Assembly: GCF_001747095.1 (NCBI RefSeq)
Contig: NZ_MDGP01000001.1
Location: 1,595,001 to 1,659,000 of the forward strand
Direction: 5' to 3'
Length of the DNA stretch: 64,000 bases
Origin: Roseivirga sp. 4D4
GTDB taxonomy: Bacteria > Bacteroidota > Bacteroidia > Cytophagales > Cyclobacteriaceae
Part shown: piece by piece, positions 1-64,000 of the stretch
Layout of the letters: the number at the start of each line of letters is the position of its first letter
Numbering within the stretch: the stretch's first letter is position 1
Made by a program: the position numbers and the translations under genes
The notes under the pieces: model-generated
What the model was told of the DNA's origin: nothing
Databases searched by the model: none
What the model saw: only the letters and a program-made list of their open reading frames with translations

Positions 1-70
1 GAAGGGAGGCGCTCGTCTGCCTATATCAATAAAGAAGGAACAATTACTTAAGCTTCTTTCTAGCACTTAA
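1..70 (+). CDS. LytTR response regulator, C-terminal end only (cut by window edge)
   Basis: Reading from base 2, the frame gives 22 residues ending in LPISIKKEQLLKLLSST and a TAA stop at 68-70. This matches the last residues of the regulator at 16573-17322 (GGVVYLENEVALPISVRKKERLAEML), including the LPIS-K-E-L pattern that closes LytTR DNA-binding domains. It lies about 110 bp upstream of a lipoprotein/adhesin pair, exactly where the two complete LytTR genes sit relative to theirs. I infer that a third kinase/regulator pair lies just left of the window. The fragment is short, so identity rests on the match plus position. Confidence 0.7.
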   Translation, partial: KGGARLPISIKKEQLLKLLSST

Positions 71-182
71 GCTCCTTTACCAAAAAAAGAACGGTGCTTA
101 TCAACAAACGGGGTAGCAACGTCAATAATTCCATTTTCCCATAACCTTATGGGTCATCTTAAGCACAATAAAATTGTGTGAA

Positions 183-617
183 ATGATGACTATAACTTTT
201 ACGAAGCGCCTTTGGTGCTGCATCCTACTTTTGTTTAGCGGCCTACTTTTTTACGGTTGCAAAGATGATCCTAATCCTCAGGAAGAGAGATTAAAAGAAC
301 TGACGGCTACTTGGGAAACCACAAGAGTCACTAATGACGCGGTTGACGTTACTGCTCAATTCAGCGATTTTGAGTTAACACTGAGTTCGGAAAGAACATT
401 CAGCACCGTTAATGGAGGTAACCCCTGGCCAGCTTCAGGCACTTTTTCATTTATAGATGAGACTAATCTTGATGTTATCAGAAGAAGTGACGGGGTTGAG
501 GTAAGAATAGTGGAAATCTCAGCCACCACATTGTCTCTCTCCTTTTCAATTAACTCCGTCAGAAGTGGCATAGACGGAATCACCGGAAACTTCACCTTTT
601 CACTTTCAAAACAATAG
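183..617 (+). CDS. Cassette 1 small lipoprotein (NGGNPWPASGTF family)
   Basis: Secreted lipoprotein of about 144 aa. It has a basic N-terminus, a hydrophobic stretch and the lipobox LFYGC followed by KDDPNP. The mature part is predicted to be beta-rich: a TW segment near the start, an invariant NGGNPWPASGTF, and an ending of GITGNFTFSLSK. That layout is reminiscent of the small lipocalin-like lipoproteins of Bacteroidota (inference). Two paralogues follow at 7492 and 17429, each directly before a SprB-repeat adhesin. The stop lies only 2 bases before the adhesin start, so the two are probably translationally coupled. I chose ATG 183; TTG 174 and ATG 186 are alternatives. Function is unknown; an adhesin partner or anchor is possible. 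Confidence 0.85.
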   Translation: MMTITFTKRLWCCILLLFSGLLFYGCKDDPNPQEERLKELTATWETTRVTNDAVDVTAQFSDFELTLSSERTFSTVNGGNPWPASGTFSFIDETNLDVIRRSDGVEVRIVEISATTLSLSFSINSVRSGIDGITGNFTFSLSKQ

Positions 618-619
618 AC

Positions 620-3600
620 ATGAAGAATATCTACATTATAAGAGTAATCTATATGATCCTTCTAGTCTGTACTACACAGTCTTTAATGGGTCAAAACTAT
701 TTCAACTGGGGAATATCCTTAGGAAATGTAAACGAAAATGAAGTAAGCGACCTAGCTGTCGATGACAGTGAAAATGTATATATCATTGGTACGTTGGAAG
801 GGACAATAGATATGAACCCTACGACTGCAACCAATAATGTCTCACCAGTTGGTGGCAAGGCCGTGTATTTAACCAAATATGATAAGAACGGTGTATTCCA
901 GTGGAGTACCGTAATAGAGGCCGAATCTGGTACTGATCTTGCCCTAAATGGCAGTGGGAGTATTATTGTTACCGGCACGCTCATTGGGTCAGCGACCATA
1001 GGAAGTATCACTTTGACGAATACGGAATCTAACACTGCCACGGCCAGTTTCATCGCTGGCTTTGACACTAGTAACGGTAGCTATCAAGGTGGTCGCGTAA
1101 TTGAGGGGACCGGAGTTCAGGAAACCTTTGATATAAAGGCTAAAGACGGTTTTATCTACCTTGCTGGTTCTTTTACCAATACGATAAATCTCGGTTCAGC
1201 CCTATCCGCTGGTGAATCTACACAACGTGGTAATGCCAAAGACTTCTTCATAGCGAGGTTCAATAACACTGGAGGTATTGACTGGGCCAAAACTGTAGCC
1301 ACAAATGGGGGAGCAAACAGAATTGAAGAGATAGAGCTGGATAATGATGGTGGTCTTTATCTAGGTGGAATACTAAGAGAAAATCTAAACTTTGACACAG
1401 GCATCAATCTCTCGGCCGCTTTTGATCCTATAAACAAAGGCTTCATTACCAAACTTGATACAGCAGGTAGTCTAAAATGGTTCAGGAGAACCAGACGTAC
1501 TGATCTGCCCGGTTCTCTTTTCTCTCCTTCAACAATAAATTCTATCGAGATAGATAGCCATGGAAACGTCTCAGGTGTAGGTCACGTCACTTTCGATGTC
1601 AGAATGGATCCTTTTAGTTCCATCCTCAACACTCAAAATTCAACTACTGATATTTTCATTGTAAAATTCACGTCAAATGGTTCGCCGATAAGCATGAATC
1701 ACATAGGTGCTCCTGGTACACTCACTGGAGTAAGACATGCGGTAGATGACAATGACAACTATATTATCATTGGTAATGGCCAAGACAGCAACAATGATTT
1801 TGACCTGGGTTCTGACACCCATAGTGTATCATTCAGCTCAGCCGAACGAGATATCTTTGTAGCCAAATATGACAGTTTGCTCAACTTTCAATGGGCGGAC
1901 GGATTTATTGGAAATAGCCTACTGGATCGCGCAGAAGGACTAGCTGAAAAGAATGGGAATATTTATGTAGCTGGATATCATGAAGGTGGAATTGATGTCG
2001 AATTTGGGCCAGGAAATACTGTACTGAGCACGCAAGGAGGCAGAGACATGTTCGTTGCAAGTATCAACAGTGTCTCAGTTTTCAATCAGGAGATCAATCT
2101 CTGTGATGGACAGTCAGTACAAGTCGGTGGTAATTCATACAACCAGATTGGCACTTACCAAGACCTCTTTACTGCAGGCTCCGTTTCGGGTAATGACTCC
2201 ATTGTGAACACTAATATCATGAGTATACTTCCACCGATTACCCTTACTGTAAGCACAACGGACAATCTATGTAATGGAGAAAGTAATGGTTCTGCTACCG
2301 TGGTAGCGAGTGACAATAACACCAGAAATTACACCTACAGTATCGATGGAAGCGCCTTTCAGACCTCTCCTACTTTTGATAATCTGAGTGCTGGGAATTA
2401 CACGATCATAGCCAAAGACTCCGACAGTTGCAGTGCCAACATTAACCTCACTATAAACGAGCCAAGTCCTTTTAGCGGAGCACCTTCTGTCATTGATAAC
2501 GTGTGCAGCGATGGTACCAGCGGCCAAATTACCATCAATGTGACTGGAGGTACCGGCACGCTTATGTACAGCATCGATGGGACAAATTTTCAGGCGTCCA
2601 ATGTATTCGATAATCTGGCTACTGGTGATTATGATATTACAGTCAAGGATGCCAATGATTGTACTGTTTCAGGGCAAGTCACGGTTGGGGCACCCACGGC
2701 ACTAACACTTTTGGAAGACACTAAGATAGATCCAAAATGTATGGGCAGTTCAGATGGGTTAATAGATGTATTCGCCACGGGTGGTACTGGCCCATACACC
2801 TACAGTATTGATGGCACTAATTTCTCAAATTCGAATACCTTTGGTAGCCTTAACTCGGGCGACTATTCAGTTACTGTTAAAGATGCCAACAATTGTACGA
2901 GCACTTTGCAAATCACACTAACCGACCCATCTCCACTGGTCATAGTACAATCTGCGATCACTCCCATCGACTGTAATGGTGCATCGACTGGTGGCATTAC
3001 AATACAAGGACAAGGTGGCACTCCTGGATACCAATACGCAATAAATGGAGGTAGTTTACAATCGAGTGGGGCCTTCACAGGCTTAGCGGCAGGAACTCAC
3101 ACTTTTACAATTCAAGATGCAAATGGTTGTACCCATACTGCAGACATAACATTAAGTGAGCCAGCTCCTTTTTCTATATCATCAACTATTACACCCATAA
3201 CGTGTAATGGAGATGCCAATGGAGTAATCACTATTGATCAAGTACAAGGAGGCACGAGTCCGTATCAATATTCAATTGATGGCACGAACTTTCAAAACCC
3301 TGCTAGTTTCGGGAGTCTATCGCCTGGGGATTATACCATCACCATTATGGACGCAAATGGCTGTACCACAACAAGGGATTTCAGCATAACAGAACCGCCC
3401 CTATTTTCAGGTTCTGTACAAACAGTGACAGACGTCACTTGTCATGGTGAGTCTAATGGCGCGATTATAGTAAATGCTTCTGGAGGATGGAGTGGTGTCA
3501 CATATTCCATCGATGGCACAAATTTTCAGTCTTCAGGTAGTTTTACAAATCTGGTTGCAGGATCTTATACCATTGTTGCTATGGACCAATTTGGATGTTC

Positions 3601-4567
3601 AATCCAATTGAACGCCACAGTAAATCAACCGACTCCTTTACAAGTACAGTTCGAACAAGTAGACGTCAGTTGTAATGGGGCTAGTGATGGACAAATTGCC
3701 GGAATAGGCTCTGGTGGTACAGCACCCTATTCGTATAGTCTTGATGGAACAAATTTTCAAACAACGGTATTTCAAGGGTTAAGCCCTGGCAGTTATACTT
3801 TGACTCTGAAAGATGCCAATGAATGTATTGAAACCACGACAGTCAATATTACTGAACCTAATATATTAACAACCAGCTTTAGTACGACCAATGCTATTTG
3901 TCACAATGAGGCCAACGGCACAATTACGCTTACATCAATGGGAGGCACCTCACCATATCAATACTCATTGGACGGATCAAGCTTTCAAAGCTCTCCGGAG
4001 TTTACCATGTTGGCAGCACGCAGTTATAGCGTAATCACAAGGGATGCCAATAATTGCACAATAACCACAGCGATTACAGTCTCCCAGCCTGATGCGCTTG
4101 TAGTTTCTGCTTCACTGCTAGATGACAATACCATTTCCGCTTCTGCGACAGGTGGTACAGGTCCGTATGAATATTCGCTAGATGGTTTGGTCTTTCAGAC
4201 CAGCGGAACATTTAGTGGTTTGGCTAATGGTAATTACACCGTAACTGTCCGTGATGCAAATGCCTGTGTTAGTACTATTGACCAATCTTTAATAGTAACA
4301 TCAGTTAACGAGCCTGTGCAATCGGTAATAGTTCGAATTTATCCTAACCCAGCCAAAGACCTGATTCAAATTAAGGATGTCCAAAAAGGTGATAGAATCA
4401 CTATAGCCGATGTCAACCGGCAAATTTCTGAAAGATTTCAGGTAAACAAATCTGATGAACCATTTATGATAGATATCTCAGCATTCAATGAAGGTGTTTT
4501 CATTCTTAGGATTGAGAGTGGCAATGGCAAACCCTCAGTCTTCAAAAAATTCATTAAGAAATATTAG
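620..4567 (+). CDS. Cassette 1 SprB-repeat adhesin with N-terminal propeller and T9SS sorting domain
   Basis: Predicted cell-surface protein of 1315 aa exported by Sec and then T9SS. Residues 1-25 are a signal peptide ending in LMGQ. Residues about 27-485 hold SBBP/propeller-like repeats (YLTKYDKNGVFQWS, FIARFNNTGGIDWAK). A linker with CDGQSVQVGG...GTYQD follows. From about 538 to 1227 there are eight SprB-type repeats of roughly 78 aa plus a ninth, degenerate one. Each full repeat has an early Cys (C-N-G-x-S-D-G), a YSIDGTNFQ core and a late Cys (DANGC). Residues about 1228-1315 form a type A T9SS C-terminal domain (IYPNPAKD...KKFIKKY). SprB of Flavobacterium johnsoniae is a gliding adhesin; whether this one serves gliding or attachment cannot be told here. 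Confidence 0.92.
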   Translation: MKNIYIIRVIYMILLVCTTQSLMGQNYFNWGISLGNVNENEVSDLAVDDSENVYIIGTLEGTIDMNPTTATNNVSPVGGKAVYLTKYDKNGVFQWSTVIEAESGTDLALNGSGSIIVTGTLIGSATIGSITLTNTESNTATASFIAGFDTSNGSYQGGRVIEGTGVQETFDIKAKDGFIYLAGSFTNTINLGSALSAGESTQRGNAKDFFIARFNNTGGIDWAKTVATNGGANRIEEIELDNDGGLYLGGILRENLNFDTGINLSAAFDPINKGFITKLDTAGSLKWFRRTRRTDLPGSLFSPSTINSIEIDSHGNVSGVGHVTFDVRMDPFSSILNTQNSTTDIFIVKFTSNGSPISMNHIGAPGTLTGVRHAVDDNDNYIIIGNGQDSNNDFDLGSDTHSVSFSSAERDIFVAKYDSLLNFQWADGFIGNSLLDRAEGLAEKNGNIYVAGYHEGGIDVEFGPGNTVLSTQGGRDMFVASINSVSVFNQEINLCDGQSVQVGGNSYNQIGTYQDLFTAGSVSGNDSIVNTNIMSILPPITLTVSTTDNLCNGESNGSATVVASDNNTRNYTYSIDGSAFQTSPTFDNLSAGNYTIIAKDSDSCSANINLTINEPSPFSGAPSVIDNVCSDGTSGQITINVTGGTGTLMYSIDGTNFQASNVFDNLATGDYDITVKDANDCTVSGQVTVGAPTALTLLEDTKIDPKCMGSSDGLIDVFATGGTGPYTYSIDGTNFSNSNTFGSLNSGDYSVTVKDANNCTSTLQITLTDPSPLVIVQSAITPIDCNGASTGGITIQGQGGTPGYQYAINGGSLQSSGAFTGLAAGTHTFTIQDANGCTHTADITLSEPAPFSISSTITPITCNGDANGVITIDQVQGGTSPYQYSIDGTNFQNPASFGSLSPGDYTITIMDANGCTTTRDFSITEPPLFSGSVQTVTDVTCHGESNGAIIVNASGGWSGVTYSIDGTNFQSSGSFTNLVAGSYTIVAMDQFGCSIQLNATVNQPTPLQVQFEQVDVSCNGASDGQIAGIGSGGTAPYSYSLDGTNFQTTVFQGLSPGSYTLTLKDANECIETTTVNITEPNILTTSFSTTNAICHNEANGTITLTSMGGTSPYQYSLDGSSFQSSPEFTMLAARSYSVITRDANNCTITTAITVSQPDALVVSASLLDDNTISASATGGTGPYEYSLDGLVFQTSGTFSGLANGNYTVTVRDANACVSTIDQSLIVTSVNEPVQSVIVRIYPNPAKDLIQIKDVQKGDRITIADVNRQISERFQVNKSDEPFMIDISAFNEGVFILRIESGNGKPSVFKKFIKKY

Positions 4568-4594
4568 CTGACTCGGTTGAGGAACCAAAAGTAG

Positions 4595-4659
4595 GCTATT
4601 CGGATGGAATAGCTTTTCACGCAAAGGCCACCCCAATATATCGGGGTGGTTTTTCTTTT
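4595..4659 (+). terminator. Double hairpin after adhesin 1
   Basis: Two hairpins lie in tandem. The first is GCTATTC/GAATAGC (4595-4613) followed by TTTT. The second is CCACCCC/GGGGTGG (4628-4649) followed by a T-rich run. The second is a standard intrinsic terminator. The same two-hairpin layout follows the other two adhesins, so it is part of the duplicated cassette. Confidence 0.8.
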
Positions 4660-4743
4660 GACTTAACCCATAACTACAGATTAAATCTAGGCTAATTGCA
4701 ATTTATCAATGGCTTCTTTGAAGGCTTTTCGTAAAATTGCCCC

Positions 4744-6636
4744 ATGCCTAGGCTAAAAACATTTCACTTACTGATCCTATTTGCACTCTTATTCTCATGC
4801 CAAAATCAGGGAGCTCGTAATGTATCGGAGTCTAGCAAAGAACTCATCGAGTCGTTTCGACTTCTTGAAAAAAGAGTAAGAGATAATTTTAGAGCCGCTG
4901 ACAGCACTATGGTTTTTGCCGAGGAAATGTTAGATCTGGCAGAATCAATCGGTCAATCGCAATACCTTGGAATAGCTTATAACACAAAAGCATCGGCTTT
5001 TGAACTTAAAGAACAATACGACTCAGCTATAACTAACTATGAAGAAGCTAAGGATCTCTTGGCAGATAGTGGAGACACCACTAACCTTAGTGTGAGTCTT
5101 AGAGGCCTTGGAACCTGCTATTTGTATCTTGGCCTCCACGATCTATCACTCCAGAGCTATCAAGAAGTCCTATCTATCACACTCAATGCTCAGGACAAAC
5201 CTTCACTAAGCAAAGCCTACAGTAACGTTGGTATGGTTCTTATGGAAGCCTCCATTCATGAAGAGGCCAGATCCTATTATCAAAAAGCCATAGATATTGC
5301 TCTTGCTGAAAACTCCATCTCCCTTGAGTTAGCGCCACTTTCCAACTTATCACTCTCTTACCTGAAGCAAGAACGATATGATTCTGCTATTTACTATGCA
5401 TCCATGGTCAAGCAAAAGTCTGAAGAAGTCGATCTGCAATATGGCATCGCAAAATCTACATACATCCTTTCCCAGTCCTATAGTGCTCTTGGCGATTTGG
5501 ACAGGGCTTATGAGGAGGCTCAGTTAGGAGAGAGTATTTACGAAAACCTAAAGTTGGAGCGAGACGCACGGGGCCAACGCTACTTGATGGCCCGCATCTT
5601 ATTTAAGTCAAACAAATTCAAAGAGGCATTATCCATGGTGGACGAGACCTTAGAGGAGAACTCCTTAGAAGAACTCAATGTGGACCTTCTCCAGATTCGA
5701 GCGGATATTCTCGAAGCACAAGGTAAGCGGACCGAAGCCCTATCTGCATACAAAGACTATATAGAAGCCTTTAGCCTTTTAAACCAAAGGAGGAACGACC
5801 AACTGATCGCTCAACAGCAATTTCGTTTCGATACAGAGTTGAAAAATCAACAGATTCAAACGTTAGAGGCAATTTCTCAAAGTCAAACTGATACGATTCG
5901 CAGGAAAAATTTATTGATTACCCTTGCTGTATTGGGTGCCGTGTTAATCTCCTTGCTCATTTACTTTATTTACCGCCAACGCACGATAAAGGCGCTCCAT
6001 AAGGAAATGATGGCACGCCAGAAACTAGCCAGTGCTCAACTAAACCCACACTTTATATTCAATGCACTCGGGGCCATCCAGGAATTAATACTACAAGAGG
6101 AAGACCCAATAAAGACCTCAAATTACCTGGCCAGATTTTCAACCCTCACTCGTCAGATGTTGAATTATACTGAACTGGATAGCATATCATTGCAAGACGA
6201 GTTGGATTTCTGCCGTAATTACCTCGATCTTCAAAAACTTCGGTTTGGTGATAAATTTGATTACCAATTTGAGGGATTAGAAAATATAAACTTGTCCGAT
6301 TTCTCCCTTCCTCCTCTTATCACACAGCCGCTAGTTGAGAACTCCCTAGAACATGGTTTTAAGAATCGATTAGGATCAAACAAGATAACCATTGATATAA
6401 AGTGTACCGCAAGTGGGTTGAGTCTGGCGATAGAGGATAATGGACTTGGTATAGAAAGGACAAGGAGAGAAAATGAGAGGACGGGTAAGTCGAAAGCATT
6501 GGAATTGACCAAAGGAAGACTCAAGTTTTGGGCTAAACAGACTGGGAAGATGGCCACCATGGAAATCTTGGATCTTTCAAGACTGAACATTGAGCGTTCT
6601 GGTACCCGAGTAACCCTTAACCTTCCAGCGATATGA
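4744..6636 (+). CDS. TPR-containing LytS-type sensor histidine kinase, cassette 2
   Basis: Membrane histidine kinase of 630 aa. The N-terminus looks like a lipoprotein signal (LLFSC, Cys19). Residues about 40-370 are tetratricopeptide repeats (for example LGTCYLYLGLHDLSLQSYQEVL), then a coiled segment and one transmembrane helix at about 390-410. The cytoplasmic part is the His_kinase (PF06580) type, with the phospho-acceptor His436 in LNPHFIFNAL and an ATPase domain with N-box QPLVENSLEHGF and G-box EDNGLGI. It overlaps the next gene by 4 bases (ATGA), so the pair is co-translated. It follows adhesin 1, but I infer that it controls the downstream lipoprotein/adhesin 2 pair, because the cassette order is kinase, regulator, lipoprotein, adhesin. 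The stimulus is unknown. Confidence 0.93.
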   Translation: MPRLKTFHLLILFALLFSCQNQGARNVSESSKELIESFRLLEKRVRDNFRAADSTMVFAEEMLDLAESIGQSQYLGIAYNTKASAFELKEQYDSAITNYEEAKDLLADSGDTTNLSVSLRGLGTCYLYLGLHDLSLQSYQEVLSITLNAQDKPSLSKAYSNVGMVLMEASIHEEARSYYQKAIDIALAENSISLELAPLSNLSLSYLKQERYDSAIYYASMVKQKSEEVDLQYGIAKSTYILSQSYSALGDLDRAYEEAQLGESIYENLKLERDARGQRYLMARILFKSNKFKEALSMVDETLEENSLEELNVDLLQIRADILEAQGKRTEALSAYKDYIEAFSLLNQRRNDQLIAQQQFRFDTELKNQQIQTLEAISQSQTDTIRRKNLLITLAVLGAVLISLLIYFIYRQRTIKALHKEMMARQKLASAQLNPHFIFNALGAIQELILQEEDPIKTSNYLARFSTLTRQMLNYTELDSISLQDELDFCRNYLDLQKLRFGDKFDYQFEGLENINLSDFSLPPLITQPLVENSLEHGFKNRLGSNKITIDIKCTASGLSLAIEDNGLGIERTRRENERTGKSKALELTKGRLKFWAKQTGKMATMEILDLSRLNIERSGTRVTLNLPAI

Positions 6637-7364
6637 AAGCATTGATTATTGACGATGAACTGTATGTGCATCGAAGTCTGAAAAAACTGATCAGTCATGT
6701 AGCCAAGGACGTTGAGATTTTGGGTACTTCTACCGGAGTGCTAGAGGGATTGAACATGATCAAAGAATTCAATCCAGATCTGATTTTTCTGGATATTCAA
6801 ATGGAAGATGGTACTGGTTTCGATTTGCTGAGTAAAATCAAGGGACATTGCCCCTATACCATCTTCATCACAGCACATGATGAACATGCTCTTGAAGCTT
6901 TCAACTTTAGTGCAGTTGACTACATTGTAAAACCAGTAGAAACCACAAGACTTCAAGAAGCGATCGATAAAGCACGAGAAAGGCACAAAAGCGGTTTATT
7001 TCAACTACAGTTGGATAACCTCCAGTCTCACGTTGGCCAAAATCAAAGAAAATCAAGAATCGTACTTCGAGACCTGAACAACGTCTACGCTCTTGATATA
7101 GAGGAGATTCTTTGGTTAAGTGCTGAGGGCAGTTATACTGGCTTTCACTTAACGAATGGAGAAACACTAATGATTTCTAAGAATCTTAAGGAATATGAGC
7201 AAATGCTTAGCGGTTTCAGTTTCTTCAGAATACACAGGTCGTTTCTAGTGAATAGTGATCTTGTGACTCGTTATGACAAAAACGAAAACGCATTGATATT
7301 CAAAGGCGGAAATAGCCTCACGATTTCAATCAGCAACGACCAGCTCAAGTCCATGTTAGGATAA
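6633..7364 (+). CDS. LytTR-family response regulator, cassette 2
   Basis: Two-domain regulator of 243 aa. The receiver domain spans about 1-120, with acidic D7/D8, phospho-acceptor Asp54 in LIFLDIQM and Lys in the closing VDYIVKP. A LytTR DNA-binding domain covers about 140-240 (IVLRDLNNVYALDIEEILW, then FFRIHRSFLVN). It starts inside the last codons of the kinase at 4744, which makes that kinase its partner. The next gene is the cassette 2 lipoprotein, 127 bp downstream, and is the likely target. LytTR proteins usually bind pairs of 9-bp direct repeats; I found no convincing pair ahead of the lipoprotein gene. Confidence 0.94.
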   Translation: MKALIIDDELYVHRSLKKLISHVAKDVEILGTSTGVLEGLNMIKEFNPDLIFLDIQMEDGTGFDLLSKIKGHCPYTIFITAHDEHALEAFNFSAVDYIVKPVETTRLQEAIDKARERHKSGLFQLQLDNLQSHVGQNQRKSRIVLRDLNNVYALDIEEILWLSAEGSYTGFHLTNGETLMISKNLKEYEQMLSGFSFFRIHRSFLVNSDLVTRYDKNENALIFKGGNSLTISISNDQLKSMLG

Positions 7365-7491
7365 GTTCAATACCCCATCAATCGAATTTGGGTTTTCACA
7401 AAACCAATCCTTGACTTCATACATTACCCTCATTTGAGAGGTCTTTTCAACTCATCTTTTAATCCAGTTATACCAAAACTTGATTTTAAAG

Positions 7492-7935
7492 ATGAAAAAA
7501 TCACCTATCTATTTTTTTAAAGCTTTTGCATTACTGCTAGTGTTTAGCATAATGCTTTGGGGATGTAAAGATGATGACCCCAATCCTTTAGCCCAGCGGA
7601 TCAACAATCTAGCTGGAACATGGACGGTTCAAAGTGTCACAAATGACGGCACTGATGTCACCAATCAATTCAACGGTTTTCAGCTGGCCTTTACAATTGA
7701 AAAGACCTATACCACAACAAATGGTGGTAACCCATGGCCAGCCAGCGGCACATTTGACATTCAAGAGGATGCCCTGGATACAATTGTAAGGGACGGTAAT
7801 ACAAACATTACCATTGTATCTATTTCTGATTCGAGCATGTCATTGCGTTTTCAAGTCAATGGCATCCGCAGCATAGCTAATCTCAGAAGCGGCATCACCG
7901 GATCATTCACTTTCTCTCTAACCAAAACTAACTAA
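7492..7935 (+). CDS. Cassette 2 small lipoprotein (NGGNPWPASGTF family)
   Basis: Lipoprotein of about 147 aa with lipobox MLWGC followed by KDDDPNP. The mature region keeps the family signature: TW near the start, VTNDGTDVTNQFNGF, the invariant NGGNPWPASGTF, and the ending GITGSFTFSLTK. ATG 492 bases into the 7 kb block (7492, MKKSPIY) fits the signal peptide better than the in-frame TTG at 7480. The stop is followed after 2 bases by the adhesin start. It is closely similar to the genes at 183 and 17429, so the set arose by duplication together with the adhesins. Function is unknown. Confidence 0.87.
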   Translation: MKKSPIYFFKAFALLLVFSIMLWGCKDDDPNPLAQRINNLAGTWTVQSVTNDGTDVTNQFNGFQLAFTIEKTYTTTNGGNPWPASGTFDIQEDALDTIVRDGNTNITIVSISDSSMSLRFQVNGIRSIANLRSGITGSFTFSLTKTN

Positions 7936-7937
7936 GC

Positions 7938-10900
7938 ATGGACACGATTAGAAAAACTGTCTTTTTGGGAATTCTTCTCACTCTTGGCATCCAAATTGGG
8001 TATGCTTTAAATGACAATGTACCAGCGACTACCAACCTCAGTGCACAACTGATTAATGTGGTAAATCCAAGTTGTAACGGGGCCTCAGACGGCTCATTTG
8101 AAATAGAAGTCACAGGTGGTGTAGCGCCTTATGAAACTGCCATAGTAGGTTCAAATACAGGTTTTCAAAATACCCTTGTATATACAGGATTGTCTTTCAA
8201 CCTATACAATATTGTTGTAAGAGATGCAAATGGAGATACCTTCACAATTAATAGCTTCCTTCTTACGCAACCTTCTGCATTGGGCCTCTCATCCACGACA
8301 GTGGATGAAACTTGCAACGGTAATGATGGTACGGTCACTCTTTCAGGCTTCGGAGGCACAGCTCCTTATAGTTATTCATTCGAAGGATCAAGATTTGGTA
8401 CTACGGATACCTTTAGTGGCCTGGCTGCAGGTACATATACCGCATCGGTGGAAGATGCCAACGGTTGTACCTCTAACGCTACGATTACAATTGGTGCATA
8501 CGTTCCCCGGACTATAGCAATCAATCAAGTAGCCGATATAACCTGCAATGGTGGTAGTAATGCGCATGTGTTCGGAACTGTAATTGGCAGTGGCACTGTA
8601 CTTCCTATTGCCTTCAGTTTAGATGGTGTAAACTTTAGTAGTAGCAATAGCTTCCCAAACCTTTCAGCTGGAAATTACACTATGTATGTAAGAGATGGCA
8701 ACAATTGTATTTCTACACAGACTTTTGATATTACCGAACCAGCTCCTCTCACAGCAGCAATAATAAGCACAGCAATAAGCTGCTTTGGTATTGACGATGG
8801 GACTTATGGATGGGATGTCTCGGGTGGAACGGCTCCTTACACCCTGCAACAAGGAGGAAATATTATTGCCAATTTCAATGGGAATAACTTCACACAAACC
8901 AATGTACCAGGAAACACTTCTATTGCTGCCGGTACATATGACATTGTAGATGCAAACGGCTGCAGTATACCAAGTCCGGCAGTAGCTGTCGCGGGTCCCC
9001 CATCAGCACTAGTTACCTCAATTACCACTGTGAATGCATCTTGTAATGAGACAAGTGATGGAAGTATCACAGTATCGGCAAGTGGAAGTGTAGGAACATA
9101 CACATATTCAATCGATGGAGTCAATTTCCAGTCTTCACCAACATTTAGTAACCTAGCCGCTGGCACCTATGATGTCAGCACACTTCCAACTGGCTTTCCA
9201 GGCTGTCTTGAAACCAAAACCGTCACTATCACAGAACCTGCCGCGATTACGGGTACCACTAGCGTAGATTCAGATGTCTCTAATTGTAATGGTGCAACAG
9301 ACGGAGTAATTAGTGTTGCTAATATTTCTGGAGGTGACGGTAATTATCAATTTAGTATTGACGGTGGTAACTCTTTTCAAACCAGTGGTACTTTCACCGG
9401 ATTAGCTACTGGAAACTATGACATAATCATAGAAGATGGTAATGGGTGTTCCATCACACTATCAGAAACTATCAATGAACCGACCGGTAGTGGCACCATT
9501 GAGACTACAGATCCCACATGTGCTGGGGCTAGCGATGGATCATTTCAATTCACAGGCTTTATCCCAACCAATTCATCCTCAATTCCTACGGTCACTATTA
9601 ACGGTAACAATCAGGGTAATTTGACTAGTATCCCTTACACTGGACTAACTGCAGGCAATTATCAGATAGATGTTCTTGATGCAGGCGGCTGTACAACATC
9701 ATTCAATATTACCTTGACTGATCCAACACCAATTGCGACAACTGTTGCCATAGATCAAGAACCTTTATGTAATAATAGTGCGGATGGCATAGTGACCGTC
9801 ACGGCCTCGGGTGGCGTAGGACCATATGAGTATAAGCTATCTACTGACAATACATATTCATCAAATTCCACCCTAACAGGTCTTATTGATGGAAGCAACA
9901 CCATAGATGTTAGAGATGCCAATGGTTGTGTGTTCTCTACAAATATTACATTGGCCGCTCCGACAGCATTATCAGTTACTGCAACAGTGACCGATATTAG
10001 CTGTAATGGTTTAAGCGATGGGTCCCTTAGCATCCTACCTGCAGGGGGAACAGCTCCTTACACCTATTCCATAGATGGCGTTAATTTTGGCTCCTCTGAT
10101 ACTTTCAATCAGTTATCAGCTGGCACCTATACAGTGACCGTTTTGGATGCAAATAGCTGTAGCACCACTAGTTCCATTACCATTGTAGAACCATCACCAA
10201 TCAACATCACATTTCAGGCGCTCCCTCCATCATGTATTGGAAATTCAGACGGGCAAATTCAAATCAACCTTGCAAGTGGTGGTACAGGACCTATAAGAAT
10301 CCGACTGCGGGGAACAACCACACCAGATTTCCGTATTGAAAACCTGGCTCCCGGAGCTTATGAGGTAGAGGCCGTAGACGGAAATGGATGCATCGTCACC
10401 AATACTGTTACCGTTCCGGAATCAGCTCCACTTAGTGCTGATGTAACCGTTGATTCTAATGCCTCTGGTTGTGGAAACTCGGATGGTGCATTCACACTTT
10501 CGAACCCTCGAAAGGGTGGCGTGAACATTACTTTTGTTGAATACAGTATCGATGGTGTAAATTATCAGACTAGCCCAAGTTTTACTGGTTTAGCAGCTGG
10601 TGTTTATACTGTAGATATAAGAGACATTACGCCAGCACACATCAATACTGGTAATTGCCAAGGAACTGTTAGCGTCACGATAACAGAACCTTCAAGTATT
10701 ACAGGCACACTTAGCACTACTGATATCTTATGTAACGGAGATAGTAATGGATCAATAGATGTCACAAATGTTACCGGTGGAGTGGCTCCATATCAATATT
10801 CAATTGATGGGGTAAACTTTACAACCAATACCAGCTTCACATCCCTTTCGGGTGGCGCATATAATGTAACCATTAGAGACGCATCGAATTGTACCACAGT

Positions 10901-13900
10901 GATCAACACTACCGTTCAAGAGGCTCCTGCAATTACTGTGATGGCCAACATTGATCAACAGATAACTTGTAACGGCAATACAGACGGGGCCATTACGGTG
11001 AATGCTAGTGGTGGCACTGGAAATCTGGAGTACTCTATAGATGGAACTACTTTTACTTCTGGCAATACTTTCGCTGGCTTAGGACCAAATACCTATACAA
11101 TCACTGTAAAAGACGACAATAACTGTACAGTTACTAGTCAGGTGACTATCACAGAACCAGCTCCACTCAGCGGTGCCATAGTAACTGTTACAAACCCTAC
11201 ATGTGCTGGTGCAAATGATGGCAGTGTGCTTTTCAGCATTAGCGGTGGTACAGCACCTTATGAGTTGAGCAATGATGGCACACAGTTTTTCCCTTTACCT
11301 CCAAACAATATGTTCGAGAACCTTGGGGCTTTGACTGTGCCGACTATTAGAATTAGAGATGCAAATGGCTGCACTTTGTCCATCAATGGCTTTACCATTA
11401 CCGATCCAGCCCCTATAACAGCTGATCTCGTGTCAACAGGTGTTTCTTGTAACGGAGACACAGATGGTACAATTACCGTCACCCCTACTTCTACGACAAG
11501 TACGTCTTTTGAGTATAGTTTGGATGGTACCAATTTCAGTGCTAATAATTCTTTTAGCCAATTGGCTTCGGGCAACTATACCGTATCCATTAGGGAATCG
11601 GGAGCTAATTGTGTTTATACATTCAATGCAACTGTATCAGAACCAGATATTCTAGAGGTATTCCCTACAGAGATTAGTATCAGTTGCAACGGAGCTACGG
11701 ATGGTCAAATAGTTGGTGGTGCAATGGGTGGAACAGCACCTTACGCTTATTCAATTGATGGGGGAACTACCTTTCAAACAACGCCTTTCACAGGCCTCTC
11801 AGCTGGAAGTTATACTGTGATGGTTCAAGACGCGAATAACTGTACCGACAGCAAAATCATCACGATAACAGGACCCAATGCATTGATAGCGTCAGTAAGT
11901 GTAACCAATAATGCCTCATGCAATGGAGCATCGGATGGTCTGGCTGTATTATCTACCACTGGAGGAACTGCCCCCTATACATACAGTCTTGATGGGCAAA
12001 ATTTCTCAAGTAACCTACCCGATCTCACCAATTTGGCCGCTGGTTCATATGCCGTTCACGTCAGGGATGCAAATGCATGTGATGTCATGGCGAACTTCAG
12101 CATTACTGAGCCTACAGCCATCGTGCCCACATTAACAACGAGCGACATAAGCTGTAATGGTAGCGATGATGGCTCTATTACTGCCATGGCGAGTGGCGGT
12201 TCTGGGAACTATATGTACTCAATTGATGGTGTGAACTTCAGCAGCGCCAATGCATTCTCAAACCTGAGTCCGGGAAGTTATACCATCACCGTACAAGATG
12301 GTAACAACTGCACTGGCTCAGCACAGGTGGAAATCACCGAACCTGATGCTTTAAGTCTAAATTTTGAAGCTGTAGATATTACTTGCAATGGAGCGAATGA
12401 TGGACAAATTGCGGGAATAGCGAGTGGAGGCACCGGCCCTTACCAATACAGTCTAGATGGAAACACCTTTCAATCGACTGCGTTCAGTGGATTATCATCT
12501 GGAAACTATACTTTGACCGTATTAGATGCGAACAACTGCACGACCACGGCATCAGTCGATATTATCGAGCCAGCAGTGCTGACCAGTGCTATAACAGTGA
12601 CCAACGTCTCTTGTAATGGATCAGGTGATGGTAGCGCAGCACTAACTGTATCTGGTGGTTCTACTCCATATACTTTTAGCCTTGATGGACAGAATTTCAA
12701 CACATCCATCGATTTAACCAACTTAGCTGCAGACTCTTATACAGTGGTGATTAGAGATGCCAATGCTTGTGAAGTCGTTCAGAACTTCGATATTACTGAA
12801 CCTGATGCCTTAGGCATTTCCATCAGCAGTCAAACTGACCTGACTTGTTTCGGAGATACCAATGGAAGTGTGACTGTCACCGGATCCGGTGGCACCGCAC
12901 CTCTAGAATACAGTATCGATGGTACTAATTTCGTTAGCAGTAACACCTTCGATCAATTATCAGCTGGTAACCACACTTTAACAGTGAGGGATGCAAACCA
13001 ATGTACTGAATCTATTATGGTACAAATCACTTCACCAGCTGAACTATCAGCTACAAGTACTGTAACAGATGTCAGTTGCAACGGACTATCAGATGGATCG
13101 TTTTCTCTTGTAGGTTCTGGAGGAACTGGCCCTTACGAATACTCTGCTGATGGCATGACTTTTAGTACAACCTCCACTTTTGACCAGTTGGTAGCAGGCA
13201 CATACCTTGTCACCATAAGGGATAGTAACCTTTGTACTCAAGTAGTATCGGTATCCGTGAATCAACCGGATGTAATTTCAGGAAGTGAAACAATTAGTCA
13301 TATCTCCTGCAACGGTGAAAGTGATGGCGAAATCTCTGTTGTCGCAACGGGTGGAACAGGTCCATATCAATACTCTATTGATGGTACTAACTTCAGCTCC
13401 GTATCTAGTTTTGATCAGCTAGCCGCAGGCAGTTACACTATTACTATTAGAGATAATAACATGTGTACCGGAACTGTTACAGCTGCAGTAAATGAACCAG
13501 CTGTTATAAGCTTAACAGAAACCATTACAAACGTTTCTTGCAACGGTGGTACTGATGGTTCTGTGACAATCGCTGCTACTGGAGGTACTGGAAACTTTTC
13601 TTACAGTATTGATGGTACCACATTCCAATCTAGCTCCACATTTTCAGGTTTAGCTGCTGGTAGCTATTCCATCACGGTCGAGGACGATAATAGCTGCTCC
13701 GCAATGTTATCTATAAGTATATCAGAACCCGTAGCACTTGCAGCGACCTCATCGAGAGTCGATGTGACTTGTAATGGAGCCATGACCGGGGAAATCACGA
13801 TCAATGCTTCAGGAGGAACAGGAACGTTAGAATACAGCCTTGATGGAAGTACTTTCCAAAGCAGTTCAACATTCACAGGCCTATCGGCAGATGCGTACAC

Positions 13901-14438
13901 GGTGACCATACGTGACGCCAATGGATGTACGACCAGTGTTTCAGCCAATATTGCCGAACCTAGTGCCTTAAGCGTTTCCGCATCACTAGTGGATGACAAT
14001 ACAATCTCGGCTAGTGCCACTGGAGGAACCGCCCCCTACCGTTATTCAATTGATGGTAACAACTTCCAATCATCTCCTACATTTGAAGGGCTGACCAATG
14101 GTACTTACACGATCACGGTTATCGATGACAATGGATGTACCGCCAGTATAAGTCAAGCACTGATTATAACATCAATAGATGATCCTTTTGCAGGTAAATC
14201 AATATCTACCTATCCAAACCCTGCACAGAATTACTTCATTATTTCGGAAGTAAATAGAGGAGACCAAATTAGTCTCATAAACTTAAATGGACACCTGATG
14301 GATCAGGTATTGGTTGAGAAGAGTCAAAAGGACCTGAAGTATGACATTTCGAATGTCAGACAGGGTGTGTTCTTGGTAGTAATCAAAAATCAAGTTGGTA
14401 AAACTATTGCCAAAAGAAGAGTCATTAAAATGAACTAG
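7938..14438 (+). CDS. Cassette 2 giant SprB-repeat adhesin with T9SS sorting domain
   Basis: Predicted surface protein of 2166 aa, the largest in the window. After a signal peptide (to about residue 24) it goes straight into SprB-type repeats. I count 25 units of about 79 aa with the paired Cys pattern (SCNG.SDG ... DANNCT) and one final unit lacking the first Cys. Unlike the adhesins at 620 and 17879 it has no N-terminal propeller region. The type A T9SS C-terminal domain begins near residue 2080 (TYPNPAQNYF) and ends with KRRVIKMN. Repeats 16-18 and 19-21 look like two copies of a three-repeat block. The repetitive sequence makes assembly errors possible. Likely role: filamentous adhesin on the outer surface. 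Confidence 0.92.
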   Translation: MDTIRKTVFLGILLTLGIQIGYALNDNVPATTNLSAQLINVVNPSCNGASDGSFEIEVTGGVAPYETAIVGSNTGFQNTLVYTGLSFNLYNIVVRDANGDTFTINSFLLTQPSALGLSSTTVDETCNGNDGTVTLSGFGGTAPYSYSFEGSRFGTTDTFSGLAAGTYTASVEDANGCTSNATITIGAYVPRTIAINQVADITCNGGSNAHVFGTVIGSGTVLPIAFSLDGVNFSSSNSFPNLSAGNYTMYVRDGNNCISTQTFDITEPAPLTAAIISTAISCFGIDDGTYGWDVSGGTAPYTLQQGGNIIANFNGNNFTQTNVPGNTSIAAGTYDIVDANGCSIPSPAVAVAGPPSALVTSITTVNASCNETSDGSITVSASGSVGTYTYSIDGVNFQSSPTFSNLAAGTYDVSTLPTGFPGCLETKTVTITEPAAITGTTSVDSDVSNCNGATDGVISVANISGGDGNYQFSIDGGNSFQTSGTFTGLATGNYDIIIEDGNGCSITLSETINEPTGSGTIETTDPTCAGASDGSFQFTGFIPTNSSSIPTVTINGNNQGNLTSIPYTGLTAGNYQIDVLDAGGCTTSFNITLTDPTPIATTVAIDQEPLCNNSADGIVTVTASGGVGPYEYKLSTDNTYSSNSTLTGLIDGSNTIDVRDANGCVFSTNITLAAPTALSVTATVTDISCNGLSDGSLSILPAGGTAPYTYSIDGVNFGSSDTFNQLSAGTYTVTVLDANSCSTTSSITIVEPSPINITFQALPPSCIGNSDGQIQINLASGGTGPIRIRLRGTTTPDFRIENLAPGAYEVEAVDGNGCIVTNTVTVPESAPLSADVTVDSNASGCGNSDGAFTLSNPRKGGVNITFVEYSIDGVNYQTSPSFTGLAAGVYTVDIRDITPAHINTGNCQGTVSVTITEPSSITGTLSTTDILCNGDSNGSIDVTNVTGGVAPYQYSIDGVNFTTNTSFTSLSGGAYNVTIRDASNCTTVINTTVQEAPAITVMANIDQQITCNGNTDGAITVNASGGTGNLEYSIDGTTFTSGNTFAGLGPNTYTITVKDDNNCTVTSQVTITEPAPLSGAIVTVTNPTCAGANDGSVLFSISGGTAPYELSNDGTQFFPLPPNNMFENLGALTVPTIRIRDANGCTLSINGFTITDPAPITADLVSTGVSCNGDTDGTITVTPTSTTSTSFEYSLDGTNFSANNSFSQLASGNYTVSIRESGANCVYTFNATVSEPDILEVFPTEISISCNGATDGQIVGGAMGGTAPYAYSIDGGTTFQTTPFTGLSAGSYTVMVQDANNCTDSKIITITGPNALIASVSVTNNASCNGASDGLAVLSTTGGTAPYTYSLDGQNFSSNLPDLTNLAAGSYAVHVRDANACDVMANFSITEPTAIVPTLTTSDISCNGSDDGSITAMASGGSGNYMYSIDGVNFSSANAFSNLSPGSYTITVQDGNNCTGSAQVEITEPDALSLNFEAVDITCNGANDGQIAGIASGGTGPYQYSLDGNTFQSTAFSGLSSGNYTLTVLDANNCTTTASVDIIEPAVLTSAITVTNVSCNGSGDGSAALTVSGGSTPYTFSLDGQNFNTSIDLTNLAADSYTVVIRDANACEVVQNFDITEPDALGISISSQTDLTCFGDTNGSVTVTGSGGTAPLEYSIDGTNFVSSNTFDQLSAGNHTLTVRDANQCTESIMVQITSPAELSATSTVTDVSCNGLSDGSFSLVGSGGTGPYEYSADGMTFSTTSTFDQLVAGTYLVTIRDSNLCTQVVSVSVNQPDVISGSETISHISCNGESDGEISVVATGGTGPYQYSIDGTNFSSVSSFDQLAAGSYTITIRDNNMCTGTVTAAVNEPAVISLTETITNVSCNGGTDGSVTIAATGGTGNFSYSIDGTTFQSSSTFSGLAAGSYSITVEDDNSCSAMLSISISEPVALAATSSRVDVTCNGAMTGEITINASGGTGTLEYSLDGSTFQSSSTFTGLSADAYTVTIRDANGCTTSVSANIAEPSALSVSASLVDDNTISASATGGTAPYRYSIDGNNFQSSPTFEGLTNGTYTITVIDDNGCTASISQALIITSIDDPFAGKSISTYPNPAQNYFIISEVNRGDQISLINLNGHLMDQVLVEKSQKDLKYDISNVRQGVFLVVIKNQVGKTIAKRRVIKMN

Positions 14439-14465
14439 TCCAATGGTTGAGGACACACATATTTA

Positions 14466-14530
14466 GGCTACTCATACGGAGTAGCCCTTTTTCACACATA
14501 GGCCACCTCGATATATCGGGGTGGTTTTTC
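14466..14530 (+). terminator. Double hairpin after adhesin 2
   Basis: The first hairpin is GGCTACTC/GAGTAGCC (14466-14486) followed by CTTTTT. The second is CCACCTCG/CGGGGTGG (14503-14525, one G-U pair) followed by TTTTTC. It is nearly identical in sequence to the module after adhesin 3 and homologous to that after adhesin 1. Confidence 0.82.
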
Positions 14531-14667
14531 TTTATCAACAGAATCGAAACCCCACACTTATTGCTAAAAAACAAACGCTTATCAACTACCGAGCAACGCT
14601 AATCCGACCAAGCCCTATATAGATTATCTAGGCTTATATATCTTAACAGTTTTTACTTAATTGCTAG

Positions 14668-16569
14668 ATGTTTAATCGGTTAAGTTCAATCTTCATTTTA
14701 CTGACGATCACTCTTTTTTCTTGTCAGAAAGATGAGGTGAAGCCAGAAACCATAGGGCAAGAAGATCTTGATGCTGAATTCAAAAAACTAGTAACTCGTA
14801 TTGAAAAGAATGGACGCAGAGCAGATAGTATTCGAATATTGACAAATAGCTTGGTCAGTATTGCTCATAAATTAAATAATGACAATCAACTTGGTACGGC
14901 ATTCAGGATAAGAGCAAGTGCATTCGAAATGGCCAGTCAATTTGACTCAGCGATCTACCTCTATCAAAAGTCGGCTACTCATTTTGTAAGGTCAAAGGAC
15001 TCAGTCAGCTTGGCTGATGCTTATAAAGGGCTTGGTACCTCCTATTATTTTCAAAATCTATTCGATTCAGCTCTAGTCTATTATCAAAAGTCGGCAGACC
15101 TTCTATACAGTTACACTGACAAAACAGCTTTGGCAAAAGCCTATAGCAATCTAGGTATGGTGCTCACAGCCTCCGACTTAAGCGATCAGGCACTCTCTTA
15201 CTATCAAAAAGCACTGGTCATCACTAAGGACAGTCCAAACCCTATGGACAAACTCCCTACTCTCCTTAACATATCAGCACTCTTTTTAAAAGAAGAAGTT
15301 TATGACTCTGCACTCATATATGCCAACCAGGTAAATTCAATTTCTAGGCGCTCCAACATCCCTTTTGGTGTTGGAAAAAGTGCAAGTGTTTTGGCCTCGA
15401 TACACTTGGCTCAGCAGAACTTGGACCAAGCGGAAAAAGAAATATTAGAAAGCATTCAAATCTTTTTTGAAACGCAAATGCAAAGAGACCTCATGGCAGT
15501 TAAATGGCAATACGCACAAATTCTGTTTGCCAAGAATGAGCACAGAAAGGCAATTGAACTGACTGATGAGGTCTTGACCCTGCCTGGAGGTAATACGCTT
15601 GCGAAAAACGTGTATCAATTGCAATCCCAATCTTATGAAAACCTCGGGCAAAAGGAAGAAGCGTTGACGACATACAAAAAGTATCACACCACCTTCGAAC
15701 AGATCGCAGACAAAAGAAATAAAGACATCATTGCCGAGAAAGAGATTGAATTTAATTCCGAGCTAAAAAATCGAGAAATCTTGAGGTTGAAAAATGAGGC
15801 AGATATAAATGAGTTAAAGATTGAACAAAGAAATATTATGGTTTTTATCGCTGTCATTATTACGGTACTAGTGCTAATTATTACTTATCTGCTGCTCAGA
15901 TCGTTGAAGGCCAGATCGAACAAACAGGTAATGGAATTGGAAAATCGGTTGTTACGCACACAGTTAAATCCACATTTCCTCTTTAACGCCATGGGCGCCA
16001 TACAGCAATACATCTATAATAAAGAAGATCCGACCATAATCTCGGACTACTTGGGCAAATTCTCTAGGCTTACTCGTATGATCCTTAATTATAGCAAGGA
16101 AGAACTCATTACACTTAAAGAAGAGCTTGAATTTCTAGACCATTACATTCAATTACAGCAGATCAGATTTGAAGTCCCTTTTGATTTCAAGGTAGAAACT
16201 GATAGTACGATTGACCCTGATGAGCTACTCATTCCACCAATGCTCACACAACCCTTTATAGAAAACGCCATTGAACATGGTTTTCTACATAAGGATACAA
16301 AAGGACATATTACACTCACTATAAATGAGAAAAACGATCAAGTAATGATTACCGTGGAGGACGATGGAGTGGGTAGAAAGCAAGCAGCTCTTTTAAATAA
16401 AAAGACTAAACACCAATCAATGGCTACTCAAATCACCATTGATCGACTAAAACTGATTCAGAGAAAGCTCAGGCGGAAAACCGATTTCTTAATTACTGAT
16501 CTTTTCGATTCTCAAAACCAGGCCCTTGGCACGAGAGTATCTGTAAATTTACCTTTGATAAAAGAATAG
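14668..16569 (+). CDS. TPR-containing LytS-type sensor histidine kinase, cassette 3
   Basis: Paralogue of the kinase at 4744, 633 aa. It starts with a lipoprotein-like signal (TLFSC followed by QKDE). TPR units follow from about 40 to 370 (LGTSYYFQNLFDSALVYYQKS), then a charged helix and a transmembrane segment (IMVFIAVIITVLVLIITYLLL, about 391-411). The kinase part has the phospho-acceptor His436 in LNPHFLFNAM, N-box QPFIENAIEHGF and G-box VEDDGVGR. His falls at the same residue number as in the paralogue, so spacing is fully conserved. It ends 3 bases before the regulator at 16573. By cassette order it should control lipoprotein/adhesin 3. Confidence 0.93.
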   Translation: MFNRLSSIFILLTITLFSCQKDEVKPETIGQEDLDAEFKKLVTRIEKNGRRADSIRILTNSLVSIAHKLNNDNQLGTAFRIRASAFEMASQFDSAIYLYQKSATHFVRSKDSVSLADAYKGLGTSYYFQNLFDSALVYYQKSADLLYSYTDKTALAKAYSNLGMVLTASDLSDQALSYYQKALVITKDSPNPMDKLPTLLNISALFLKEEVYDSALIYANQVNSISRRSNIPFGVGKSASVLASIHLAQQNLDQAEKEILESIQIFFETQMQRDLMAVKWQYAQILFAKNEHRKAIELTDEVLTLPGGNTLAKNVYQLQSQSYENLGQKEEALTTYKKYHTTFEQIADKRNKDIIAEKEIEFNSELKNREILRLKNEADINELKIEQRNIMVFIAVIITVLVLIITYLLLRSLKARSNKQVMELENRLLRTQLNPHFLFNAMGAIQQYIYNKEDPTIISDYLGKFSRLTRMILNYSKEELITLKEELEFLDHYIQLQQIRFEVPFDFKVETDSTIDPDELLIPPMLTQPFIENAIEHGFLHKDTKGHITLTINEKNDQVMITVEDDGVGRKQAALLNKKTKHQSMATQITIDRLKLIQRKLRRKTDFLITDLFDSQNQALGTRVSVNLPLIKE

Positions 16570-16572
16570 GCC

Positions 16573-17322
16573 ATGGAATGCGTAATTATTGACGATGAAA
16601 AACCTTTTATCAATGCCCTAAGGGCCATGTTAGAGCATCATGGAGGTATAGAAGTATTGGGGGAAGCAAGAGGTGTGGATTCAGGCATCCAACTCATTGA
16701 AGAATTAGAGCCAGAACTAGTTTTTCTCGATATTCAAATGAGCGATGGCACTGGGTTTGACCTATTGAAAAAACTCGATCGGCAAGATTTCCATGTAATT
16801 TTCATAACCGCTCACGATCAGTTTGCAATTGATGCATTCAAGTTTAGCGCGATGGACTATTTACTCAAACCATTAATCTCAAGCGAACTTAAAAAAGCAC
16901 TTGACCGAGCGCAGAAGAGTATTGATAAAGAGAAACTGAACTTTCAGTTTTCGGTCTTAATGGAAAACATCAATGAGATTTCCAGAGGCAAGAAGAAAAT
17001 TATACTTCGAGAATCTGAAAACTTACATATCGTTAAACTCGATGATATTCTATGGTGCCAGGCTGATGGTAGTTATACCGTTTTCTACTTGACAGACGAC
17101 CGCAAGATTATGGTATCGAAACATCTGAAGGAATTTGAGGAATATCTGAGCCCCAACGGGTTTTTCAGGGCTCACAGATCTCATTTGGTCAATGTCAGTA
17201 AAATAACACGCTTTGATAGAGCTGATGGCGGAGTGGTATACCTTGAAAATGAAGTAGCACTTCCGATTTCTGTCAGAAAAAAAGAAAGGCTGGCAGAAAT
17301 GTTAAATTCCCTTCAAGCTTAG
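16573..17322 (+). CDS. LytTR-family response regulator, cassette 3
   Basis: Regulator of 249 aa and partner of the kinase at 14668. The receiver domain (1-120) has D7/D8, phospho-acceptor Asp53 in LVFLDIQM and a closing Lys in MDYLLKP. The LytTR domain runs from about 140 to 245 (KIILRESENLHIVKLDDILW, then FFRAHRSHLVNVSKI). ATG follows the kinase stop after 3 bases (gcc). The lipoprotein gene of cassette 3 lies 106 bp downstream. A LytTR-like half site (AACGTTCAT) occurs in that gap at 17347, which would fit direct control of the following adhesin operon, but a single site is weak evidence. Confidence 0.94.
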   Translation: MECVIIDDEKPFINALRAMLEHHGGIEVLGEARGVDSGIQLIEELEPELVFLDIQMSDGTGFDLLKKLDRQDFHVIFITAHDQFAIDAFKFSAMDYLLKPLISSELKKALDRAQKSIDKEKLNFQFSVLMENINEISRGKKKIILRESENLHIVKLDDILWCQADGSYTVFYLTDDRKIMVSKHLKEFEEYLSPNGFFRAHRSHLVNVSKITRFDRADGGVVYLENEVALPISVRKKERLAEMLNSLQA

Positions 17323-17346
17323 TAAAACACTCATCAAGTCAGAGAG

Positions 17347-17388
17347 AACGTTCATTGATTCACAAGCTACTCTCTTCAATACGTCAAA
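17347..17388 (+). promoter_or_regulatory. Candidate LytTR-type binding sites ahead of lipoprotein 3
   Basis: AACGTTCAT at 17347-17355 fits the published LytTR half-site pattern (T/A)(A/C)(C/A)GTTN(A/G)(T/G). TACGTCAAA at 17380-17388 fits 7 of 9 positions. Their starts are 33 bp apart, about three helical turns, not the usual 21-22. The gap ahead of lipoprotein 1 has a similar AACGTCAAT at 118-126. Tentative. Confidence 0.25.
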
Positions 17389-17428
17389 TCAACTCCTAGT
17401 CTAGTCAAATACATTCATTGGTAAATGA

Positions 17429-17875
17429 ATGTATATGAAACAACTCTACTCAAAAAAAAGAATCCTTTATGCCTCAATAGCGCTTTTTTGCTTGGTTTTA
17501 GGTTGCAAAGACGATGACCCATCACCCAGTGAGCAACGGTTGATAGACCTGACCGCTACCTGGAATGTATCTAGTGTTATCAATGATGGCACCAATGTAA
17601 GCGATCAGTTTACGGGTTTTAGTTTAACCGTGTCAGGTGACAAGACCTACGCTACTGTCAATGGTGGTAACCCATGGCCTGCATCAGGAACTTTTGACCT
17701 GAACCCAGATGACCTGGACACTTTCATAAGAGATGATAATGTAGAAGTCTCCATTGTTGAAATCACGGCAACAGCCCTTTCCCTCTCCTTTCAGATGAGC
17801 AATGTGCGGAGTGTGCGTTCTGGCACCTCGGGCATTACCGGCTCTTTCACTTTTAACCTTACTAAAACCAATTAA
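17429..17875 (+). CDS. Cassette 3 small lipoprotein (NGGNPWPASGTF family)
   Basis: Third member of the lipoprotein set, 148 aa from ATG 17429. An internal ATG at 17435 (MKQLYSKK) is equally good for the signal peptide. The lipobox LVLGC is followed by KDDDPSPSE. The mature part repeats the family pattern: LTATWNVSS, NDGTNVSDQFTGF, invariant NGGNPWPASGTF, and the end GITGSFTFNLTK. Three bases separate its stop from the adhesin start. The high similarity of the whole mature part among the three copies, against strong divergence of the adhesin N-termini, suggests a conserved job such as holding or maturing the adhesin at the outer membrane. That is inference only. Confidence 0.87.
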   Translation: MYMKQLYSKKRILYASIALFCLVLGCKDDDPSPSEQRLIDLTATWNVSSVINDGTNVSDQFTGFSLTVSGDKTYATVNGGNPWPASGTFDLNPDDLDTFIRDDNVEVSIVEITATALSLSFQMSNVRSVRSGTSGITGSFTFNLTKTN

Positions 17876-17878
17876 GCA

Positions 17879-20800
17879 ATGAAACGATTATTGATTTTTC
17901 TAATCATGTGCTGCTGTCTATCTACATTAAATGCGCAGCATAACTTTGACTTTGTTTACTCATTTGAACAAGGAGGTAATACGCCTATCCTTATTGACGG
18001 ACCTCAAAATAGAACATATGTACTCCTACAACCGTCTGGATCAGTTACTCTTGACCCAAAGAACGGCTTTCTGAGAACAAGCAGGCCTACCAACTACCCT
18101 GGTTCTGTCTTCTATGCCATTGGTATTTATAATGATGACGGCTCCTACTATAGGGGATTCATAATAGATGTTGAAGCTGGAAGCGACAGAATTAAAATGG
18201 ATGTGGCTGATAATGGAGACATCTATATTTTTTCAGCCTTTAAAGATCAGGCACTCCTTGATCAATCTAATCCCACAACAAGAACCATAGATGAGTCAGG
18301 CAAAGCAGGTTTTTTCATCGCACGATATAGCGGTCAGACAGGTGCCTTAATAAACCATATGCACAGTGCCTATGCCAGTTCTACTCAAATAGTTGAAGGT
18401 CAAAATATAAAGGTGCTACCAAATGGACAGATTGCCGTAACCGGAAATCTCACCGATCAAATTGATATGTCATTCGGTAATAATACCGGTGTATTCGGTA
18501 CAAATGGTAGTATTGAAACATTTGTTGGGTTATACAATGCTGACCTTAGCTATGACAAGGGTTTTACATTTGGAGGGCAAGGTGTTTTAAACGCAATTGA
18601 TGTTACTTCAACCAATGATGTGGTGGTTGTAGGTTATGTTGCTAACAACGCCACCATTGATATTGACCCTGCTGCAGGTCAAATATCTCTTACCAATGCC
18701 AATAGAAACAGAAACTTCTTAGCGAAATATGATGCCAACCTCGATTACCAAGCTCATATCGACTTTGGCGAAGGCAATGTATCTGCCAGCAGGTTTGTAA
18801 CGATTGACGAACATGATAGCATCTATTTTGCCAGCAACACGGCTTGGGAAGGTATAATGGACAATACCAGAGATAGACTTGATCTGGATAATTCAAGTGG
18901 GACATTTGATGCCGTTACTGCTCAAAACCGTGGCGTTTTCATCGGAAAATATTCAAAGGATCTTGTTTTTGGTGGTGGAACAGTCCTAGGCGGTAAAGAA
19001 GATATGCCTGTCTTCTTTAGAGAATTAGATGTAAAAAATGACAAAATCTATCTAAATGTCGCTGAATACAATGCAAGTGGACCCAACCAAGTGGACCTAA
19101 GCCCTAGAGATAAACCTACTTTTCTCATTAATAAGAACTTCTCCGTTTTAATGACTATGGATAGAAACTTTGATGTAATTGGTTTTGATAGAATTCCAGG
19201 TAGTTATAACAGAGCAGCTGTCATTGGCAGTAATGGAGACATAATGTATGTGGGCAGTACGGGTAATAACAATGATGTTAATTCAGGGTCTGGTGTTAAC
19301 ACGCCAGGACAAAGCGGGATGTATATAGCTAAAATGTCAAGTTGTACTGGAAGTATCACCAGTAACACACCAGCTGTATGTTTTGGTGATTCTTATACTA
19401 TTGGCAATAACGCATATACACAAGAGGGTACTTATCTTGATGTACTCGAAGATCAAAACGGATGCGATAGTCTGGTCGTTACCAGCCTATTTTTTCCATC
19501 CAGTCCCGTGACTCCTGTGATTACATCCTTTACAGACATTACCTGTAATGGTGCATCAGATGGAACTATTACATTGAATATAACAGGGGGTATTGCCCCA
19601 TATGAAGTAAGTGGAGATGGTGTTCAGTTTTTCCCGTTCCCCGACAACAACTTGTTGACTAACGTCCCCCCAATCAATAACCAGCCTCTCATCATTCGAG
19701 ATGCTAATGGATGTATAACAAACACAGCTCCAGTTACTATACAAGAACCATCTGCTCTAAGCTTTAATCCTGCTACCATTTCAGCTCCAACTTGTACAAA
19801 TGGTAATGATGGTAGCATAGTCATTTCTGTACAGGGCGGTACTGCACCGTATTCATATAGTCTCGATGGTGTTACTTATCAACCCAACGACACTTTCAGT
19901 GGTGTATTAAGCTCAGGGGATCAAATAATCTATGTACAAGATGCGAATGGTTGTGAGATTAGTGAGACAGTGACCATACCTGATGCATTACCATTGGATG
20001 CAACAATAACTACCACGGCAACGACAAGCTGTGGGGTTGTAGACGGTACAATTACCATCTCCTCTCCGGTTAATGGTCAAGCGCCTTATGAGTTCAGCAT
20101 AGATGGTGGTACAACTTTTCAGGCTACTACCCTATTTAGTGGACTGTCCGCAGGAATTTATACGATTACCATCAAGGACAATAATGGCTGTACCAATGAT
20201 GTTCAGACTACAATCACAGAACCTTCTGCGATTACTGCTACTACTACGTTTATTGATCCACTCTGTAATGGTAGTGCAGACGGCAGCATCACCGTAGCAA
20301 CTGTAGGTGGTGGCGTTGCCCCTTATGAATATTCGATTAATGGAGGCACCTTTCAAACAGGTAGCACTTTTAATGGACTTTCGGGAGGCACTTATATTAT
20401 TACTGTGAAAGACGCGACCAATTGTACTTTCTCTATCACGAATACACTCATTGAACCTAGCCCACTTACGCTAGTAGCTACAGTAACTTCTGACGTAATA
20501 TGCAACGGTGGAGATAATGGTGTTGTCACGCTAACAGCCGGTGGAGGAACAGGCGTTTACCAATATGAAATTATCGGACAGGCTGTAACTACAAACAATA
20601 TATTCACAGAGTTAAGCGCTGGTAATTACATATTTATGGTAACGGATGTGAACGGATGTACAACATCAGTTCAAACGACCGTTGGAGAACCTACCCAAAT
20701 TGTCTTAAGTGCAAGTATCACCAAATCACTTGCTTGTAATGGTGATACCAATGGAGAAGTCTCTGCTACCGCTTCCGGAGGAACGGGACCATATACTTTT

Positions 20801-23254
20801 AGCATTGATGGGATGAACTATCAGAACGGCTCTACTTTTGACAATCTATCTGCAGACAGCTACACGATAACGGTTAGGGATGGAAACAACTGCGAGCAGA
20901 GCACAACGATCCAGCTCACAGAACCTCTGGCCATTTCTGTCCAAACGACCGTCAATAATGTAACCTGTTTTGGCGGAAGTGACGGTATAATTGACGTATC
21001 AGCCTCTGGGGGTACAGGAGGCCTTACATATAGCATAGATGGTACTACCTTCAATAGTAGTGACAACTTTAGCAATCTGGCTGCAGGCAGTTATACTATC
21101 TCTGTGCAAGACGCTTTGGGTTGTACAACTACGATCAGCGCCACTGTGGCAGAGCCGACAGCAATCATGCTCAATTTCGAAGCAGTGGATGTCACATGCA
21201 ATGGTGAAGCTGATGGGCAAATCGCAGGATTTACTTCAGGAGGAACAGCGCCATATCAATATTCATTAGATGGCACGAATTTCCAAGCAGGACCCTTTGC
21301 AGATTTAGCACCGGGCAACTATACGCTTACAGTTATTGATGCCAATAATTGTACAACCACCCAGACAGTCACCATCACTGAACCTGATATCTTGATGGCG
21401 AGCATTACGAATATCGTAGATGCAACCTGCAATGGTGCCGACAATGGTTCAGCAGGTATTTCTGTAACTGGTGGATCAACTCCGTATAGCTATAGCATTA
21501 ATAGTGGAGCTTTCAATACTAGTGTAGACCTGACTGGGTTGTCACCTGCGAACTATTCAATAATCATCAAAGATGCCAATGACTGCGAAACCATAGCAAA
21601 CTTCACTATTACTGAACCAACCGCCATATCAGGAACAGCAATGACAACTGCTGTTTTATGTAATGGTGGCAGTGATGGCACGATAACCGTTACCGCCTCA
21701 GGGGGCACTGGCACTTTGATCTATAGCATCAATGGAACAGATTTTCAGCCCTCTAATATCTTTAGCGGATTGAGCTCTGGTAATTATACCGTCAGTATTA
21801 AGGATGACAATTCCTGTATTTCGACTCTCTCAGCTAATGTTGCTGAGCCAACACCTATACAAGTAAATGCAAGTGTTACTGACCTAACCTGTAATGGAAA
21901 TGGTTCTGGTGAAATTGATATTACAGCAACAGGTGGTACTGGTGCATATGAGTACAGTATTGATGGCACCATTTTTCAAAATACAGAAACTTTCAGTGGC
22001 CTTCAAGCAGGAACTTACACTGTTGTTGTAAGAGATGTGAACAGTTGTACGGTGACTACCAGCATCACAATTACAGAGCCTTCTGTCCTAGGAGCCGGTT
22101 TCAACAACATAAGTCACATTTCTTGTAATGGTGCAAATGATGGTTCTGCTCAAATCGATGTAACTGGAGGTACAGCCCCATTTACCTACAGTGTTAATGG
22201 TGGAAGCTTTAGTTCTTCTATTGACTTGAACAACCTATCACCAGGAGGATATGCAGTAGTAGTTAGAGATGCTAATAATTGCGAAGCCAATGCCAGCTTC
22301 ACAATACTGCAACGTCCTCCTTTAACTGCTACAGTTACTTCAACCCAGCTGGTTTGTAACGGAGATAGTGATGGTTCAATTACGGTAACAGCTACAGGAG
22401 GAACTGGAGACCTGTCATACAGTTTAAATGGTAGTACTTTCCAGCCATCAAGTAACTTTACTGGACTGTCCGCAGGCAATTATACGGTTACCATTAAGGA
22501 TGAAAATGGCTGTGAATTTATTGTGAACACTGACATCACTCAACCGGCAGCGATTCAGGTGAGTACTACAGTGACTAACCTCACCTGCAATGGTGACAAT
22601 ACTGGTGCTGTTGACCTGACTGCCTCTGGTGGAACAGGTGCACTGACCTACTCTATTGATGGGACAAACTTCCAATCGGAAACTAGTTTCAGTGGATTAG
22701 CTGCAGGTAACTACACCTTAGTGGTCAAAGATGACAGTGACTGTACTTTGGCCAGTAATCTGACCATTACAGAACCTGATGTTTTAATGGTTAGCGCAGT
22801 TATAGTGGATGACAATACCATCTCAGCTACAGCTACAGGAGGTACAGGCCCATATGAGTATTCTATAGATGGCACCAACTTTCAAGGAAGCGGCACTTTC
22901 AGCGGACTGACCAATGGCAATTACAATGTGACAGTTCGCGATGCAAATCAGTGTATGGCTAGCATTTCCCAAACGCTGATAGTAACCTCTTTCGATAAAA
23001 CAGGACACTCGGTCAGTGTCAAAACCTACCCTAACCCTACCCAGGGAGAATTGATAATCACTGGTTTATCTACAGGTGATAAAATCTCCTTGATGAATGT
23101 AAACGGACTCAAGTTGATACAGGATAGGAAGGTTCAAAAAGATGGTGACTTAACCCTTGACATTTCCGAACTCCCTAATGGTATCATTTTAATAAGGGTT
23201 CAAGACAAAGCGGGTATTATAAAAGGTGTTCGGAAGGTGATAAAAAAGACCTAA
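17879..23254 (+). CDS. Cassette 3 SprB-repeat adhesin with N-terminal propeller and T9SS sorting domain
   Basis: Predicted surface protein of 1791 aa. The signal peptide ends at about residue 20 (LNAQ). Residues about 20-495 resemble the propeller-like N-terminus of adhesin 1 (FIARYSGQTGALINH, FLAKYDANLDYQAHIDFGEG). A Cys-containing linker follows (CFGDSYTIGN...GTYLDVLEDQNGCDS). From about 540 to 1702 there are 14 SprB-type repeats with two Cys each, plus the terminal unit without the first Cys (VDDNTISATATGGTGPYEYS). A type A T9SS domain starts near 1703 (TYPNPTQGE) and ends KGVRKVIKKT. Domain order equals that of adhesin 1 but with more repeats. Likely an adhesin of the outer surface; its ligand is unknown. 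Confidence 0.92.
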   Translation: MKRLLIFLIMCCCLSTLNAQHNFDFVYSFEQGGNTPILIDGPQNRTYVLLQPSGSVTLDPKNGFLRTSRPTNYPGSVFYAIGIYNDDGSYYRGFIIDVEAGSDRIKMDVADNGDIYIFSAFKDQALLDQSNPTTRTIDESGKAGFFIARYSGQTGALINHMHSAYASSTQIVEGQNIKVLPNGQIAVTGNLTDQIDMSFGNNTGVFGTNGSIETFVGLYNADLSYDKGFTFGGQGVLNAIDVTSTNDVVVVGYVANNATIDIDPAAGQISLTNANRNRNFLAKYDANLDYQAHIDFGEGNVSASRFVTIDEHDSIYFASNTAWEGIMDNTRDRLDLDNSSGTFDAVTAQNRGVFIGKYSKDLVFGGGTVLGGKEDMPVFFRELDVKNDKIYLNVAEYNASGPNQVDLSPRDKPTFLINKNFSVLMTMDRNFDVIGFDRIPGSYNRAAVIGSNGDIMYVGSTGNNNDVNSGSGVNTPGQSGMYIAKMSSCTGSITSNTPAVCFGDSYTIGNNAYTQEGTYLDVLEDQNGCDSLVVTSLFFPSSPVTPVITSFTDITCNGASDGTITLNITGGIAPYEVSGDGVQFFPFPDNNLLTNVPPINNQPLIIRDANGCITNTAPVTIQEPSALSFNPATISAPTCTNGNDGSIVISVQGGTAPYSYSLDGVTYQPNDTFSGVLSSGDQIIYVQDANGCEISETVTIPDALPLDATITTTATTSCGVVDGTITISSPVNGQAPYEFSIDGGTTFQATTLFSGLSAGIYTITIKDNNGCTNDVQTTITEPSAITATTTFIDPLCNGSADGSITVATVGGGVAPYEYSINGGTFQTGSTFNGLSGGTYIITVKDATNCTFSITNTLIEPSPLTLVATVTSDVICNGGDNGVVTLTAGGGTGVYQYEIIGQAVTTNNIFTELSAGNYIFMVTDVNGCTTSVQTTVGEPTQIVLSASITKSLACNGDTNGEVSATASGGTGPYTFSIDGMNYQNGSTFDNLSADSYTITVRDGNNCEQSTTIQLTEPLAISVQTTVNNVTCFGGSDGIIDVSASGGTGGLTYSIDGTTFNSSDNFSNLAAGSYTISVQDALGCTTTISATVAEPTAIMLNFEAVDVTCNGEADGQIAGFTSGGTAPYQYSLDGTNFQAGPFADLAPGNYTLTVIDANNCTTTQTVTITEPDILMASITNIVDATCNGADNGSAGISVTGGSTPYSYSINSGAFNTSVDLTGLSPANYSIIIKDANDCETIANFTITEPTAISGTAMTTAVLCNGGSDGTITVTASGGTGTLIYSINGTDFQPSNIFSGLSSGNYTVSIKDDNSCISTLSANVAEPTPIQVNASVTDLTCNGNGSGEIDITATGGTGAYEYSIDGTIFQNTETFSGLQAGTYTVVVRDVNSCTVTTSITITEPSVLGAGFNNISHISCNGANDGSAQIDVTGGTAPFTYSVNGGSFSSSIDLNNLSPGGYAVVVRDANNCEANASFTILQRPPLTATVTSTQLVCNGDSDGSITVTATGGTGDLSYSLNGSTFQPSSNFTGLSAGNYTVTIKDENGCEFIVNTDITQPAAIQVSTTVTNLTCNGDNTGAVDLTASGGTGALTYSIDGTNFQSETSFSGLAAGNYTLVVKDDSDCTLASNLTITEPDVLMVSAVIVDDNTISATATGGTGPYEYSIDGTNFQGSGTFSGLTNGNYNVTVRDANQCMASISQTLIVTSFDKTGHSVSVKTYPNPTQGELIITGLSTGDKISLMNVNGLKLIQDRKVQKDGDLTLDISELPNGIILIRVQDKAGIIKGVRKVIKKT

Positions 23255-23275
23255 GGTGAGTAAGCAAACCTTTCC

Positions 23276-23341
23276 GGCTGCTCATACGGAGTAGCCCTTT
23301 TTCACACATAAGCCATCCCGATACACCGGGGTGGCTTTTTA
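23276..23341 (+). terminator. Double hairpin after adhesin 3
   Basis: GGCTGCTC/GAGTAGCC (23276-23296) is followed by CTTTTT. GCCATCCCG/CGGGGTGGC (about 23312-23335) is followed by TTTTT. It shares long identical stretches with the module at 14466, showing that the 3' flank was duplicated with the cassette. Confidence 0.82.
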
Positions 23342-23421
23342 ATTTCTTACCAAAAAGGTATCAGTCTTTTGAAATCCAGTAATCTATTTTTTTAAAGACT
23401 CATTATGCTTTAATTCAGGAC

Positions 23422-24162
23422 ATGAAAATCACCCTCTCACTTTCTATACTTTTAATTACCGCTCTAACCTTCGCGCAAGATTCAAAGAAATACTATCTGG
23501 ACAGCGAACTGAAAACTGTCCGAAGTAAAAAGAAGGCTTCTTTTTATGAGATAAGAGAGGGACAAGGTACTCGAAACAGCTTTATTGGCAAGTCGACACT
23601 TTACACGTTAGAAGACAAACTGGTCCATTATGAATTCTTGTATAAAGGCAAACGTGATGGAACCTTTGTCTCATTTGATCCTAAGAACGGTGCAAAAACG
23701 ATAGGTAATTTTAAAAAAGGGAAAAGAACTGGAACTTGGTACAAAACGGATTTCCAAGGAAATATTATTAGTTCGTTTGAATATAATAAGGAAGGCGAAA
23801 TTGAAAATAAAGTTGATTTTGAATCGAATGACAGCATTTTCTATGCGCTCACTAATTTGCCACCTGAATACGCTCAGGGTAGTTCAGCATGGAATTCTTA
23901 TTTGAGAAAGTCTCTGAGATATCCAAGCGAAATGGCACGAGGGGGCTTTTCTGGTAAAATTGAAATTCATTATCTAATCTCTGAAAGTGGACAGATTATT
24001 GACTCCTATATTGTTAAGTCTCCTCATCCACAAATTTCAGATCATATAACAAAACTGGTAAAGGAAAGCGGTGAATGGCGTGGTGCTATAAAGGCTGGAA
24101 AAACTGTAAATTCCATATATGTGTATTTATCTTCTTACAACTTTCTTGATCTAAGAAACTAA
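23422..24162 (+). CDS. Secreted MORN-repeat protein with TonB C-terminal domain
   Basis: Protein of 246 aa with a signal peptide (LLITALTFAQ). Residues about 65-130 contain MORN-type units (YKGKRDGTFVSFD, FKKGKRTGTWYKTD). The last 100 residues resemble the TonB C-terminal fold: LRYPSEMARGGFSGKIEIHYLI, then a GQIIDSYIVKSPHPQI element and a Trp/Gly-Lys end. There is no N-terminal transmembrane anchor and no proline-rich spacer, so it is not a classical TonB. Such MORN/TonB_C proteins are common in Bacteroidota and of unknown role. It is separated from adhesin 3 by the double hairpin and is probably transcribed on its own. Confidence 0.75.
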   Translation: MKITLSLSILLITALTFAQDSKKYYLDSELKTVRSKKKASFYEIREGQGTRNSFIGKSTLYTLEDKLVHYEFLYKGKRDGTFVSFDPKNGAKTIGNFKKGKRTGTWYKTDFQGNIISSFEYNKEGEIENKVDFESNDSIFYALTNLPPEYAQGSSAWNSYLRKSLRYPSEMARGGFSGKIEIHYLISESGQIIDSYIVKSPHPQISDHITKLVKESGEWRGAIKAGKTVNSIYVYLSSYNFLDLRN

Positions 24163-24176
24163 CTGCTGAACAATCA

Positions 24177-24427
24177 ATGCTCAACACTGTATACGACAGA
24201 TTAATCAGCCCAATACTTGTCTTATTGTTCACATTGATCACTACGACATCACGGTCACAAATAGAAACGACACTCTATACCGATGCTGAGGAAAAAATGG
24301 GAAAATGGACAAATCAGAAGTTGCTTATTACGAGTTAAACAATGGCTTTAATTGCAATGATATTATAAAACAGTACTACCCCAATCATTTGCTCAAGGCA
24401 CTTTATAATCACTTAATAACAATCTAA
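24177..24427 (+). pseudogene. Frameshifted, truncated remnant of a MORN/TonB-type paralogue
   Basis: An ATG at 24177 opens 53 codons with a signal peptide (LISPILVLLFTLITTTSRSQ) and then TLYTDAEEKMGK, ending at 24338. In the -1 frame from 24305 the sequence continues MDKSEVAYYELNNG to a stop at 24425. Joined, the stretch TLYTDAEEK...KSEVAYYELNNG lines up with YYLDSELK...KKASFYEIREGQ of the upstream gene at 23422. The shift falls in an A-rich run near 24290-24305, and nothing of the MORN or TonB part remains. I read it as the decayed 5' end of a tandem duplicate. A short intact secreted peptide (24177-24338) is the alternative. Confidence 0.5.
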
Positions 24428-24449
24428 TACACAAAAATAGATCAACCAT

Positions 24450-24824
24450 ATGGAAGTAATTAATCGTTTAATGACCAACATCTGCTCTGAAGACTTAGCA
24501 AAGAGCAGAGATTTCTATGTGAGCCTTTTTGACTTCAACATAGACTATGACAGCGATTGGTTTATACACCTAATTTCTAAAGACAAGTCTCTAGAGCTCG
24601 GTATCATTCTGCAATCCAGCGAGTTAATTCCCGATGAATTTCAGAAAAGACCACAGGGCTTCTACATAACCTTCGTTGTAGAAAATGTTGATGATGTCTT
24701 TAAAACAGCCTCTCCAGAGGGCTATGAAATCATAAGCGAGCCACACGACACTTTCTATGGGCAAAGAAGAATGCTCCTCAAGGACCCCAATGGTACCTTG
24801 GTGGATGTTTCTTCGCCAATTTAG
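24450..24824 (+). CDS. VOC-superfamily (glyoxalase/bleomycin-resistance-like) protein
   Basis: Small cytoplasmic protein of 124 aa with the paired beta-alpha-beta-beta-beta layout of the vicinal oxygen chelate superfamily. The N-terminal module has LAKSRDFYVSLFDFNIDYDSDWFIHL. The second module has GFYITFVVENVDDVFKTA and closes with RRMLLKDPNGTLVDVSSP. The usual metal-binding Glu of the last strand (NGxxxE/D) is Asp here. No substrate can be assigned, and many such stand-alone proteins remain uncharacterised. Monocistronic by position. Confidence 0.8.
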   Translation: MEVINRLMTNICSEDLAKSRDFYVSLFDFNIDYDSDWFIHLISKDKSLELGIILQSSELIPDEFQKRPQGFYITFVVENVDDVFKTASPEGYEIISEPHDTFYGQRRMLLKDPNGTLVDVSSPI

Positions 24825-24916
24825 TCTCGGCTCAAAAAAGACTACACTTTGGCATGACCTTAGCTTAGCAAAGATAGGTAGCACAATTGCTTTATCTCAA
24901 CCAAAAAGCTCAGTCA

Positions 24917-25849
24917 ATGAACAAATTCCTGCGCATTATCCGGAAGACCCTAGTCTATAGCTTTGTATTCCTTGTACTCCTGGGTATTACTGGCTATATC
25001 TATTTATACAAATTGCCAAAAGGGCCAGAAGTCACCAGTCCCACTCTCATTTTAGATGGGAAAGACACCTTTGTGATGTATGCCTATGAGGAAAGTAGAA
25101 GGAAGTCCATACGAGTTTGGACCTATAAACCTGAGGGTTGGCAAAGCGGAGATAAAATTGTCTTCGTGATGCATGGAGGTGGAAGAAATGCAGATGATTA
25201 TCTTGATGCATGGGTAACGATGGCCGAGGAGAATAACCTACTCATCTTGGTTCCGGAATTCGAAAACAAGTTCGCTAGGTACACGACTAACGATTACCAA
25301 GAAGGTAATCTCTTCACCTTTTTTGGCACCAAAAACCCCAAAGAAGAATGGGCATATACCGTCATAGAAAACATATTCGACCACGTCAAATCGGTTAATG
25401 ATATAGCCAATAGTACTTATGACATCTTCGGACATTCTGCGGGTGGACAATTTGTTCATCGAATGACAATGTTTATGCCTGATGCTCGCATTGAAACTGC
25501 CATAGCGGCTAATGCAGGATTCTATTCTTTCCCAAACGATGACATCAGATACCCTTATGGAATAGAGAATGCAGTCAGTGAAACTGATTTAGAATTGGCC
25601 TATCAAAAGAAGCTGATCATACTTTTAGGGGAACTGGACAATGATCCAAGCTTAGGGACTTTCAGAACAACGGATATGGCAATGCAACAAGGCGCTCATA
25701 GACTAGAACGTGGTTCGAACTTTTATGAAGCCAATGCTCAGTTGAGTCGCTCAAGCACTTGGGCTTTTAACTGGGAAATTGACACGGTTAAAAATGTTGG
25801 TCATGATTACAGAAATATGTCTAAGGCCGCCATCAAGTGGCTAGACTAA
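24917..25849 (+). CDS. Membrane-anchored alpha/beta hydrolase (esterase / PHB-depolymerase-like)
   Basis: Hydrolase of 310 aa from ATG 24917; the in-frame TTG at 24887 would only add ten residues before the anchor. One N-terminal transmembrane helix (about 11-31) is followed by a periplasmic alpha/beta hydrolase domain. The oxyanion-hole motif HGGGRNADDY is near 86. The nucleophile elbow FGHSAGGQ has Ser174, and His296 (VGHDYRNM) is the likely catalytic His. The motif set resembles poly-3-hydroxybutyrate depolymerase/feruloyl-esterase-like proteins, but the substrate is not evident. A hairpin terminator follows. Confidence 0.8.
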   Translation: MNKFLRIIRKTLVYSFVFLVLLGITGYIYLYKLPKGPEVTSPTLILDGKDTFVMYAYEESRRKSIRVWTYKPEGWQSGDKIVFVMHGGGRNADDYLDAWVTMAEENNLLILVPEFENKFARYTTNDYQEGNLFTFFGTKNPKEEWAYTVIENIFDHVKSVNDIANSTYDIFGHSAGGQFVHRMTMFMPDARIETAIAANAGFYSFPNDDIRYPYGIENAVSETDLELAYQKKLIILLGELDNDPSLGTFRTTDMAMQQGAHRLERGSNFYEANAQLSRSSTWAFNWEIDTVKNVGHDYRNMSKAAIKWLD

Positions 25850-25876
25850 AATCCTTGAGTCATTCTTGACGGTAAC

Positions 25877-25916
25877 AAAAAAGCCACTCCGACATGACGG
25901 GGTGGCTTTTTATTTT
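25877..25916 (+). terminator. Bidirectional hairpin terminator
   Basis: AAAAAAGCCACTCC is opposed by GGGGTGGCTTTTTATTTT around a short loop, with A-run and T-run on the two sides. It lies between two converging genes (hydrolase + and carboxypeptidase -) and can serve both. Confidence 0.8.
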
Positions 25917-25931
25917 AGTGTAATACCTTGA

Positions 25932-27671
25932 TTATCTGGTTACGACACCACCTTTAGCACTGTCTACCGTAATGGTGTACTTGCCTCTTCCGCTAACAAT
26001 CCAGCGAACCTTGACAACTGAATTACCAGGGATATTATTGATCCTTATCTTTTCAGGCTCTGCCTTCTGTTCTCTAGTGAAATCTCTGTCCTCATTATCC
26101 ACGATCATACCTGCTTGCACATCTACACCTGAAATGCTGATGTAGTCAGGACGCTCAATCTTATATTTCAAATCTTGAGATGCGTGAGTAGGCATCAATC
26201 TATCATTCTGGATATAAGCTGTGATTTCTCTTAATCCACCACCCAAGTCTTTCTCTTTCACTTCAGGGATGCTCAAGTTCGGCATATGGAAAGCGTGATA
26301 GAGTGTAAAGGCCATATTTCTATGCAACTCTTCTTCTAGCATAAAGCCAGGGGTCGCACGACCGAAATTCTTTTTGAAACCACCGATTTCAATTTCACCA
26401 TAGGTCGGGTGATTGTAAGGTTTCCATGGTTCGAAAGCATCGCCCATCAACAACTCAGTATCGATATCATAATTCAGGTTTTGTCCACCTTCATTATTCT
26501 TATAGTAGGCAAAACGTGTGAATATCTCATTGGAGAAAGTGTAGATACCTCTACTACCATACATCCAATCCAGCTCACCACCGAATACAGAGTACAAATC
26601 CTTGTACACTACTAGGTAATTGTAACCCGGCATGATCTTCTCTCCTTTTCGGCCAATAGCATCATATATTCTGATATCCGCTCTGTTGTAAGTCGAAAGA
26701 TCTTCCTGAGCGCCAGGTCCACGAAGGATCATTCCTCCTGAGTTATGATAACTCTGTCCACCAGCGATATTCGGATGTGCTAACACGAAGTCCGCGACAT
26801 TTCTGTTCTCAGGTACGCTGAAAGGATATTTATATGCACCCCTCTGGATATAATCCGGCTGCCATTTCCATGCCCAGTCCCTGTTCGGATCGTAATAACC
26901 TACGCGATCCTCATTTACAAGGCCATCACCATCATTATCGATACCTTCTTGACCCAGCATTTCATATCGCTGCACATTTGCAGGAACATTATCATCCACT
27001 CCAACCACAATCATCTTACGTGGATCTTTAGGGTCAAGAATGAAGTTTCCTGTAGCACTCTTTCTTCTCATTTGAGTGATAGAGCCATTACCATCGAGAT
27101 CATCTGGAGCATCTTCATCGAAGAGGCCGTCACGGTCATCATCAAGAGGAATCATTCCTGAACGTGGAGAACTGCCTGTATTAGGCTGCTTCATATAGTC
27201 ATTTCGTGCATCCGGATTGATGGTTGGAATGATATAGAAAATACGATCGTCCAACATCTGAGTGATATAGTCTACATCACCATAGTTTTCCGTCAGGTAC
27301 CAGGCAGTATAGATTGATATCTCAGCACCCTGAATCTCATTCGAGTGAATATTTCCATCAATATAGAAACCAGGCTTACGGTCTGGATTTCCCTTCTCGT
27401 AATTGGTAATCTGTAACATCCACATATCACGACCTTCATAAGATTTACCAATAGATACCCTTTTCACAAGATTAGGGTGAGCATCAGCAATCCTCTTGGT
27501 CAATGCAGCATGCCCCTCAGCAGTGTAATAGCGATTAAAGCTAATTTGAACTTTGGGGTTGTGCGGTGAGCCTACAGCTCTGAATATCTCATCTGCGCTT
27601 TGCGCAAAAGCTGGGGTTATAAACCCAAGTAAGCAAATCGATAGAGCGAGTTTGTTTATATACTTTTTCAT
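25932..27671 (-). CDS. M14-family zinc carboxypeptidase, secreted
   Basis: Secreted metallopeptidase of 579 aa with a signal peptide ending AFAQ. The M14 domain covers about 45-430. Zinc ligands His109 and Glu112 lie in DGNIHSNEIQGAE, a substrate-binding Arg is in NPDAR, the third zinc ligand is in QSYHNSGG, and the catalytic Glu is in YTFSNE. Two acidic DxDxDG insertions (DDDRDGLFDED, DNDGDGLVNED) look like calcium-binding loops. The C-terminus is a beta-type region without a T9SS sorting domain, so periplasmic or outer-membrane-released location is likely. The gene lies 6 bp after a paralogue (27678-29300) that has lost these residues, and the two are probably one transcript. Confidence 0.9.
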   Translation of the reverse strand: MKKYINKLALSICLLGFITPAFAQSADEIFRAVGSPHNPKVQISFNRYYTAEGHAALTKRIADAHPNLVKRVSIGKSYEGRDMWMLQITNYEKGNPDRKPGFYIDGNIHSNEIQGAEISIYTAWYLTENYGDVDYITQMLDDRIFYIIPTINPDARNDYMKQPNTGSSPRSGMIPLDDDRDGLFDEDAPDDLDGNGSITQMRRKSATGNFILDPKDPRKMIVVGVDDNVPANVQRYEMLGQEGIDNDGDGLVNEDRVGYYDPNRDWAWKWQPDYIQRGAYKYPFSVPENRNVADFVLAHPNIAGGQSYHNSGGMILRGPGAQEDLSTYNRADIRIYDAIGRKGEKIMPGYNYLVVYKDLYSVFGGELDWMYGSRGIYTFSNEIFTRFAYYKNNEGGQNLNYDIDTELLMGDAFEPWKPYNHPTYGEIEIGGFKKNFGRATPGFMLEEELHRNMAFTLYHAFHMPNLSIPEVKEKDLGGGLREITAYIQNDRLMPTHASQDLKYKIERPDYISISGVDVQAGMIVDNEDRDFTREQKAEPEKIRINNIPGNSVVKVRWIVSGRGKYTITVDSAKGGVVTR

Positions 27672-27677
27672 GTCGGC

Positions 27678-29300
27678 TTATTTGAGGTTAACATTAGATG
27701 AAGTGAATCCGATGTGCGGTGCTCCGGCCTCGATGGTCACAGCACCTTTACCCTTGATTAACCAGGTCATAGATCGAGCGGCATCACCGTCAATTGAAGG
27801 AATCAAAGTAATCTTGCGTCCAGAAACGATTTCCTGACCATTACCTAGCTTTAATTCCACCTTTACTCTTCTGAGCCAACGCGATCGTGTACCCATTTGA
27901 GAATGCGTTGGTAGCGTACCGCCATTATATAAGTCGACCGTGATACGGGTCATTCCCTTACCGACAGACTCTGTTCTCATGTTGATTAACTCGACACTTG
28001 CCTGCATTTTAGCCACTTCCATGATAAACTCATTGTGCTTGCTGGCCAAATCGTCAATCATTGAGATTGGAGGATTGAGCATATTGAATGGTGCAATCCC
28101 GCCTACTTCAACCTTCATTCCAGGGAAGTCAGGATGATCCATTTCTGTCCAATCTGCGAAGTAGTTCGATAGTCCTTCTTGCTCGGCCCACCTCAGGTAA
28201 TTCACCTCTCTATTCTTATCGCTGTTCTTTTTCATGGTAGAATCACCTTTTACCATAGGTGCCCACCATCCTGGCGTGCTTAAGCTTATTCTACCAAAGT
28301 GGAAATATGCCCACTGGTTAAAGCTACCTCCTGGCTCCACCGATGGTGGCGCGTCTTTGGTACCAACAGTCTTGTTGTACTTTCCAGAGATTAGCTTATT
28401 CAATGTCTCATCATCTTTAAGCACACTGGTGACTACTCTCTTGGTGGCTCCACCTCTATTGTATCTCCATGCACTAGAAAGATTATTTCCAGGGCCGAAA
28501 GTCATGATGGCATAAATATTCCATTTGGTATAGAGGATATCCAATAGTGCTCGGTTCTCCAATTCAGAAACTGGGTGTTCACCAGCGCCTGGAGTGAAGT
28601 AATCGAATGCGAAAGTCATACTCTTGTTGAAGTAGATACCGCCTTCTCCATCTTCGTTGAAAGCACCATCCTTATCGTTATCGGCACCTTCGGTAAACAG
28701 GTGATACTTACCTTTTTCACCTTTCGATTTATTGGCTTTGATCATTATACGATCGTCTGCTGGATGGGTAATCCAATCTCCTGTGGCATCTTCCACACGC
28801 ATCATGGTAATCATACCATCACCGTTTAGGTCTTCGAATGGGTCTTCATTCATTCTACCATCACGATCATCATCTGTATCTTTTGCGTTACCACTTCTAC
28901 CATATTTCAGGTTGGCAAAGTACTGCTCAGTGGCATCAGGGCTCATATTTGGAAATACATAGTATGTGGTATTCTCCAAAGCGCTCATATTGTTATTCAC
29001 AATATCTTCGGCAAAGCGAACTGCCATTTCTACCCCTAGTAAGTGTTGGCCTTCAACGCCACCAACTACGGCCATAGCAGGCTTATTCTCCATATCGCCT
29101 GTACCCAAGGTGAGCATCCAGACATCTTTGCCTCCTAATGTTTTTGTGATAGACTTCAAGGTGGCGGCATTTGAGGAGCTGGCCAATCCACGAAGTCGTT
29201 GGGCCAATTGACTGGCATTGTTATAGTCCTGCGCCCAGATGACCTGAGTTAAGAACAACAATGCAGCAACCAGTCCAAACTTGTTCCGATTGATTCTCAT
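27678..29300 (-). CDS. M14-like protein with all catalytic residues replaced (pseudopeptidase)
   Basis: Secreted protein of 540 aa from the ATG at 29300 (MRINRNKF); a longer frame to 29360 would bury the signal peptide. It aligns along its length with the carboxypeptidase just downstream and shares the calcium-loop insertions (DDDRDGRMNED, DNDKDGAFNED). At the HxxE zinc site it reads VGGVEGQHLLGVE, so His becomes Glu and Glu becomes His. NPDAR becomes SPDAT, the third His (YHNSGG) becomes Phe (TFGPGN), and the catalytic Glu region (FSNE) becomes LSTPG. It is unlikely to cleave peptides by the M14 mechanism. It may bind peptides or assist its partner (inference). Confidence 0.85.
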   Translation of the reverse strand: MRINRNKFGLVAALLFLTQVIWAQDYNNASQLAQRLRGLASSSNAATLKSITKTLGGKDVWMLTLGTGDMENKPAMAVVGGVEGQHLLGVEMAVRFAEDIVNNNMSALENTTYYVFPNMSPDATEQYFANLKYGRSGNAKDTDDDRDGRMNEDPFEDLNGDGMITMMRVEDATGDWITHPADDRIMIKANKSKGEKGKYHLFTEGADNDKDGAFNEDGEGGIYFNKSMTFAFDYFTPGAGEHPVSELENRALLDILYTKWNIYAIMTFGPGNNLSSAWRYNRGGATKRVVTSVLKDDETLNKLISGKYNKTVGTKDAPPSVEPGGSFNQWAYFHFGRISLSTPGWWAPMVKGDSTMKKNSDKNREVNYLRWAEQEGLSNYFADWTEMDHPDFPGMKVEVGGIAPFNMLNPPISMIDDLASKHNEFIMEVAKMQASVELINMRTESVGKGMTRITVDLYNGGTLPTHSQMGTRSRWLRRVKVELKLGNGQEIVSGRKITLIPSIDGDAARSMTWLIKGKGAVTIEAGAPHIGFTSSNVNLK

Positions 29301-29410
29301 ATAGTTTTGATTAATGATTTTGAGTTTACTATTTAAATGTAAGTAAACCTCAAGCGACAATAAGTGAAAGTATCGGAAATGTGAATGGCAATGAGGGCCT
29401 TTGGGTGGGG

Positions 29411-30406
29411 TTAAAACTCAAGAACCAGCTTCCCAAACTGCTTTCCTGCTTTCATTTCGTCAAAAGCTGAAATGATCTGATCAAAAGGTCTTTCAGAATC
29501 TACAACTGGTTTGATTTGATGTTCATTGACAAAGGCCACCATGGCTTCAAACTCCTGATCATTACCCATCGTAGAACCTTGAAGGGTAATTTGATTCCAG
29601 AACATTCGGAACATATCAAGTTTTTCAGGGGTACCATTGGTAGCACCATAGAACACAATACGGCCTGCAGGCTTCATGATCTTGATAAAGTCATTGATTT
29701 GATTGCCACCAGCGCTATCAATCACTACGTCAAAGCCATCCGTTTCTTTTTGTACCTTTTTGAACCAGGCTTCTTCCCTATAGGAGTAGGCACCCTTCGC
29801 TCCCATTGAGATACATTTTTGCATCTTTTCTTTGGAACCTGAAGTGACATAAACATTGCAACCCGCAGCTAGAGCAAATTGAAAAGCAAACTGTGCCACT
29901 CCACCACCTACACCCGAAATAAGAACGATTTTTCCTGCCGAAGCAGCTCCGTGATGAAACAAAGCCCTATAGGCAGTCAAACCCGCTAAAGGCAAAGCAG
30001 CCGCCTCAGACCAGTTGAGATGCTCAGGTTTGTCTTGTAAGCGATCGACTTCAACTACAATATATTCGGCAAAGGTACCATGAGTAGGCATCCCGAGAAC
30101 GGAGTAATCCGAAGCCTGCGCTTTTGGATCACTTCCCCAATTCACATTAGGGTTGATGATCACTTCTTTTCCTACTAAACTTTCCGAAACACCTTCTCCA
30201 ATGGCTTCTATAACGCCAGCACCATCGGAACCCAACACCTTTCCAAACTGAATATTGGGATACATGCCTTGCCTGATCCACTGATCTCTTCGGTTTAGAG
30301 CCGCTGCTTTCAACTTAACTCGAACTTGTCCATTAATTGGTTCTGGAATTGGCTTTTCTACTATTTCAACCGGTTCGGATTGGTCAGTAATGATAAGAGC
30401 TTTCAT
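29411..30406 (-). CDS. Zinc-independent MDR oxidoreductase, quinone-oxidoreductase-like
   Basis: Medium-chain dehydrogenase/reductase of 331 aa. The GroES-like N-terminal domain (1-125) has ALNRRDQWIRQG and LGSDGAGVIEAIGEGV. The Rossmann domain starts near 150 with the nucleotide-binding GVGGGVAQFAFQFA and ends DSAGGNQINDFIKIMKPAGRIV. The four structural Cys of zinc alcohol dehydrogenases are absent, placing it with quinone oxidoreductase/YhdH-type enzymes using NAD(P)H. Its ATG overlaps the stop of the upstream DUF2726 gene by 4 bases (ATGA), so it is the last gene of a dnaB-led operon. Substrate unknown. Confidence 0.87.
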   Translation of the reverse strand: MKALIITDQSEPVEIVEKPIPEPINGQVRVKLKAAALNRRDQWIRQGMYPNIQFGKVLGSDGAGVIEAIGEGVSESLVGKEVIINPNVNWGSDPKAQASDYSVLGMPTHGTFAEYIVVEVDRLQDKPEHLNWSEAAALPLAGLTAYRALFHHGAASAGKIVLISGVGGGVAQFAFQFALAAGCNVYVTSGSKEKMQKCISMGAKGAYSYREEAWFKKVQKETDGFDVVIDSAGGNQINDFIKIMKPAGRIVFYGATNGTPEKLDMFRMFWNQITLQGSTMGNDQEFEAMVAFVNEHQIKPVVDSERPFDQIISAFDEMKAGKQFGKLVLEF

Positions 30407-31230
30407 AAATTCTTTAAACTAATTAAAAAATCTAAAAACTGATTTTCACTAGAAGTATGATCTTTTTTTCTCAAACGATACAGCTTATATCCGCAACGTT
30501 CAATTATTCGGTTCTTAATTAAATCTTTTGCTACCTGACCTTTTGAATCGTGGTGTCCGCTGTCTAATTCAATTATGTGTTTTGGTACTCCAGTTAGATG
30601 ATCAGCAATAACACAATCTATAGAAGAAGAGTAGTATAAACTTCTTTCATCTTTCGATAAATCTTCGGTGTTTAAATCATTAAATAGATCAGACAATGAT
30701 ATGTTAGGTACTATGATTTCTTCTTGAAAAACACATCTCGCAGCCGCGTAAAACTCTCTTTCTTGCGGGGAATTAAAGACCGAACAAGCCAATTCGTCTT
30801 TCTGACTTTCAAACTCTTTTTTTTCTAAAGCTCTATTACTTTTTATAGAATCAAATTCTTTTTTGGCTCTACGCTTATTTTCTTCAGATTTAATTTTTAG
30901 AAAATCATTGTTTGAGCTCAACTCAGCGTAAATTGGATCACCTGTTAATCCGTCAAGATGCTGTAACAAAATATCATACTGCTTATCTGTAAGTTTGAAA
31001 CTGTAACTTGATGCCTTATGCGTATTTAAAAAAAACTGATAATGCAATAGCTTTTCATCAGATGTCAACTTTTCGTCATTGACTAATTCATTAATAAAGT
31101 TCGCTTTAAACAAATCATAATGAATCGGGTCTCGAAAGAGTTCCTCAACTATGTAATTATCTTCGATACATCTCTTAAGCCCATTCCAATCTTTAACACT
31201 TATAAATTCAAGGATTTTGTTAGATGTCAA
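30403..31230 (-). CDS. DUF2726 protein (nuclease-fold-like C-terminus)
   Basis: Protein of 275 aa without signal peptide. The first 150 residues are charged and helical (KRRAKKEFDSIKSNRALEKKEFE). The last 110 contain the DUF2726 pattern, which resembles restriction-endonuclease-type folds: IDCVIAD near 212, HIIELDSGHHDSKGQVAKD, RIIERCGYKLYRLRKK. The D...E-x-D core with the following Lys and His fits a PD-(D/E)XK-like site (inference). The gene is visibly more A/T-rich than dnaB and the MDR gene around it and may have been inserted between them. It starts 12 bp after dnaB ends and overlaps the next gene by 4 bp. Confidence 0.75.
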   Translation of the reverse strand: MTSNKILEFISVKDWNGLKRCIEDNYIVEELFRDPIHYDLFKANFINELVNDEKLTSDEKLLHYQFFLNTHKASSYSFKLTDKQYDILLQHLDGLTGDPIYAELSSNNDFLKIKSEENKRRAKKEFDSIKSNRALEKKEFESQKDELACSVFNSPQEREFYAAARCVFQEEIIVPNISLSDLFNDLNTEDLSKDERSLYYSSSIDCVIADHLTGVPKHIIELDSGHHDSKGQVAKDLIKNRIIERCGYKLYRLRKKDHTSSENQFLDFLISLKNL

Positions 31231-31242
31231 AATATTGAAAAG

Positions 31243-32802
31243 TTAGAATGGAGCTTCTTCATCATTAGTTGGCAGGTTTGGCGCTCCACCATTGGCCTTA
31301 CTCGGAATTGTCACTGCTCCGCCCGACTCAAAACTTGATGTACCATCTCCTATGAAATTTGATCCATAAGTTCCTCCACCCAAATTAGAGTCTAAATCGG
31401 TGAACTTGGTGTACTTACCAATAAACTTGAGCTGGACATTTTCCAATGATCCATTTCTGTGCTTAGCTATGATGACTTCTCCGACACCTTGGGTCGGCAT
31501 GCCGTTCTCATCCTGTGTAATACCATAGTATTCAGGACGATAGAGGAACATTACCATATCGGCATCTTGCTCAATTGATCCGGATTCCCTGAGGTCGGAA
31601 AGCTGGGGACGCTTATCTCCGCCTCGGGTCTCAACGGCTCTACTCAATTGTGACAGCGCAATTACCGGCACATTGAGCTCCTTAGCTAAGTTCTTCAAAG
31701 ATCGGGAGATAGAGGCGATTTCCTGTTCACGGTTACCTCCTCCACCTCCACTCTTTGAGGAGTCGCCTGACATCAGCTGCAAGTAATCAATTACTATTAA
31801 CTGAATGTCATGCTGTTGTTTCAACCTTCTACACTTCGCCCTCAATTCGAGGATTGAAAGTGCAGGGGTATCATCTATAAATATGGGGGCTTTGGTCAAA
31901 TTTGCTGTTTTATGGACGAGTTGTGCCCATTCATGCTCAGCGAGCGTACCTTTCTTGATCTTCTCACTTTCTAACTCTGCTTCGCCTGAAATCAGACGAT
32001 TTACCAACTGTACCGAAGACATCTCCAAGGAGAATATGGCACAGGCCTGTCCATGATCTACCGCTGCATTTCTGAGGGCCGAAACCACAAAGGCGGTTTT
32101 ACCCATGGCAGGACGTGCCGCGATAATCACTAAGTCAGAACGTTGCCAACCGGAGGTCACACGATCGAGATTTGTAAAACCAGAAGGCACACCTGTCAAA
32201 CCATCCTGATGGTCTTTCCTGGTCTGGATTTCCTCCAAAGCAGTGGCCATGATGTTACGCATGCTATCATACTCCTTTCGAACATTGTTTTCTGATACTT
32301 CGAAAAGTGACTGCTCCATCTTGTCGAGCAGCTGGAAAACGTCAGTAGTATCTTCAAAAGCATCCTTCTGAATTTCTGATGAAATTCGGATCAACTCTCT
32401 TTTGATAGATTGTTCGACTACGATTCTGGCATGGTACTCAATGTTGGCTGCCGAACTCACACGGTTAGTCAACTGTGTGATATAATAAGGACCGCCAACA
32501 ATTTCGATTTTACCAGTCTTTCTTAATTGACTGGTCACGGTAAGAATATCAATAGGTTCGGAAGCCTGGAAAAGGTCATAAATCGCTTGATATATTTCCT
32601 TATGTGCTTCCTTGTAAAAGGACTCAGGACGAAGAATATCAATGACATTTGTCAGTGCATCCTTCTCCAGCATCAGCGCACCCAAAACGGCCTCTTCAAG
32701 GTCAACGGCCTGAGGGGGCAACTTGCCCAGTTGAGCCGCATCGCTAAGCCCACTTTTGGACTTATAACCGAGACGTTGAACTGCTGATTTTCCCTTTTCC
32801 AT
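31243..32802 (-). CDS. dnaB: Replicative DNA helicase DnaB
   Basis: Hexameric 5'-3' helicase of the replication fork, 519 aa. The N-terminal domain (about 28-130) begins LPPQAVDLEEAVLGALMLE. The RecA-like domain has Walker A ARPAMGKT at 229-236, a Walker B region LIVIDYLQLMSG, the arginine-finger region and DLRESGSIEQDADMVMFLYR. The tail is Gly/Ser-rich. The length is slightly above that of the E. coli protein, as usual in this phylum. A candidate promoter lies immediately upstream, with its -7 element ending only 4 nt before the ATG. No other Met occurs before residue 44, so the start is firm. DUF2726 and MDR genes follow closely. Confidence 0.97.
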   Translation of the reverse strand: MEKGKSAVQRLGYKSKSGLSDAAQLGKLPPQAVDLEEAVLGALMLEKDALTNVIDILRPESFYKEAHKEIYQAIYDLFQASEPIDILTVTSQLRKTGKIEIVGGPYYITQLTNRVSSAANIEYHARIVVEQSIKRELIRISSEIQKDAFEDTTDVFQLLDKMEQSLFEVSENNVRKEYDSMRNIMATALEEIQTRKDHQDGLTGVPSGFTNLDRVTSGWQRSDLVIIAARPAMGKTAFVVSALRNAAVDHGQACAIFSLEMSSVQLVNRLISGEAELESEKIKKGTLAEHEWAQLVHKTANLTKAPIFIDDTPALSILELRAKCRRLKQQHDIQLIVIDYLQLMSGDSSKSGGGGGNREQEIASISRSLKNLAKELNVPVIALSQLSRAVETRGGDKRPQLSDLRESGSIEQDADMVMFLYRPEYYGITQDENGMPTQGVGEVIIAKHRNGSLENVQLKFIGKYTKFTDLDSNLGGGTYGSNFIGDGTSSFESGGAVTIPSKANGGAPNLPTNDEEAPF

Positions 32803-32806
32803 TCTT

Positions 32807-32837
32807 CAAACTTAGACTCATTTCTGTGACCGAACAA
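32807..32837 (-). promoter_or_regulatory. Candidate dnaB promoter (TTG-N20-TAnnTTTG), possibly leaderless
   Basis: On the minus strand TTG (32837-32835) is followed after 20 nt by TAAGTTTG (32814-32807), the Bacteroidota -33/-7 consensus. Only 4 nt separate the -7 element from the ATG at 32802, so the transcript would begin at or next to the start codon. Confidence 0.45.
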
Positions 32838-32932
32838 CCATTATATTTTTTTATTATTCCCAACTTATCAACCAAGTTTTACACAATGGCCTTTCTGTCA
32901 TTTTTGAGGGTATTACTATCATGAAAACGAAG

Positions 32933-32963
32933 TTGGGACACCATTTCTTTTATCTTATTTTTG
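32933..32963 (+). promoter_or_regulatory. Candidate promoter of the Mpl-like gene
   Basis: TTG at 32933-32935, 20 nt, then TATTTTTG at 32956-32963. This matches TTG-N19/20-TAnnTTTG of Bacteroidota, 22 nt ahead of the ATG at 32986. Confidence 0.5.
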
Positions 32964-32985
32964 ATTTCACTTTCATTACTTATTC

Positions 32986-34353
32986 ATGATCTCAAACCAA
33001 CGCATTCACTTCATCGCCATAGGTGGAGCGGTTATGCACAATCTGGCTATTTGCCTCAAAAACCTTGATAATCAGGTTACTGGGTCAGATGACATGTTCT
33101 TTGACCCTTCGAAAACCAATTTAAGAGATCATGGACTGCTACCAGAAAGTGAAGGTTGGGATGCCAATCGTATCACCCCTAACATTGATCTCATCATTTT
33201 AGGAATGCACGCCAAGGCGGATAATCCCGAGTTATTGAAGGCACAAGAACTTGGTTTGAAAATCCTCTCCTTCCCTGAGTTCATCTTTGAAGCTTCAAAA
33301 GACAAAAAACGAGTAGTTGTAGCTGGCAGTCATGGTAAAACTACTATCACTTCCATGATCATGCACGTGCTCAAATCGATGGGTAAAGATTTCGACTATA
33401 TGGTTGGCGCCCAACTGGATGGATTTGACCAAATGGTGCAGCTATCGGATGCTCCGGTCATCATTATTGAAGGCGATGAATACACTACCTCCCCCCTAGA
33501 TTTGACTCCGAAATTTCTTCACTATAAACATGACCTGGCATTAATCTCGGGTATCGCCTGGGATCACTACAACGTCTACCCCACTTTAGATAATTACATC
33601 GATCAGTTTAGACAGTTTATCGCGCTCACTCCAGACCATGGAAAAGTCTTTTACGCCCTAGAGGATAAGGCCTTGTGTGCATTGGTTGAAAGTGTAGGAA
33701 GTCCCGACAATTTGGTTCCTTATGGGCCGCATGCTTCAGAAATAGTAGATCAACAAACAGCTCTGTTACATGATTCTGGCAAAACAGCCATAGAGGTATT
33801 CGGTCAGCATAATATGCAGAACCTTCAAGTGGCCAAGAACATCTTAAATGAGATAGATGTCACTGATGAGGAGTTCTATCATCATATTCAAACTTTTGCC
33901 GGAGCTGCCAAGCGAATGGAGAAAATGGGTGAGAACGATCAAACCATCATTTTCAAAGACTTTGCCCACGCCCCGTCCAAGCTCAAAGCAACTTCGACTG
34001 CAGTCAAGAATCAATTTGATAACAGAACCTTAGTAGCCTGTATAGAGCTCCACACCTTCAGCAGTTTAAACAAGGCTTTTATTGATCAGTACTCGCATAC
34101 TTTTGATACCCCTGACGAAGCTTTGGTATTTATCAATCCTAAGACCGTAGCGGCAAAGAAACTGGAAATGATCAGCGAGGAAGAAGTCAGGTCTGCTTTT
34201 GATAGAGAAGACATAAAACTCTTTACGGAAGCCGCAGCACTCGAAAATCATCTTTTATCTCAGAAATGGGCGGCCAAAAACTTACTTTTAATGAGCTCGG
34301 GCGACTATGGTGGTTTGGACCTGGAAAAAATCAAAAAATCAATTCTGAATTAA
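32986..34353 (+). CDS. mpl: Mur ligase, Mpl-type (murein tripeptide recycling)
   Basis: Cytoplasmic Mur ligase of 455 aa. The N-terminal UDP-binding domain begins HFIAIGGAVMHNLAICLK. The central ATPase domain has the P-loop AGSHGKTT at about 113-120, an acidic IIEGDEYTTSPLD and a SGIAWDHYNVYP element. The C-terminal domain starts around 310 (FAGAAKRMEKMG...FAHAPSK). EGDEY and the His-rich WDHYN segment match UDP-MurNAc:L-Ala-gamma-D-Glu-meso-Dap ligase better than MurC. It would re-attach recycled tripeptide to UDP-MurNAc. The exonuclease gene follows after 7 bp, in one likely operon with the next genes. Confidence 0.82.
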   Translation: MISNQRIHFIAIGGAVMHNLAICLKNLDNQVTGSDDMFFDPSKTNLRDHGLLPESEGWDANRITPNIDLIILGMHAKADNPELLKAQELGLKILSFPEFIFEASKDKKRVVVAGSHGKTTITSMIMHVLKSMGKDFDYMVGAQLDGFDQMVQLSDAPVIIIEGDEYTTSPLDLTPKFLHYKHDLALISGIAWDHYNVYPTLDNYIDQFRQFIALTPDHGKVFYALEDKALCALVESVGSPDNLVPYGPHASEIVDQQTALLHDSGKTAIEVFGQHNMQNLQVAKNILNEIDVTDEEFYHHIQTFAGAAKRMEKMGENDQTIIFKDFAHAPSKLKATSTAVKNQFDNRTLVACIELHTFSSLNKAFIDQYSHTFDTPDEALVFINPKTVAAKKLEMISEEEVRSAFDREDIKLFTEAAALENHLLSQKWAAKNLLLMSSGDYGGLDLEKIKKSILN

Positions 34354-34360
34354 GCACTCA

Positions 34361-35167
34361 ATGCAACTCAATCTAAAAAACCCACTTGTATTCTTTGACC
34401 TGGAGACTACAGGAATCAACATTTCTCAAGACAGAATTGTGGAGCTGGCCATGCTGAAGGTGATGCCTAATGGCGAAACTGAAAAGAAAGTACAATTGGT
34501 CAACCCTACTATACCCATTCCTGAAGAATCAGCTGTCATTCATGGCATTAGAGATGAGGACGTGGCAGATAAACCGACTTTCAAGGAGTTGGCCAAGAAT
34601 CTGGCAAAATTTCTGGAGGGTTGCGATCTAGGTGGATATAACATTGTTCGCTTTGATGTTCCTCTTTTGGTTGAAGAGTTCTTGAGAGTGGATGTCGACT
34701 TTGATGTGAGCAACCGTAAGCTGATCGATGCGCAAAAGATATTCTTCCTTATGGAACAGCGTACGCTTTCCGCAGCTTATAAATTCTATTGTGGCAAAGA
34801 GCTTATAGGTGCGCACGGTGCAGAAGCTGATAACGATGCCACCTTTGAGGTGTTTAAAGCACAAATAGAGCGATATAATGGCATGGATGTAACAGATGCC
34901 TCAGGTCGCGAAGTTGGAAAGATCGAGAATGATATGGGTGCTATCCACAACTTGGTAGCTTCAAGAATGGTAGACCTAGCGGGCAGAATTGTGCTCAACG
35001 ATAAAAATGAAGAGGTCTTTAATTTTGGCAAACACAAAGGGAAACCTGTGTCAGAAGTTTTTAAAAGAGAACCTGGTTACTACGATTGGATGATGAAGGG
35101 AGACTTCTCTTTAGACACTAAGCGCAAACTGACTAAAATTAAGCTCAGCGGTTTTCAAAAAGGGTAA
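34361..35167 (+). CDS. DnaQ-like 3'-5' exonuclease with C-terminal DUF3820 domain
   Basis: Protein of 268 aa. Residues 8-175 are a DEDDh exonuclease: FFDLETTG (Asp13, Glu15), the HGIRDEDV element, YNIVRFDVPLL and the final HGAEADNDA with His and Asp. A linker follows. Residues about 215-265 form a small domain (FNFGKHKGKPVSEVF...YYDWMMKGDF) of the DUF3820 type. It lacks the polymerase-holding features of a Pol III epsilon, so it is a stand-alone proofreading or repair exonuclease of the kind common in Bacteroidota. The role of the extra domain is not known. Located 7 bp after the Mpl-like gene. Confidence 0.85.
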   Translation: MQLNLKNPLVFFDLETTGINISQDRIVELAMLKVMPNGETEKKVQLVNPTIPIPEESAVIHGIRDEDVADKPTFKELAKNLAKFLEGCDLGGYNIVRFDVPLLVEEFLRVDVDFDVSNRKLIDAQKIFFLMEQRTLSAAYKFYCGKELIGAHGAEADNDATFEVFKAQIERYNGMDVTDASGREVGKIENDMGAIHNLVASRMVDLAGRIVLNDKNEEVFNFGKHKGKPVSEVFKREPGYYDWMMKGDFSLDTKRKLTKIKLSGFQKG

Positions 35168-35173
35168 TGAGTT

Positions 35174-35686
35174 ATGGTCAAAGTCTTATTTGCTTTAGCA
35201 GCTATCTTTCTGTTTAATAATGTCATTTACGCACAGACCGAAGTTTATTCAGAATCAAATAGAGGGTTCACCTTTAGGTACTTTGAGGGTTGGACTATTT
35301 CTAATCAAAATGAAAGAATAGCAGTATTTGCTCCGAAAGAGAACCGAAGAGATTATCAGGCGGAAAACTGGGGGATCACCTCAAGTTTCATCGGTAAAAG
35401 AACTCTTGAAGAATGTTATCAAGAATATATAATTGAATCGTTTCCAAATTTATTTGAAAGTTTCAAAATTATTGATCAGGGTCAATCGCTTCTGGACGGT
35501 GTTAAATTCAAATGGATTGAATACGGCTTTGTTCAAAATGGACTGGAGATAAAAAATTTGACTTATCTGGCAGTTCACAAAGAGGAGCTTTTTGTTTTAA
35601 TCGGATACTCTAGTAAAAACAGGTTTGATGTCAAATATGGCAACTTATTTAGAAAAATGATGGAATCGTTTAAGTTCATTAAGTAG
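35174..35686 (+). CDS. Secreted PsbP/Mog1-like small protein
   Basis: Protein of 170 aa with a signal peptide (AAIFLFNNVIYAQ). The mature part starts SNRGFTFRYFEGWTISNQ, typical of the PsbP/Mog1 alpha-beta sandwich (Gly-Phe-x-Phe ... P/G-W). It ends with a YLAVHKEELFVLIGYSS strand and FRKMMESFKF. No catalytic residues can be pointed out. It follows the exonuclease gene by 6 bp, so it is probably co-transcribed, though nothing links the functions. Confidence 0.65.
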   Translation: MVKVLFALAAIFLFNNVIYAQTEVYSESNRGFTFRYFEGWTISNQNERIAVFAPKENRRDYQAENWGITSSFIGKRTLEECYQEYIIESFPNLFESFKIIDQGQSLLDGVKFKWIEYGFVQNGLEIKNLTYLAVHKEELFVLIGYSSKNRFDVKYGNLFRKMMESFKFIK

Positions 35687-35713
35687 GTCAGACCACTTTG
35701 ATATAGAAAAACC

Positions 35714-36496
35714 TTGCTAAAACTTAGCACTTCATATAAGCACCACTTCCTTGTCGCCATTATCATAGGTGTCTGGCTTGTCTTGTTTCTAGTGTTAATA
35801 GCTCCCTTTGATACTGCAGATTTACCTATGCCTATCAGGGTTCAAATACTCCCTCCTTATGGTTTAATATCTATTGTCGGATACTGCATATTGGTACCTG
35901 CTCAGAATTGGTTGTTCAAAAAAGCTGGTAAATGGAATACCTTGTTTGAGTCCATCTTTCTATTGGCTTTTAATGTCATTGTATGGATCGGAAGCTATCT
36001 CTACTACAAGACTGATATCATCAATGGGGTGTATTCTTTTAGCAAGTTCACACTCGAAGTCTACTACCCTATCTTCTTTATCATTTTGCCCATTTTGATA
36101 TTTGTTCGTTGGTATCTAAACAAAAGAGCACCCGATACTGAGTCTGACAAGATTATCCTTTCAGGAGAAAACAAATTAGATGTACTTCAGATCAAACAGT
36201 CCGATCTCATCTGCATTTCGAGTGCCGATAACTATGTGGAAGTGACCTACCTTACCAAGGAAGGTGTCAACCGCAAGCTGCTTCGGACCACCCTGAAGAA
36301 TGTCCATGCTCAAAAACCTGAATTGGTCAAAGTCCATAGATCGCATGTAATCAATCCCCAACATTTCAAAGAATGGAAGGACTCCAATACCATCCTTCTC
36401 ACCGAAATGGAATTGCCAGTATCAAAAAGCTATAAGCAAAACCTAATTTCACTTGATCATTCGCCCCTAAAAGCCGATAGTTTATCCCAGACGTAG
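35714..36496 (+). CDS. Membrane-bound LytTR transcriptional regulator without receiver domain
   Basis: Protein of 260 aa starting at TTG 35714; an in-frame stop at 35699 and the lack of ATG nearby leave no better start. About four transmembrane helices (FLVAIIIGVWLVLFLVLI, YGLISIVGYCILV, ESIFLLAFNVIVWIGSYL, YYPIFFIILPILIFVRWYL) occupy residues 1-140. A LytTR DNA-binding domain follows from about 160 (VLQIKQSDLICISSADNYVEV, then LVKVHRSHVINPQHF). It would sense a membrane or small-molecule signal directly, without a kinase. Targets are not evident; the serine hydrolase gene lies 62 bp downstream. Confidence 0.85.
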   Translation: MLKLSTSYKHHFLVAIIIGVWLVLFLVLIAPFDTADLPMPIRVQILPPYGLISIVGYCILVPAQNWLFKKAGKWNTLFESIFLLAFNVIVWIGSYLYYKTDIINGVYSFSKFTLEVYYPIFFIILPILIFVRWYLNKRAPDTESDKIILSGENKLDVLQIKQSDLICISSADNYVEVTYLTKEGVNRKLLRTTLKNVHAQKPELVKVHRSHVINPQHFKEWKDSNTILLTEMELPVSKSYKQNLISLDHSPLKADSLSQT

Positions 36497-36558
36497 TAAA
36501 AAGTGAGGTTTGGCCTAATTTATCCTTCATGTTTGTTGAAACAATTAATGACAACAAA

Positions 36559-37629
36559 ATGAAAAAACTCATCATTCTTATTGCACTTTTTATTGGTTTC
36601 AACAGCCAAGCGCAAGACAAAGCTGCTAAGGCAAAGGCCTTATTAGAAAGCTTAATTAACAAGGATAAAATCGTTGGAGCAGCTGGGGGCTTCACCATCG
36701 ATGGAGAAACCGTTTGGCAATCAGGCGCTGGTTATGCCGATCGTGACGCAGGATTGGAATTCACACCGACTACGGTTACTCGGTTAGCATCTATAGCCAA
36801 GTCTATGACCGCTATAGCAGTAATGCAGTTGGTTGAACAAGACCTCATTGATTTGGATGCTCCAATACAGACCTATATCCCTGACTATCCCAGGCAACCT
36901 AAAACTCAAATCACAACAAGGCACCTCTTATCTCATACCTCCGGTATGAAAGGCTATACAAGTGCCAAAGATGCACAGACCAAAATAGAGTACCCTACTC
37001 TTTATGATGCATTGGACATATTCAAAGACAGAGAACTTCTTTTCGAACCGGGTACCAGATACAGCTATACCACTTATGGTTATACTGTCTTGGGTGTAAT
37101 TGTAGAGAGGGCTTCAGGTATGACTTTCGAGGACTATATGCAGAAGAATATCTGGGATAAAGCAGGCATGTCCAACACTGGGGTGGAGAAATTCGGTCAA
37201 AAGAAACCCAATCAGTCAAGCTTGTATCACCAAATCAGAAAAGGAAAATCCAGAGATGGTAAAGAAAACAATTTGAGTAATCGTATTCCCGGTGGTGGAT
37301 TTTACTCTACTCTTGAAGACATGCTCAAATTTGGCAATGCCGTGATCAATAATGTTTTCGTAAAAGAAAGCACCATGGACTTAATGCGTGAACATCACAG
37401 TTTGGAAAAAGAAAGAAATGCCTATGGATTTGGATGGTTTTTGTACAACCCTAAGCCCAATGAGGGAGCCATTATCGGTCATAGTGGAGAGCAGACAGGT
37501 TCATGTACGCAAATCGTGATCGTACCACATCTTAAGATAGTCACAGTCATTCTCACAAACACCTCCGGAACCTTCTCAGAAGTCCAACCTGCTACATTCA
37601 ATCTATTTAGTATTGCAAACGAGAAGTAA
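36559..37629 (+). CDS. Secreted serine hydrolase of the beta-lactamase/PBP4-like family
   Basis: Protein of 356 aa from ATG 36559 (MKKLIILIALFIGF), with a signal peptide to about residue 19 (SQAQ). The beta-lactamase (PF00144) fold is clear: the catalytic tetrad motif SIAK with Ser78 and Lys81, the second motif YTTYGYTVLG with Tyr170 (the usual YxN Asn is Thr172), a HLLSHTSGM element, and the third-motif region GHSGEQTGS near the C-terminus. This family includes esterases, D-aminopeptidases and class C-like enzymes, so antibiotic hydrolysis should not be assumed. It probably acts in the periplasm on small esters or peptides. Confidence 0.85.
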   Translation: MKKLIILIALFIGFNSQAQDKAAKAKALLESLINKDKIVGAAGGFTIDGETVWQSGAGYADRDAGLEFTPTTVTRLASIAKSMTAIAVMQLVEQDLIDLDAPIQTYIPDYPRQPKTQITTRHLLSHTSGMKGYTSAKDAQTKIEYPTLYDALDIFKDRELLFEPGTRYSYTTYGYTVLGVIVERASGMTFEDYMQKNIWDKAGMSNTGVEKFGQKKPNQSSLYHQIRKGKSRDGKENNLSNRIPGGGFYSTLEDMLKFGNAVINNVFVKESTMDLMREHHSLEKERNAYGFGWFLYNPKPNEGAIIGHSGEQTGSCTQIVIVPHLKIVTVILTNTSGTFSEVQPATFNLFSIANEK

Positions 37630-37728
37630 AAGCTGATATTCCTATGAAAATTGATTCGCAAGAATGAACAGTATGGTGCCAAACAGTTCGGTAGATTTAT
37701 CGTTCGGTAGAAAGAAGTTAACTAAGGC

Positions 37729-38553
37729 ATGAAATTGACAACTCTCGGAAATACTAGATTAATCACATTCTTGTTGGTCAGCATACTATCATTTGGACTC
37801 AAGCGGGCTGAAACGGAAATCAGCACACAGGTTGAAAAGCCCGAAATGGTCAGAGTAAAAGGCGGCTCATTTATGATGGGGCAGACAGATGGCGAAGGTG
37901 ATGAAAGACCTATCCACAAAGTGCTATTGAATGATTTCTATATTGGTAAATATGAGGTAACGGTAGCGGCTTATCGCTCCTTCTGTAATGCCACTGGCAG
38001 AGATATGCCGAAAGTACCAGAATGGGGCTGGATCGATGACCACCCAATTATCAACACCACCTGGTACGATGCCCGTGATTATATAGTATGGCTTAATAAA
38101 ACGATGAACGAAACTTATAGACTACCAACAGAGGCTGAGTTTGAATATGTAATGAGAGATGGTGGTAAGCCCGGTGTTTACCCTTGGGGTGATGGACTTC
38201 CCAAAAACGAGAACCTTGCAGACGAGTCACTAAAAGAATCGACAGGCAGAACAAATGTCTGGAAAAACCACAACGATGGTTTTGCCTTTACCGCCCCAGT
38301 AGGTTCTTATGCACCAAATGCCCTAGGTGTGTATGATATCAATGGCAATATCTGGGAATGGTGTAATGATTGGTACTATGAATACAGCTCAAATGAAGCG
38401 GACAACCCTAAAGGTGCTGCTACTGGGGACAGCAAAGTAGGTCGTGGGGCGAGTTATGATGCAGACCCATGGCATTCAAGGACGGCTAGTCGTGCCTATG
38501 TAGAACCAACTTTTCAAAGACCTGGTTTTAGACTTGCCAAGAGCATTGACTAA
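37729..38553 (+). CDS. SUMF1/formylglycine-generating-enzyme-fold protein without catalytic Cys
   Basis: Secreted protein of 274 aa. An N-terminal hydrophobic stretch leads to the SUMF1 domain (about 38-272): VKGGSFMMGQTDGEGDERPIH, YEVTVAAYRSFC, TYRLPTEAEFEYVMR, GVYDINGNIWEWCNDWY and the end GRGASYDADPWHSRTASRAY...RPGFRLAKS. True formylglycine-generating enzymes bind copper through two Cys in the last segment. None is present here, so it is not a sulfatase-activating oxidase of that type. Related domains in Bacteroidota occur in gliding proteins GldJ/GldK and in C-type-lectin-like proteins. Its role is unknown. Confidence 0.85.
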   Translation: MKLTTLGNTRLITFLLVSILSFGLKRAETEISTQVEKPEMVRVKGGSFMMGQTDGEGDERPIHKVLLNDFYIGKYEVTVAAYRSFCNATGRDMPKVPEWGWIDDHPIINTTWYDARDYIVWLNKTMNETYRLPTEAEFEYVMRDGGKPGVYPWGDGLPKNENLADESLKESTGRTNVWKNHNDGFAFTAPVGSYAPNALGVYDINGNIWEWCNDWYYEYSSNEADNPKGAATGDSKVGRGASYDADPWHSRTASRAYVEPTFQRPGFRLAKSID

Positions 38554-38618
38554 ACACTCGACTCAATTCTATTCATCAGTAGTCAGAGGTATTCTTAAAG
38601 GAAGCATGTTGATCAGGA

Positions 38619-38759
38619 GATCCCTGTTTCCACGGGAATGACGAAGAAAAAAGCAGACAGGAAGAGGAGTTAAGCATCCATTCAATCCCAACGTCATTCC
38701 GGAATTTTTCTTCCGACATTTCAATTGGGAAGAAAAATGTTCGGGATCTAAAAGCTGAA
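38619..38759. repeat. REP/MITE-like nested inverted repeats in a gap
   Basis: Outer arms AGATCCC (near 38619) and GGGATCT (near 38753) enclose inner arms GGAATGACG (38635-38643) and CGTCATTCC (38692-38700). The GTCATTC core recurs in the element at 50641. Nothing coding is seen in this 260-bp gap between the SUMF1 gene and katG. Confidence 0.5.
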
Positions 38760-38762
38760 ACG

Positions 38763-38796
38763 AAAAAAGGTGATCCGTTTCCGGATCACCTTTTCT
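38763..38796 (-). terminator. katG terminator hairpin
   Basis: AAAGGTGATCCG opposes CGGATCACCTTT around a short loop, with an A-run on the left that reads as a T-run on the minus strand. It starts 20 bp beyond the katG stop. Confidence 0.85.
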
Positions 38797-38815
38797 GTTT
38801 ATAGTAAGTTAATTC

Positions 38816-41083
<2,268 letters not shown>

Positions 41084-41279
41084 TCAATACTTTTCATTAA
41101 TAATTTCTATCAACTTATTGACAAAAACTATAACACTGAGCTAGACAAAACTATGCCTGTTTGGCGCAAGAGATCGCGCTGAGAAACTGACGAAAATCAT
41201 CTTTCATGTAGAGTCATATTGACAATAACCTTTAACTTAAAAGTAATTCTGTTTGGCAGAACTGATAAAACGCAGACCC

Positions 41280-42212
41280 ATGGGCAAATTCAAAACAATC
41301 AAATCTATAATTGTTCTTAGCATTATTGCTCTTGGACAAATTGTTCAAGCCCAAGAAGATGAAATCAAACTCAGGTACTTCGGTACTGCTGGTTGGGAAA
41401 TCACGGATGGAACGGTTACAGTCCTGGTTGATCCTTATATTTCTCGGCTGAAGTTAGGTGAAGGTCCTTCATCCAATAAAGAGGATACACGTAAAGTCTA
41501 CAAGCGCTCTGACTACTTTGAATCCGATACGGTTTTGATTAATTCGCTGATTCAGAAGGCTGACTTTATTCTAGTACATCACTCCCACTTCGATCACCTT
41601 TCGGATGTGCCCTATATCGCCAAATTAACTGGTGCAAAAGTCATTGGAACTGAGTCTACAACCAATGTGCTTAAAGCCTATGGTGTTCCTAATGAGCAGC
41701 TATATACCGTAAAAGGTGGAGAAGATTATCAATTCGAAAACTTCTCGGTACGTATTTTAGAATCCATTCATTCTGCCTTAAACAAGAAGCATTACTTTGA
41801 TTCTCGGATTATCCCTCCTTCTGTAACAGCTCCCATGAAAATCTCCGAGTTTGTCGAAGGAGGCTCATTGATGTTTTTAGCCAGATTCAAAAACCATAAA
41901 GTACTCACTATGGGTTCTATGAACTACATCGAAAGAGAAGTAGATGGACTAAGACCAGACATTTTATTGCCAGGTGTTAATTTCTCCAGGTTAGAAATCT
42001 ACAAGTATACAGAACGTTTGATGCGGCTCACTGGCTTTCCAAAAACAGTGATTCCATCGCATTGGGACAATTTTCGATTGCCATATGGCTTCTCGCAAGA
42101 AAAGGCTATCAATGATAAAATCAAGCCTTTCATTGAAGAGGTAAAAGCCGCATCTCCTGATTCAAAGGTGATCACCCCTGTACATCTCGAAACGATTATC
42201 ATCAAAGAATAG
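41280..42212 (+). CDS. Secreted metallo-beta-lactamase-fold hydrolase
   Basis: Protein of 310 aa from ATG 41280 (MGKFKTIKS); the TTG at 41253 only adds a non-signal stretch. The signal peptide ends at about residue 25 (VQAQ). The MBL fold shows an early LRYFGTAGWEI strand and the zinc motif HHSHFDHLSD with His101, His103, Asp105 and His106. Further ligands are plausible at ESIHSA and SHWDNF. The sequence resembles the UlaG/L-ascorbate-lactonase-like branch, not true beta-lactamases. Substrate unknown; it would act in the periplasm or outside the cell. Confidence 0.83.
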   Translation: MGKFKTIKSIIVLSIIALGQIVQAQEDEIKLRYFGTAGWEITDGTVTVLVDPYISRLKLGEGPSSNKEDTRKVYKRSDYFESDTVLINSLIQKADFILVHHSHFDHLSDVPYIAKLTGAKVIGTESTTNVLKAYGVPNEQLYTVKGGEDYQFENFSVRILESIHSALNKKHYFDSRIIPPSVTAPMKISEFVEGGSLMFLARFKNHKVLTMGSMNYIEREVDGLRPDILLPGVNFSRLEIYKYTERLMRLTGFPKTVIPSHWDNFRLPYGFSQEKAINDKIKPFIEEVKAASPDSKVITPVHLETIIIKE

Positions 42213-42540
42213 AAAACCAAGCTCAATTCTAATAGACGGGCTCGGAGCCGAAAACAACGCGAAGGACGGGTTGGTGTCAAGGTCATTGCTCCGCGAGCTT
42301 TCACAAAAAAGTATCAACCAATGGTAATGCTGACGTTGGATCCCCTCCGCACACTAACCAATTCAATTCGATTGACAAAAAAGGAACTTCTTCTATAGGC
42401 AGAAGTGTTGGTATTGACTCTGTTTTTTGACAATTTCCGAAGTCAAATAATTGGCAGGTTACAAAACCTCACATTCGGTCTGGAGAACCGTCTTAAATAC
42501 AGTTTGAACTATAATTGGAAGCCTGTTCAAGGTGAATAGA
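42213..42540. other. Gap with repeat remnants before the PLP-enzyme gene
   Basis: About 330 bp without a gene. It holds a GC-richer stretch (about 42236-42300, with CCGAAAAC...CGCG) and a 33-bp segment at 42312-42344 shared with the gap on the other side of the PLP-enzyme gene. No convincing promoter or hairpin was found. Confidence 0.6.
42312..42344 (+). repeat. Dispersed direct repeat, left copy
   Basis: 33 bp containing GCTGACGTTGGATCCC, identical at 30 of 33 positions to 44699-44731. The two copies flank the PLP-enzyme gene in the same orientation, about 2.4 kb apart. Confidence 0.7.
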
Positions 42541-44391
42541 ATGGAATACAGCAAAACACTCGACTATCTAAAAGATGTTTTAGAAAATATGCCTGCCGAC
42601 TGGCTCAACCTAACCACTCATCGACTGGATATCTACAATGAGGAACTGGCCAAGACGGAGTTTATAGAACAGTTTGAGGCTTTGTTTAATGATAACAATG
42701 CTCAAACCTCGGCTCTGAGTGAACTACGCACGGCATATGATTACATTCGACTTGGTCATCCATTGTCTTGTGTATTGGAATGGACAATTGCAAAGATCAA
42801 TCAACTCGATCCAGAAAACGTGATCAGTTTTTCCTCTCAGACAACTCCAATTTTAGCGGTCCTGAGAAAGAACTTGCTCACTCGCAGAAACACCCAAATT
42901 GTTCACGGTGGCGAATTACCTGCACATTTCGATGCTGACTTGATTAAGCAGATTTATGGTTATCAATTCGAATTGAAGCAAGTTGAAAGTCCAGAGGAGA
43001 TTAAAGCTTTTGATGGCAGTACGGTTTTCATCTCACGGCAGGGTGATGACTTATCGGTTAGTAACTTTGATCTCAATTCGAATATTGATTTTTATATCAG
43101 TCTTCATGATCAATTAGGAAGTATCGTATTGATCAATGGCGAAGAGAATAAAGCTTACTCCTCAGAAATCCAGCACGTAAGAAGGCGCGAGACCATCGCC
43201 ATGACACCCGCTAATGCCTTGATTGGGCTTCAACAACTTATTGGTACAGAACCTAATTCAGAAAGCCACGATATTAAATCCAATAAGGCTTCAGTTTTGA
43301 GCTCTATTTCCCAGATCGCCAATACTAACATTGATGCTGTAGTAGCTTCTAGCGGGCTGTCCATGCAGTATGCCATTGTAATGGGCTTGATTCACGAAGC
43401 GAGAGAAAAGCATCCAGATAAAGCGATCAGAATTGTTGTACCCCCAAACTGTTATGGTGGCACTAACGATCAGGCCAGACGCGTTGCGGCATGTATAGAG
43501 AATGTGGAAGTTGTGGATTTGCCTGTAGATGGTGGTAATGATATGGTGCAAAGCACGCATCAGGTGCTGGATAGCATAGCGCAAGAAGATGCGATCCCCT
43601 ATATCATTGCTGAGATACCCACTAACCCTAGAGTGGAAGTGCCGGAAATGATCAAACTGGAAGAGGCATTGAGTAAGCCTCGAAAGACTCCTACGGGTGA
43701 AACGGCCATTAATCCTGTTTTTATTTTAGATCAAACCTTCTGCCCTAATGTCCATTTCTTGGGAGAAGATGACATGCTAGCAAAAGTCCAAACGATCGCC
43801 TATGTAAGTGGATCAAAGTTCCCTAGCGGTGGAAAATGTACCGCAGGCTATGCTGTGGCGAATAAAGCCGCTGGGCATTTGATGGAAAAGATAAACCTAC
43901 ACCTCAAGCTTTGCGACAATGAAGCGACTGCTCTTCAAATGGAGATATTGGCTAAGCAGCTGCCATCCATGAATCAAAGAATTGCTGATGCTTATCAGAA
44001 TACTCGTGAGTTTGTAAGCTATATCAAGGAACATTTGCCTAAGGCAAAAATCAACTTCGTGTCAGAAGAGTTGGCCGCACAAGGTTTTACCCCCTCCGTA
44101 TTTTCATTAGACCTTCCGACCAAGGGCGATACTGATGAAGAACGAGAGGCTTACAAACGGGACTTAAACCTCAAGCTTATCGACTTAATGATTAATGAGA
44201 TTCCTAATGAGAGTAAATACTGTGTGAGTTATGGACAGTTAAAGGGATGTTACTGGACTATACCTGCCACCTCTACTCAAGGAACTACCAAGGAAGGTGA
44301 CAAAGATTATATAGCACGTGTGGCGCTTTCCCCTGATATGGACTTAGATCTTCATAAAAAGGTGTTTCTAGACTTTGTGAATAGTATTTGA
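42541..44391 (+). CDS. Long PLP-dependent enzyme of the Cys/Met-metabolism family
   Basis: Protein of 616 aa from ATG 42541 (MEYSKTLDYL); GTG 42532 is the alternative. The C-terminal 360 residues are a fold-type I PLP domain of the cystathionine gamma-synthase class: ASSGLSMQYAIVMGL binds the cofactor phosphate, IPTNPRVEVPE and ILDQTFCPN follow, and the Schiff-base Lys426 lies in VSGSKFPSGGKCTAG. The first about 230 residues are an extension with no obvious motif, including a SSQTTPILAVLRKNLLTRR segment. Usual bacterial members have about 380-400 aa; long forms with an N-terminal extension are known in fungi (Str2-like). Reaction uncertain, probably sulfur amino acid metabolism. Confidence 0.8.
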   Translation: MEYSKTLDYLKDVLENMPADWLNLTTHRLDIYNEELAKTEFIEQFEALFNDNNAQTSALSELRTAYDYIRLGHPLSCVLEWTIAKINQLDPENVISFSSQTTPILAVLRKNLLTRRNTQIVHGGELPAHFDADLIKQIYGYQFELKQVESPEEIKAFDGSTVFISRQGDDLSVSNFDLNSNIDFYISLHDQLGSIVLINGEENKAYSSEIQHVRRRETIAMTPANALIGLQQLIGTEPNSESHDIKSNKASVLSSISQIANTNIDAVVASSGLSMQYAIVMGLIHEAREKHPDKAIRIVVPPNCYGGTNDQARRVAACIENVEVVDLPVDGGNDMVQSTHQVLDSIAQEDAIPYIIAEIPTNPRVEVPEMIKLEEALSKPRKTPTGETAINPVFILDQTFCPNVHFLGEDDMLAKVQTIAYVSGSKFPSGGKCTAGYAVANKAAGHLMEKINLHLKLCDNEATALQMEILAKQLPSMNQRIADAYQNTREFVSYIKEHLPKAKINFVSEELAAQGFTPSVFSLDLPTKGDTDEEREAYKRDLNLKLIDLMINEIPNESKYCVSYGQLKGCYWTIPATSTQGTTKEGDKDYIARVALSPDMDLDLHKKVFLDFVNSI

Positions 44392-44869
44392 TACAGTACA
44401 ACCGTCCATCTAATCACGAGTGGCGGGCGGGTGACCGAAAACCGCGTGAAATACAAGTCGGTCGGCCGGCAGCGTGTGCATGCGCCAAGACCGCGCTTGG
44501 ATTTGGAGTTTTCGGAAAGGTTTTTTGTTTCTTTTTGGCTTATCAAAAAGAAAATGCATTAACCCTGAGAGATTCTAATTTCCCTTTCGGCTGACCTTAC
44601 TTTTCCTTTGCTTCTCCAAAAGAAAAAGAGCCCAACCTGTCTGTCGACAGAGGCAGGCATCAAAACCATTGGAGCTAGAGGTACTTCTAAATCGACTTTA
44701 TCAGCCAATGGTCACGCTGACGTTGGATCCCATCACTCGCCAAGCGATTCAAAGCCTAAATCAAAAGTAAATCGTTCGATAAACATACGGTGTATTCGTA
44801 GATGGCTGAAGAACACTCGATCACTTCTTTACCTCATCACTTCCTCACCTTCTCACTTAATAACTCAAA
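44392..44869. other. Intergenic region with GC-rich block and repeat remnants
   Basis: About 480 bp without a supported gene. 44410-44510 is markedly GC-rich (GGCGGGCGGG, CGGTCGGCCGGCAGC), unlike the rest of the window. It is followed by TTTCTTTTTGGCTTATCAAAAAGAAA, a partial inverted repeat, then an imperfect palindrome around GTCGAC (about 44636-44658), then the 33-bp repeat at 44699. This looks like accumulated intergenic repeat elements. The M48 protease gene converges from the right. Confidence 0.6.
44699..44731 (+). repeat. Dispersed direct repeat, right copy
   Basis: Second copy of the 33-bp segment at 42312, with three mismatches. Similarity extends loosely to the left (TCAA...CATTG...AGCT), suggesting a longer shared element. 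Confidence 0.7.
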
Positions 44870-45691
44870 TCATTTCCCACTCGCCTCATAATACTCCAAT
44901 GCCTTAGGCAAAGCAGCATTTAAGCGATTGATTCTAGTCTCATGAGAAGGGTGAGTCGATAGAAACTCTGGCGGTGCCTGACCGCTGCTGCCGGCCGACA
45001 TTCGCTCCCAAAACTTAGGGGCCTCGCTAGGGTCATAACCTGCAATGGCCATAAAGGTCAGACCTAATTCATCGGCCTCAGACTCATGTGTCCTAGAATA
45101 TTTCAGCAAAGCCAGATCAGTACCGATGCCTACTGCTCTAAATACCATTTGCTGACTGACAGAAGGATCTTGACCCAAAGCGATCGCTCCGATAGAAAGA
45201 CCAATTTGCTTAGCATAGTTTTGATTCATACGTTCCTGGCCGTGTTTAGCCACAGCATGCGCCACTTCATGCCCCATGACCACCGCTACACCGAGGTCAT
45301 CCTGACAGATAGGGAGAATCCCAGTGTAGAAAGCCACTTTGCCGCCAGGCATTGCCCAGGCATTTACGGTGCTGTCATTATCAATCAGATTGAACTCCCA
45401 ATTGAAACCTTCCAACAAGCTCGCATTTCCATTATCCGTTAAGTATTTTTCAACAGCCTTCTGAATTTTGGTACCAACACGTTTGATCATTGCCACCTGC
45501 TCTTGATTATCAGAAAGCGGAATGGAGTCCAACACTTGCTTATAGGCATCGGCACTCATACTAATGATCTGTTCAGATCCAATTACACCCGTCAGCTGAC
45601 GTCTTCCGGTAATCGGTACTTTTGTACAAGCCCAGGTGATCAATACGAGTAAGAGAATAGATGCGATAAGAGATTTAGAAGTTTTCTTCAT
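44870..45691 (-). CDS. M48-family zinc metallopeptidase, lipoprotein
   Basis: Lipoprotein protease of 273 aa. The signal has lipobox LITWAC (Cys22), followed by the family-typical VPITGRRQL. The zinc site is HEVAH (His141, Glu142, His145) in MGHEVAHAVAKHGQ. The third ligand is Glu203 in ESEADELG, and the C-terminal FLSTHPSHETRI motif is complete. It resembles LoiP/YcaL and the protease part of BepA, which survey outer-membrane protein quality in proteobacteria. The tail is short and has no TPR domain. Likely periplasmic side of the outer membrane. Single gene, divergent from the FAH gene. Confidence 0.92.
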   Translation of the reverse strand: MKKTSKSLIASILLLVLITWACTKVPITGRRQLTGVIGSEQIISMSADAYKQVLDSIPLSDNQEQVAMIKRVGTKIQKAVEKYLTDNGNASLLEGFNWEFNLIDNDSTVNAWAMPGGKVAFYTGILPICQDDLGVAVVMGHEVAHAVAKHGQERMNQNYAKQIGLSIGAIALGQDPSVSQQMVFRAVGIGTDLALLKYSRTHESEADELGLTFMAIAGYDPSEAPKFWERMSAGSSGQAPPEFLSTHPSHETRINRLNAALPKALEYYEASGK

Positions 45692-45736
45692 GGCGTTTCA
45701 GTGCTTACAAGAGCAAAATTGAATAATCTTTGGAGC

Positions 45737-45766
45737 TTGTCAAATGAAGACAAGGTTTTAATTTTG
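45737..45766 (+). promoter_or_regulatory. Candidate promoter of the FAH/M23 operon
   Basis: TTG at 45737-45739, 19 nt, then TAATTTTG at 45759-45766, matching the Bacteroidota consensus. The ATG at 45814 would leave a leader of roughly 40 nt. Confidence 0.45.
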
Positions 45767-45813
45767 TCCAAACGAAAAACGGTCATCCTGACCTAGGCCT
45801 TAAACCATAGTAA

Positions 45814-46422
45814 ATGAAAATTATTGCCATCGGCAGAAACTATGCCGCCCACATTGCAGAACTAAATAATGAAAGCCCATCTGAACCGGTGATTTTTATG
45901 AAGCCGGACACAGCTGTGCTTCGTAACAATGCTCCCTTCTACTACCCTGAATTCTCAAAGGACATTCACTATGAAGTGGAAATCCTATTGAAGATCAATC
46001 GCGAAGGTAAGTTCATTGATGAAAAGTTTGCCCATAAATACTATGATGAGGTGGGGATCGGAATCGACTTCACTGCTCGCGATATTCAAACACAGTGCAA
46101 AGAGAAGGGGCTTCCATGGGAAAAGGCTAAAGGCTTTAACGGATCAGCACCTATTTCTAACTTCTATCCAAAGTCGGATTTCGATTTAGCGAACCTCGAT
46201 TTTTCGCTCGAAAAAAATGGAGAAACGCAGCAAAGTGGCAATACAAGTCTTATGCTTTACACTTTTGATCAGATCATTGCATATGTATCACAGTTTTTTA
46301 CGTTGAAAAAGGGAGATATTATATTTAGTGGTACACCTGCAGGAGTTGGTCCTATTGTTGTTGGTGATACCTTAGAAGCGTATATTGAAGATAAATTATT
46401 ACTCGAAGTTGAGATTAAATAA
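45814..46422 (+). CDS. Fumarylacetoacetate-hydrolase-family protein
   Basis: Cytoplasmic FAH-fold enzyme of 202 aa. It begins KIIAIGRNYAAHIAEL and carries the metal ligands Glu54, Glu56 (HYEVEI) and Asp85 (IGIDFTARD), followed by KGFNGSAPISNF and FSGTPAGVGP. The short length and motif order match the FAHD1/acylpyruvase-oxaloacetate decarboxylase group, not true fumarylacetoacetases. Exact substrate is uncertain. Its last 14 bases overlap the M23 peptidase start, so the two are translationally linked, although their roles differ. Confidence 0.88.
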   Translation: MKIIAIGRNYAAHIAELNNESPSEPVIFMKPDTAVLRNNAPFYYPEFSKDIHYEVEILLKINREGKFIDEKFAHKYYDEVGIGIDFTARDIQTQCKEKGLPWEKAKGFNGSAPISNFYPKSDFDLANLDFSLEKNGETQQSGNTSLMLYTFDQIIAYVSQFFTLKKGDIIFSGTPAGVGPIVVGDTLEAYIEDKLLLEVEIK

Positions 46423-48310
46423 ACTTTTACTTTTCCTACTACTCATCCTACCCGTTGGACTTTATGCCCAATATGAAGGAATCGATAAAGACTACTTCGA
46501 ATTCCCCATTCAGCCCGATAAGACGAACTTTCTGAGCGGAAATATGGGCGAATTGCGCTCCAGTCATTTTCATGCAGGCTTAGACATCAAAACTGCTGGT
46601 AGAGAAGGACTGAATGTTTTCGCTGCTGCCGAAGGTTATGTCAGTCGTGTAAGGGTTTCCACAGGGGGTTACGGCAATTGTATTTACATACAGCATCCTA
46701 ATGGCACTACTACTGTTTATGCCCATTTGCAACGGTTTAATCCTATCATTGCCGAATATGTCCTTAAAAACCAATACAAACGAAAGTCTTTTACCATCAA
46801 TCTATTCCCCAAACGGAATGAGTTCAAAGTAAAGCAAGGCGAGATCATTGGCTTTTCAGGCAACTCCGGATCGTCCACCGGACCCCACCTTCACTTCGAG
46901 ATTCGTGGGTTGAATCAGGAAGTTCTTGATCCGTTGAGAATAGCTGGCTTTGATCAAATCAAGGATGAGTTAGCACCAAGTGTTCAGCGCGTAGCCTTGA
47001 AAACGATGGACATTGACTCGCGTGTAAACGGTCAGTTTGGTCGTTTTGAGTTTTCATTGCAAAAGGAAAATGGCACTTACAAGCTAACCGATACTGTGGA
47101 TGTTCACGGAAAGATTGGCCTTGAGGTTTATACCTACGATCAGCACAATGGGGCTGCCAATAAGAATGGAGTACCCTTAATCGATATGCTTGTTGATGAT
47201 CAGCTCTATTTTAGCCAGAATATTGACACCATTGATTTTGCACAGCAAAAGAACATCCTTATTCATACCAATTATCAGGCGCAAAAGGAATCCAGAAGAA
47301 GGTATAACAAACTTTACGTAGACGATGGCAATACGCTTGACTTCTATGATGCTAAAGTGAATGATGGCTTCGTAAACGCCTCTCCAGGCGAAATCAAACA
47401 AGTCTCCATGCAGCTACAAGATGCTTTTGGAAATACTAGCAAAGTCGCCATGACCCTCCGTGGTGTTGAAAAGAAGAAAGCCATCAATACCGAGATTGAG
47501 CCCAGTAAAGGAAGCTATGTCCAGGACAATACGTTAATGCTTTTCCAGCCGAAGGACTCGACCAACAATAACATCACCATCTACAAAGAACAAGGTTCTA
47601 TCATTGCCGAGCCTACCTATCAAAATGATAGGACCAATGTCTTTCTGATTGATTTAAGGCGTCTGTTACCTCAGTCCGTAACCTTTAATGATGGTAGTCA
47701 AGAGTCACTTCACTTTGCCGATCGAATCCCTGCCGCCAATGCTCACTCCTACCTGAGCGATACCTACTCCCTGCGTTTCTCAAAGAATGCCCTTTTTGAC
47801 ACCGTATATATCCGCGCACGGCACTTTATTGATGACGCTCAAATGGAGGTTTTCGAAGTAGATCAAGACCGCTATCCTTTAAAGGGTTCAGTGTACGCAG
47901 AATTTATGCCTTTGGCACAATATGACGACCTTGAAAAATATCATGTGTATAGTATCAAAAACCCACGAAACCCGGGGTTTGTGGGAGGAAAATATGATGA
48001 GGGTAAATTCTCTTTCAATTTTTCCAGTTTTGGCAAATACACGCTGCTCAAAGATGATGTAGCGCCTACCATCAAAAAACGCAGTGTGAAAAATGGAAGA
48101 ATTAGCCTGACCATTAGAGATAATCTGTCGGGAATTAATAGCTTCGAAGCCAAATTGAATGGTGAGTGGATTCTCATGAAATACGAACCGAAAAGGAGTT
48201 TAATCTGGTCAGAACGATTAGATAAAAACAAACCTCTTGTTGGTGAGTTTGAATTGAAGGTGGCAGATAATGCCGGCAACGAATCATTCTTAAAACTAAA
48301 ATTAGAATAA
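46409..48310 (+). CDS. Secreted M23-family (LytM) peptidase
   Basis: Protein of 633 aa. I chose TTG 46409 because it gives a clean signal peptide (MRLNKLLLFLLLILPVGLYAQ-type); TTG 46385 is the alternative, and no ATG fits. The LytM domain spans about 40-175, with His55/Asp59 in SSHFHAGLDIKT, His106 in VYAHLQ and the HLH motif 160-162 in STGPHLHFE. All zinc ligands are present, so peptidoglycan endopeptidase activity is expected. The remaining 450 residues are beta-rich with no familiar motif and could form an Ig-like, substrate-positioning region. The start lies inside the preceding FAH gene; Bcp follows after 3 bp. Confidence 0.88.
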   Translation: MRLNKLLLFLLLILPVGLYAQYEGIDKDYFEFPIQPDKTNFLSGNMGELRSSHFHAGLDIKTAGREGLNVFAAAEGYVSRVRVSTGGYGNCIYIQHPNGTTTVYAHLQRFNPIIAEYVLKNQYKRKSFTINLFPKRNEFKVKQGEIIGFSGNSGSSTGPHLHFEIRGLNQEVLDPLRIAGFDQIKDELAPSVQRVALKTMDIDSRVNGQFGRFEFSLQKENGTYKLTDTVDVHGKIGLEVYTYDQHNGAANKNGVPLIDMLVDDQLYFSQNIDTIDFAQQKNILIHTNYQAQKESRRRYNKLYVDDGNTLDFYDAKVNDGFVNASPGEIKQVSMQLQDAFGNTSKVAMTLRGVEKKKAINTEIEPSKGSYVQDNTLMLFQPKDSTNNNITIYKEQGSIIAEPTYQNDRTNVFLIDLRRLLPQSVTFNDGSQESLHFADRIPAANAHSYLSDTYSLRFSKNALFDTVYIRARHFIDDAQMEVFEVDQDRYPLKGSVYAEFMPLAQYDDLEKYHVYSIKNPRNPGFVGGKYDEGKFSFNFSSFGKYTLLKDDVAPTIKKRSVKNGRISLTIRDNLSGINSFEAKLNGEWILMKYEPKRSLIWSERLDKNKPLVGEFELKVADNAGNESFLKLKLE

Positions 48311-48313
48311 CAC

Positions 48314-48763
48314 ATGGCTTTACAAGTAGGCGACAAGGCTCCAGCCTTTGAGGGTATCGATCAGGACAGCAACCCTATCAAACTTTCAGATTTCAGCGGC
48401 AAAAAATTAGTACTCTATTTCTATCCAAAAGACAACACTCCGGGTTGTACCGCGCAGTCTTGTAACCTTAGGGATAACTACGATGCTTTGTTGAAAGCTG
48501 GTTATGCAGTGGTAGGCATCAGTTCTGACTCTCCTAAGAAGCACCAGAACTTCATCGCTAAATACGAACTCCCTTTCCCTCTAATTGCTGACGAAGACAA
48601 AAGCATCCATGAGCAATTTGGCACATGGGTAGAAAAATCTATGTACGGAAGGACGTATATGGGCACAGCAAGAACTACATTTGTAATAAATGAGAGTGGT
48701 GTTATCGATGAGATAATCGCCAAAGTGAAAACGAAAGACCACACCGCTCAAATTTTAGACTAA
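48314..48763 (+). CDS. bcp: Thioredoxin-dependent thiol peroxidase Bcp (PrxQ type)
   Basis: Peroxiredoxin of 149 aa. The peroxidatic Cys45 and resolving Cys50 lie in NTPGCTAQSCNLRD, the C-x4-C spacing of the Bcp/PrxQ class. The surrounding LVLYFYPKD and the GISSDSPKKHQNF segment are typical. No signal peptide; it reduces hydroperoxides in the cytoplasm using thioredoxin. The gene starts 3 bp after the M23 gene and ends 23 bp before the transketolase pair, so it may belong to the same transcript. Confidence 0.95.
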   Translation: MALQVGDKAPAFEGIDQDSNPIKLSDFSGKKLVLYFYPKDNTPGCTAQSCNLRDNYDALLKAGYAVVGISSDSPKKHQNFIAKYELPFPLIADEDKSIHEQFGTWVEKSMYGRTYMGTARTTFVINESGVIDEIIAKVKTKDHTAQILD

Positions 48764-48786
48764 ATACCAACCTTTAACTTTTAATA

Positions 48787-49635
48787 GTGAGCAAACCAAC
48801 AACAGCAGAACTTGAGCGCATCGCTTCACAAGTCAGACGTGATATAGTGCGCATGGTTCATGCAGTCAACTCAGGCCACCCCGGTGGATCGCTTGGCTGT
48901 ACTGACTTTTTAGTAGCCCTTTATTTCCACATTATGAACCGTAAGGACGATTTCGATATGGATGGTAAAGGTGAAGACATTTTCTTTCTTTCAAATGGAC
49001 ACATCTCCCCTGTCTGGTACAGTGTACTGGCCAGGGCTGGTTATTTCGAAGTATCGGAACTAGCCACGTTCAGGAAGATCAATTCACGTCTTCAAGGTCA
49101 CCCTGCTACAGAAGAAGGGCTGGAAGGCATTCGTGTGGCTTCAGGTTCGCTAGGGCAAGGTCTATCAGTTGCTTGCGGGGCAGCTCAGGCTAAGAAACTA
49201 AATGGTGATGACAATTTGATCTTCGCCCTTATGGGTGATGGTGAACTAGAAGAAGGTCAGGTTTGGGAAGCGGCTATGTATGCGGCTCACTGCAAAGTAG
49301 ATAACCTTATTGCCACTGTAGATTATAACGGTCAACAAATCGATGGGCCTACGGACGAAGTAATGTCTTTGGGAGATTTGAAAGCCAAGTTCGAAGCTTT
49401 TGGTTGGACGGTTATTGAAAGCAATGGTAATGATATGGCTTCGATTGTCGCTAGCCTGGAAGAAGCCAAAGGATTGACAGGTCAAGGCAAGCCGATCTTG
49501 AACCTAATGACCACGGCAATGGGCTACGGTGTTGACTTTATGGTGGGCACACACAAATGGCACGGTGTAGCGCCAAACGATGAGCAACTCGCAGATGCAC
49601 TCGGTCAATTGGAAGAAACTTTGGGAGACTACTAA
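48787..49635 (+). CDS. Transketolase, N-terminal subunit
   Basis: First half of a split transketolase, 282 aa, starting at GTG 48787 (SKPTTAELERIAS). It binds thiamine diphosphate and magnesium: HAVNSGHPGGSLGCTDFLVALY, SNGHISPVWY, GSLGQGLSVACGAA, and the ThDP motif GDGELEEGQVWEAAMYA. It ends with the HKWHG segment. The pentose-phosphate reaction transfers two-carbon ketol units between sugar phosphates. The other half is encoded directly downstream (49646), 10 bp later. Split forms are normal in many anaerobes, archaea and Bacteroidota. Confidence 0.95.
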   Translation: MSKPTTAELERIASQVRRDIVRMVHAVNSGHPGGSLGCTDFLVALYFHIMNRKDDFDMDGKGEDIFFLSNGHISPVWYSVLARAGYFEVSELATFRKINSRLQGHPATEEGLEGIRVASGSLGQGLSVACGAAQAKKLNGDDNLIFALMGDGELEEGQVWEAAMYAAHCKVDNLIATVDYNGQQIDGPTDEVMSLGDLKAKFEAFGWTVIESNGNDMASIVASLEEAKGLTGQGKPILNLMTTAMGYGVDFMVGTHKWHGVAPNDEQLADALGQLEETLGDY

Positions 49636-49645
49636 ACTAGAAACG

Positions 49646-50599
49646 ATGACGAAATTTACTTATACAGAAAAGAAAGACACGCGTTCTGGTTTTGGAGCTG
49701 GTTTGGCCGAACTGGGTAGAACTAATCCTGATGTGGTAGCACTCTGTGCTGACCTTGTTGGATCGCTCAAAATGCAGGAATTCATCAAGGAGAATCCTGA
49801 AAGGTTCTTCCAAATCGGTATTGCAGAAGCCAACATGATGGGTATTGCTGCGGGTATGACCATCGGTGGAAAGATTCCCTTCACAGGCACTTTTGCCAAC
49901 TTCTCAACAGGTCGTGTTTATGATCAAATCAGACAATCGATCGCTTATTCTGAGAAGAATGTGAAGATTTGTGCTTCACACGCTGGTTTGACGCTTGGTG
50001 AAGATGGTGCAACACACCAGATTCTGGAGGACATCGGAATGATGAAGATGCTACCGAACATGGTAGTGATTAACCCATGCGATTTTAACCAAACAAAAGC
50101 CGCTACGATTGCGATAGCGGATCATCATGGTCCGGTATATCTTCGATTTGGAAGACCTGCCGTGCCGATCTTCACCCCTGCTGATCAGAAGTTTGAGATT
50201 GGTAAGGCCATCAAAATGATTGAAGGCGCTGACGTAACCATCTTTGCTACTGGCCATTTGGTCTGGGAGGCGATTGAAGCGGAAGCTGCTCTAGCTGAGC
50301 AAGGCATTAGTGCCGAAGTAATCAACATCCATACTATCAAGCCTTTGGACACTGAAGCCATTCTAGCTTCTGTGGCTAAGACAGGTTGTGTAGTTACTGC
50401 AGAAGAGCACCAAATGAATGGTGGTCTTGGCGATAGTGTTGCGCAGACATTAGCGCTAAATCACCCAGCACCATTAGAAATGGTGGCAGTTGATGATTCT
50501 TTTGGAGAAAGCGGTAAGCCCGCTGAACTAATGACCAAGTATGGCATTGATGCTGCCAACATCATTAAGGCCGCTCAGAAAGTTATTGGTAGGAAATAG
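49646..50599 (+). CDS. Transketolase, C-terminal subunit
   Basis: Second half of the split transketolase, 317 aa from ATG 49646 (MTKFTYTEKKDTRSGFG); the open frame to 49580 overlaps the partner gene and is not needed. The pyrimidine-binding domain has RFFQIGIAEANMMGIAAGMT with the catalytic Glu, followed by the CASHAGLTLGEDGATHQ loop. The C-terminal domain begins around 185 (DVTIFATGHLVWEAIEA) and includes VVTAEEHQMNGGLGDSV. It forms the active enzyme together with the product of 48787. Translation is probably coupled. Confidence 0.95.
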   Translation: MTKFTYTEKKDTRSGFGAGLAELGRTNPDVVALCADLVGSLKMQEFIKENPERFFQIGIAEANMMGIAAGMTIGGKIPFTGTFANFSTGRVYDQIRQSIAYSEKNVKICASHAGLTLGEDGATHQILEDIGMMKMLPNMVVINPCDFNQTKAATIAIADHHGPVYLRFGRPAVPIFTPADQKFEIGKAIKMIEGADVTIFATGHLVWEAIEAEAALAEQGISAEVINIHTIKPLDTEAILASVAKTGCVVTAEEHQMNGGLGDSVAQTLALNHPAPLEMVAVDDSFGESGKPAELMTKYGIDAANIIKAAQKVIGRK

Positions 50600-50640
50600 G
50601 AATAACATTCTAGTCCGTAATCGTCTAGAAACCATATTCA

Positions 50641-50733
50641 TCGTCATTCTGAACCTGCCTGACGTCAGGCAGGCTTGTTTCAGAATCTTAAACTTCATTG
50701 AGTTAAGACCCTGAAATATATTCAGGGTGACGA
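50641..50733. repeat. 93-bp REP/MITE-like inverted-repeat element
   Basis: Ends TCGTCATTCTGAA (50641-50653) and TTCAGGGTGACGA (50721-50733) are inverted repeats at 11 of 13 positions. Inside lies the perfect 20-bp palindrome cctgcctgacgtcaggcagg (50654-50673) and the hairpin CCCTGAA/TTCAGGG (about 50710-50727). It lies between converging genes and may also end transcription. Confidence 0.7.
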
Positions 50734-50752
50734 GTCTATAGTTTATGGACGA

Positions 50753-52327
50753 TTATTTTTTAATCTCTATCAAGAAGACTGGTCTACCCCAATAGGCAAA
50801 CTCTTCATGCTGTACAAATTCCATGTCATCAGGGAAATCTTCGGCATGACAGAAGTAGAAACCTGGCTCAAATTTGGCTTTTTGATACAGTACTTCTTCC
50901 CTGGCAGCTTCCACATAGAACACTATGGTCAAAGACATGCGTAGGTCTCCATACCTGTATAGCGGTTGGCCTTTGGTCAGCTCGGCAATTTCATAGCCCA
51001 AGGTCCTGTCTTCAGCCGCTCCGGTATCCAAGGCCCTCGTAACTGGTACGATTGAAGAGAACCCAAACTTAAGGATTACCATTATCGCTGCTATGACCAA
51101 ATAAGGCCTCACTCCTCTCTTAAAAAAGAAATACCCAAGTGTAATGATCATCAAAAGATTGATCGTAAAAATCACATTTATATTCGGTACTATTTGCAGC
51201 TCTCCAGCGAAATACCCAACCAAGGGCACAAGAGCAAAAAGGATGATAAACACAATGGCCATGACCTTCAAAACCCTCTCAAGTGTCTTAGACATGGAAT
51301 TCAAACCCAAGTATACCAGTGGAATAACCATAAAAGGGAATAATGGATAGACATACCTTGACTTGGCCTCGGTAGAAAACCAATAGACTACAAAATTGAA
51401 GGCAAAGACCAATACACAGTACCAAACCAATGGGTTCTCCTTTAAGCGCTTGATAGCACCTTTCCTGAAAAGCAACGGCATGAACAACCCAGCAGGTAGA
51501 ATATTCTTGATTGTATCTACCGGGAAAGTAACCAAATGTTCTAACCATTTCACAAAACCTCCTCCAGTGGCCTTATCCGCAGACTCTGAAAATAGTGTGG
51601 TCCACCACCCTGTCACATCCTCATATTGACTATACATAAAAAAGTAGCCCCCAACCAGCAAAACAAACAGACCAATACCAGCAAAATGAGGCACTCTTAA
51701 TAACATCTTAAACTGGCGTTTATGAATAAAATAGACGAGCAAAGTGATTGCCGTGAATGGTAATGATGTCAGCCCCTTTGTTAGAAAACCAATGGCTGTA
51801 AAAACATAAACAACCATAAATAACTTCCAATAAGCCCCCTTTTCGCCATAGTTATAAATGGCAAATATCGGAATGGCTGTTACCAGAGCATAGAATAAGT
51901 CGATCTCTCCTAAGGTACTGAAGTACATTAGTATATCCGCTGCTAATACCAGACTCATGGCAGCAAACACAGCGGTGATGTGGCCTAAATATTTTCTTGT
52001 GAAGAAGAAGGTGATCAGACTGAGCATCAGGTGACTCAGTACCGAAAAGAAACGAGTAGCAAATTCTGTATAACCTCCAAAGAGTTTATATGAGGCAATC
52101 AGTACCCAGTTATAAACGGGTGGCTTTCTGAAGTATAAATCACCTGTCTGTGTGGGCACCCAAATGTTATCCTGGAAAATCATTTCCAGAGAAATAAGCC
52201 CTCTCCTGGGCTCCTCTAAAAACAATGGATAAATGCCCAATTGGTAAAAGAAGGAGAAGATTAGCAGTACGAGACATCCCACCAGGAGCTGTTTTTCGGA
52301 CTTAACCAAGGGCGCTGTACTAATCAT
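50753..52327 (-). CDS. GT39/ArnT-like membrane glycosyltransferase
   Basis: Integral membrane protein of 524 aa with about 12 predicted helices. The first periplasmic loop carries FLEEPRRGLISLEM, matching the acidic catalytic loop of the PMT/ArnT (GT-C) superfamily, and YFRKPPVYNW follows. A soluble C-terminal part begins near 440 (YRYGDLRMSLTIVFYVEAA). Such enzymes use polyprenyl-phosphate sugars as donors and modify lipid A or proteins on the periplasmic side. The acceptor cannot be told. A -7-like TAGTTTTG ends 4 nt before the ATG, as for dnaB. Confidence 0.85.
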   Translation of the reverse strand: MISTAPLVKSEKQLLVGCLVLLIFSFFYQLGIYPLFLEEPRRGLISLEMIFQDNIWVPTQTGDLYFRKPPVYNWVLIASYKLFGGYTEFATRFFSVLSHLMLSLITFFFTRKYLGHITAVFAAMSLVLAADILMYFSTLGEIDLFYALVTAIPIFAIYNYGEKGAYWKLFMVVYVFTAIGFLTKGLTSLPFTAITLLVYFIHKRQFKMLLRVPHFAGIGLFVLLVGGYFFMYSQYEDVTGWWTTLFSESADKATGGGFVKWLEHLVTFPVDTIKNILPAGLFMPLLFRKGAIKRLKENPLVWYCVLVFAFNFVVYWFSTEAKSRYVYPLFPFMVIPLVYLGLNSMSKTLERVLKVMAIVFIILFALVPLVGYFAGELQIVPNINVIFTINLLMIITLGYFFFKRGVRPYLVIAAIMVILKFGFSSIVPVTRALDTGAAEDRTLGYEIAELTKGQPLYRYGDLRMSLTIVFYVEAAREEVLYQKAKFEPGFYFCHAEDFPDDMEFVQHEEFAYWGRPVFLIEIKK

Positions 52328-52331
52328 CCAT

Positions 52332-52339
52332 CAAAACTA
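52332..52339 (-). promoter_or_regulatory. Candidate -7 element directly before the GT39-like gene
   Basis: The minus strand reads TAGTTTTG followed by 4 nt and the ATG at 52327. It matches TAnnTTTG, but no TTG is found at the proper -33 distance. It shares the short spacing of the dnaB element. Confidence 0.3.
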
Positions 52340-52384
52340 ACAGATCAAGGCATTTCAATAAGCATATCTTCATTAATTTCGTGC

Positions 52385-53572
52385 ATGCTTTCGGCTTCAG
52401 AAATATTCCAAACCCATTTGGCTCAAACATCCCCTCATCCACTTCAACTTGAGGTGAGCCATGCTGAGGGATCCTACATTTTTGATAAGACAGGCAAAAA
52501 GTACTACGACCTGATTTCAGGAATTGCTGTTTCTAATATTGGACACTGCCATCCCAAGGTGGTTAATGCAGTAAAGGCTCAAGTGGACCAGTACATGCAT
52601 GTGATGGCTTATGGCGAGTTTATCCAAACACCTCAAAATGAGTTGGCAACTCAACTAACAGAGCTACTTCCTGACCATTTAAACTCCTGCTACTTTGTCA
52701 ATAGTGGAGCTGAAGCCAATGAAGGGGCATTAAAGCTTGCGAAACGCATTACCGGAAGGACAGAGCTTATCGCTTGCAACAAATCATATCACGGCAGTAC
52801 ACATGGTACATTAAGTGTCTCGGGAAACGAAGTAAAGAAGAATGCTTTCAGACCACTCTTACCAGATGTACGGTTCATCGACTTCAATAATGAAGAACAC
52901 CTAGATCAAATCACGGAACGCACCGCAGCGGTTATCATTGAGCCAGTCCAAGGTGATGCAGGGGTAAGAATTCCTACCAGAGATTACCTTAAGAGACTAA
53001 GGCAAACATGTACCGAAGTTGGTGCCCAACTGATCTTTGATGAAATACAAACCGGTTTCGGAAGGACAGGAAAACTTTTTGCTTTTGAGCATTTCGATGT
53101 GACTCCGGATATATTGACCATTGCCAAGGCCTTTGGAGGTGGTATGCCGATCGGGGCGTTTATTAGTAGTCGAGAGCACATGAACCTGTTGACCCATAAC
53201 CCTATGCTAGGTCACATCACCACATTTGGTGGTCATCCCGTCAACTGTGCAGCAGCTTTAGCAAACCTTAATGTAATTCAAGAAGAGAGACTTCTTAATG
53301 ACGTTGAGCATAAGGGAGAGCTCTTAGCAGCTACCATTCAACACCCATCCATTAAAGAGATTAGACGAATAGGTCTAATGTTTGCCATAGAATTTGAATC
53401 GGCAGATACAGTTCAGGAAATTGTATTTAAGTGCCTCGAAGAAGGGGTAATTACTTTCTGGTTCTTATCATGCCCTGAAAGCTTCAGGCTTGCGCCTCCA
53501 ATTAGTATGTCGGATGAAGATCTGATCTACGCGGGTGAGGTCATTCGCAGAATCATTGACGAATGCCCATAA
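52385..53572 (+). CDS. Class III PLP-dependent aminotransferase
   Basis: Aminotransferase of 395 aa (acetylornithine/ornithine/GABA aminotransferase family). It shows GKKYYDLISGIAVSNIGHCHP, the phosphate-binding NSGAEANEGALKLAK, KSYHGSTHG, the cofactor Asp in LIFDEIQTGFGRTG and the Schiff-base Lys in TIAKAFGGGMPIG. Then HITTFGGHPVNCAAALA completes the active site. It lacks features that would fix the substrate; acetylornithine or another omega-amino acid is possible. Divergently arranged with the GT39-like gene, monocistronic. Confidence 0.88.
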   Translation: MLSASEIFQTHLAQTSPHPLQLEVSHAEGSYIFDKTGKKYYDLISGIAVSNIGHCHPKVVNAVKAQVDQYMHVMAYGEFIQTPQNELATQLTELLPDHLNSCYFVNSGAEANEGALKLAKRITGRTELIACNKSYHGSTHGTLSVSGNEVKKNAFRPLLPDVRFIDFNNEEHLDQITERTAAVIIEPVQGDAGVRIPTRDYLKRLRQTCTEVGAQLIFDEIQTGFGRTGKLFAFEHFDVTPDILTIAKAFGGGMPIGAFISSREHMNLLTHNPMLGHITTFGGHPVNCAAALANLNVIQEERLLNDVEHKGELLAATIQHPSIKEIRRIGLMFAIEFESADTVQEIVFKCLEEGVITFWFLSCPESFRLAPPISMSDEDLIYAGEVIRRIIDECP

Positions 53573-53596
53573 AAAAAGCATCCATAAAATGGATGC
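53571..53596 (-). terminator. Hairpin terminator between converging genes
   Basis: GCATCCAT/ATGGATGC (53578-53596), with a run of seven A on the left that reads as T on the minus strand. It fits the end of the lipoprotein gene at 53623 and may also stop the aminotransferase transcript. Confidence 0.8.
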
Positions 53597-53622
53597 CGTA
53601 TATAGTTAGTAGTTGTTAAAAC

Positions 53623-54150
53623 TTAATTCTTGCTTGATATCACTGAACCAGTGTAATCGCTCTGTCTCAGGATTTTGACCTTCTCCTCGCCCATTACCAC
53701 ATAGTCTACACGAAACTTAGTCATGTCCTGAATACTACCGTAGCAAATTAAAAGTTGAGCTTCACAGCCAATCGTAATACACTTTTCTACTTCCTGATCT
53801 CTAATAGCAATGTTGATAGGTTCGGCATTAGCTCTTGCCAAAACAATTCCTGAGTTTGCTATTTCAGCCTTTTTGAAAGGATAGATATGATACTCAGGAC
53901 CTAGCTTGTCGACCTGAAATTTCGTCAAATCAATTTTATCCATGGCATCACCTGCCAAGAGTGTGACGAAACCATCCTTTACTGCCAATGCAGCATTTTC
54001 CACCACCTCATCATTTCCCAAGTGCACAGTAGCACCCAACAGAAGTCTTCCCTCACTAGCCTCGCGATACTCAGTAGATATCGGGGCTTCAGCACACGAG
54101 AAGGCCATTGCCAGAACTAGTAGAAAAGATAATAATTTGAAATTCTTCAT
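53623..54150 (-). CDS. Lipoprotein with amidohydrolase-like N-terminal strand pattern
   Basis: Lipoprotein of 175 aa with lipobox MAFSC followed by AEAPIS. The segment LLLGATVHLGNDEVVENAALAVKDG near residue 36 resembles the beta-sandwich that opens amidohydrolases (GATV...G....VENAALAVKDG...). The metal-binding catalytic barrel is absent, and the rest (KCITIGCEAQLLICYG, VDYVVMGEEKVKILR) matches nothing I recognise. It could be a stand-alone sandwich domain or a coincidence of pattern. Two Cys near 123-135 may pair. A hairpin follows; hslV lies about 100 bp upstream on the same strand. Confidence 0.65.
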   Translation of the reverse strand: MKNFKLLSFLLVLAMAFSCAEAPISTEYREASEGRLLLGATVHLGNDEVVENAALAVKDGFVTLLAGDAMDKIDLTKFQVDKLGPEYHIYPFKKAEIANSGIVLARANAEPINIAIRDQEVEKCITIGCEAQLLICYGSIQDMTKFRVDYVVMGEEKVKILRQSDYTGSVISSKN

Positions 54151-54254
54151 GCTTTTAAGTCAATCGAGAGCATACACTCTCCGTCTAACGCGGTGGTTTA
54201 GCTTATGAAGGTTGTGGTCAGGAAGTCACAAATGCGTTACTTCTTATATCAAAT

Positions 54255-54794
54255 TTACGAAATTCTCTCGATAATCAAATTGTGATTGGTGTATATGCAG
54301 ATGTCAGCAGCGATTTTGAGACTCTCGTCTACAATTTGTTGACTGTCTAATTGAGGAGCATGTTTGAGTAAAGCCTGAGCAGCAGCTTGCGCATACATAC
54401 TACCTGAACCAATGGCTGCGATCCCATTATCTGGCTCTATTACATCGCCTGTCCCTGAAATGATCAGAACATCTTCCTTGTCGGCAGCGATCAGCATAGA
54501 CTCAAGTTTACGCAGGTACCTATCTGTTCTCCAGTCTTTTGCCAATTCAATAGCAGCTCTTTTCATATTTCCGCCATATGCGTTCAACTTCTCATCGAAC
54601 CGCTCTAAGAGCGTAAAGGCGTCCGCGGTAGAACCTGCAAAACCTGTAACCACTTTACCATCCTGCAGCTTTCTTATCTTCTTCACATTACTTTTGGCAA
54701 CTGTATTACCCATAGTTGCCTGGCCGTCAGCACCTATAGATACCGAGCCATTATGTTTCACTGCTAATACAGTGGTTGATCTTATTTTAGTCAT
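54255..54794 (-). CDS. hslV: HslV, peptidase subunit of the HslUV (ClpYQ) protease
   Basis: Cytoplasmic threonine protease of 179 aa, full length. The N-terminal nucleophile lies in [16 protein letters not shown]; the mature enzyme should start at Thr7 after removal of six residues. Further family motifs are [65 protein letters not shown] and ICIYTNHN. It forms a double hexamer driven by the ATPase HslU, whose gene is not next to it in this window. The E2 terminator hairpin lies just upstream. Confidence 0.96.
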
Positions 54795-54810
54795 TCTATT
54801 ATGTCTTTAA

Positions 54811-54840
54811 AAAACAAAGTCCCGTATGATACGGGACTTT
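54811..54840 (-). terminator. E2 gene terminator
   Basis: Perfect 11-bp stem AAAGTCCCGTA/TACGGGACTTT with a 3-nt loop (54816-54840), followed on the minus strand by GTTTTTTAAA. It lies 14 bp beyond the E2 stop and ahead of hslV. Confidence 0.9.
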
Positions 54841-54853
54841 GATATGCTTTGTT

Positions 54854-56503
54854 TTAAACCAAAATCCTTACAGGATCTTCAAGTAGTGATTTGAAGGTCT
54901 GCAAAAAGGCCGAACCTACTGCACCATCAACCACTCTGTGGTCGCATGACATAGTCACCTTCATGATGTTACCAATCGCTAACTGACCATCCTTAACGAT
55001 AGCCGTCTGCTTGATTCCACCTACTGCCATAATACAAGCATCAGGTGGATTGATAATGGCTGTAAACTCTTCAATACCAAACATTCCCAAGTTTGAAATG
55101 GTGAATGTGTTGCCTTCCATCTCTTGTGGTTGCAATTTCTTGCTCTTGGCCTTTCCACCGAGGTCTTTCACTTCAGCCGAAATATGAGACAGTGGTTTGT
55201 TATCAGCGAACCTGACTACAGGCACTAAAAGCCCTTCATCCACAGCAACGGCAACGCCAATATGCACATGATGATTCGTTCTGATTCTATCTTCAAGCCA
55301 TGATGAATTCACTCCAGGGTGTTTTCTTAATGCAACCGCGGCTGCCTTAATCACCATGTCGTTAAATGATATCTTAACCGGTGACACTTCATTCATGCTT
55401 TTTCTAGCTTCAATCGCCTTGTCCATGTTAATTTCCATGGTAAGGTAGAAGTGCGGTGCAGCAAACTTGCTTTCGCCAAGTCTTCGTGCGATCACTTTTC
55501 GCATTTGACTTAACTTCACTTCTTCAAAGCTTTCTTCACCAACAATAGTTGGTAATTGAACTGGCGCAGGAGCATCCGCTGCCACAGCCGGTTGAGCTGA
55601 AGGAGCTGCTACCGGAACGAACCCTTCAACATCTCTCTTGATGATCCTTCCGCCTTCGCCACTTCCAGGCACTTGGCTAATATCAATTCCTTTTTCTGAA
55701 GCCAATCGTTTCGCTAATGGAGAAGCTTTCACCCTCCCATTGGCGGTAGCAACTACAGGCGCAGCACTTGGCATACTAGGCGCAGGAGCCGCGCTTGTCG
55801 AGGGAGTAGCTGCCGGAGCTGGTGCCGGTGCTTCAGGGGCTGGAGCTGGCGCTTCTTCCGCACCGCTCTGAGCCTCAGCTTTAATCAAAGTTTCATAGTC
55901 AGCTCCCGGCTCTCCAACAATGGCCAAAATGCCATCAACTTTTACTGCCTCTCCTTCGGCAGCACCTAAGTACAACACCGTACCGTCATTGTAAGACTCG
56001 TACTCCATTGTGGCTTTATCCGTATCAACTTCAGCCATCAACTCACCAGATTCTACCGTGTCTCCTACTTTCTTGTGCCAAGCTGAGATAGTACCTTCTT
56101 CCATGGTATCACTCATTTTTGGCATTCTTACGATTTCAGCATTGATAGCGCTAGTGTCTATTTTTTCGCTTGGCGCAGCACTTGGTGCGGCAACCGAAGT
56201 TTCTTCTTCTTTAGGTGCACTGGCAGGTCCAGCACTACCGTTCAACAAGGCTTGATAATCTTCTCCAGCTTCTCCGACAATGGCTAAAACCCCATCGACC
56301 GCAACAGCATCTCCTTCAGCAGCACCTAGATAAAGCACTGTTCCCTCATTGTAAGATTCATAATCCATTGTAGCCTTATCAGTCTCTATCTCGGCCATCA
56401 ACTCACCTGAATCTACCTTATCTCCTACCTTTTTATGCCAAACCGCGATTACCCCTTCTTCCATGGTATCGCTCATTTTCGGCATTCTTACAATTTCAGC
56501 CAT
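54854..56503 (-). CDS. pdhC: Pyruvate dehydrogenase complex E2 (dihydrolipoamide acetyltransferase)
   Basis: Core subunit of the pyruvate dehydrogenase complex, 549 aa from ATG 56503. The longer frame to 56557 is excluded because it would begin inside the promoter. Two lipoyl domains (1-85 and 122-205) carry lipoyl-Lys43 and Lys163 in TDKATM. An Ala/Pro-rich linker follows, then the E3/E1-binding domain (VKASPLAKRLASEKGIDISQ...GRIIKRDV). The acetyltransferase domain ends with MSCDHRVVDG (His522, Asp526). The lipoyl domains are almost identical, so the duplication is recent or homogenised. Genes for E1 and E3 are not adjacent. Confidence 0.95.
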   Translation of the reverse strand: MAEIVRMPKMSDTMEEGVIAVWHKKVGDKVDSGELMAEIETDKATMDYESYNEGTVLYLGAAEGDAVAVDGVLAIVGEAGEDYQALLNGSAGPASAPKEEETSVAAPSAAPSEKIDTSAINAEIVRMPKMSDTMEEGTISAWHKKVGDTVESGELMAEVDTDKATMEYESYNDGTVLYLGAAEGEAVKVDGILAIVGEPGADYETLIKAEAQSGAEEAPAPAPEAPAPAPAATPSTSAAPAPSMPSAAPVVATANGRVKASPLAKRLASEKGIDISQVPGSGEGGRIIKRDVEGFVPVAAPSAQPAVAADAPAPVQLPTIVGEESFEEVKLSQMRKVIARRLGESKFAAPHFYLTMEINMDKAIEARKSMNEVSPVKISFNDMVIKAAAVALRKHPGVNSSWLEDRIRTNHHVHIGVAVAVDEGLLVPVVRFADNKPLSHISAEVKDLGGKAKSKKLQPQEMEGNTFTISNLGMFGIEEFTAIINPPDACIMAVGGIKQTAIVKDGQLAIGNIMKVTMSCDHRVVDGAVGSAFLQTFKSLLEDPVRILV

Positions 56504-56526
56504 AAATCTCTCTAAAATTTGAGCAC

Positions 56527-56558
56527 CAAAAATAGTTTTAAATAGCTCTATATTCAAA
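56527..56558 (-). promoter_or_regulatory. Candidate E2 promoter
   Basis: The minus strand has TTTG (56558-56555), 20 nt, then TATTTTTG (56534-56527), a full match to TTTG-N19/20-TAnnTTTG. The ATG at 56503 lies 23 nt downstream of the -7 element, which decides the start. Confidence 0.6.
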
Positions 56559-56693
56559 TTAAAGATACGCTATTCTATAGTGCTCTTTTTCCAACATTTC
56601 TGCAAACGATTGCCCTCCACCCTGTCCTCAAGATCATGACATCTCAGATTAGCTTTTTTAGCGAACTTGGAGTAACTTTCTCAAAACTAGTTC

Positions 56694-57392
56694 ATGCAAA
56701 TCAACTACTCCATTGCATCTCAAGGATCAGCAATCTCCGAGCACTTTCAGACCGAAGTAGCAGATGACTACATCCCTACTTTTAATGCTCAACCTAGCGA
56801 TATTTTACCTGTTATCACCAGTGAGAATCCTGAGCATTTGTCTCACTTTTATTGGGGAATAAACCCATCCTTTTCTAAAAGTCGTGGGGTAAGTGATAAA
56901 CTGCTTTATGCCCCTGTTGAGAATATTTTGACCAAGCCTAGCTTGAAGAAATCGTTGCAAATGCAACGTTGTGTTGTTGTTGCGGATAGTTTTTACAACT
57001 GGAAGGAAATAGCCAAAAAGGAAAGAGTACCGTATCGTTTCCACCTCGAGAATAACGCTTTGTTTGCCATAGCTGGTCTTTGGGACTCTTTTGAAACAGA
57101 GGCTGGAGATACTGTTCACACCTTCATGATGATCACCACTCCAGCATCACGCGAAGTAAAGAAAGTAAGCGAAAGAATGCCTGCTATTTTAAATGATGAC
57201 CTATTATTGGAATGGCTGAATGAGTCAAACACTTCGGAAAGTATTCATGATTTCATTAAGCCATATGACGAGGAGCATATTTTCCAACATACGATCAACC
57301 CGAAACTAGCGGATCCAAATTTTAACGATAAAGCATTGTGGGAAAAGGTGCCTCCTGCTAATCAGTTTGGCAACCTAACCTTATTCAACTAG
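56694..57392 (+). CDS. SRAP-fold (HMCES/YedK-like) protein lacking the catalytic residues
   Basis: Protein of 232 aa that aligns with the SRAP family over its whole length: PTFNAQPSDILPVI, HFYWGINPSF, VVADSFYNWKE, ALFAIAGLWDSF, TTPASREVKKVSERMPAIL. In active members residue 2 is Cys (MCGR) and forms the DNA-protein crosslink with abasic sites. Here residue 2 is Gln. The Asn of INAR is replaced by Tyr72, the Glu of FEW by Asn102 and the His of IHxRMP by Ser159. The fold seems intact, but the chemistry is lost. It may still bind single-stranded or damaged DNA (inference). The 3' end overlaps the converging gene by 12 bp. Confidence 0.82.
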   Translation: MQINYSIASQGSAISEHFQTEVADDYIPTFNAQPSDILPVITSENPEHLSHFYWGINPSFSKSRGVSDKLLYAPVENILTKPSLKKSLQMQRCVVVADSFYNWKEIAKKERVPYRFHLENNALFAIAGLWDSFETEAGDTVHTFMMITTPASREVKKVSERMPAILNDDLLLEWLNESNTSESIHDFIKPYDEEHIFQHTINPKLADPNFNDKALWEKVPPANQFGNLTLFN

Positions 57393-58133
57393 GCTTACCT
57401 TCACATTCTCTAGCTCGATAATTGATAGCAATCTAAGCTGATCAGTTTGAAAAGCGTAATCCAGCTCTTGCGCAGGGAAATCTTTGTCAATCGTATAGTT
57501 ACGATAATCCTGAAATCTGACACCGTTAACTTCCCTTTGGTTATAAGCTTCTCTGAAGCGGACTCCTCCGCCATTAATATTATAACCATAAGCCAGAAAG
57601 TCTATGGTAAAGTCTTCTTTATCGATCCAATAGACATAGACGTTTTCAAAATCTTCTCCTCCACCATTTTGGCCATATGTCACCTCTACTTTATAATAAG
57701 CCTTATCATTGATATCCACTGATCTCATCAACTGTCGATTAACAACAGGATCATCTAGGTTGAAAGGTAATAAGGCAAAGTAGATGACGGAATTGGTAGC
57801 GGTGCGGTAGGTTCTAAGGTTTTCCTGATCAAGCTTAATTTCTTTTTCATCAATCATTCGCTTGAACTTGTCATTGGACCAAACATCTGTGACCCAACCT
57901 TCTTTACTACGGAAACTACGTTCATAAACGTATTCCCCATTGCTGATCTTAGCTCTGAAATGTCGCTTTCTGAAGTCGAATTCGACTTCCATATTATTGT
58001 ACTTTTCTCCTCCGTGGCGTTCTACCGCCTTCTGGATGATCTGATCGGCAGTTAATTTCTGCTTATCATCTCCACAACTCTCCAAACACACCAGCCCAAC
58101 AAAAATCAGGCAGTACAGACTATAATTTTTCAT
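57381..58133 (-). CDS. DUF6503-like lipoprotein
   Basis: Lipoprotein of about 250 aa from ATG 58133 (MKNYSLYCLIF), with lipobox CLESC followed by GDDKQ; a longer frame to 58157 only adds residues before the signal. The mature part begins LTADQIIQKAVERHGGEKY, then many alternating strands with FRAKISNGEYVYERSF and IDKEDFTIDFLAYGYNINGGGVRFREAYN. This looks like the DUF6503 lipoproteins of Bacteroidota, with a LolA/LppX-like open beta-barrel as a possible fold (inference). No catalytic residues are evident. It overlaps the SRAP gene tail to tail. Confidence 0.7.
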   Translation of the reverse strand: MKNYSLYCLIFVGLVCLESCGDDKQKLTADQIIQKAVERHGGEKYNNMEVEFDFRKRHFRAKISNGEYVYERSFRSKEGWVTDVWSNDKFKRMIDEKEIKLDQENLRTYRTATNSVIYFALLPFNLDDPVVNRQLMRSVDINDKAYYKVEVTYGQNGGGEDFENVYVYWIDKEDFTIDFLAYGYNINGGGVRFREAYNQREVNGVRFQDYRNYTIDKDFPAQELDYAFQTDQLRLLSIIELENVKVSLVE

Positions 58134-58339
58134 TCGTTGAAAAAACCCTATCCACACTGTTACGCAGAGTTAGGAAACAGGTTACATAGATTTTTCCAAT
58201 TCATCAATTCACCGAATCACTTATAAAAATACAAGGACTGAATTCACGAGAATTCTTTAACTTCAACCCCATGAGCACTTTCACCAGCTGGCCTATGGAA
58301 ATGTGATAAGCTGGTAAAGAGAACTATAAATCCTAAGGA

Positions 58340-59335
58340 GTGAAGAAATCAAGAATAACTGGTGTGGGACATTATGTCCCGGAAAATGTAGTGACCAATG
58401 CCGATTTAGAAAAGGTAATGGACACCACCAATGATTGGATTGTCGAACGTACTGGTATTGAACAGCGCAGGTGGTTTAACCCGGACAAGGACACTGTCTC
58501 CAATATGGCTACCAGGGCCACAAAAATGGCGGCCGAACGTGCTGGTATTGAGATTAAAGATATTGAATTCATCGTCTTCGCCACCATAACTCCCGACTAC
58601 TTCTTCCCTGGTTCTGGTGTCTTATTACAGAGAGAACTCGGTCTTCAAGGCATTGGGGCGTTAGACATAAGAAATGCCTGTTCTGGCTTTATATATGCAC
58701 TCTCCGTGGCCGATCAATTTATAAAAACGGGAATGTACAAAACAGTCTTGGTGGTAGGTGCCGAAATCCAATCCTCCGCTTTAGACAAATCAACCGAAGG
58801 TAGATCAAGCTCAGTAATCTTCGCAGATGGCGCTGGAGCTGCTATTCTACAGGCCACGGATGAAGATCGTGGTGTGCTTTCGACTCACCTTCATGCTGAT
58901 GGTGACTATGCCGAGGAGCTTTATGTACATGATCCCGGGTCTAGTCGTAAAACAAGGCTCTCAAAAGACATGCTCGATGGTAAAACCTTCAATCTAACAA
59001 TGAACGGGAATGCAGTCTTCAAGCATGCCGTAGTTAGATTCTCAGAAGTTATCAATGAAGCGCTGCAAGAAAATGGCCATGTTACTGAGGACATTGACCT
59101 CCTTATTCCCCATCAAGCGAATTTAAGGATTAGCAATTTTGTGCAGAAGCAGTTCAAACTGCCAGATGACAAAGTCTTCAACAACATCATGCACTATGGC
59201 AACACCACCGCTGCCTCTATTCCTATTGCTATGAGTGAGGCATGGGGAAAGGGTAAAATCAAGGATGGAGATTTACTTTGCCTGGCAGCATTCGGTAGTG
59301 GCTTTACATGGGCATCTTCACTCATCCGTTGGTAG
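58340..59335 (+). CDS. fabH: Beta-ketoacyl-ACP synthase III
   Basis: Condensing enzyme that starts fatty acid synthesis from acetyl-CoA (or a branched acyl-CoA) and malonyl-ACP, 331 aa. The start is GTG 58340, because an in-frame TAA lies 6 nt upstream and the next residues KKSRITGVGHYVPENVVTN match the family. Catalytic residues are Cys114 (RNACSGFIYAL), His258 (LIPHQANLRI) and Asn288 (HYGNTTAAS). The purine-rich TAAGGAG abuts the start codon. The next gene starts 4 nt after the stop, suggesting one transcript. Branched-chain primer use is usual in this phylum but not provable here. Confidence 0.95.
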   Translation: MKKSRITGVGHYVPENVVTNADLEKVMDTTNDWIVERTGIEQRRWFNPDKDTVSNMATRATKMAAERAGIEIKDIEFIVFATITPDYFFPGSGVLLQRELGLQGIGALDIRNACSGFIYALSVADQFIKTGMYKTVLVVGAEIQSSALDKSTEGRSSSVIFADGAGAAILQATDEDRGVLSTHLHADGDYAEELYVHDPGSSRKTRLSKDMLDGKTFNLTMNGNAVFKHAVVRFSEVINEALQENGHVTEDIDLLIPHQANLRISNFVQKQFKLPDDKVFNNIMHYGNTTAASIPIAMSEAWGKGKIKDGDLLCLAAFGSGFTWASSLIRW

Positions 59336-59338
59336 CAC

Positions 59339-59914
59339 ATGCTGACAGATGAGCAAAAGGCCTTTATTACCGAAAAACAGAACTTTATACTCAAGGGTGA
59401 GGTTGACACCGAGATTAATCGTCTACTCTATTCATTTCAGGCAGCATTGGCTTCCTTGTTAGAGACAAATCAGTATCAACTACCGTCTAAAATCGGGAAG
59501 ACGCCTTTCAAAGTAAGTAAAGGAAACAACCATAAAGGTTTCCCATTTCAGGTGATCGATTACCCTTCCTCACTTGGGCAAACAAATGTCTATAGTTTTA
59601 GATCCGTTATTTGGTATGCCAATTTCTTCTCTTTCAACTTATTGCTCAAAGGAGAACCCAAACTTAATTATGAAGATCGTTTAGATCATCTAGTTGATAA
59701 GGGTTATACATTGAGTTGGAATGATGATATCTGGGAAACGGAGATAAACGTTGGCCAATCGCTTAAGATAGCATCAGAAACACTGGATCAGGTTTCTAGT
59801 ATTTATCACTCTAATGAATCTGTAAAAATATTCATAGCATATAATTTGAATCAAATTGATGACTTTGAGCGTTTAGGTGTTGAAAGTTTCAAAGAATTCT
59901 TTGGTAAGGATTAG
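59339..59914 (+). CDS. Uncharacterised protein after fabH
   Basis: Soluble protein of 191 aa, no signal peptide. It begins with a helical segment (MLTDEQKAFITEKQNFILKGEVDTEINRLLYSF). A mixed region follows with GNNHKGFPFQVIDYPSSLGQTNVYSFRSVIWYANFFSFNLLLKG, rich in aromatic residues. I do not recognise a family. The tight 3-nt gap to fabH points to co-transcription, so a link with lipid metabolism or its regulation is possible but unproven. Confidence 0.7.
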   Translation: MLTDEQKAFITEKQNFILKGEVDTEINRLLYSFQAALASLLETNQYQLPSKIGKTPFKVSKGNNHKGFPFQVIDYPSSLGQTNVYSFRSVIWYANFFSFNLLLKGEPKLNYEDRLDHLVDKGYTLSWNDDIWETEINVGQSLKIASETLDQVSSIYHSNESVKIFIAYNLNQIDDFERLGVESFKEFFGKD

Positions 59915-59967
59915 TTGGCTTAATATTTGATATTTTGCCCATGTCTCAACCAGACACCAAATTGGAT

Positions 59968-61491
59968 ATGAATAAAATCAGATTGCAGCTCTGCATATTG
60001 CTTGGCTTGTTTGCCTTTAACACCTCATGGGCACAACTAGGCAGCTTTGAATTAGTCTTCCCCGTTGATGATCAATCACTCAAAGTCAAAGGTGAATTTG
60101 AGAGTGGTCTTAGGTCAGGAACATGGTTTGCCTACAACGAGGACAGCAGCTATTTTCAGACTGGCCCCTATTCAAAGGGTAAAAAGGATGGAGTTTGGTT
60201 AATCTATATCGATAAGTTAGAAAGAGCACGTATTAGCTTCAAATCCGATACCGTCCAGGGTCCTTATATCCTCTTTCATGATAATGGATCAATGGCGGTC
60301 AGAGCAAATTTCGAGAAAAATCACCTTGATGGAGAATGGAAATCGTACCGACCTGACAAAACCCTTCTGGATAAAGGCGTCTTCGAGAAAGGTCAAAAAA
60401 CAGGGAAATGGGTTTCATACTTCGAAAGTGGAGATATGGAAATTGTCTCGGAGTATAAATCCGGAAAGCTCGAAGGGCCTTATGCTGTATTTGATGAATA
60501 CGGGACCAAGACTATTGATGCAACCTATACCAATGGCCTACTCAATGGAGATTGGAAAAAATACGATTACGATGGTTTGATCATTGAAAGAGGCGCTTTT
60601 GTAAATGGACTTAGAAATGGTAAATGGGAATACTTCTTTGAACCCAGAAGAAAGTCAGCCATTGAATACTATGAGAACGGCAATAAAACCGGAAAGTGGA
60701 CCACTTATCATTACAATGGCAGGGTTGCTTCGGAGATCAATTATATGGATGACAAGCCCGTGGGTCAGGGTACCAGTTGGTATGCCAATAGGCAAATTGA
60801 ATCCAGGTCTTTCTATAAGCTTGGACTAATGGACAGCACATTCACACAGTACTATGAAAATGGTGCTAAGATGATGGAGGGTGAGTACAAAGTCGGTCTA
60901 AAGACTGGCCCCTGGAAGTTTTACCATGGCAATGGAATGATCGCGCAGTTTGGATCGTTCGACATCGACAAAAGGGTTGGAAATTGGAAATTCTTTAATG
61001 AGAGTGGCAAGCTGATCAGCGAGGGGAGCTATCGACTTGGGCTTGAAATTGGACAGTGGTTCGTTTATTACGGTAACGGAAAACTGGAGTCGATTGGAGC
61101 CTACTTAGCGGGAGAAAAAGATGGTTTATGGGGTTATTTTCACCAGTCTGGCAAACCCATGAAGGAAGAGACTTGGAAAAAAGGAAAACTGCTTGAAATA
61201 TCAGACTTCACCTCTTCGAGAGGTAAAGTGTTGGACAGTGGTGATTTGACAGGTGGGAACGGATCGGTCACGAACTATTATGCCAATGGCATTATCTTTT
61301 CCCAAGGGAGATACAGCAATGGATATGCTAATGGGAAATGGGTTTTCTATGACGAAAGAGGTAAAAAATTAACCGAGGGAGAGCTTATCGAAGGTGTTCG
61401 CAATGGAGAGTGGAAAGTGTTTTCCAGCACTGGTCGGCTGATCAAAACAGAACTGTACCAAAATGGTGAGCTTATTGAAGAAAGAAGGTAA
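59968..61491 (+). CDS. Secreted MORN-repeat protein (YwqK-like repeats)
   Basis: Protein of 507 aa from ATG 59968 (MNKIRLQLCILLGLFAF), with a signal peptide ending SWAQ; ATG 59941 and TTG 59935 lie upstream but would delay the signal. The rest is about 18 repeats of roughly 24 aa with the core G.Y..G...G.W..Y...G (YKSGKLEGPYAVFDEYG, YKVGLKTGPWKFYHGNG). NCBI often names such proteins YwqK-family antitoxins, but no toxin gene is adjacent and the protein is exported, so that name is misleading. It probably forms an elongated beta-sheet surface. Function unknown. Confidence 0.85.
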   Translation: MNKIRLQLCILLGLFAFNTSWAQLGSFELVFPVDDQSLKVKGEFESGLRSGTWFAYNEDSSYFQTGPYSKGKKDGVWLIYIDKLERARISFKSDTVQGPYILFHDNGSMAVRANFEKNHLDGEWKSYRPDKTLLDKGVFEKGQKTGKWVSYFESGDMEIVSEYKSGKLEGPYAVFDEYGTKTIDATYTNGLLNGDWKKYDYDGLIIERGAFVNGLRNGKWEYFFEPRRKSAIEYYENGNKTGKWTTYHYNGRVASEINYMDDKPVGQGTSWYANRQIESRSFYKLGLMDSTFTQYYENGAKMMEGEYKVGLKTGPWKFYHGNGMIAQFGSFDIDKRVGNWKFFNESGKLISEGSYRLGLEIGQWFVYYGNGKLESIGAYLAGEKDGLWGYFHQSGKPMKEETWKKGKLLEISDFTSSRGKVLDSGDLTGGNGSVTNYYANGIIFSQGRYSNGYANGKWVFYDERGKKLTEGELIEGVRNGEWKVFSSTGRLIKTELYQNGELIEERR

Positions 61492-61533
61492 ACATTTTCG
61501 CTTTGCATGAAGTTAAAGCCTCAAATTGAAAAC

Positions 61534-61695
61534 ATGGGATGGTTTAGCAAGAAGTCAGAGAAGGAAAAACTGCAAGAAAAGTACCAGAAGCTTATTAGTG
61601 AGGCCTACAAACTCTCTCACACAGATAGAAAGGCAAGTGATCTTAAGACTGCCGAGGCCGATGCACTATTGCAACAAATAGAAAAACTACCTTAG
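61534..61695 (+). CDS. Lacal_2735-family small protein (DUF6435)
   Basis: Small charged protein of 53 aa starting MGWFSKKSEKEKLQEKY at ATG 61534; the frame to 61507 adds a poor extension. The pattern (G-x-F-KKKSEKEKLQ-K-Y-KL--EAY-LS---RK-SD-KTAEA---L-QIE) is that of the Lacal_2735 family in Bacteroidota. It is almost wholly helical, of unknown function. The last 9 bases overlap the end of the converging hydrolase gene. Confidence 0.8.
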   Translation: MGWFSKKSEKEKLQEKYQKLISEAYKLSHTDRKASDLKTAEADALLQQIEKLP

Positions 61696-62574
61696 GGAGT
61701 CTGTTTTCAACTGCTCCAACAACTCAACAATTTTTGCTCTAATAAGAGCGCTTTTATTCCAAGGCAAGAAGTGATTGCTCTCTTCGAGATAAACAATATC
61801 CTTAGGTGCATTCACCAACATACTGTCGGCAAAAGCTGCATTGCCTGGGTCTACGAGCATGTCTTTTCCTCCTTGAACAACAACACTTGGTATGGTGATG
61901 TCCTTCCACAATGGAAGCATTAGTTCCAGTTCCTCGTCTAAGAAAACCAGCTCTTCATTAGAAATCCTGAATATTTTGGGAGCAATAGCTCCAATCACTG
62001 GCCATCGCATGGGAATTCTAAACCAGTCTTCATTAGGCTCGAGAGATGGGTCCAAAGCAGGCGCCAACATGACGATACCATCCACAAGATCTGGATAATC
62101 CATTGCCATTCTGGCTACAATAGGACCGCCCAAAGAATGTCCGATCAATATTCTTGGTGCAGGAATGGCCTCTAGCATGGGTTTCAGCAGTCGGGATTGT
62201 TCCTCCAAAGACTTGATCGGCATACCATAACTGGATTTGCCGAAACCAGGCCTATCAGGTGAAGCGATATTGGCTCTTTGGAATAGCGTATCTGACTTGA
62301 AATAAGAAATAAAAGCATCCCAGGAGCCAGGAGTTCCATGCATAAAAACTAAACTGGCTTCCTTCCCCATATCCTGATACATATAGTGCATGGTATAGCC
62401 ATCGACTTCATAGAATTTACTCACTGGTTTGTAAGTTTCTTCTTCAAAGTACTTGGCTACCTTTTTGTCAGACATAGTAAAACTTACACAGCCACTTACA
62501 ACCTGAGTAAGCACTATAAAAAGCACAAAGGTGGACAAGCATCCAATTCGAATTCGTTTACGCCATTTACCCAT
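61687..62574 (-). CDS. Alpha/beta hydrolase, probable lipoprotein
   Basis: Hydrolase of 295 aa with an N-terminal hydrophobic segment ending VVSGC, a possible lipobox; a simple membrane anchor is the alternative. The alpha/beta hydrolase domain shows the oxyanion motif FMHGTPGSWDAF near 77, the SPDRPGFGKS strand, the nucleophile elbow IGHSLGGPIVARM, the acid in VVQGGKDMLVDPG and the His in LEESNHFLPW. All three catalytic positions are present. It fits the large family that includes haloalkane-dehalogenase- and proline-iminopeptidase-like enzymes; the substrate is unknown. Confidence 0.85.
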   Translation of the reverse strand: MGKWRKRIRIGCLSTFVLFIVLTQVVSGCVSFTMSDKKVAKYFEEETYKPVSKFYEVDGYTMHYMYQDMGKEASLVFMHGTPGSWDAFISYFKSDTLFQRANIASPDRPGFGKSSYGMPIKSLEEQSRLLKPMLEAIPAPRILIGHSLGGPIVARMAMDYPDLVDGIVMLAPALDPSLEPNEDWFRIPMRWPVIGAIAPKIFRISNEELVFLDEELELMLPLWKDITIPSVVVQGGKDMLVDPGNAAFADSMLVNAPKDIVYLEESNHFLPWNKSALIRAKIVELLEQLKTDSLR

Positions 62575-62601
62575 GGATTCAAGGTTTTGTCGAAACTAAA
62601 C

Positions 62602-62632
62602 AAAAAAACCACCCCGATCTATCGGGGTGGTT
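62602..62632 (-). terminator. Glutamine synthetase gene terminator
   Basis: AACCACCCCGAT/ATCGGGGTGGTT (62607-62632), with a run of seven A on the left that reads as a T-run on the minus strand. It lies 25 bp beyond the glutamine synthetase stop and ahead of the hydrolase. Confidence 0.9.
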
Positions 62633-62656
62633 TCAATTCTAGTGTTTTCTTGAAAA

Positions 62657-64000
62657 TTATCTCAAGAACAACATTTCTCTATACTTCAATAATGGCCAAT
62701 CCTCGTCATCAAGGATAACCTCCAGTTTATCTACTGACTTTCTGATAACATCAAAGTATTTGGCCTTGATACGATCACAATAAGCCTTAGCTCTTTCATT
62801 GGTATCCTCGATCAAGTTGACATCTCCCCTTTCAGCGTTCATTGCCAAAATTTGAGATTGAATTACAGCGACATGCGTATTTACTTTTTCAAGTACTGAC
62901 TTTACGTGTGTATCATCAAGACCAAACTGGGCCAGCCCTTTGGCATTTTCCATCAACTTATTCTGATACTTGAGTGCGGCTGGAACTACTTGCGTCATTC
63001 CTAACTCACTGATCAATCTTGCCTCAATCTGAATCTTCATGATGTAGTTCTCAATTTGAATCTCATGACGAGCATCCAGCTCAACTCCGGTCATTACATT
63101 GAACTCTTCAAAAGTCGCTTTTGAAGCGTCAGTCACATACTCGTCCAATGCACGCACCGAGTCTTTTACGTTAGGTAACCCTCTCTTTTCAGCTTCATTA
63201 GCCCACTCTTCAGAGTAACCGTCACCCTCAAACCTCACAGCCTTCGATGCCTTAATGTACTCTCTCAAGACATTAACTATGGCAATTTTCTTGTCCTCTC
63301 CTTTATCTACCAAAGCACCAACCGCTGCATGGAATTCTTTTAGCTGCTTGGCCATGATTAGGTTTAGTACCGTCATTGGCTCTGCTACGTTTTGATCCGA
63401 ACCAACGGCTCTGAACTCAAATTTATTTCCAGTAAATGCAAATGGAGAAGTTCTGTTACGATCTGTATTGTCAAGTATGATTTCAGGAATTTTGTCAATT
63501 CCCAACTTCATATACATGTTATCTCCTTTATCCACTTTTAGGTCACCGTTGCTTTCAAGTCCATCCAAGACTGCTGTCAATTCAGACCCTAAGAAAACGG
63601 ACATGATTGCCGGAGGTGCTTCGTTAGCTCCCAATCTATGATCATTACCAGCAGAGGCAATACTTGCTCTCAAAAGGCCGGCATTATCATGAATGGCCTT
63701 TACGGTATTCACTAAGAATGTCAAAAACTGAAGATTCTCTCTGGCACTTGAACTAGGCTGGAATACGTTCACACCTGTTGAAGTGATCAAGGACCAGTTA
63801 TTGTGCTTTCCACTACCATTTAAGCCTGCAAAAGGCTTTTCGTGGAAGAGTACTTTCAATGAATGTCTTTCTGCTACGCGATCCATAACATCCATCATAA
63901 GGGAATTGTGATCAGTAGCCACATTAATATCCTCAAAAATAGGAGCTACTTCAAATTGAGAAGGTGCCACTTCATTATGACGTGTAGAAACCGGAATACC
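62657..64000 (-). CDS. glnN: Type III glutamine synthetase, C-terminal part (cut by window edge)
   Basis: The frame is open to the right edge, giving the last 447 residues of a protein that is usually about 720-730 aa. Near the edge it reads GIPVSTRHNEVAPSQFE, then HEKPFAGLNGSGKHNNWSL (ATP and ammonia site) and ASAGNDHRLGANEAPPAIM, all typical of GSIII/GlnN. The C-terminal helical part with LRQ-type segments (YVTDASKATFEEFNV, MTQVVPAALKYQNKL) is characteristic of the long bacterial type. It joins ammonia to glutamate using ATP in the cytoplasm. The 5' end and promoter lie outside the window. Confidence 0.95.
   Translation of the reverse strand, partial: GIPVSTRHNEVAPSQFEVAPIFEDINVATDHNSLMMDVMDRVAERHSLKVLFHEKPFAGLNGSGKHNNWSLITSTGVNVFQPSSSARENLQFLTFLVNTVKAIHDNAGLLRASIASAGNDHRLGANEAPPAIMSVFLGSELTAVLDGLESNGDLKVDKGDNMYMKLGIDKIPEIILDNTDRNRTSPFAFTGNKFEFRAVGSDQNVAEPMTVLNLIMAKQLKEFHAAVGALVDKGEDKKIAIVNVLREYIKASKAVRFEGDGYSEEWANEAEKRGLPNVKDSVRALDEYVTDASKATFEEFNVMTGVELDARHEIQIENYIMKIQIEARLISELGMTQVVPAALKYQNKLMENAKGLAQFGLDDTHVKSVLEKVNTHVAVIQSQILAMNAERGDVNLIEDTNERAKAYCDRIKAKYFDVIRKSVDKLEVILDDEDWPLLKYREMLFLR

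Follow-up and report, generated by a model that had tools for sequence, protein, structure and literature searches.

Tandem cassettes of a TPR sensor kinase, LytTR regulator, lipoprotein and giant T9SS surface protein as candidate adhesin regulons in Roseivirga sp. 4D4

A stretch of 64,000 nucleotides from the Roseivirga sp. 4D4 genome (hereafter the window) carries three tandem cassettes, each running from a TPR sensor kinase through a LytTR response regulator and a small lipoprotein to a giant T9SS surface protein and closing with a double terminator (Table 1). Each cassette is likely to be a self-contained adhesin regulon, equipped with its own sensor, regulator, operator, lipoprotein and adhesin. 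To our knowledge, the on/off switching of individual T9SS surface proteins in Bacteroidota is little understood, and this compact unit makes such switching directly testable.

Organization of the cassettes

The repeating order, first noticed in an annotation made from the letters alone (the first-pass annotation), is confirmed, and the third kinase/regulator pair, which had been surmised from a regulator tail at positions 1-70, is real, both genes lying in the same chromosome just upstream of the window. The tight packing described there is likewise present, with the kinase and regulator genes sharing 4 nt in each of the first two cassettes and standing 3 nt apart in the third, and with gaps of 2-3 nt between lipoprotein and adhesin. 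Lipoprotein 1, counted in Table 1 from a TTG, probably starts at an ATG a few codons downstream. The double hairpins 3' of adhesins 1-3 fold much more stably than shuffled sequences (z of -4.5, -6.9 and -7.1, respectively). The gene order is more than chance, because it is found again in other genomes: a kinase and regulator lie upstream of the lipoprotein-adhesin pair in all 14 close-family loci with upstream DNA among related Cyclobacteriaceae (the U6061 regulator being identified by eye from its ORF), one further locus that begins at a contig end standing outside this count. An origin of the three cassettes as recent duplicates was ruled out, the kinase sensors being only 16-32% identical between copies.

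Table 1. Features of the three cassettes. Positions are those of the window unless marked L007; operator ranks are among 538,624 positions.
Feature	Position	Strand	Evidence
Kinase 1	L007 12300-14336, upstream of window		Pfam His_kinase + TPR
LytTR response regulator 1 (245 aa)	L007 14333-15070; 3' end = window 1..70	+	Pfam REC + LytTR
Operator 1, three 9-bp direct repeats, 21-bp period	75..125	+	motif scan, rank 1
-10-like box TCATCTTA, 28 nt past third repeat of operator 1	154..161	+	
Lipoprotein 1 (147 aa from TTG)	174..617	+	
Adhesin 1 (1315 aa): signal peptide (by eye), SBBP-like N-terminal part, SprB repeats, type A CTD	620..4567	+	
Double terminator hairpin after adhesin 1	4592..4660	+	folding vs shuffles
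Sensor kinase 2: lipobox-like N-terminus, TPRs, one TM stretch, NPHFIFN; chimeric	4744..6636	+	
LytTR response regulator 2	6633..7364	+	Pfam
Operator 2	7373..7423	+	motif scan, rank 31
-10-like box TCATCTTT of cassette 2	7452..7459	+	
Lipoprotein 2 (Lipocalin_4 above cut-off)	7480..7935	+	
Adhesin 2 (2166 aa): SprB repeats beginning almost at N-terminus, type A CTD	7938..14438	+	
Double terminator hairpin after adhesin 2	14463..14540	+	folding vs shuffles
Operator-like triple repeat 5' of kinase 3	14556..14606	+	motif scan, rank 10
Sensor kinase 3	14668..16569	+	Pfam
LytTR response regulator 3	16573..17322	+	Pfam
Operator 3	17329..17379	+	motif scan, rank 14
-10-like box AATACATTCA of cassette 3	17408..17417	+	
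Lipoprotein 3	17429..17875	+	
Adhesin 3 (1791 aa): N-terminal part of its own, SprB repeats, type A CTD	17879..23254	+	
Double terminator hairpin after adhesin 3	23274..23341	+	folding vs shuffles

His_kinase, Response_reg and LytTR were matched above their Pfam cut-offs in all three cassettes, with additional TPR matches in the kinases; HATPase_c was matched in all three kinases, but under its Pfam cut-off. The H-box [NS]PHF[ILV][FY]N is present in 14/14 cassette kinases. In the window kinases, the TPR matches are followed by a single hydrophobic stretch ahead of the H-box, a hydropathy pattern that suggests a periplasmic TPR sensor preceding a TM segment and the kinase proper.

Operator and promoter anatomy

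The promoter anatomy common to the cassettes is the new element of the present analysis. The best motif in all 13 regulator-lipoprotein gaps longer than 60 bp consists of three 9-bp direct repeats placed 21 bp apart; the 14th cassette (U61a) was excluded from this set, its gap of 24 bp leaving no room for an array. The triple array scored 144, as against 80.3 +/- 4.9 in 40 shuffles (maximum 92.8), and over the full gaps the array score reached 169.8 at a period of 21 compared to 82-100 at periods of 19, 20, 22 and 23. Four-copy arrays, sought in the longer gaps only, again placed 21 bp at the top of five periods (107.7 vs 73-83). When each array was left out in turn, no more than 2 in 300 shuffles did as well for 11 of the 13, the result being weak for the arrays of U1842 (29/300 shuffles as good) and U63a (25/300). 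A -10-like box follows the third repeat at an offset of 28 in 12 of the 13 gaps and 27 in the remaining one, a regularity that none of 300 shuffles equalled. In FE80a, one of the 14 loci, the regulator and lipoprotein genes are separated by two further ORFs, and the array stays with the lipoprotein. The geometry agrees with published LytTR sites, which comprise repeats of 9-11 nt and spacers of 11-13 nt (PMC4847170), and array and box together support a model in which the cognate regulator would act as an activator.

With the motif trained on other genomes, a scan of 270 kb placed operator 1 ahead of all other positions; operator 2 ranked only 31, and higher-scoring positions exist elsewhere in the scanned DNA. 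An operator-like site at window position 57824 scored 12.4, near the 12.8 of the best operator. Operators 5' of the kinases are generally weak (108 vs 86 in shuffles, maximum 96) and by eye stand out chiefly before kinase 3 and in U61b and U63b; autoregulation of kinase 3 through its upstream triple repeat is possible. Such sites elsewhere and before kinase 3, along with the 36 LytTR and 24 His_kinase matches in the genome, might indicate general LytTR regulators that are merely located here and control many loci or cross-activate one another, and the presence of a further TPR kinase-LytTR pair at 1.196 Mb makes crosstalk possible. However, the 31 control gaps of the same loci carry no array signal (no score above 87.2 in 20 draws of 13), and the 21-bp period and the 28-nt distance to the -10-like box are strictly kept, so that regulators of this general kind appear unlikely. 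The earlier proposal that each adhesin possesses its own sensory circuit and lipoprotein partner finds support in the adjacent kinase, regulator and lipoprotein of each, in the conservation of this arrangement and in the LytTR-type operator preceding every lipoprotein-adhesin operon.

Adhesins and the lipoprotein family

Adhesins 1, 2 and 3 contain 9, 22 and 15 SprB stretches (Pfam), respectively, and Por_Secre_tail was also matched; the type A sorting signal lies above cut-off in all three (TIGR04183/PF18962). With a signal peptide recognized by eye, a type A CTD and a PorU sortase encoded in the genome, they have the features of T9SS type A cargo. The type B sorting domain (TIGR04131) is not among the three window adhesins and is found instead in the other SprB of the genome, which lies elsewhere and is directly followed by SprF. 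This is one of four PF11751 (SprF/PorP) genes in the genome, none of which falls within the window. The cargo of SprF-like shuttles is of type B (PMC12618676), and the contrast that the first-pass annotation drew with the SprF-accompanied SprB of gliding bacteria therefore loses its force: the absence of SprF is expected because the adhesins bear type A sorting signals, and, since type A cargo has no use for SprF, it was ruled out as a remarkable feature.

Lipocalin_4 (PF13648, cut-off 22.4) scored 30.9 for lipoprotein 2 (P0005) and 21.2 for P0009, with no match for P0001; it was matched at E<=0.01 in 21/51 lipoprotein relatives, and no relative by sequence was found in the PDB at E<=1. All three window lipoproteins carry C-K-D-D, in keeping with K-(D/E)2 behind the lipidated Cys, a surface-export signal demonstrated in other genera (PMC5080379), and a looser C.{0,2}[DE][DE] occurs in 39/51 relatives. 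Their N-terminus thus resembles a surface-export signal, and the motif predicts a surface location.

A survey of lipoprotein neighbours, proposed with the first-pass annotation as the test that could refute it, upheld the association with SprB-like adhesins for the close family and not for the family at large. With a purpose-built profile, 15/15 close-family genes have as neighbour a T9SS surface protein that carries SprB-like repeats; among seven of these adhesins run against Pfam, one fell under the SprB cut-off and one gave no SprB match. The distant relatives, in contrast, follow T9SS proteins without SprB matches in 55/80 cases and stand in an unrelated locus in 14/80. It therefore seems that the lipoprotein is paired with type A T9SS surface proteins as a class and not with SprB specifically. 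Of 95 non-redundant lipoprotein genes, 73 neighbour a gene whose product bears a T9SS sorting domain (own profile), and the family is a candidate general accessory factor of the T9SS pathway.

Covariation and chimerism

Sensor similarity tracks lipoprotein similarity among 13 cassettes when transmitter and regulator are controlled (partial r 0.43, 6/5000 permutations), whereas transmitter and regulator do not (0.14 and 0.06; 319 and 689 of 2000). This might point to a lipoprotein that is mainly a third signalling component, held in the periplasm, where it would bind the TPR sensor of the kinase and report adhesin synthesis or assembly in a cargo-specific feedback. QseG offers a precedent with QseE (PMC6075780), and mutations in the periplasmic TPRs of FimS alter fimbrial expression (PMC11053733). 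Such a role is nonetheless doubtful. The correlation is weak within Roseivirga alone (0.35, 234/5000; 7 cassettes), and plain identities across all 14 cassettes linked the lipoprotein to transmitter and regulator too, though less than to the sensor (transmitter 0.49, 0/5000; regulator 0.29-0.30, 47-50 of 5000; sensor 0.65). Furthermore, the next upstream gene, covered for 18 of the 57 lipoprotein relatives behind T9SS proteins, yielded no kinase match and a single regulator match among these 18, and the N-terminus of the lipoprotein looks like a surface-export signal.

Kinase 2 is chimeric: its sensor, together with the start of adhesin 2, matches one lineage and its transmitter and regulator another, the switch falling between about residues 330 and 400. 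Co-segregation of sensor and adhesin in this cassette may stem solely from gene conversion of the conserved transmitter-regulator block, without functional matching, an explanation that falls just short of being probable. Conservation is higher in transmitter and regulator, where conversion would presumably be easiest. The partial correlation between sensor and adhesin N-terminus is modest (0.27, 77/5000) and unconvincing in Roseivirga alone (0.25, 781/5000), and FE80b pairs a cassette-1-type sensor with an adhesin N-terminus that is closer to those of cassette 3 and G010. What adhesin 2 has in common with that of FE80a, moreover, lies in the SprB repeats, since both adhesins begin with repeats. 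On the other side, no other non-orthologous sensors of the Roseivirga cassettes are as close as those of window cassette 2 and FE80a (47%), and these two cassettes also have the adhesin type in common.

The same chimera could be taken to mean that the tandem array serves chiefly as a stock of sequence from which recombination varies the surface, the regulators being mere passengers, as could the 77% identity of the FE80a and FE80b adhesin 3' ends over 485 bp (the only strong match between the two) and the presence/absence differences at the locus among relatives. This is highly improbable, however, as the window adhesins have no block of at least 90 bp in common at 74% identity or above, and the copies are divergent while regulators and operators are conserved.

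Proposed mechanism

In the favoured reading of the cassette as a self-contained regulon, the membrane kinase, with its periplasmic TPR sensor, would phosphorylate its own LytTR regulator, as its domains and hydropathy suggest. The regulator would then bind the three 9-bp direct repeats at 21-bp spacing, 28 nt 5' of the -10-like box, and may thereby switch on the lipoprotein-adhesin operon, whose two products would be translated in a coupled fashion. The T9SS would export the adhesin by way of its type A sorting signal, and the putatively lipocalin-like lipoprotein, bearing a surface-export-type N-terminus, would travel to the outer membrane, where its conserved adjacency suggests that it probably anchors or caps the giant protein or helps it to fold. 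Double terminators would insulate each cassette, and the tandem array would thus give a cell three separately switchable adhesins. In a further and rather unlikely extension, each cassette would be a circuit that reads its cargo, the periplasmic TPR domain recognizing its own adhesin or lipoprotein, sensing the secretion or engagement state of that adhesin and adjusting it alone. If so, cassette 2, in which the sensor is kept with the adhesin type and transmitter, regulator and operator are swapped, would amount to a natural domain-swap test.

Comparison with known systems

No such cassette appears, by title and abstract opening, among the matches listed in one open-access library, where no paper was found to join the SprB repeat with LytTR or Roseivirga with SprB, and where T9SS, lipocalin, lipoprotein and adhesin together matched only a surface-display review. 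Individual elements do have counterparts. The cassettes share with SprB-SprF, a gliding adhesin and its shuttle, the SprB repeats of a giant T9SS-secreted surface protein, but their adhesins are type A rather than type B, lack an adjoining SprF and have their own two-component system. LytS/LytTR systems such as YpdA/YpdB likewise combine a PF06580 kinase with a LytTR regulator and an operator of 9-bp direct repeats with a 12-bp spacer (PMC4847170), whereas the cassettes feature three repeats instead of two, a TPR sensor and an adjacent adhesin operon as predicted target. A lipoprotein gene is also linked to kinase and regulator in QseE-QseG-QseF (PMC6075780), a likeness of gene linkage, whereas the cassette lipoprotein sits in the predicted target operon. 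PorA-PorXY-SigP of Porphyromonas gingivalis offers a parallel in the proposal that a protein with a CTD passes a signal from the surface on to a two-component system (PMC7712824); the genes affected by PorA are those of the T9SS machinery, whereas the predicted target of the cassettes is the adhesin operon itself. FimS-FimR of P. gingivalis similarly places a surface-adhesion structure under a kinase with a periplasmic TPR sensor, the signal of which is described as unknown (PMC11053733). FimS (NF053520) is the top NCBIfam match of all three kinases, at 41.5, 77.3 and 26.4 bits, far under the cut-off of 600, and the cassettes differ in being tandem and in their predicted target, a T9SS adhesin with its lipoprotein rather than fimbriae. 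Their sensor-adhesin pairs point to where the signal of the TPR kinase FimS might be sought.

Locus and gene order

The genome of Roseivirga sp. 4D4 measures 4.58 Mb, with a main contig of 4,576,104 bp on which the window occupies 1.595-1.659 Mb. All three cassettes lie on the + strand in the order kinase, LytTR regulator, lipoprotein, giant adhesin and double hairpin, and the third kinase/regulator pair implied in the first-pass annotation is indeed present, the 678-aa kinase 1 and the greater part of regulator 1 lying directly upstream of the window and completing the set. Kinase 1 begins with a signal peptide and kinases 2 and 3 with a lipobox-like sequence, followed by TPRs, a single hydrophobic stretch with its midpoint near residue 395-450 and a LytS-type kinase with [NS]PHF[ILV][FY]N, in which the HATPase_c match falls under the Pfam cut-off. 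The regulators consist of a receiver and a LytTR domain. The window lipoproteins share 47-52% mutual identity, C-K-D-D after the lipobox cysteine and an invariant NGGNPWPASGTF, and match Lipocalin_4 weakly.

Coordinates of individual features in the window and in other DNA regions
Region	Position	Feature
Window	57824	Score of 12.4 with the cross-trained motif (best operator 12.8)
L008	10204-10632	Distant lipoprotein relative behind a T9SS protein
L009	7268-7696	Distant lipoprotein relative behind a T9SS protein
L010	7698-8195	Distant lipoprotein relative in the fixed locus
L019 (same genome, 1.196 Mb)	6078-8782	Non-cassette TPR-type kinase/LytTR pair; neighbours hydrolase-like by eye, no adjoining adhesin
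L133 (related genome G013)	4389-9756	LuxR-type regulator, 148-aa protein and 1366-aa type A protein
L148	496-2739	Regulator and lipoprotein of one cassette separated by two opposite-strand ORFs; operator remains on the lipoprotein side

Lipoprotein family and distribution

A lipoprotein profile search returned 265 proteins at E<=1e-3, and among the best 120 of these 265 the named close relatives belong to Roseivirga and other Cyclobacteriaceae; a GTDB genome scan with the lipoprotein yielded 11 loci. The neighbourhood survey drew on 58 relatives, in which 80 regions with the stronger matches were read, the weaker tail being left out; the profiles of lipoprotein, kinase, regulator, SprB and sorting domain were built in this analysis. 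Neighbours were tabulated for 95 non-redundant lipoprotein genes, 15 of which form the close family (E<1e-40). The company of SprB-repeat genes proposed in the first-pass annotation holds throughout this family, where 15/15 genes are immediately followed by one for a T9SS surface protein that has SprB-like repeats (own profile), but does not extend to the 80 distant relatives, of which 57 instead come immediately after a gene whose product has a T9SS sorting domain, just two of these with SprB. Kinase and regulator precede 14 of the 15 close-family genes, the remaining locus beginning at a contig end, and in one of the 14 (FE80a, from a related genome) two opposite-strand ORFs separate regulator from lipoprotein.

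The spacing in the 57 distant pairs is mostly a few bases, in many genomes, and none of the completely read T9SS partners is shorter than 700 aa. Beyond the T9SS protein, the next gene (readable for 18 of the 57) gave no kinase match and one regulator match. Fourteen others occupy a fixed locus behind 260-aa and 205-aa genes; these appear LpxA-like and ABC-like by eye, and the locus is unrelated to adhesins. The rest lie upstream of a T9SS protein (one), at edges (two) or elsewhere (six). The lipoprotein relatives are possibly a general accessory factor of type A T9SS proteins.

Close-family lipoproteins (E<1e-49) occur in 4/19 genomes of the genus, the window's own included, and solely in the latter among 390 genomes sampled from the order, with 10 candidates scored per genome; the other three carriers are missing from that match list and probably fell outside the sample. 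At the insertion site in 15 relatives, no cassette was found over the DNA read, some stretches ending at contig ends, and in G001 the flanking TPR gene, TonB-like gene, glyoxalase and hydrolase stand together without one. In the related genome G010 the corresponding site bears one cassette, and G007 carries three at another location. Kinase 3 is nearer to the kinases of G010 (51%) and G007 (47%) than to kinase 2 (34%), which argues that the window copies are old.

Operator and -10-like box

Thirteen of the 14 cassettes have a regulator-lipoprotein gap >60 bp (U61a, at 24 bp, was dropped), and an unsupervised search of these gaps revealed three 9-bp direct repeats, with a consensus near GCTTATCAA and a period of exactly 21 bp. 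This operator scored 144, where 17 other periods gave 74-96 and 40 shuffles gave 80.3 +/- 4.9, at most 92.8; over full-length gaps it scored 169.8 against 82-100 at four other periods, and in 20 draws of 13 from 31 control gaps of the same loci the 21-bp score never exceeded 87.2. On leave-one-out, 11/13 operators were matched by <=2 of 300 shuffles, the result being weak for U1842 (29 of 300) and U63a (25 of 300). With a motif learnt from the 10 cassettes outside the window, the window operators ranked 1, 14 and 31 of 538,624 positions (270 kb of this genome, both strands) and a site upstream of kinase 3 ranked tenth; the same scan found none upstream of kinases 1 and 2. The distance from the third repeat to the -10-like box is 28 nt in 12 of the 13 cassettes and 27 nt in the other; the box scores 62.3 against a shuffle maximum of 41.7, and with two near-duplicates dropped, 0 of 200 shuffles matched its score. 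LytTR sites are described in the literature as two repeats of 9-11 nt with spacers of 11-13 nt (PMC4847170), a geometry that the operator fits with one additional repeat. Its position suggests activation of the lipoprotein-adhesin operon.

A chimeric kinase and covariation

By its identities, kinase 2 reads as a natural chimera. Compared in segments of 60 residues as far as residue 390, its sensor is 35-72% identical to FE80a and 7-33% identical to cassette-1-type kinases. Its transmitter matches the latter, the switch falling between about residues 330 and 400, at the transmembrane stretch or shortly ahead of it. The regulator and -10-like box of cassette 2 are likewise cassette-1-type, and the start of adhesin 2 is FE80a-type (43% over 341 residues), a match that falls within SprB repeats because both adhesins start with them.

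In a set of 13 cassettes the transmitter covaries with the regulator (r 0.82), and neither of them with lipoprotein or adhesin N-terminus. The sensor covaries with both, the partial r being 0.43 for the lipoprotein (6 of 5000 permutations) and 0.27 for the adhesin N-terminus (77 of 5000). Two results speak against this pattern: a first version with 14 cassettes and plain identities linked the lipoprotein to transmitter (0.49) and regulator (0.29-0.30) as well, if less than to the sensor (0.65), and in the seven Roseivirga cassettes alone the sensor values drop to 0.35 for the lipoprotein (234 of 5000) and 0.25 for the adhesin N-terminus (781 of 5000). Species structure may explain part of the pattern. 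FE80b, from a related genome, is a counter-example to sensor-adhesin matching. Gene conversion of a conserved transmitter-regulator block could give the same picture of chimera and covariation.

Proposed mechanism

Gene order, domains, operator, -10-like box, terminators and conservation can be read directly from the DNA. The kinase would transfer phosphate to its regulator, which would activate the lipoprotein-adhesin operon through putative binding at the operator; lipoprotein and adhesin would be co-translated, with the lipoprotein on the cell surface as the presumed partner of the adhesin. A role as partner or anchor, rather than a purely signalling one, is favoured because the lipoprotein is generally linked to T9SS proteins, and the sensor-lipoprotein covariation leaves room for a QseG-like signalling role.

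Adhesins and comparison with known systems

The window adhesins combine SprB repeats with a type A T9SS sorting domain, and PorU is present in the genome. Among seven adhesins of the 14 cassettes run against Pfam, Por_Secre_tail was above cut-off in 7/7, and SprB was sub-threshold in one and without a match in another. SprB repeats are few in distant cassettes, which argues for a core definition of kinase, regulator, lipoprotein and type A surface protein, on which the many repeats look like an elaboration. The adhesins of FE80b (L020) and FE80a (L032), otherwise different tandem genes, have 77% identity to each other along 485 bp at the 3' end, which suggests gene conversion. Close to the corresponding insertion site in G013, a near relative, lies an adhesin unit that is analogous but unrelated, with an exported-looking 148-aa protein lacking a Pfam match and a type A protein bearing FG-GAP, HYR and one SprB repeat.

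Elsewhere the window's genome encodes an SprB of 2962 aa whose sorting domain is type B, and SprF/PorP comes 3 nt after it. According to a published account, PorV recognises type A cargo, and PorP/SprF-like shuttles are often associated with type B (PMC12618676). Since the cassette adhesins are type A and the type B SprB-SprF pair lies elsewhere, the absent SprF requires no explanation, and the contrast with SprB-SprF initially drawn is not upheld; judged by their sorting domains, these adhesins represent a separate, type A branch. As first proposed, no described system of this composition was found in the one open-access library searched by listings, and the arrangement, which is real and conserved, is apparently undescribed. 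The parts that make up the cassette are themselves known.
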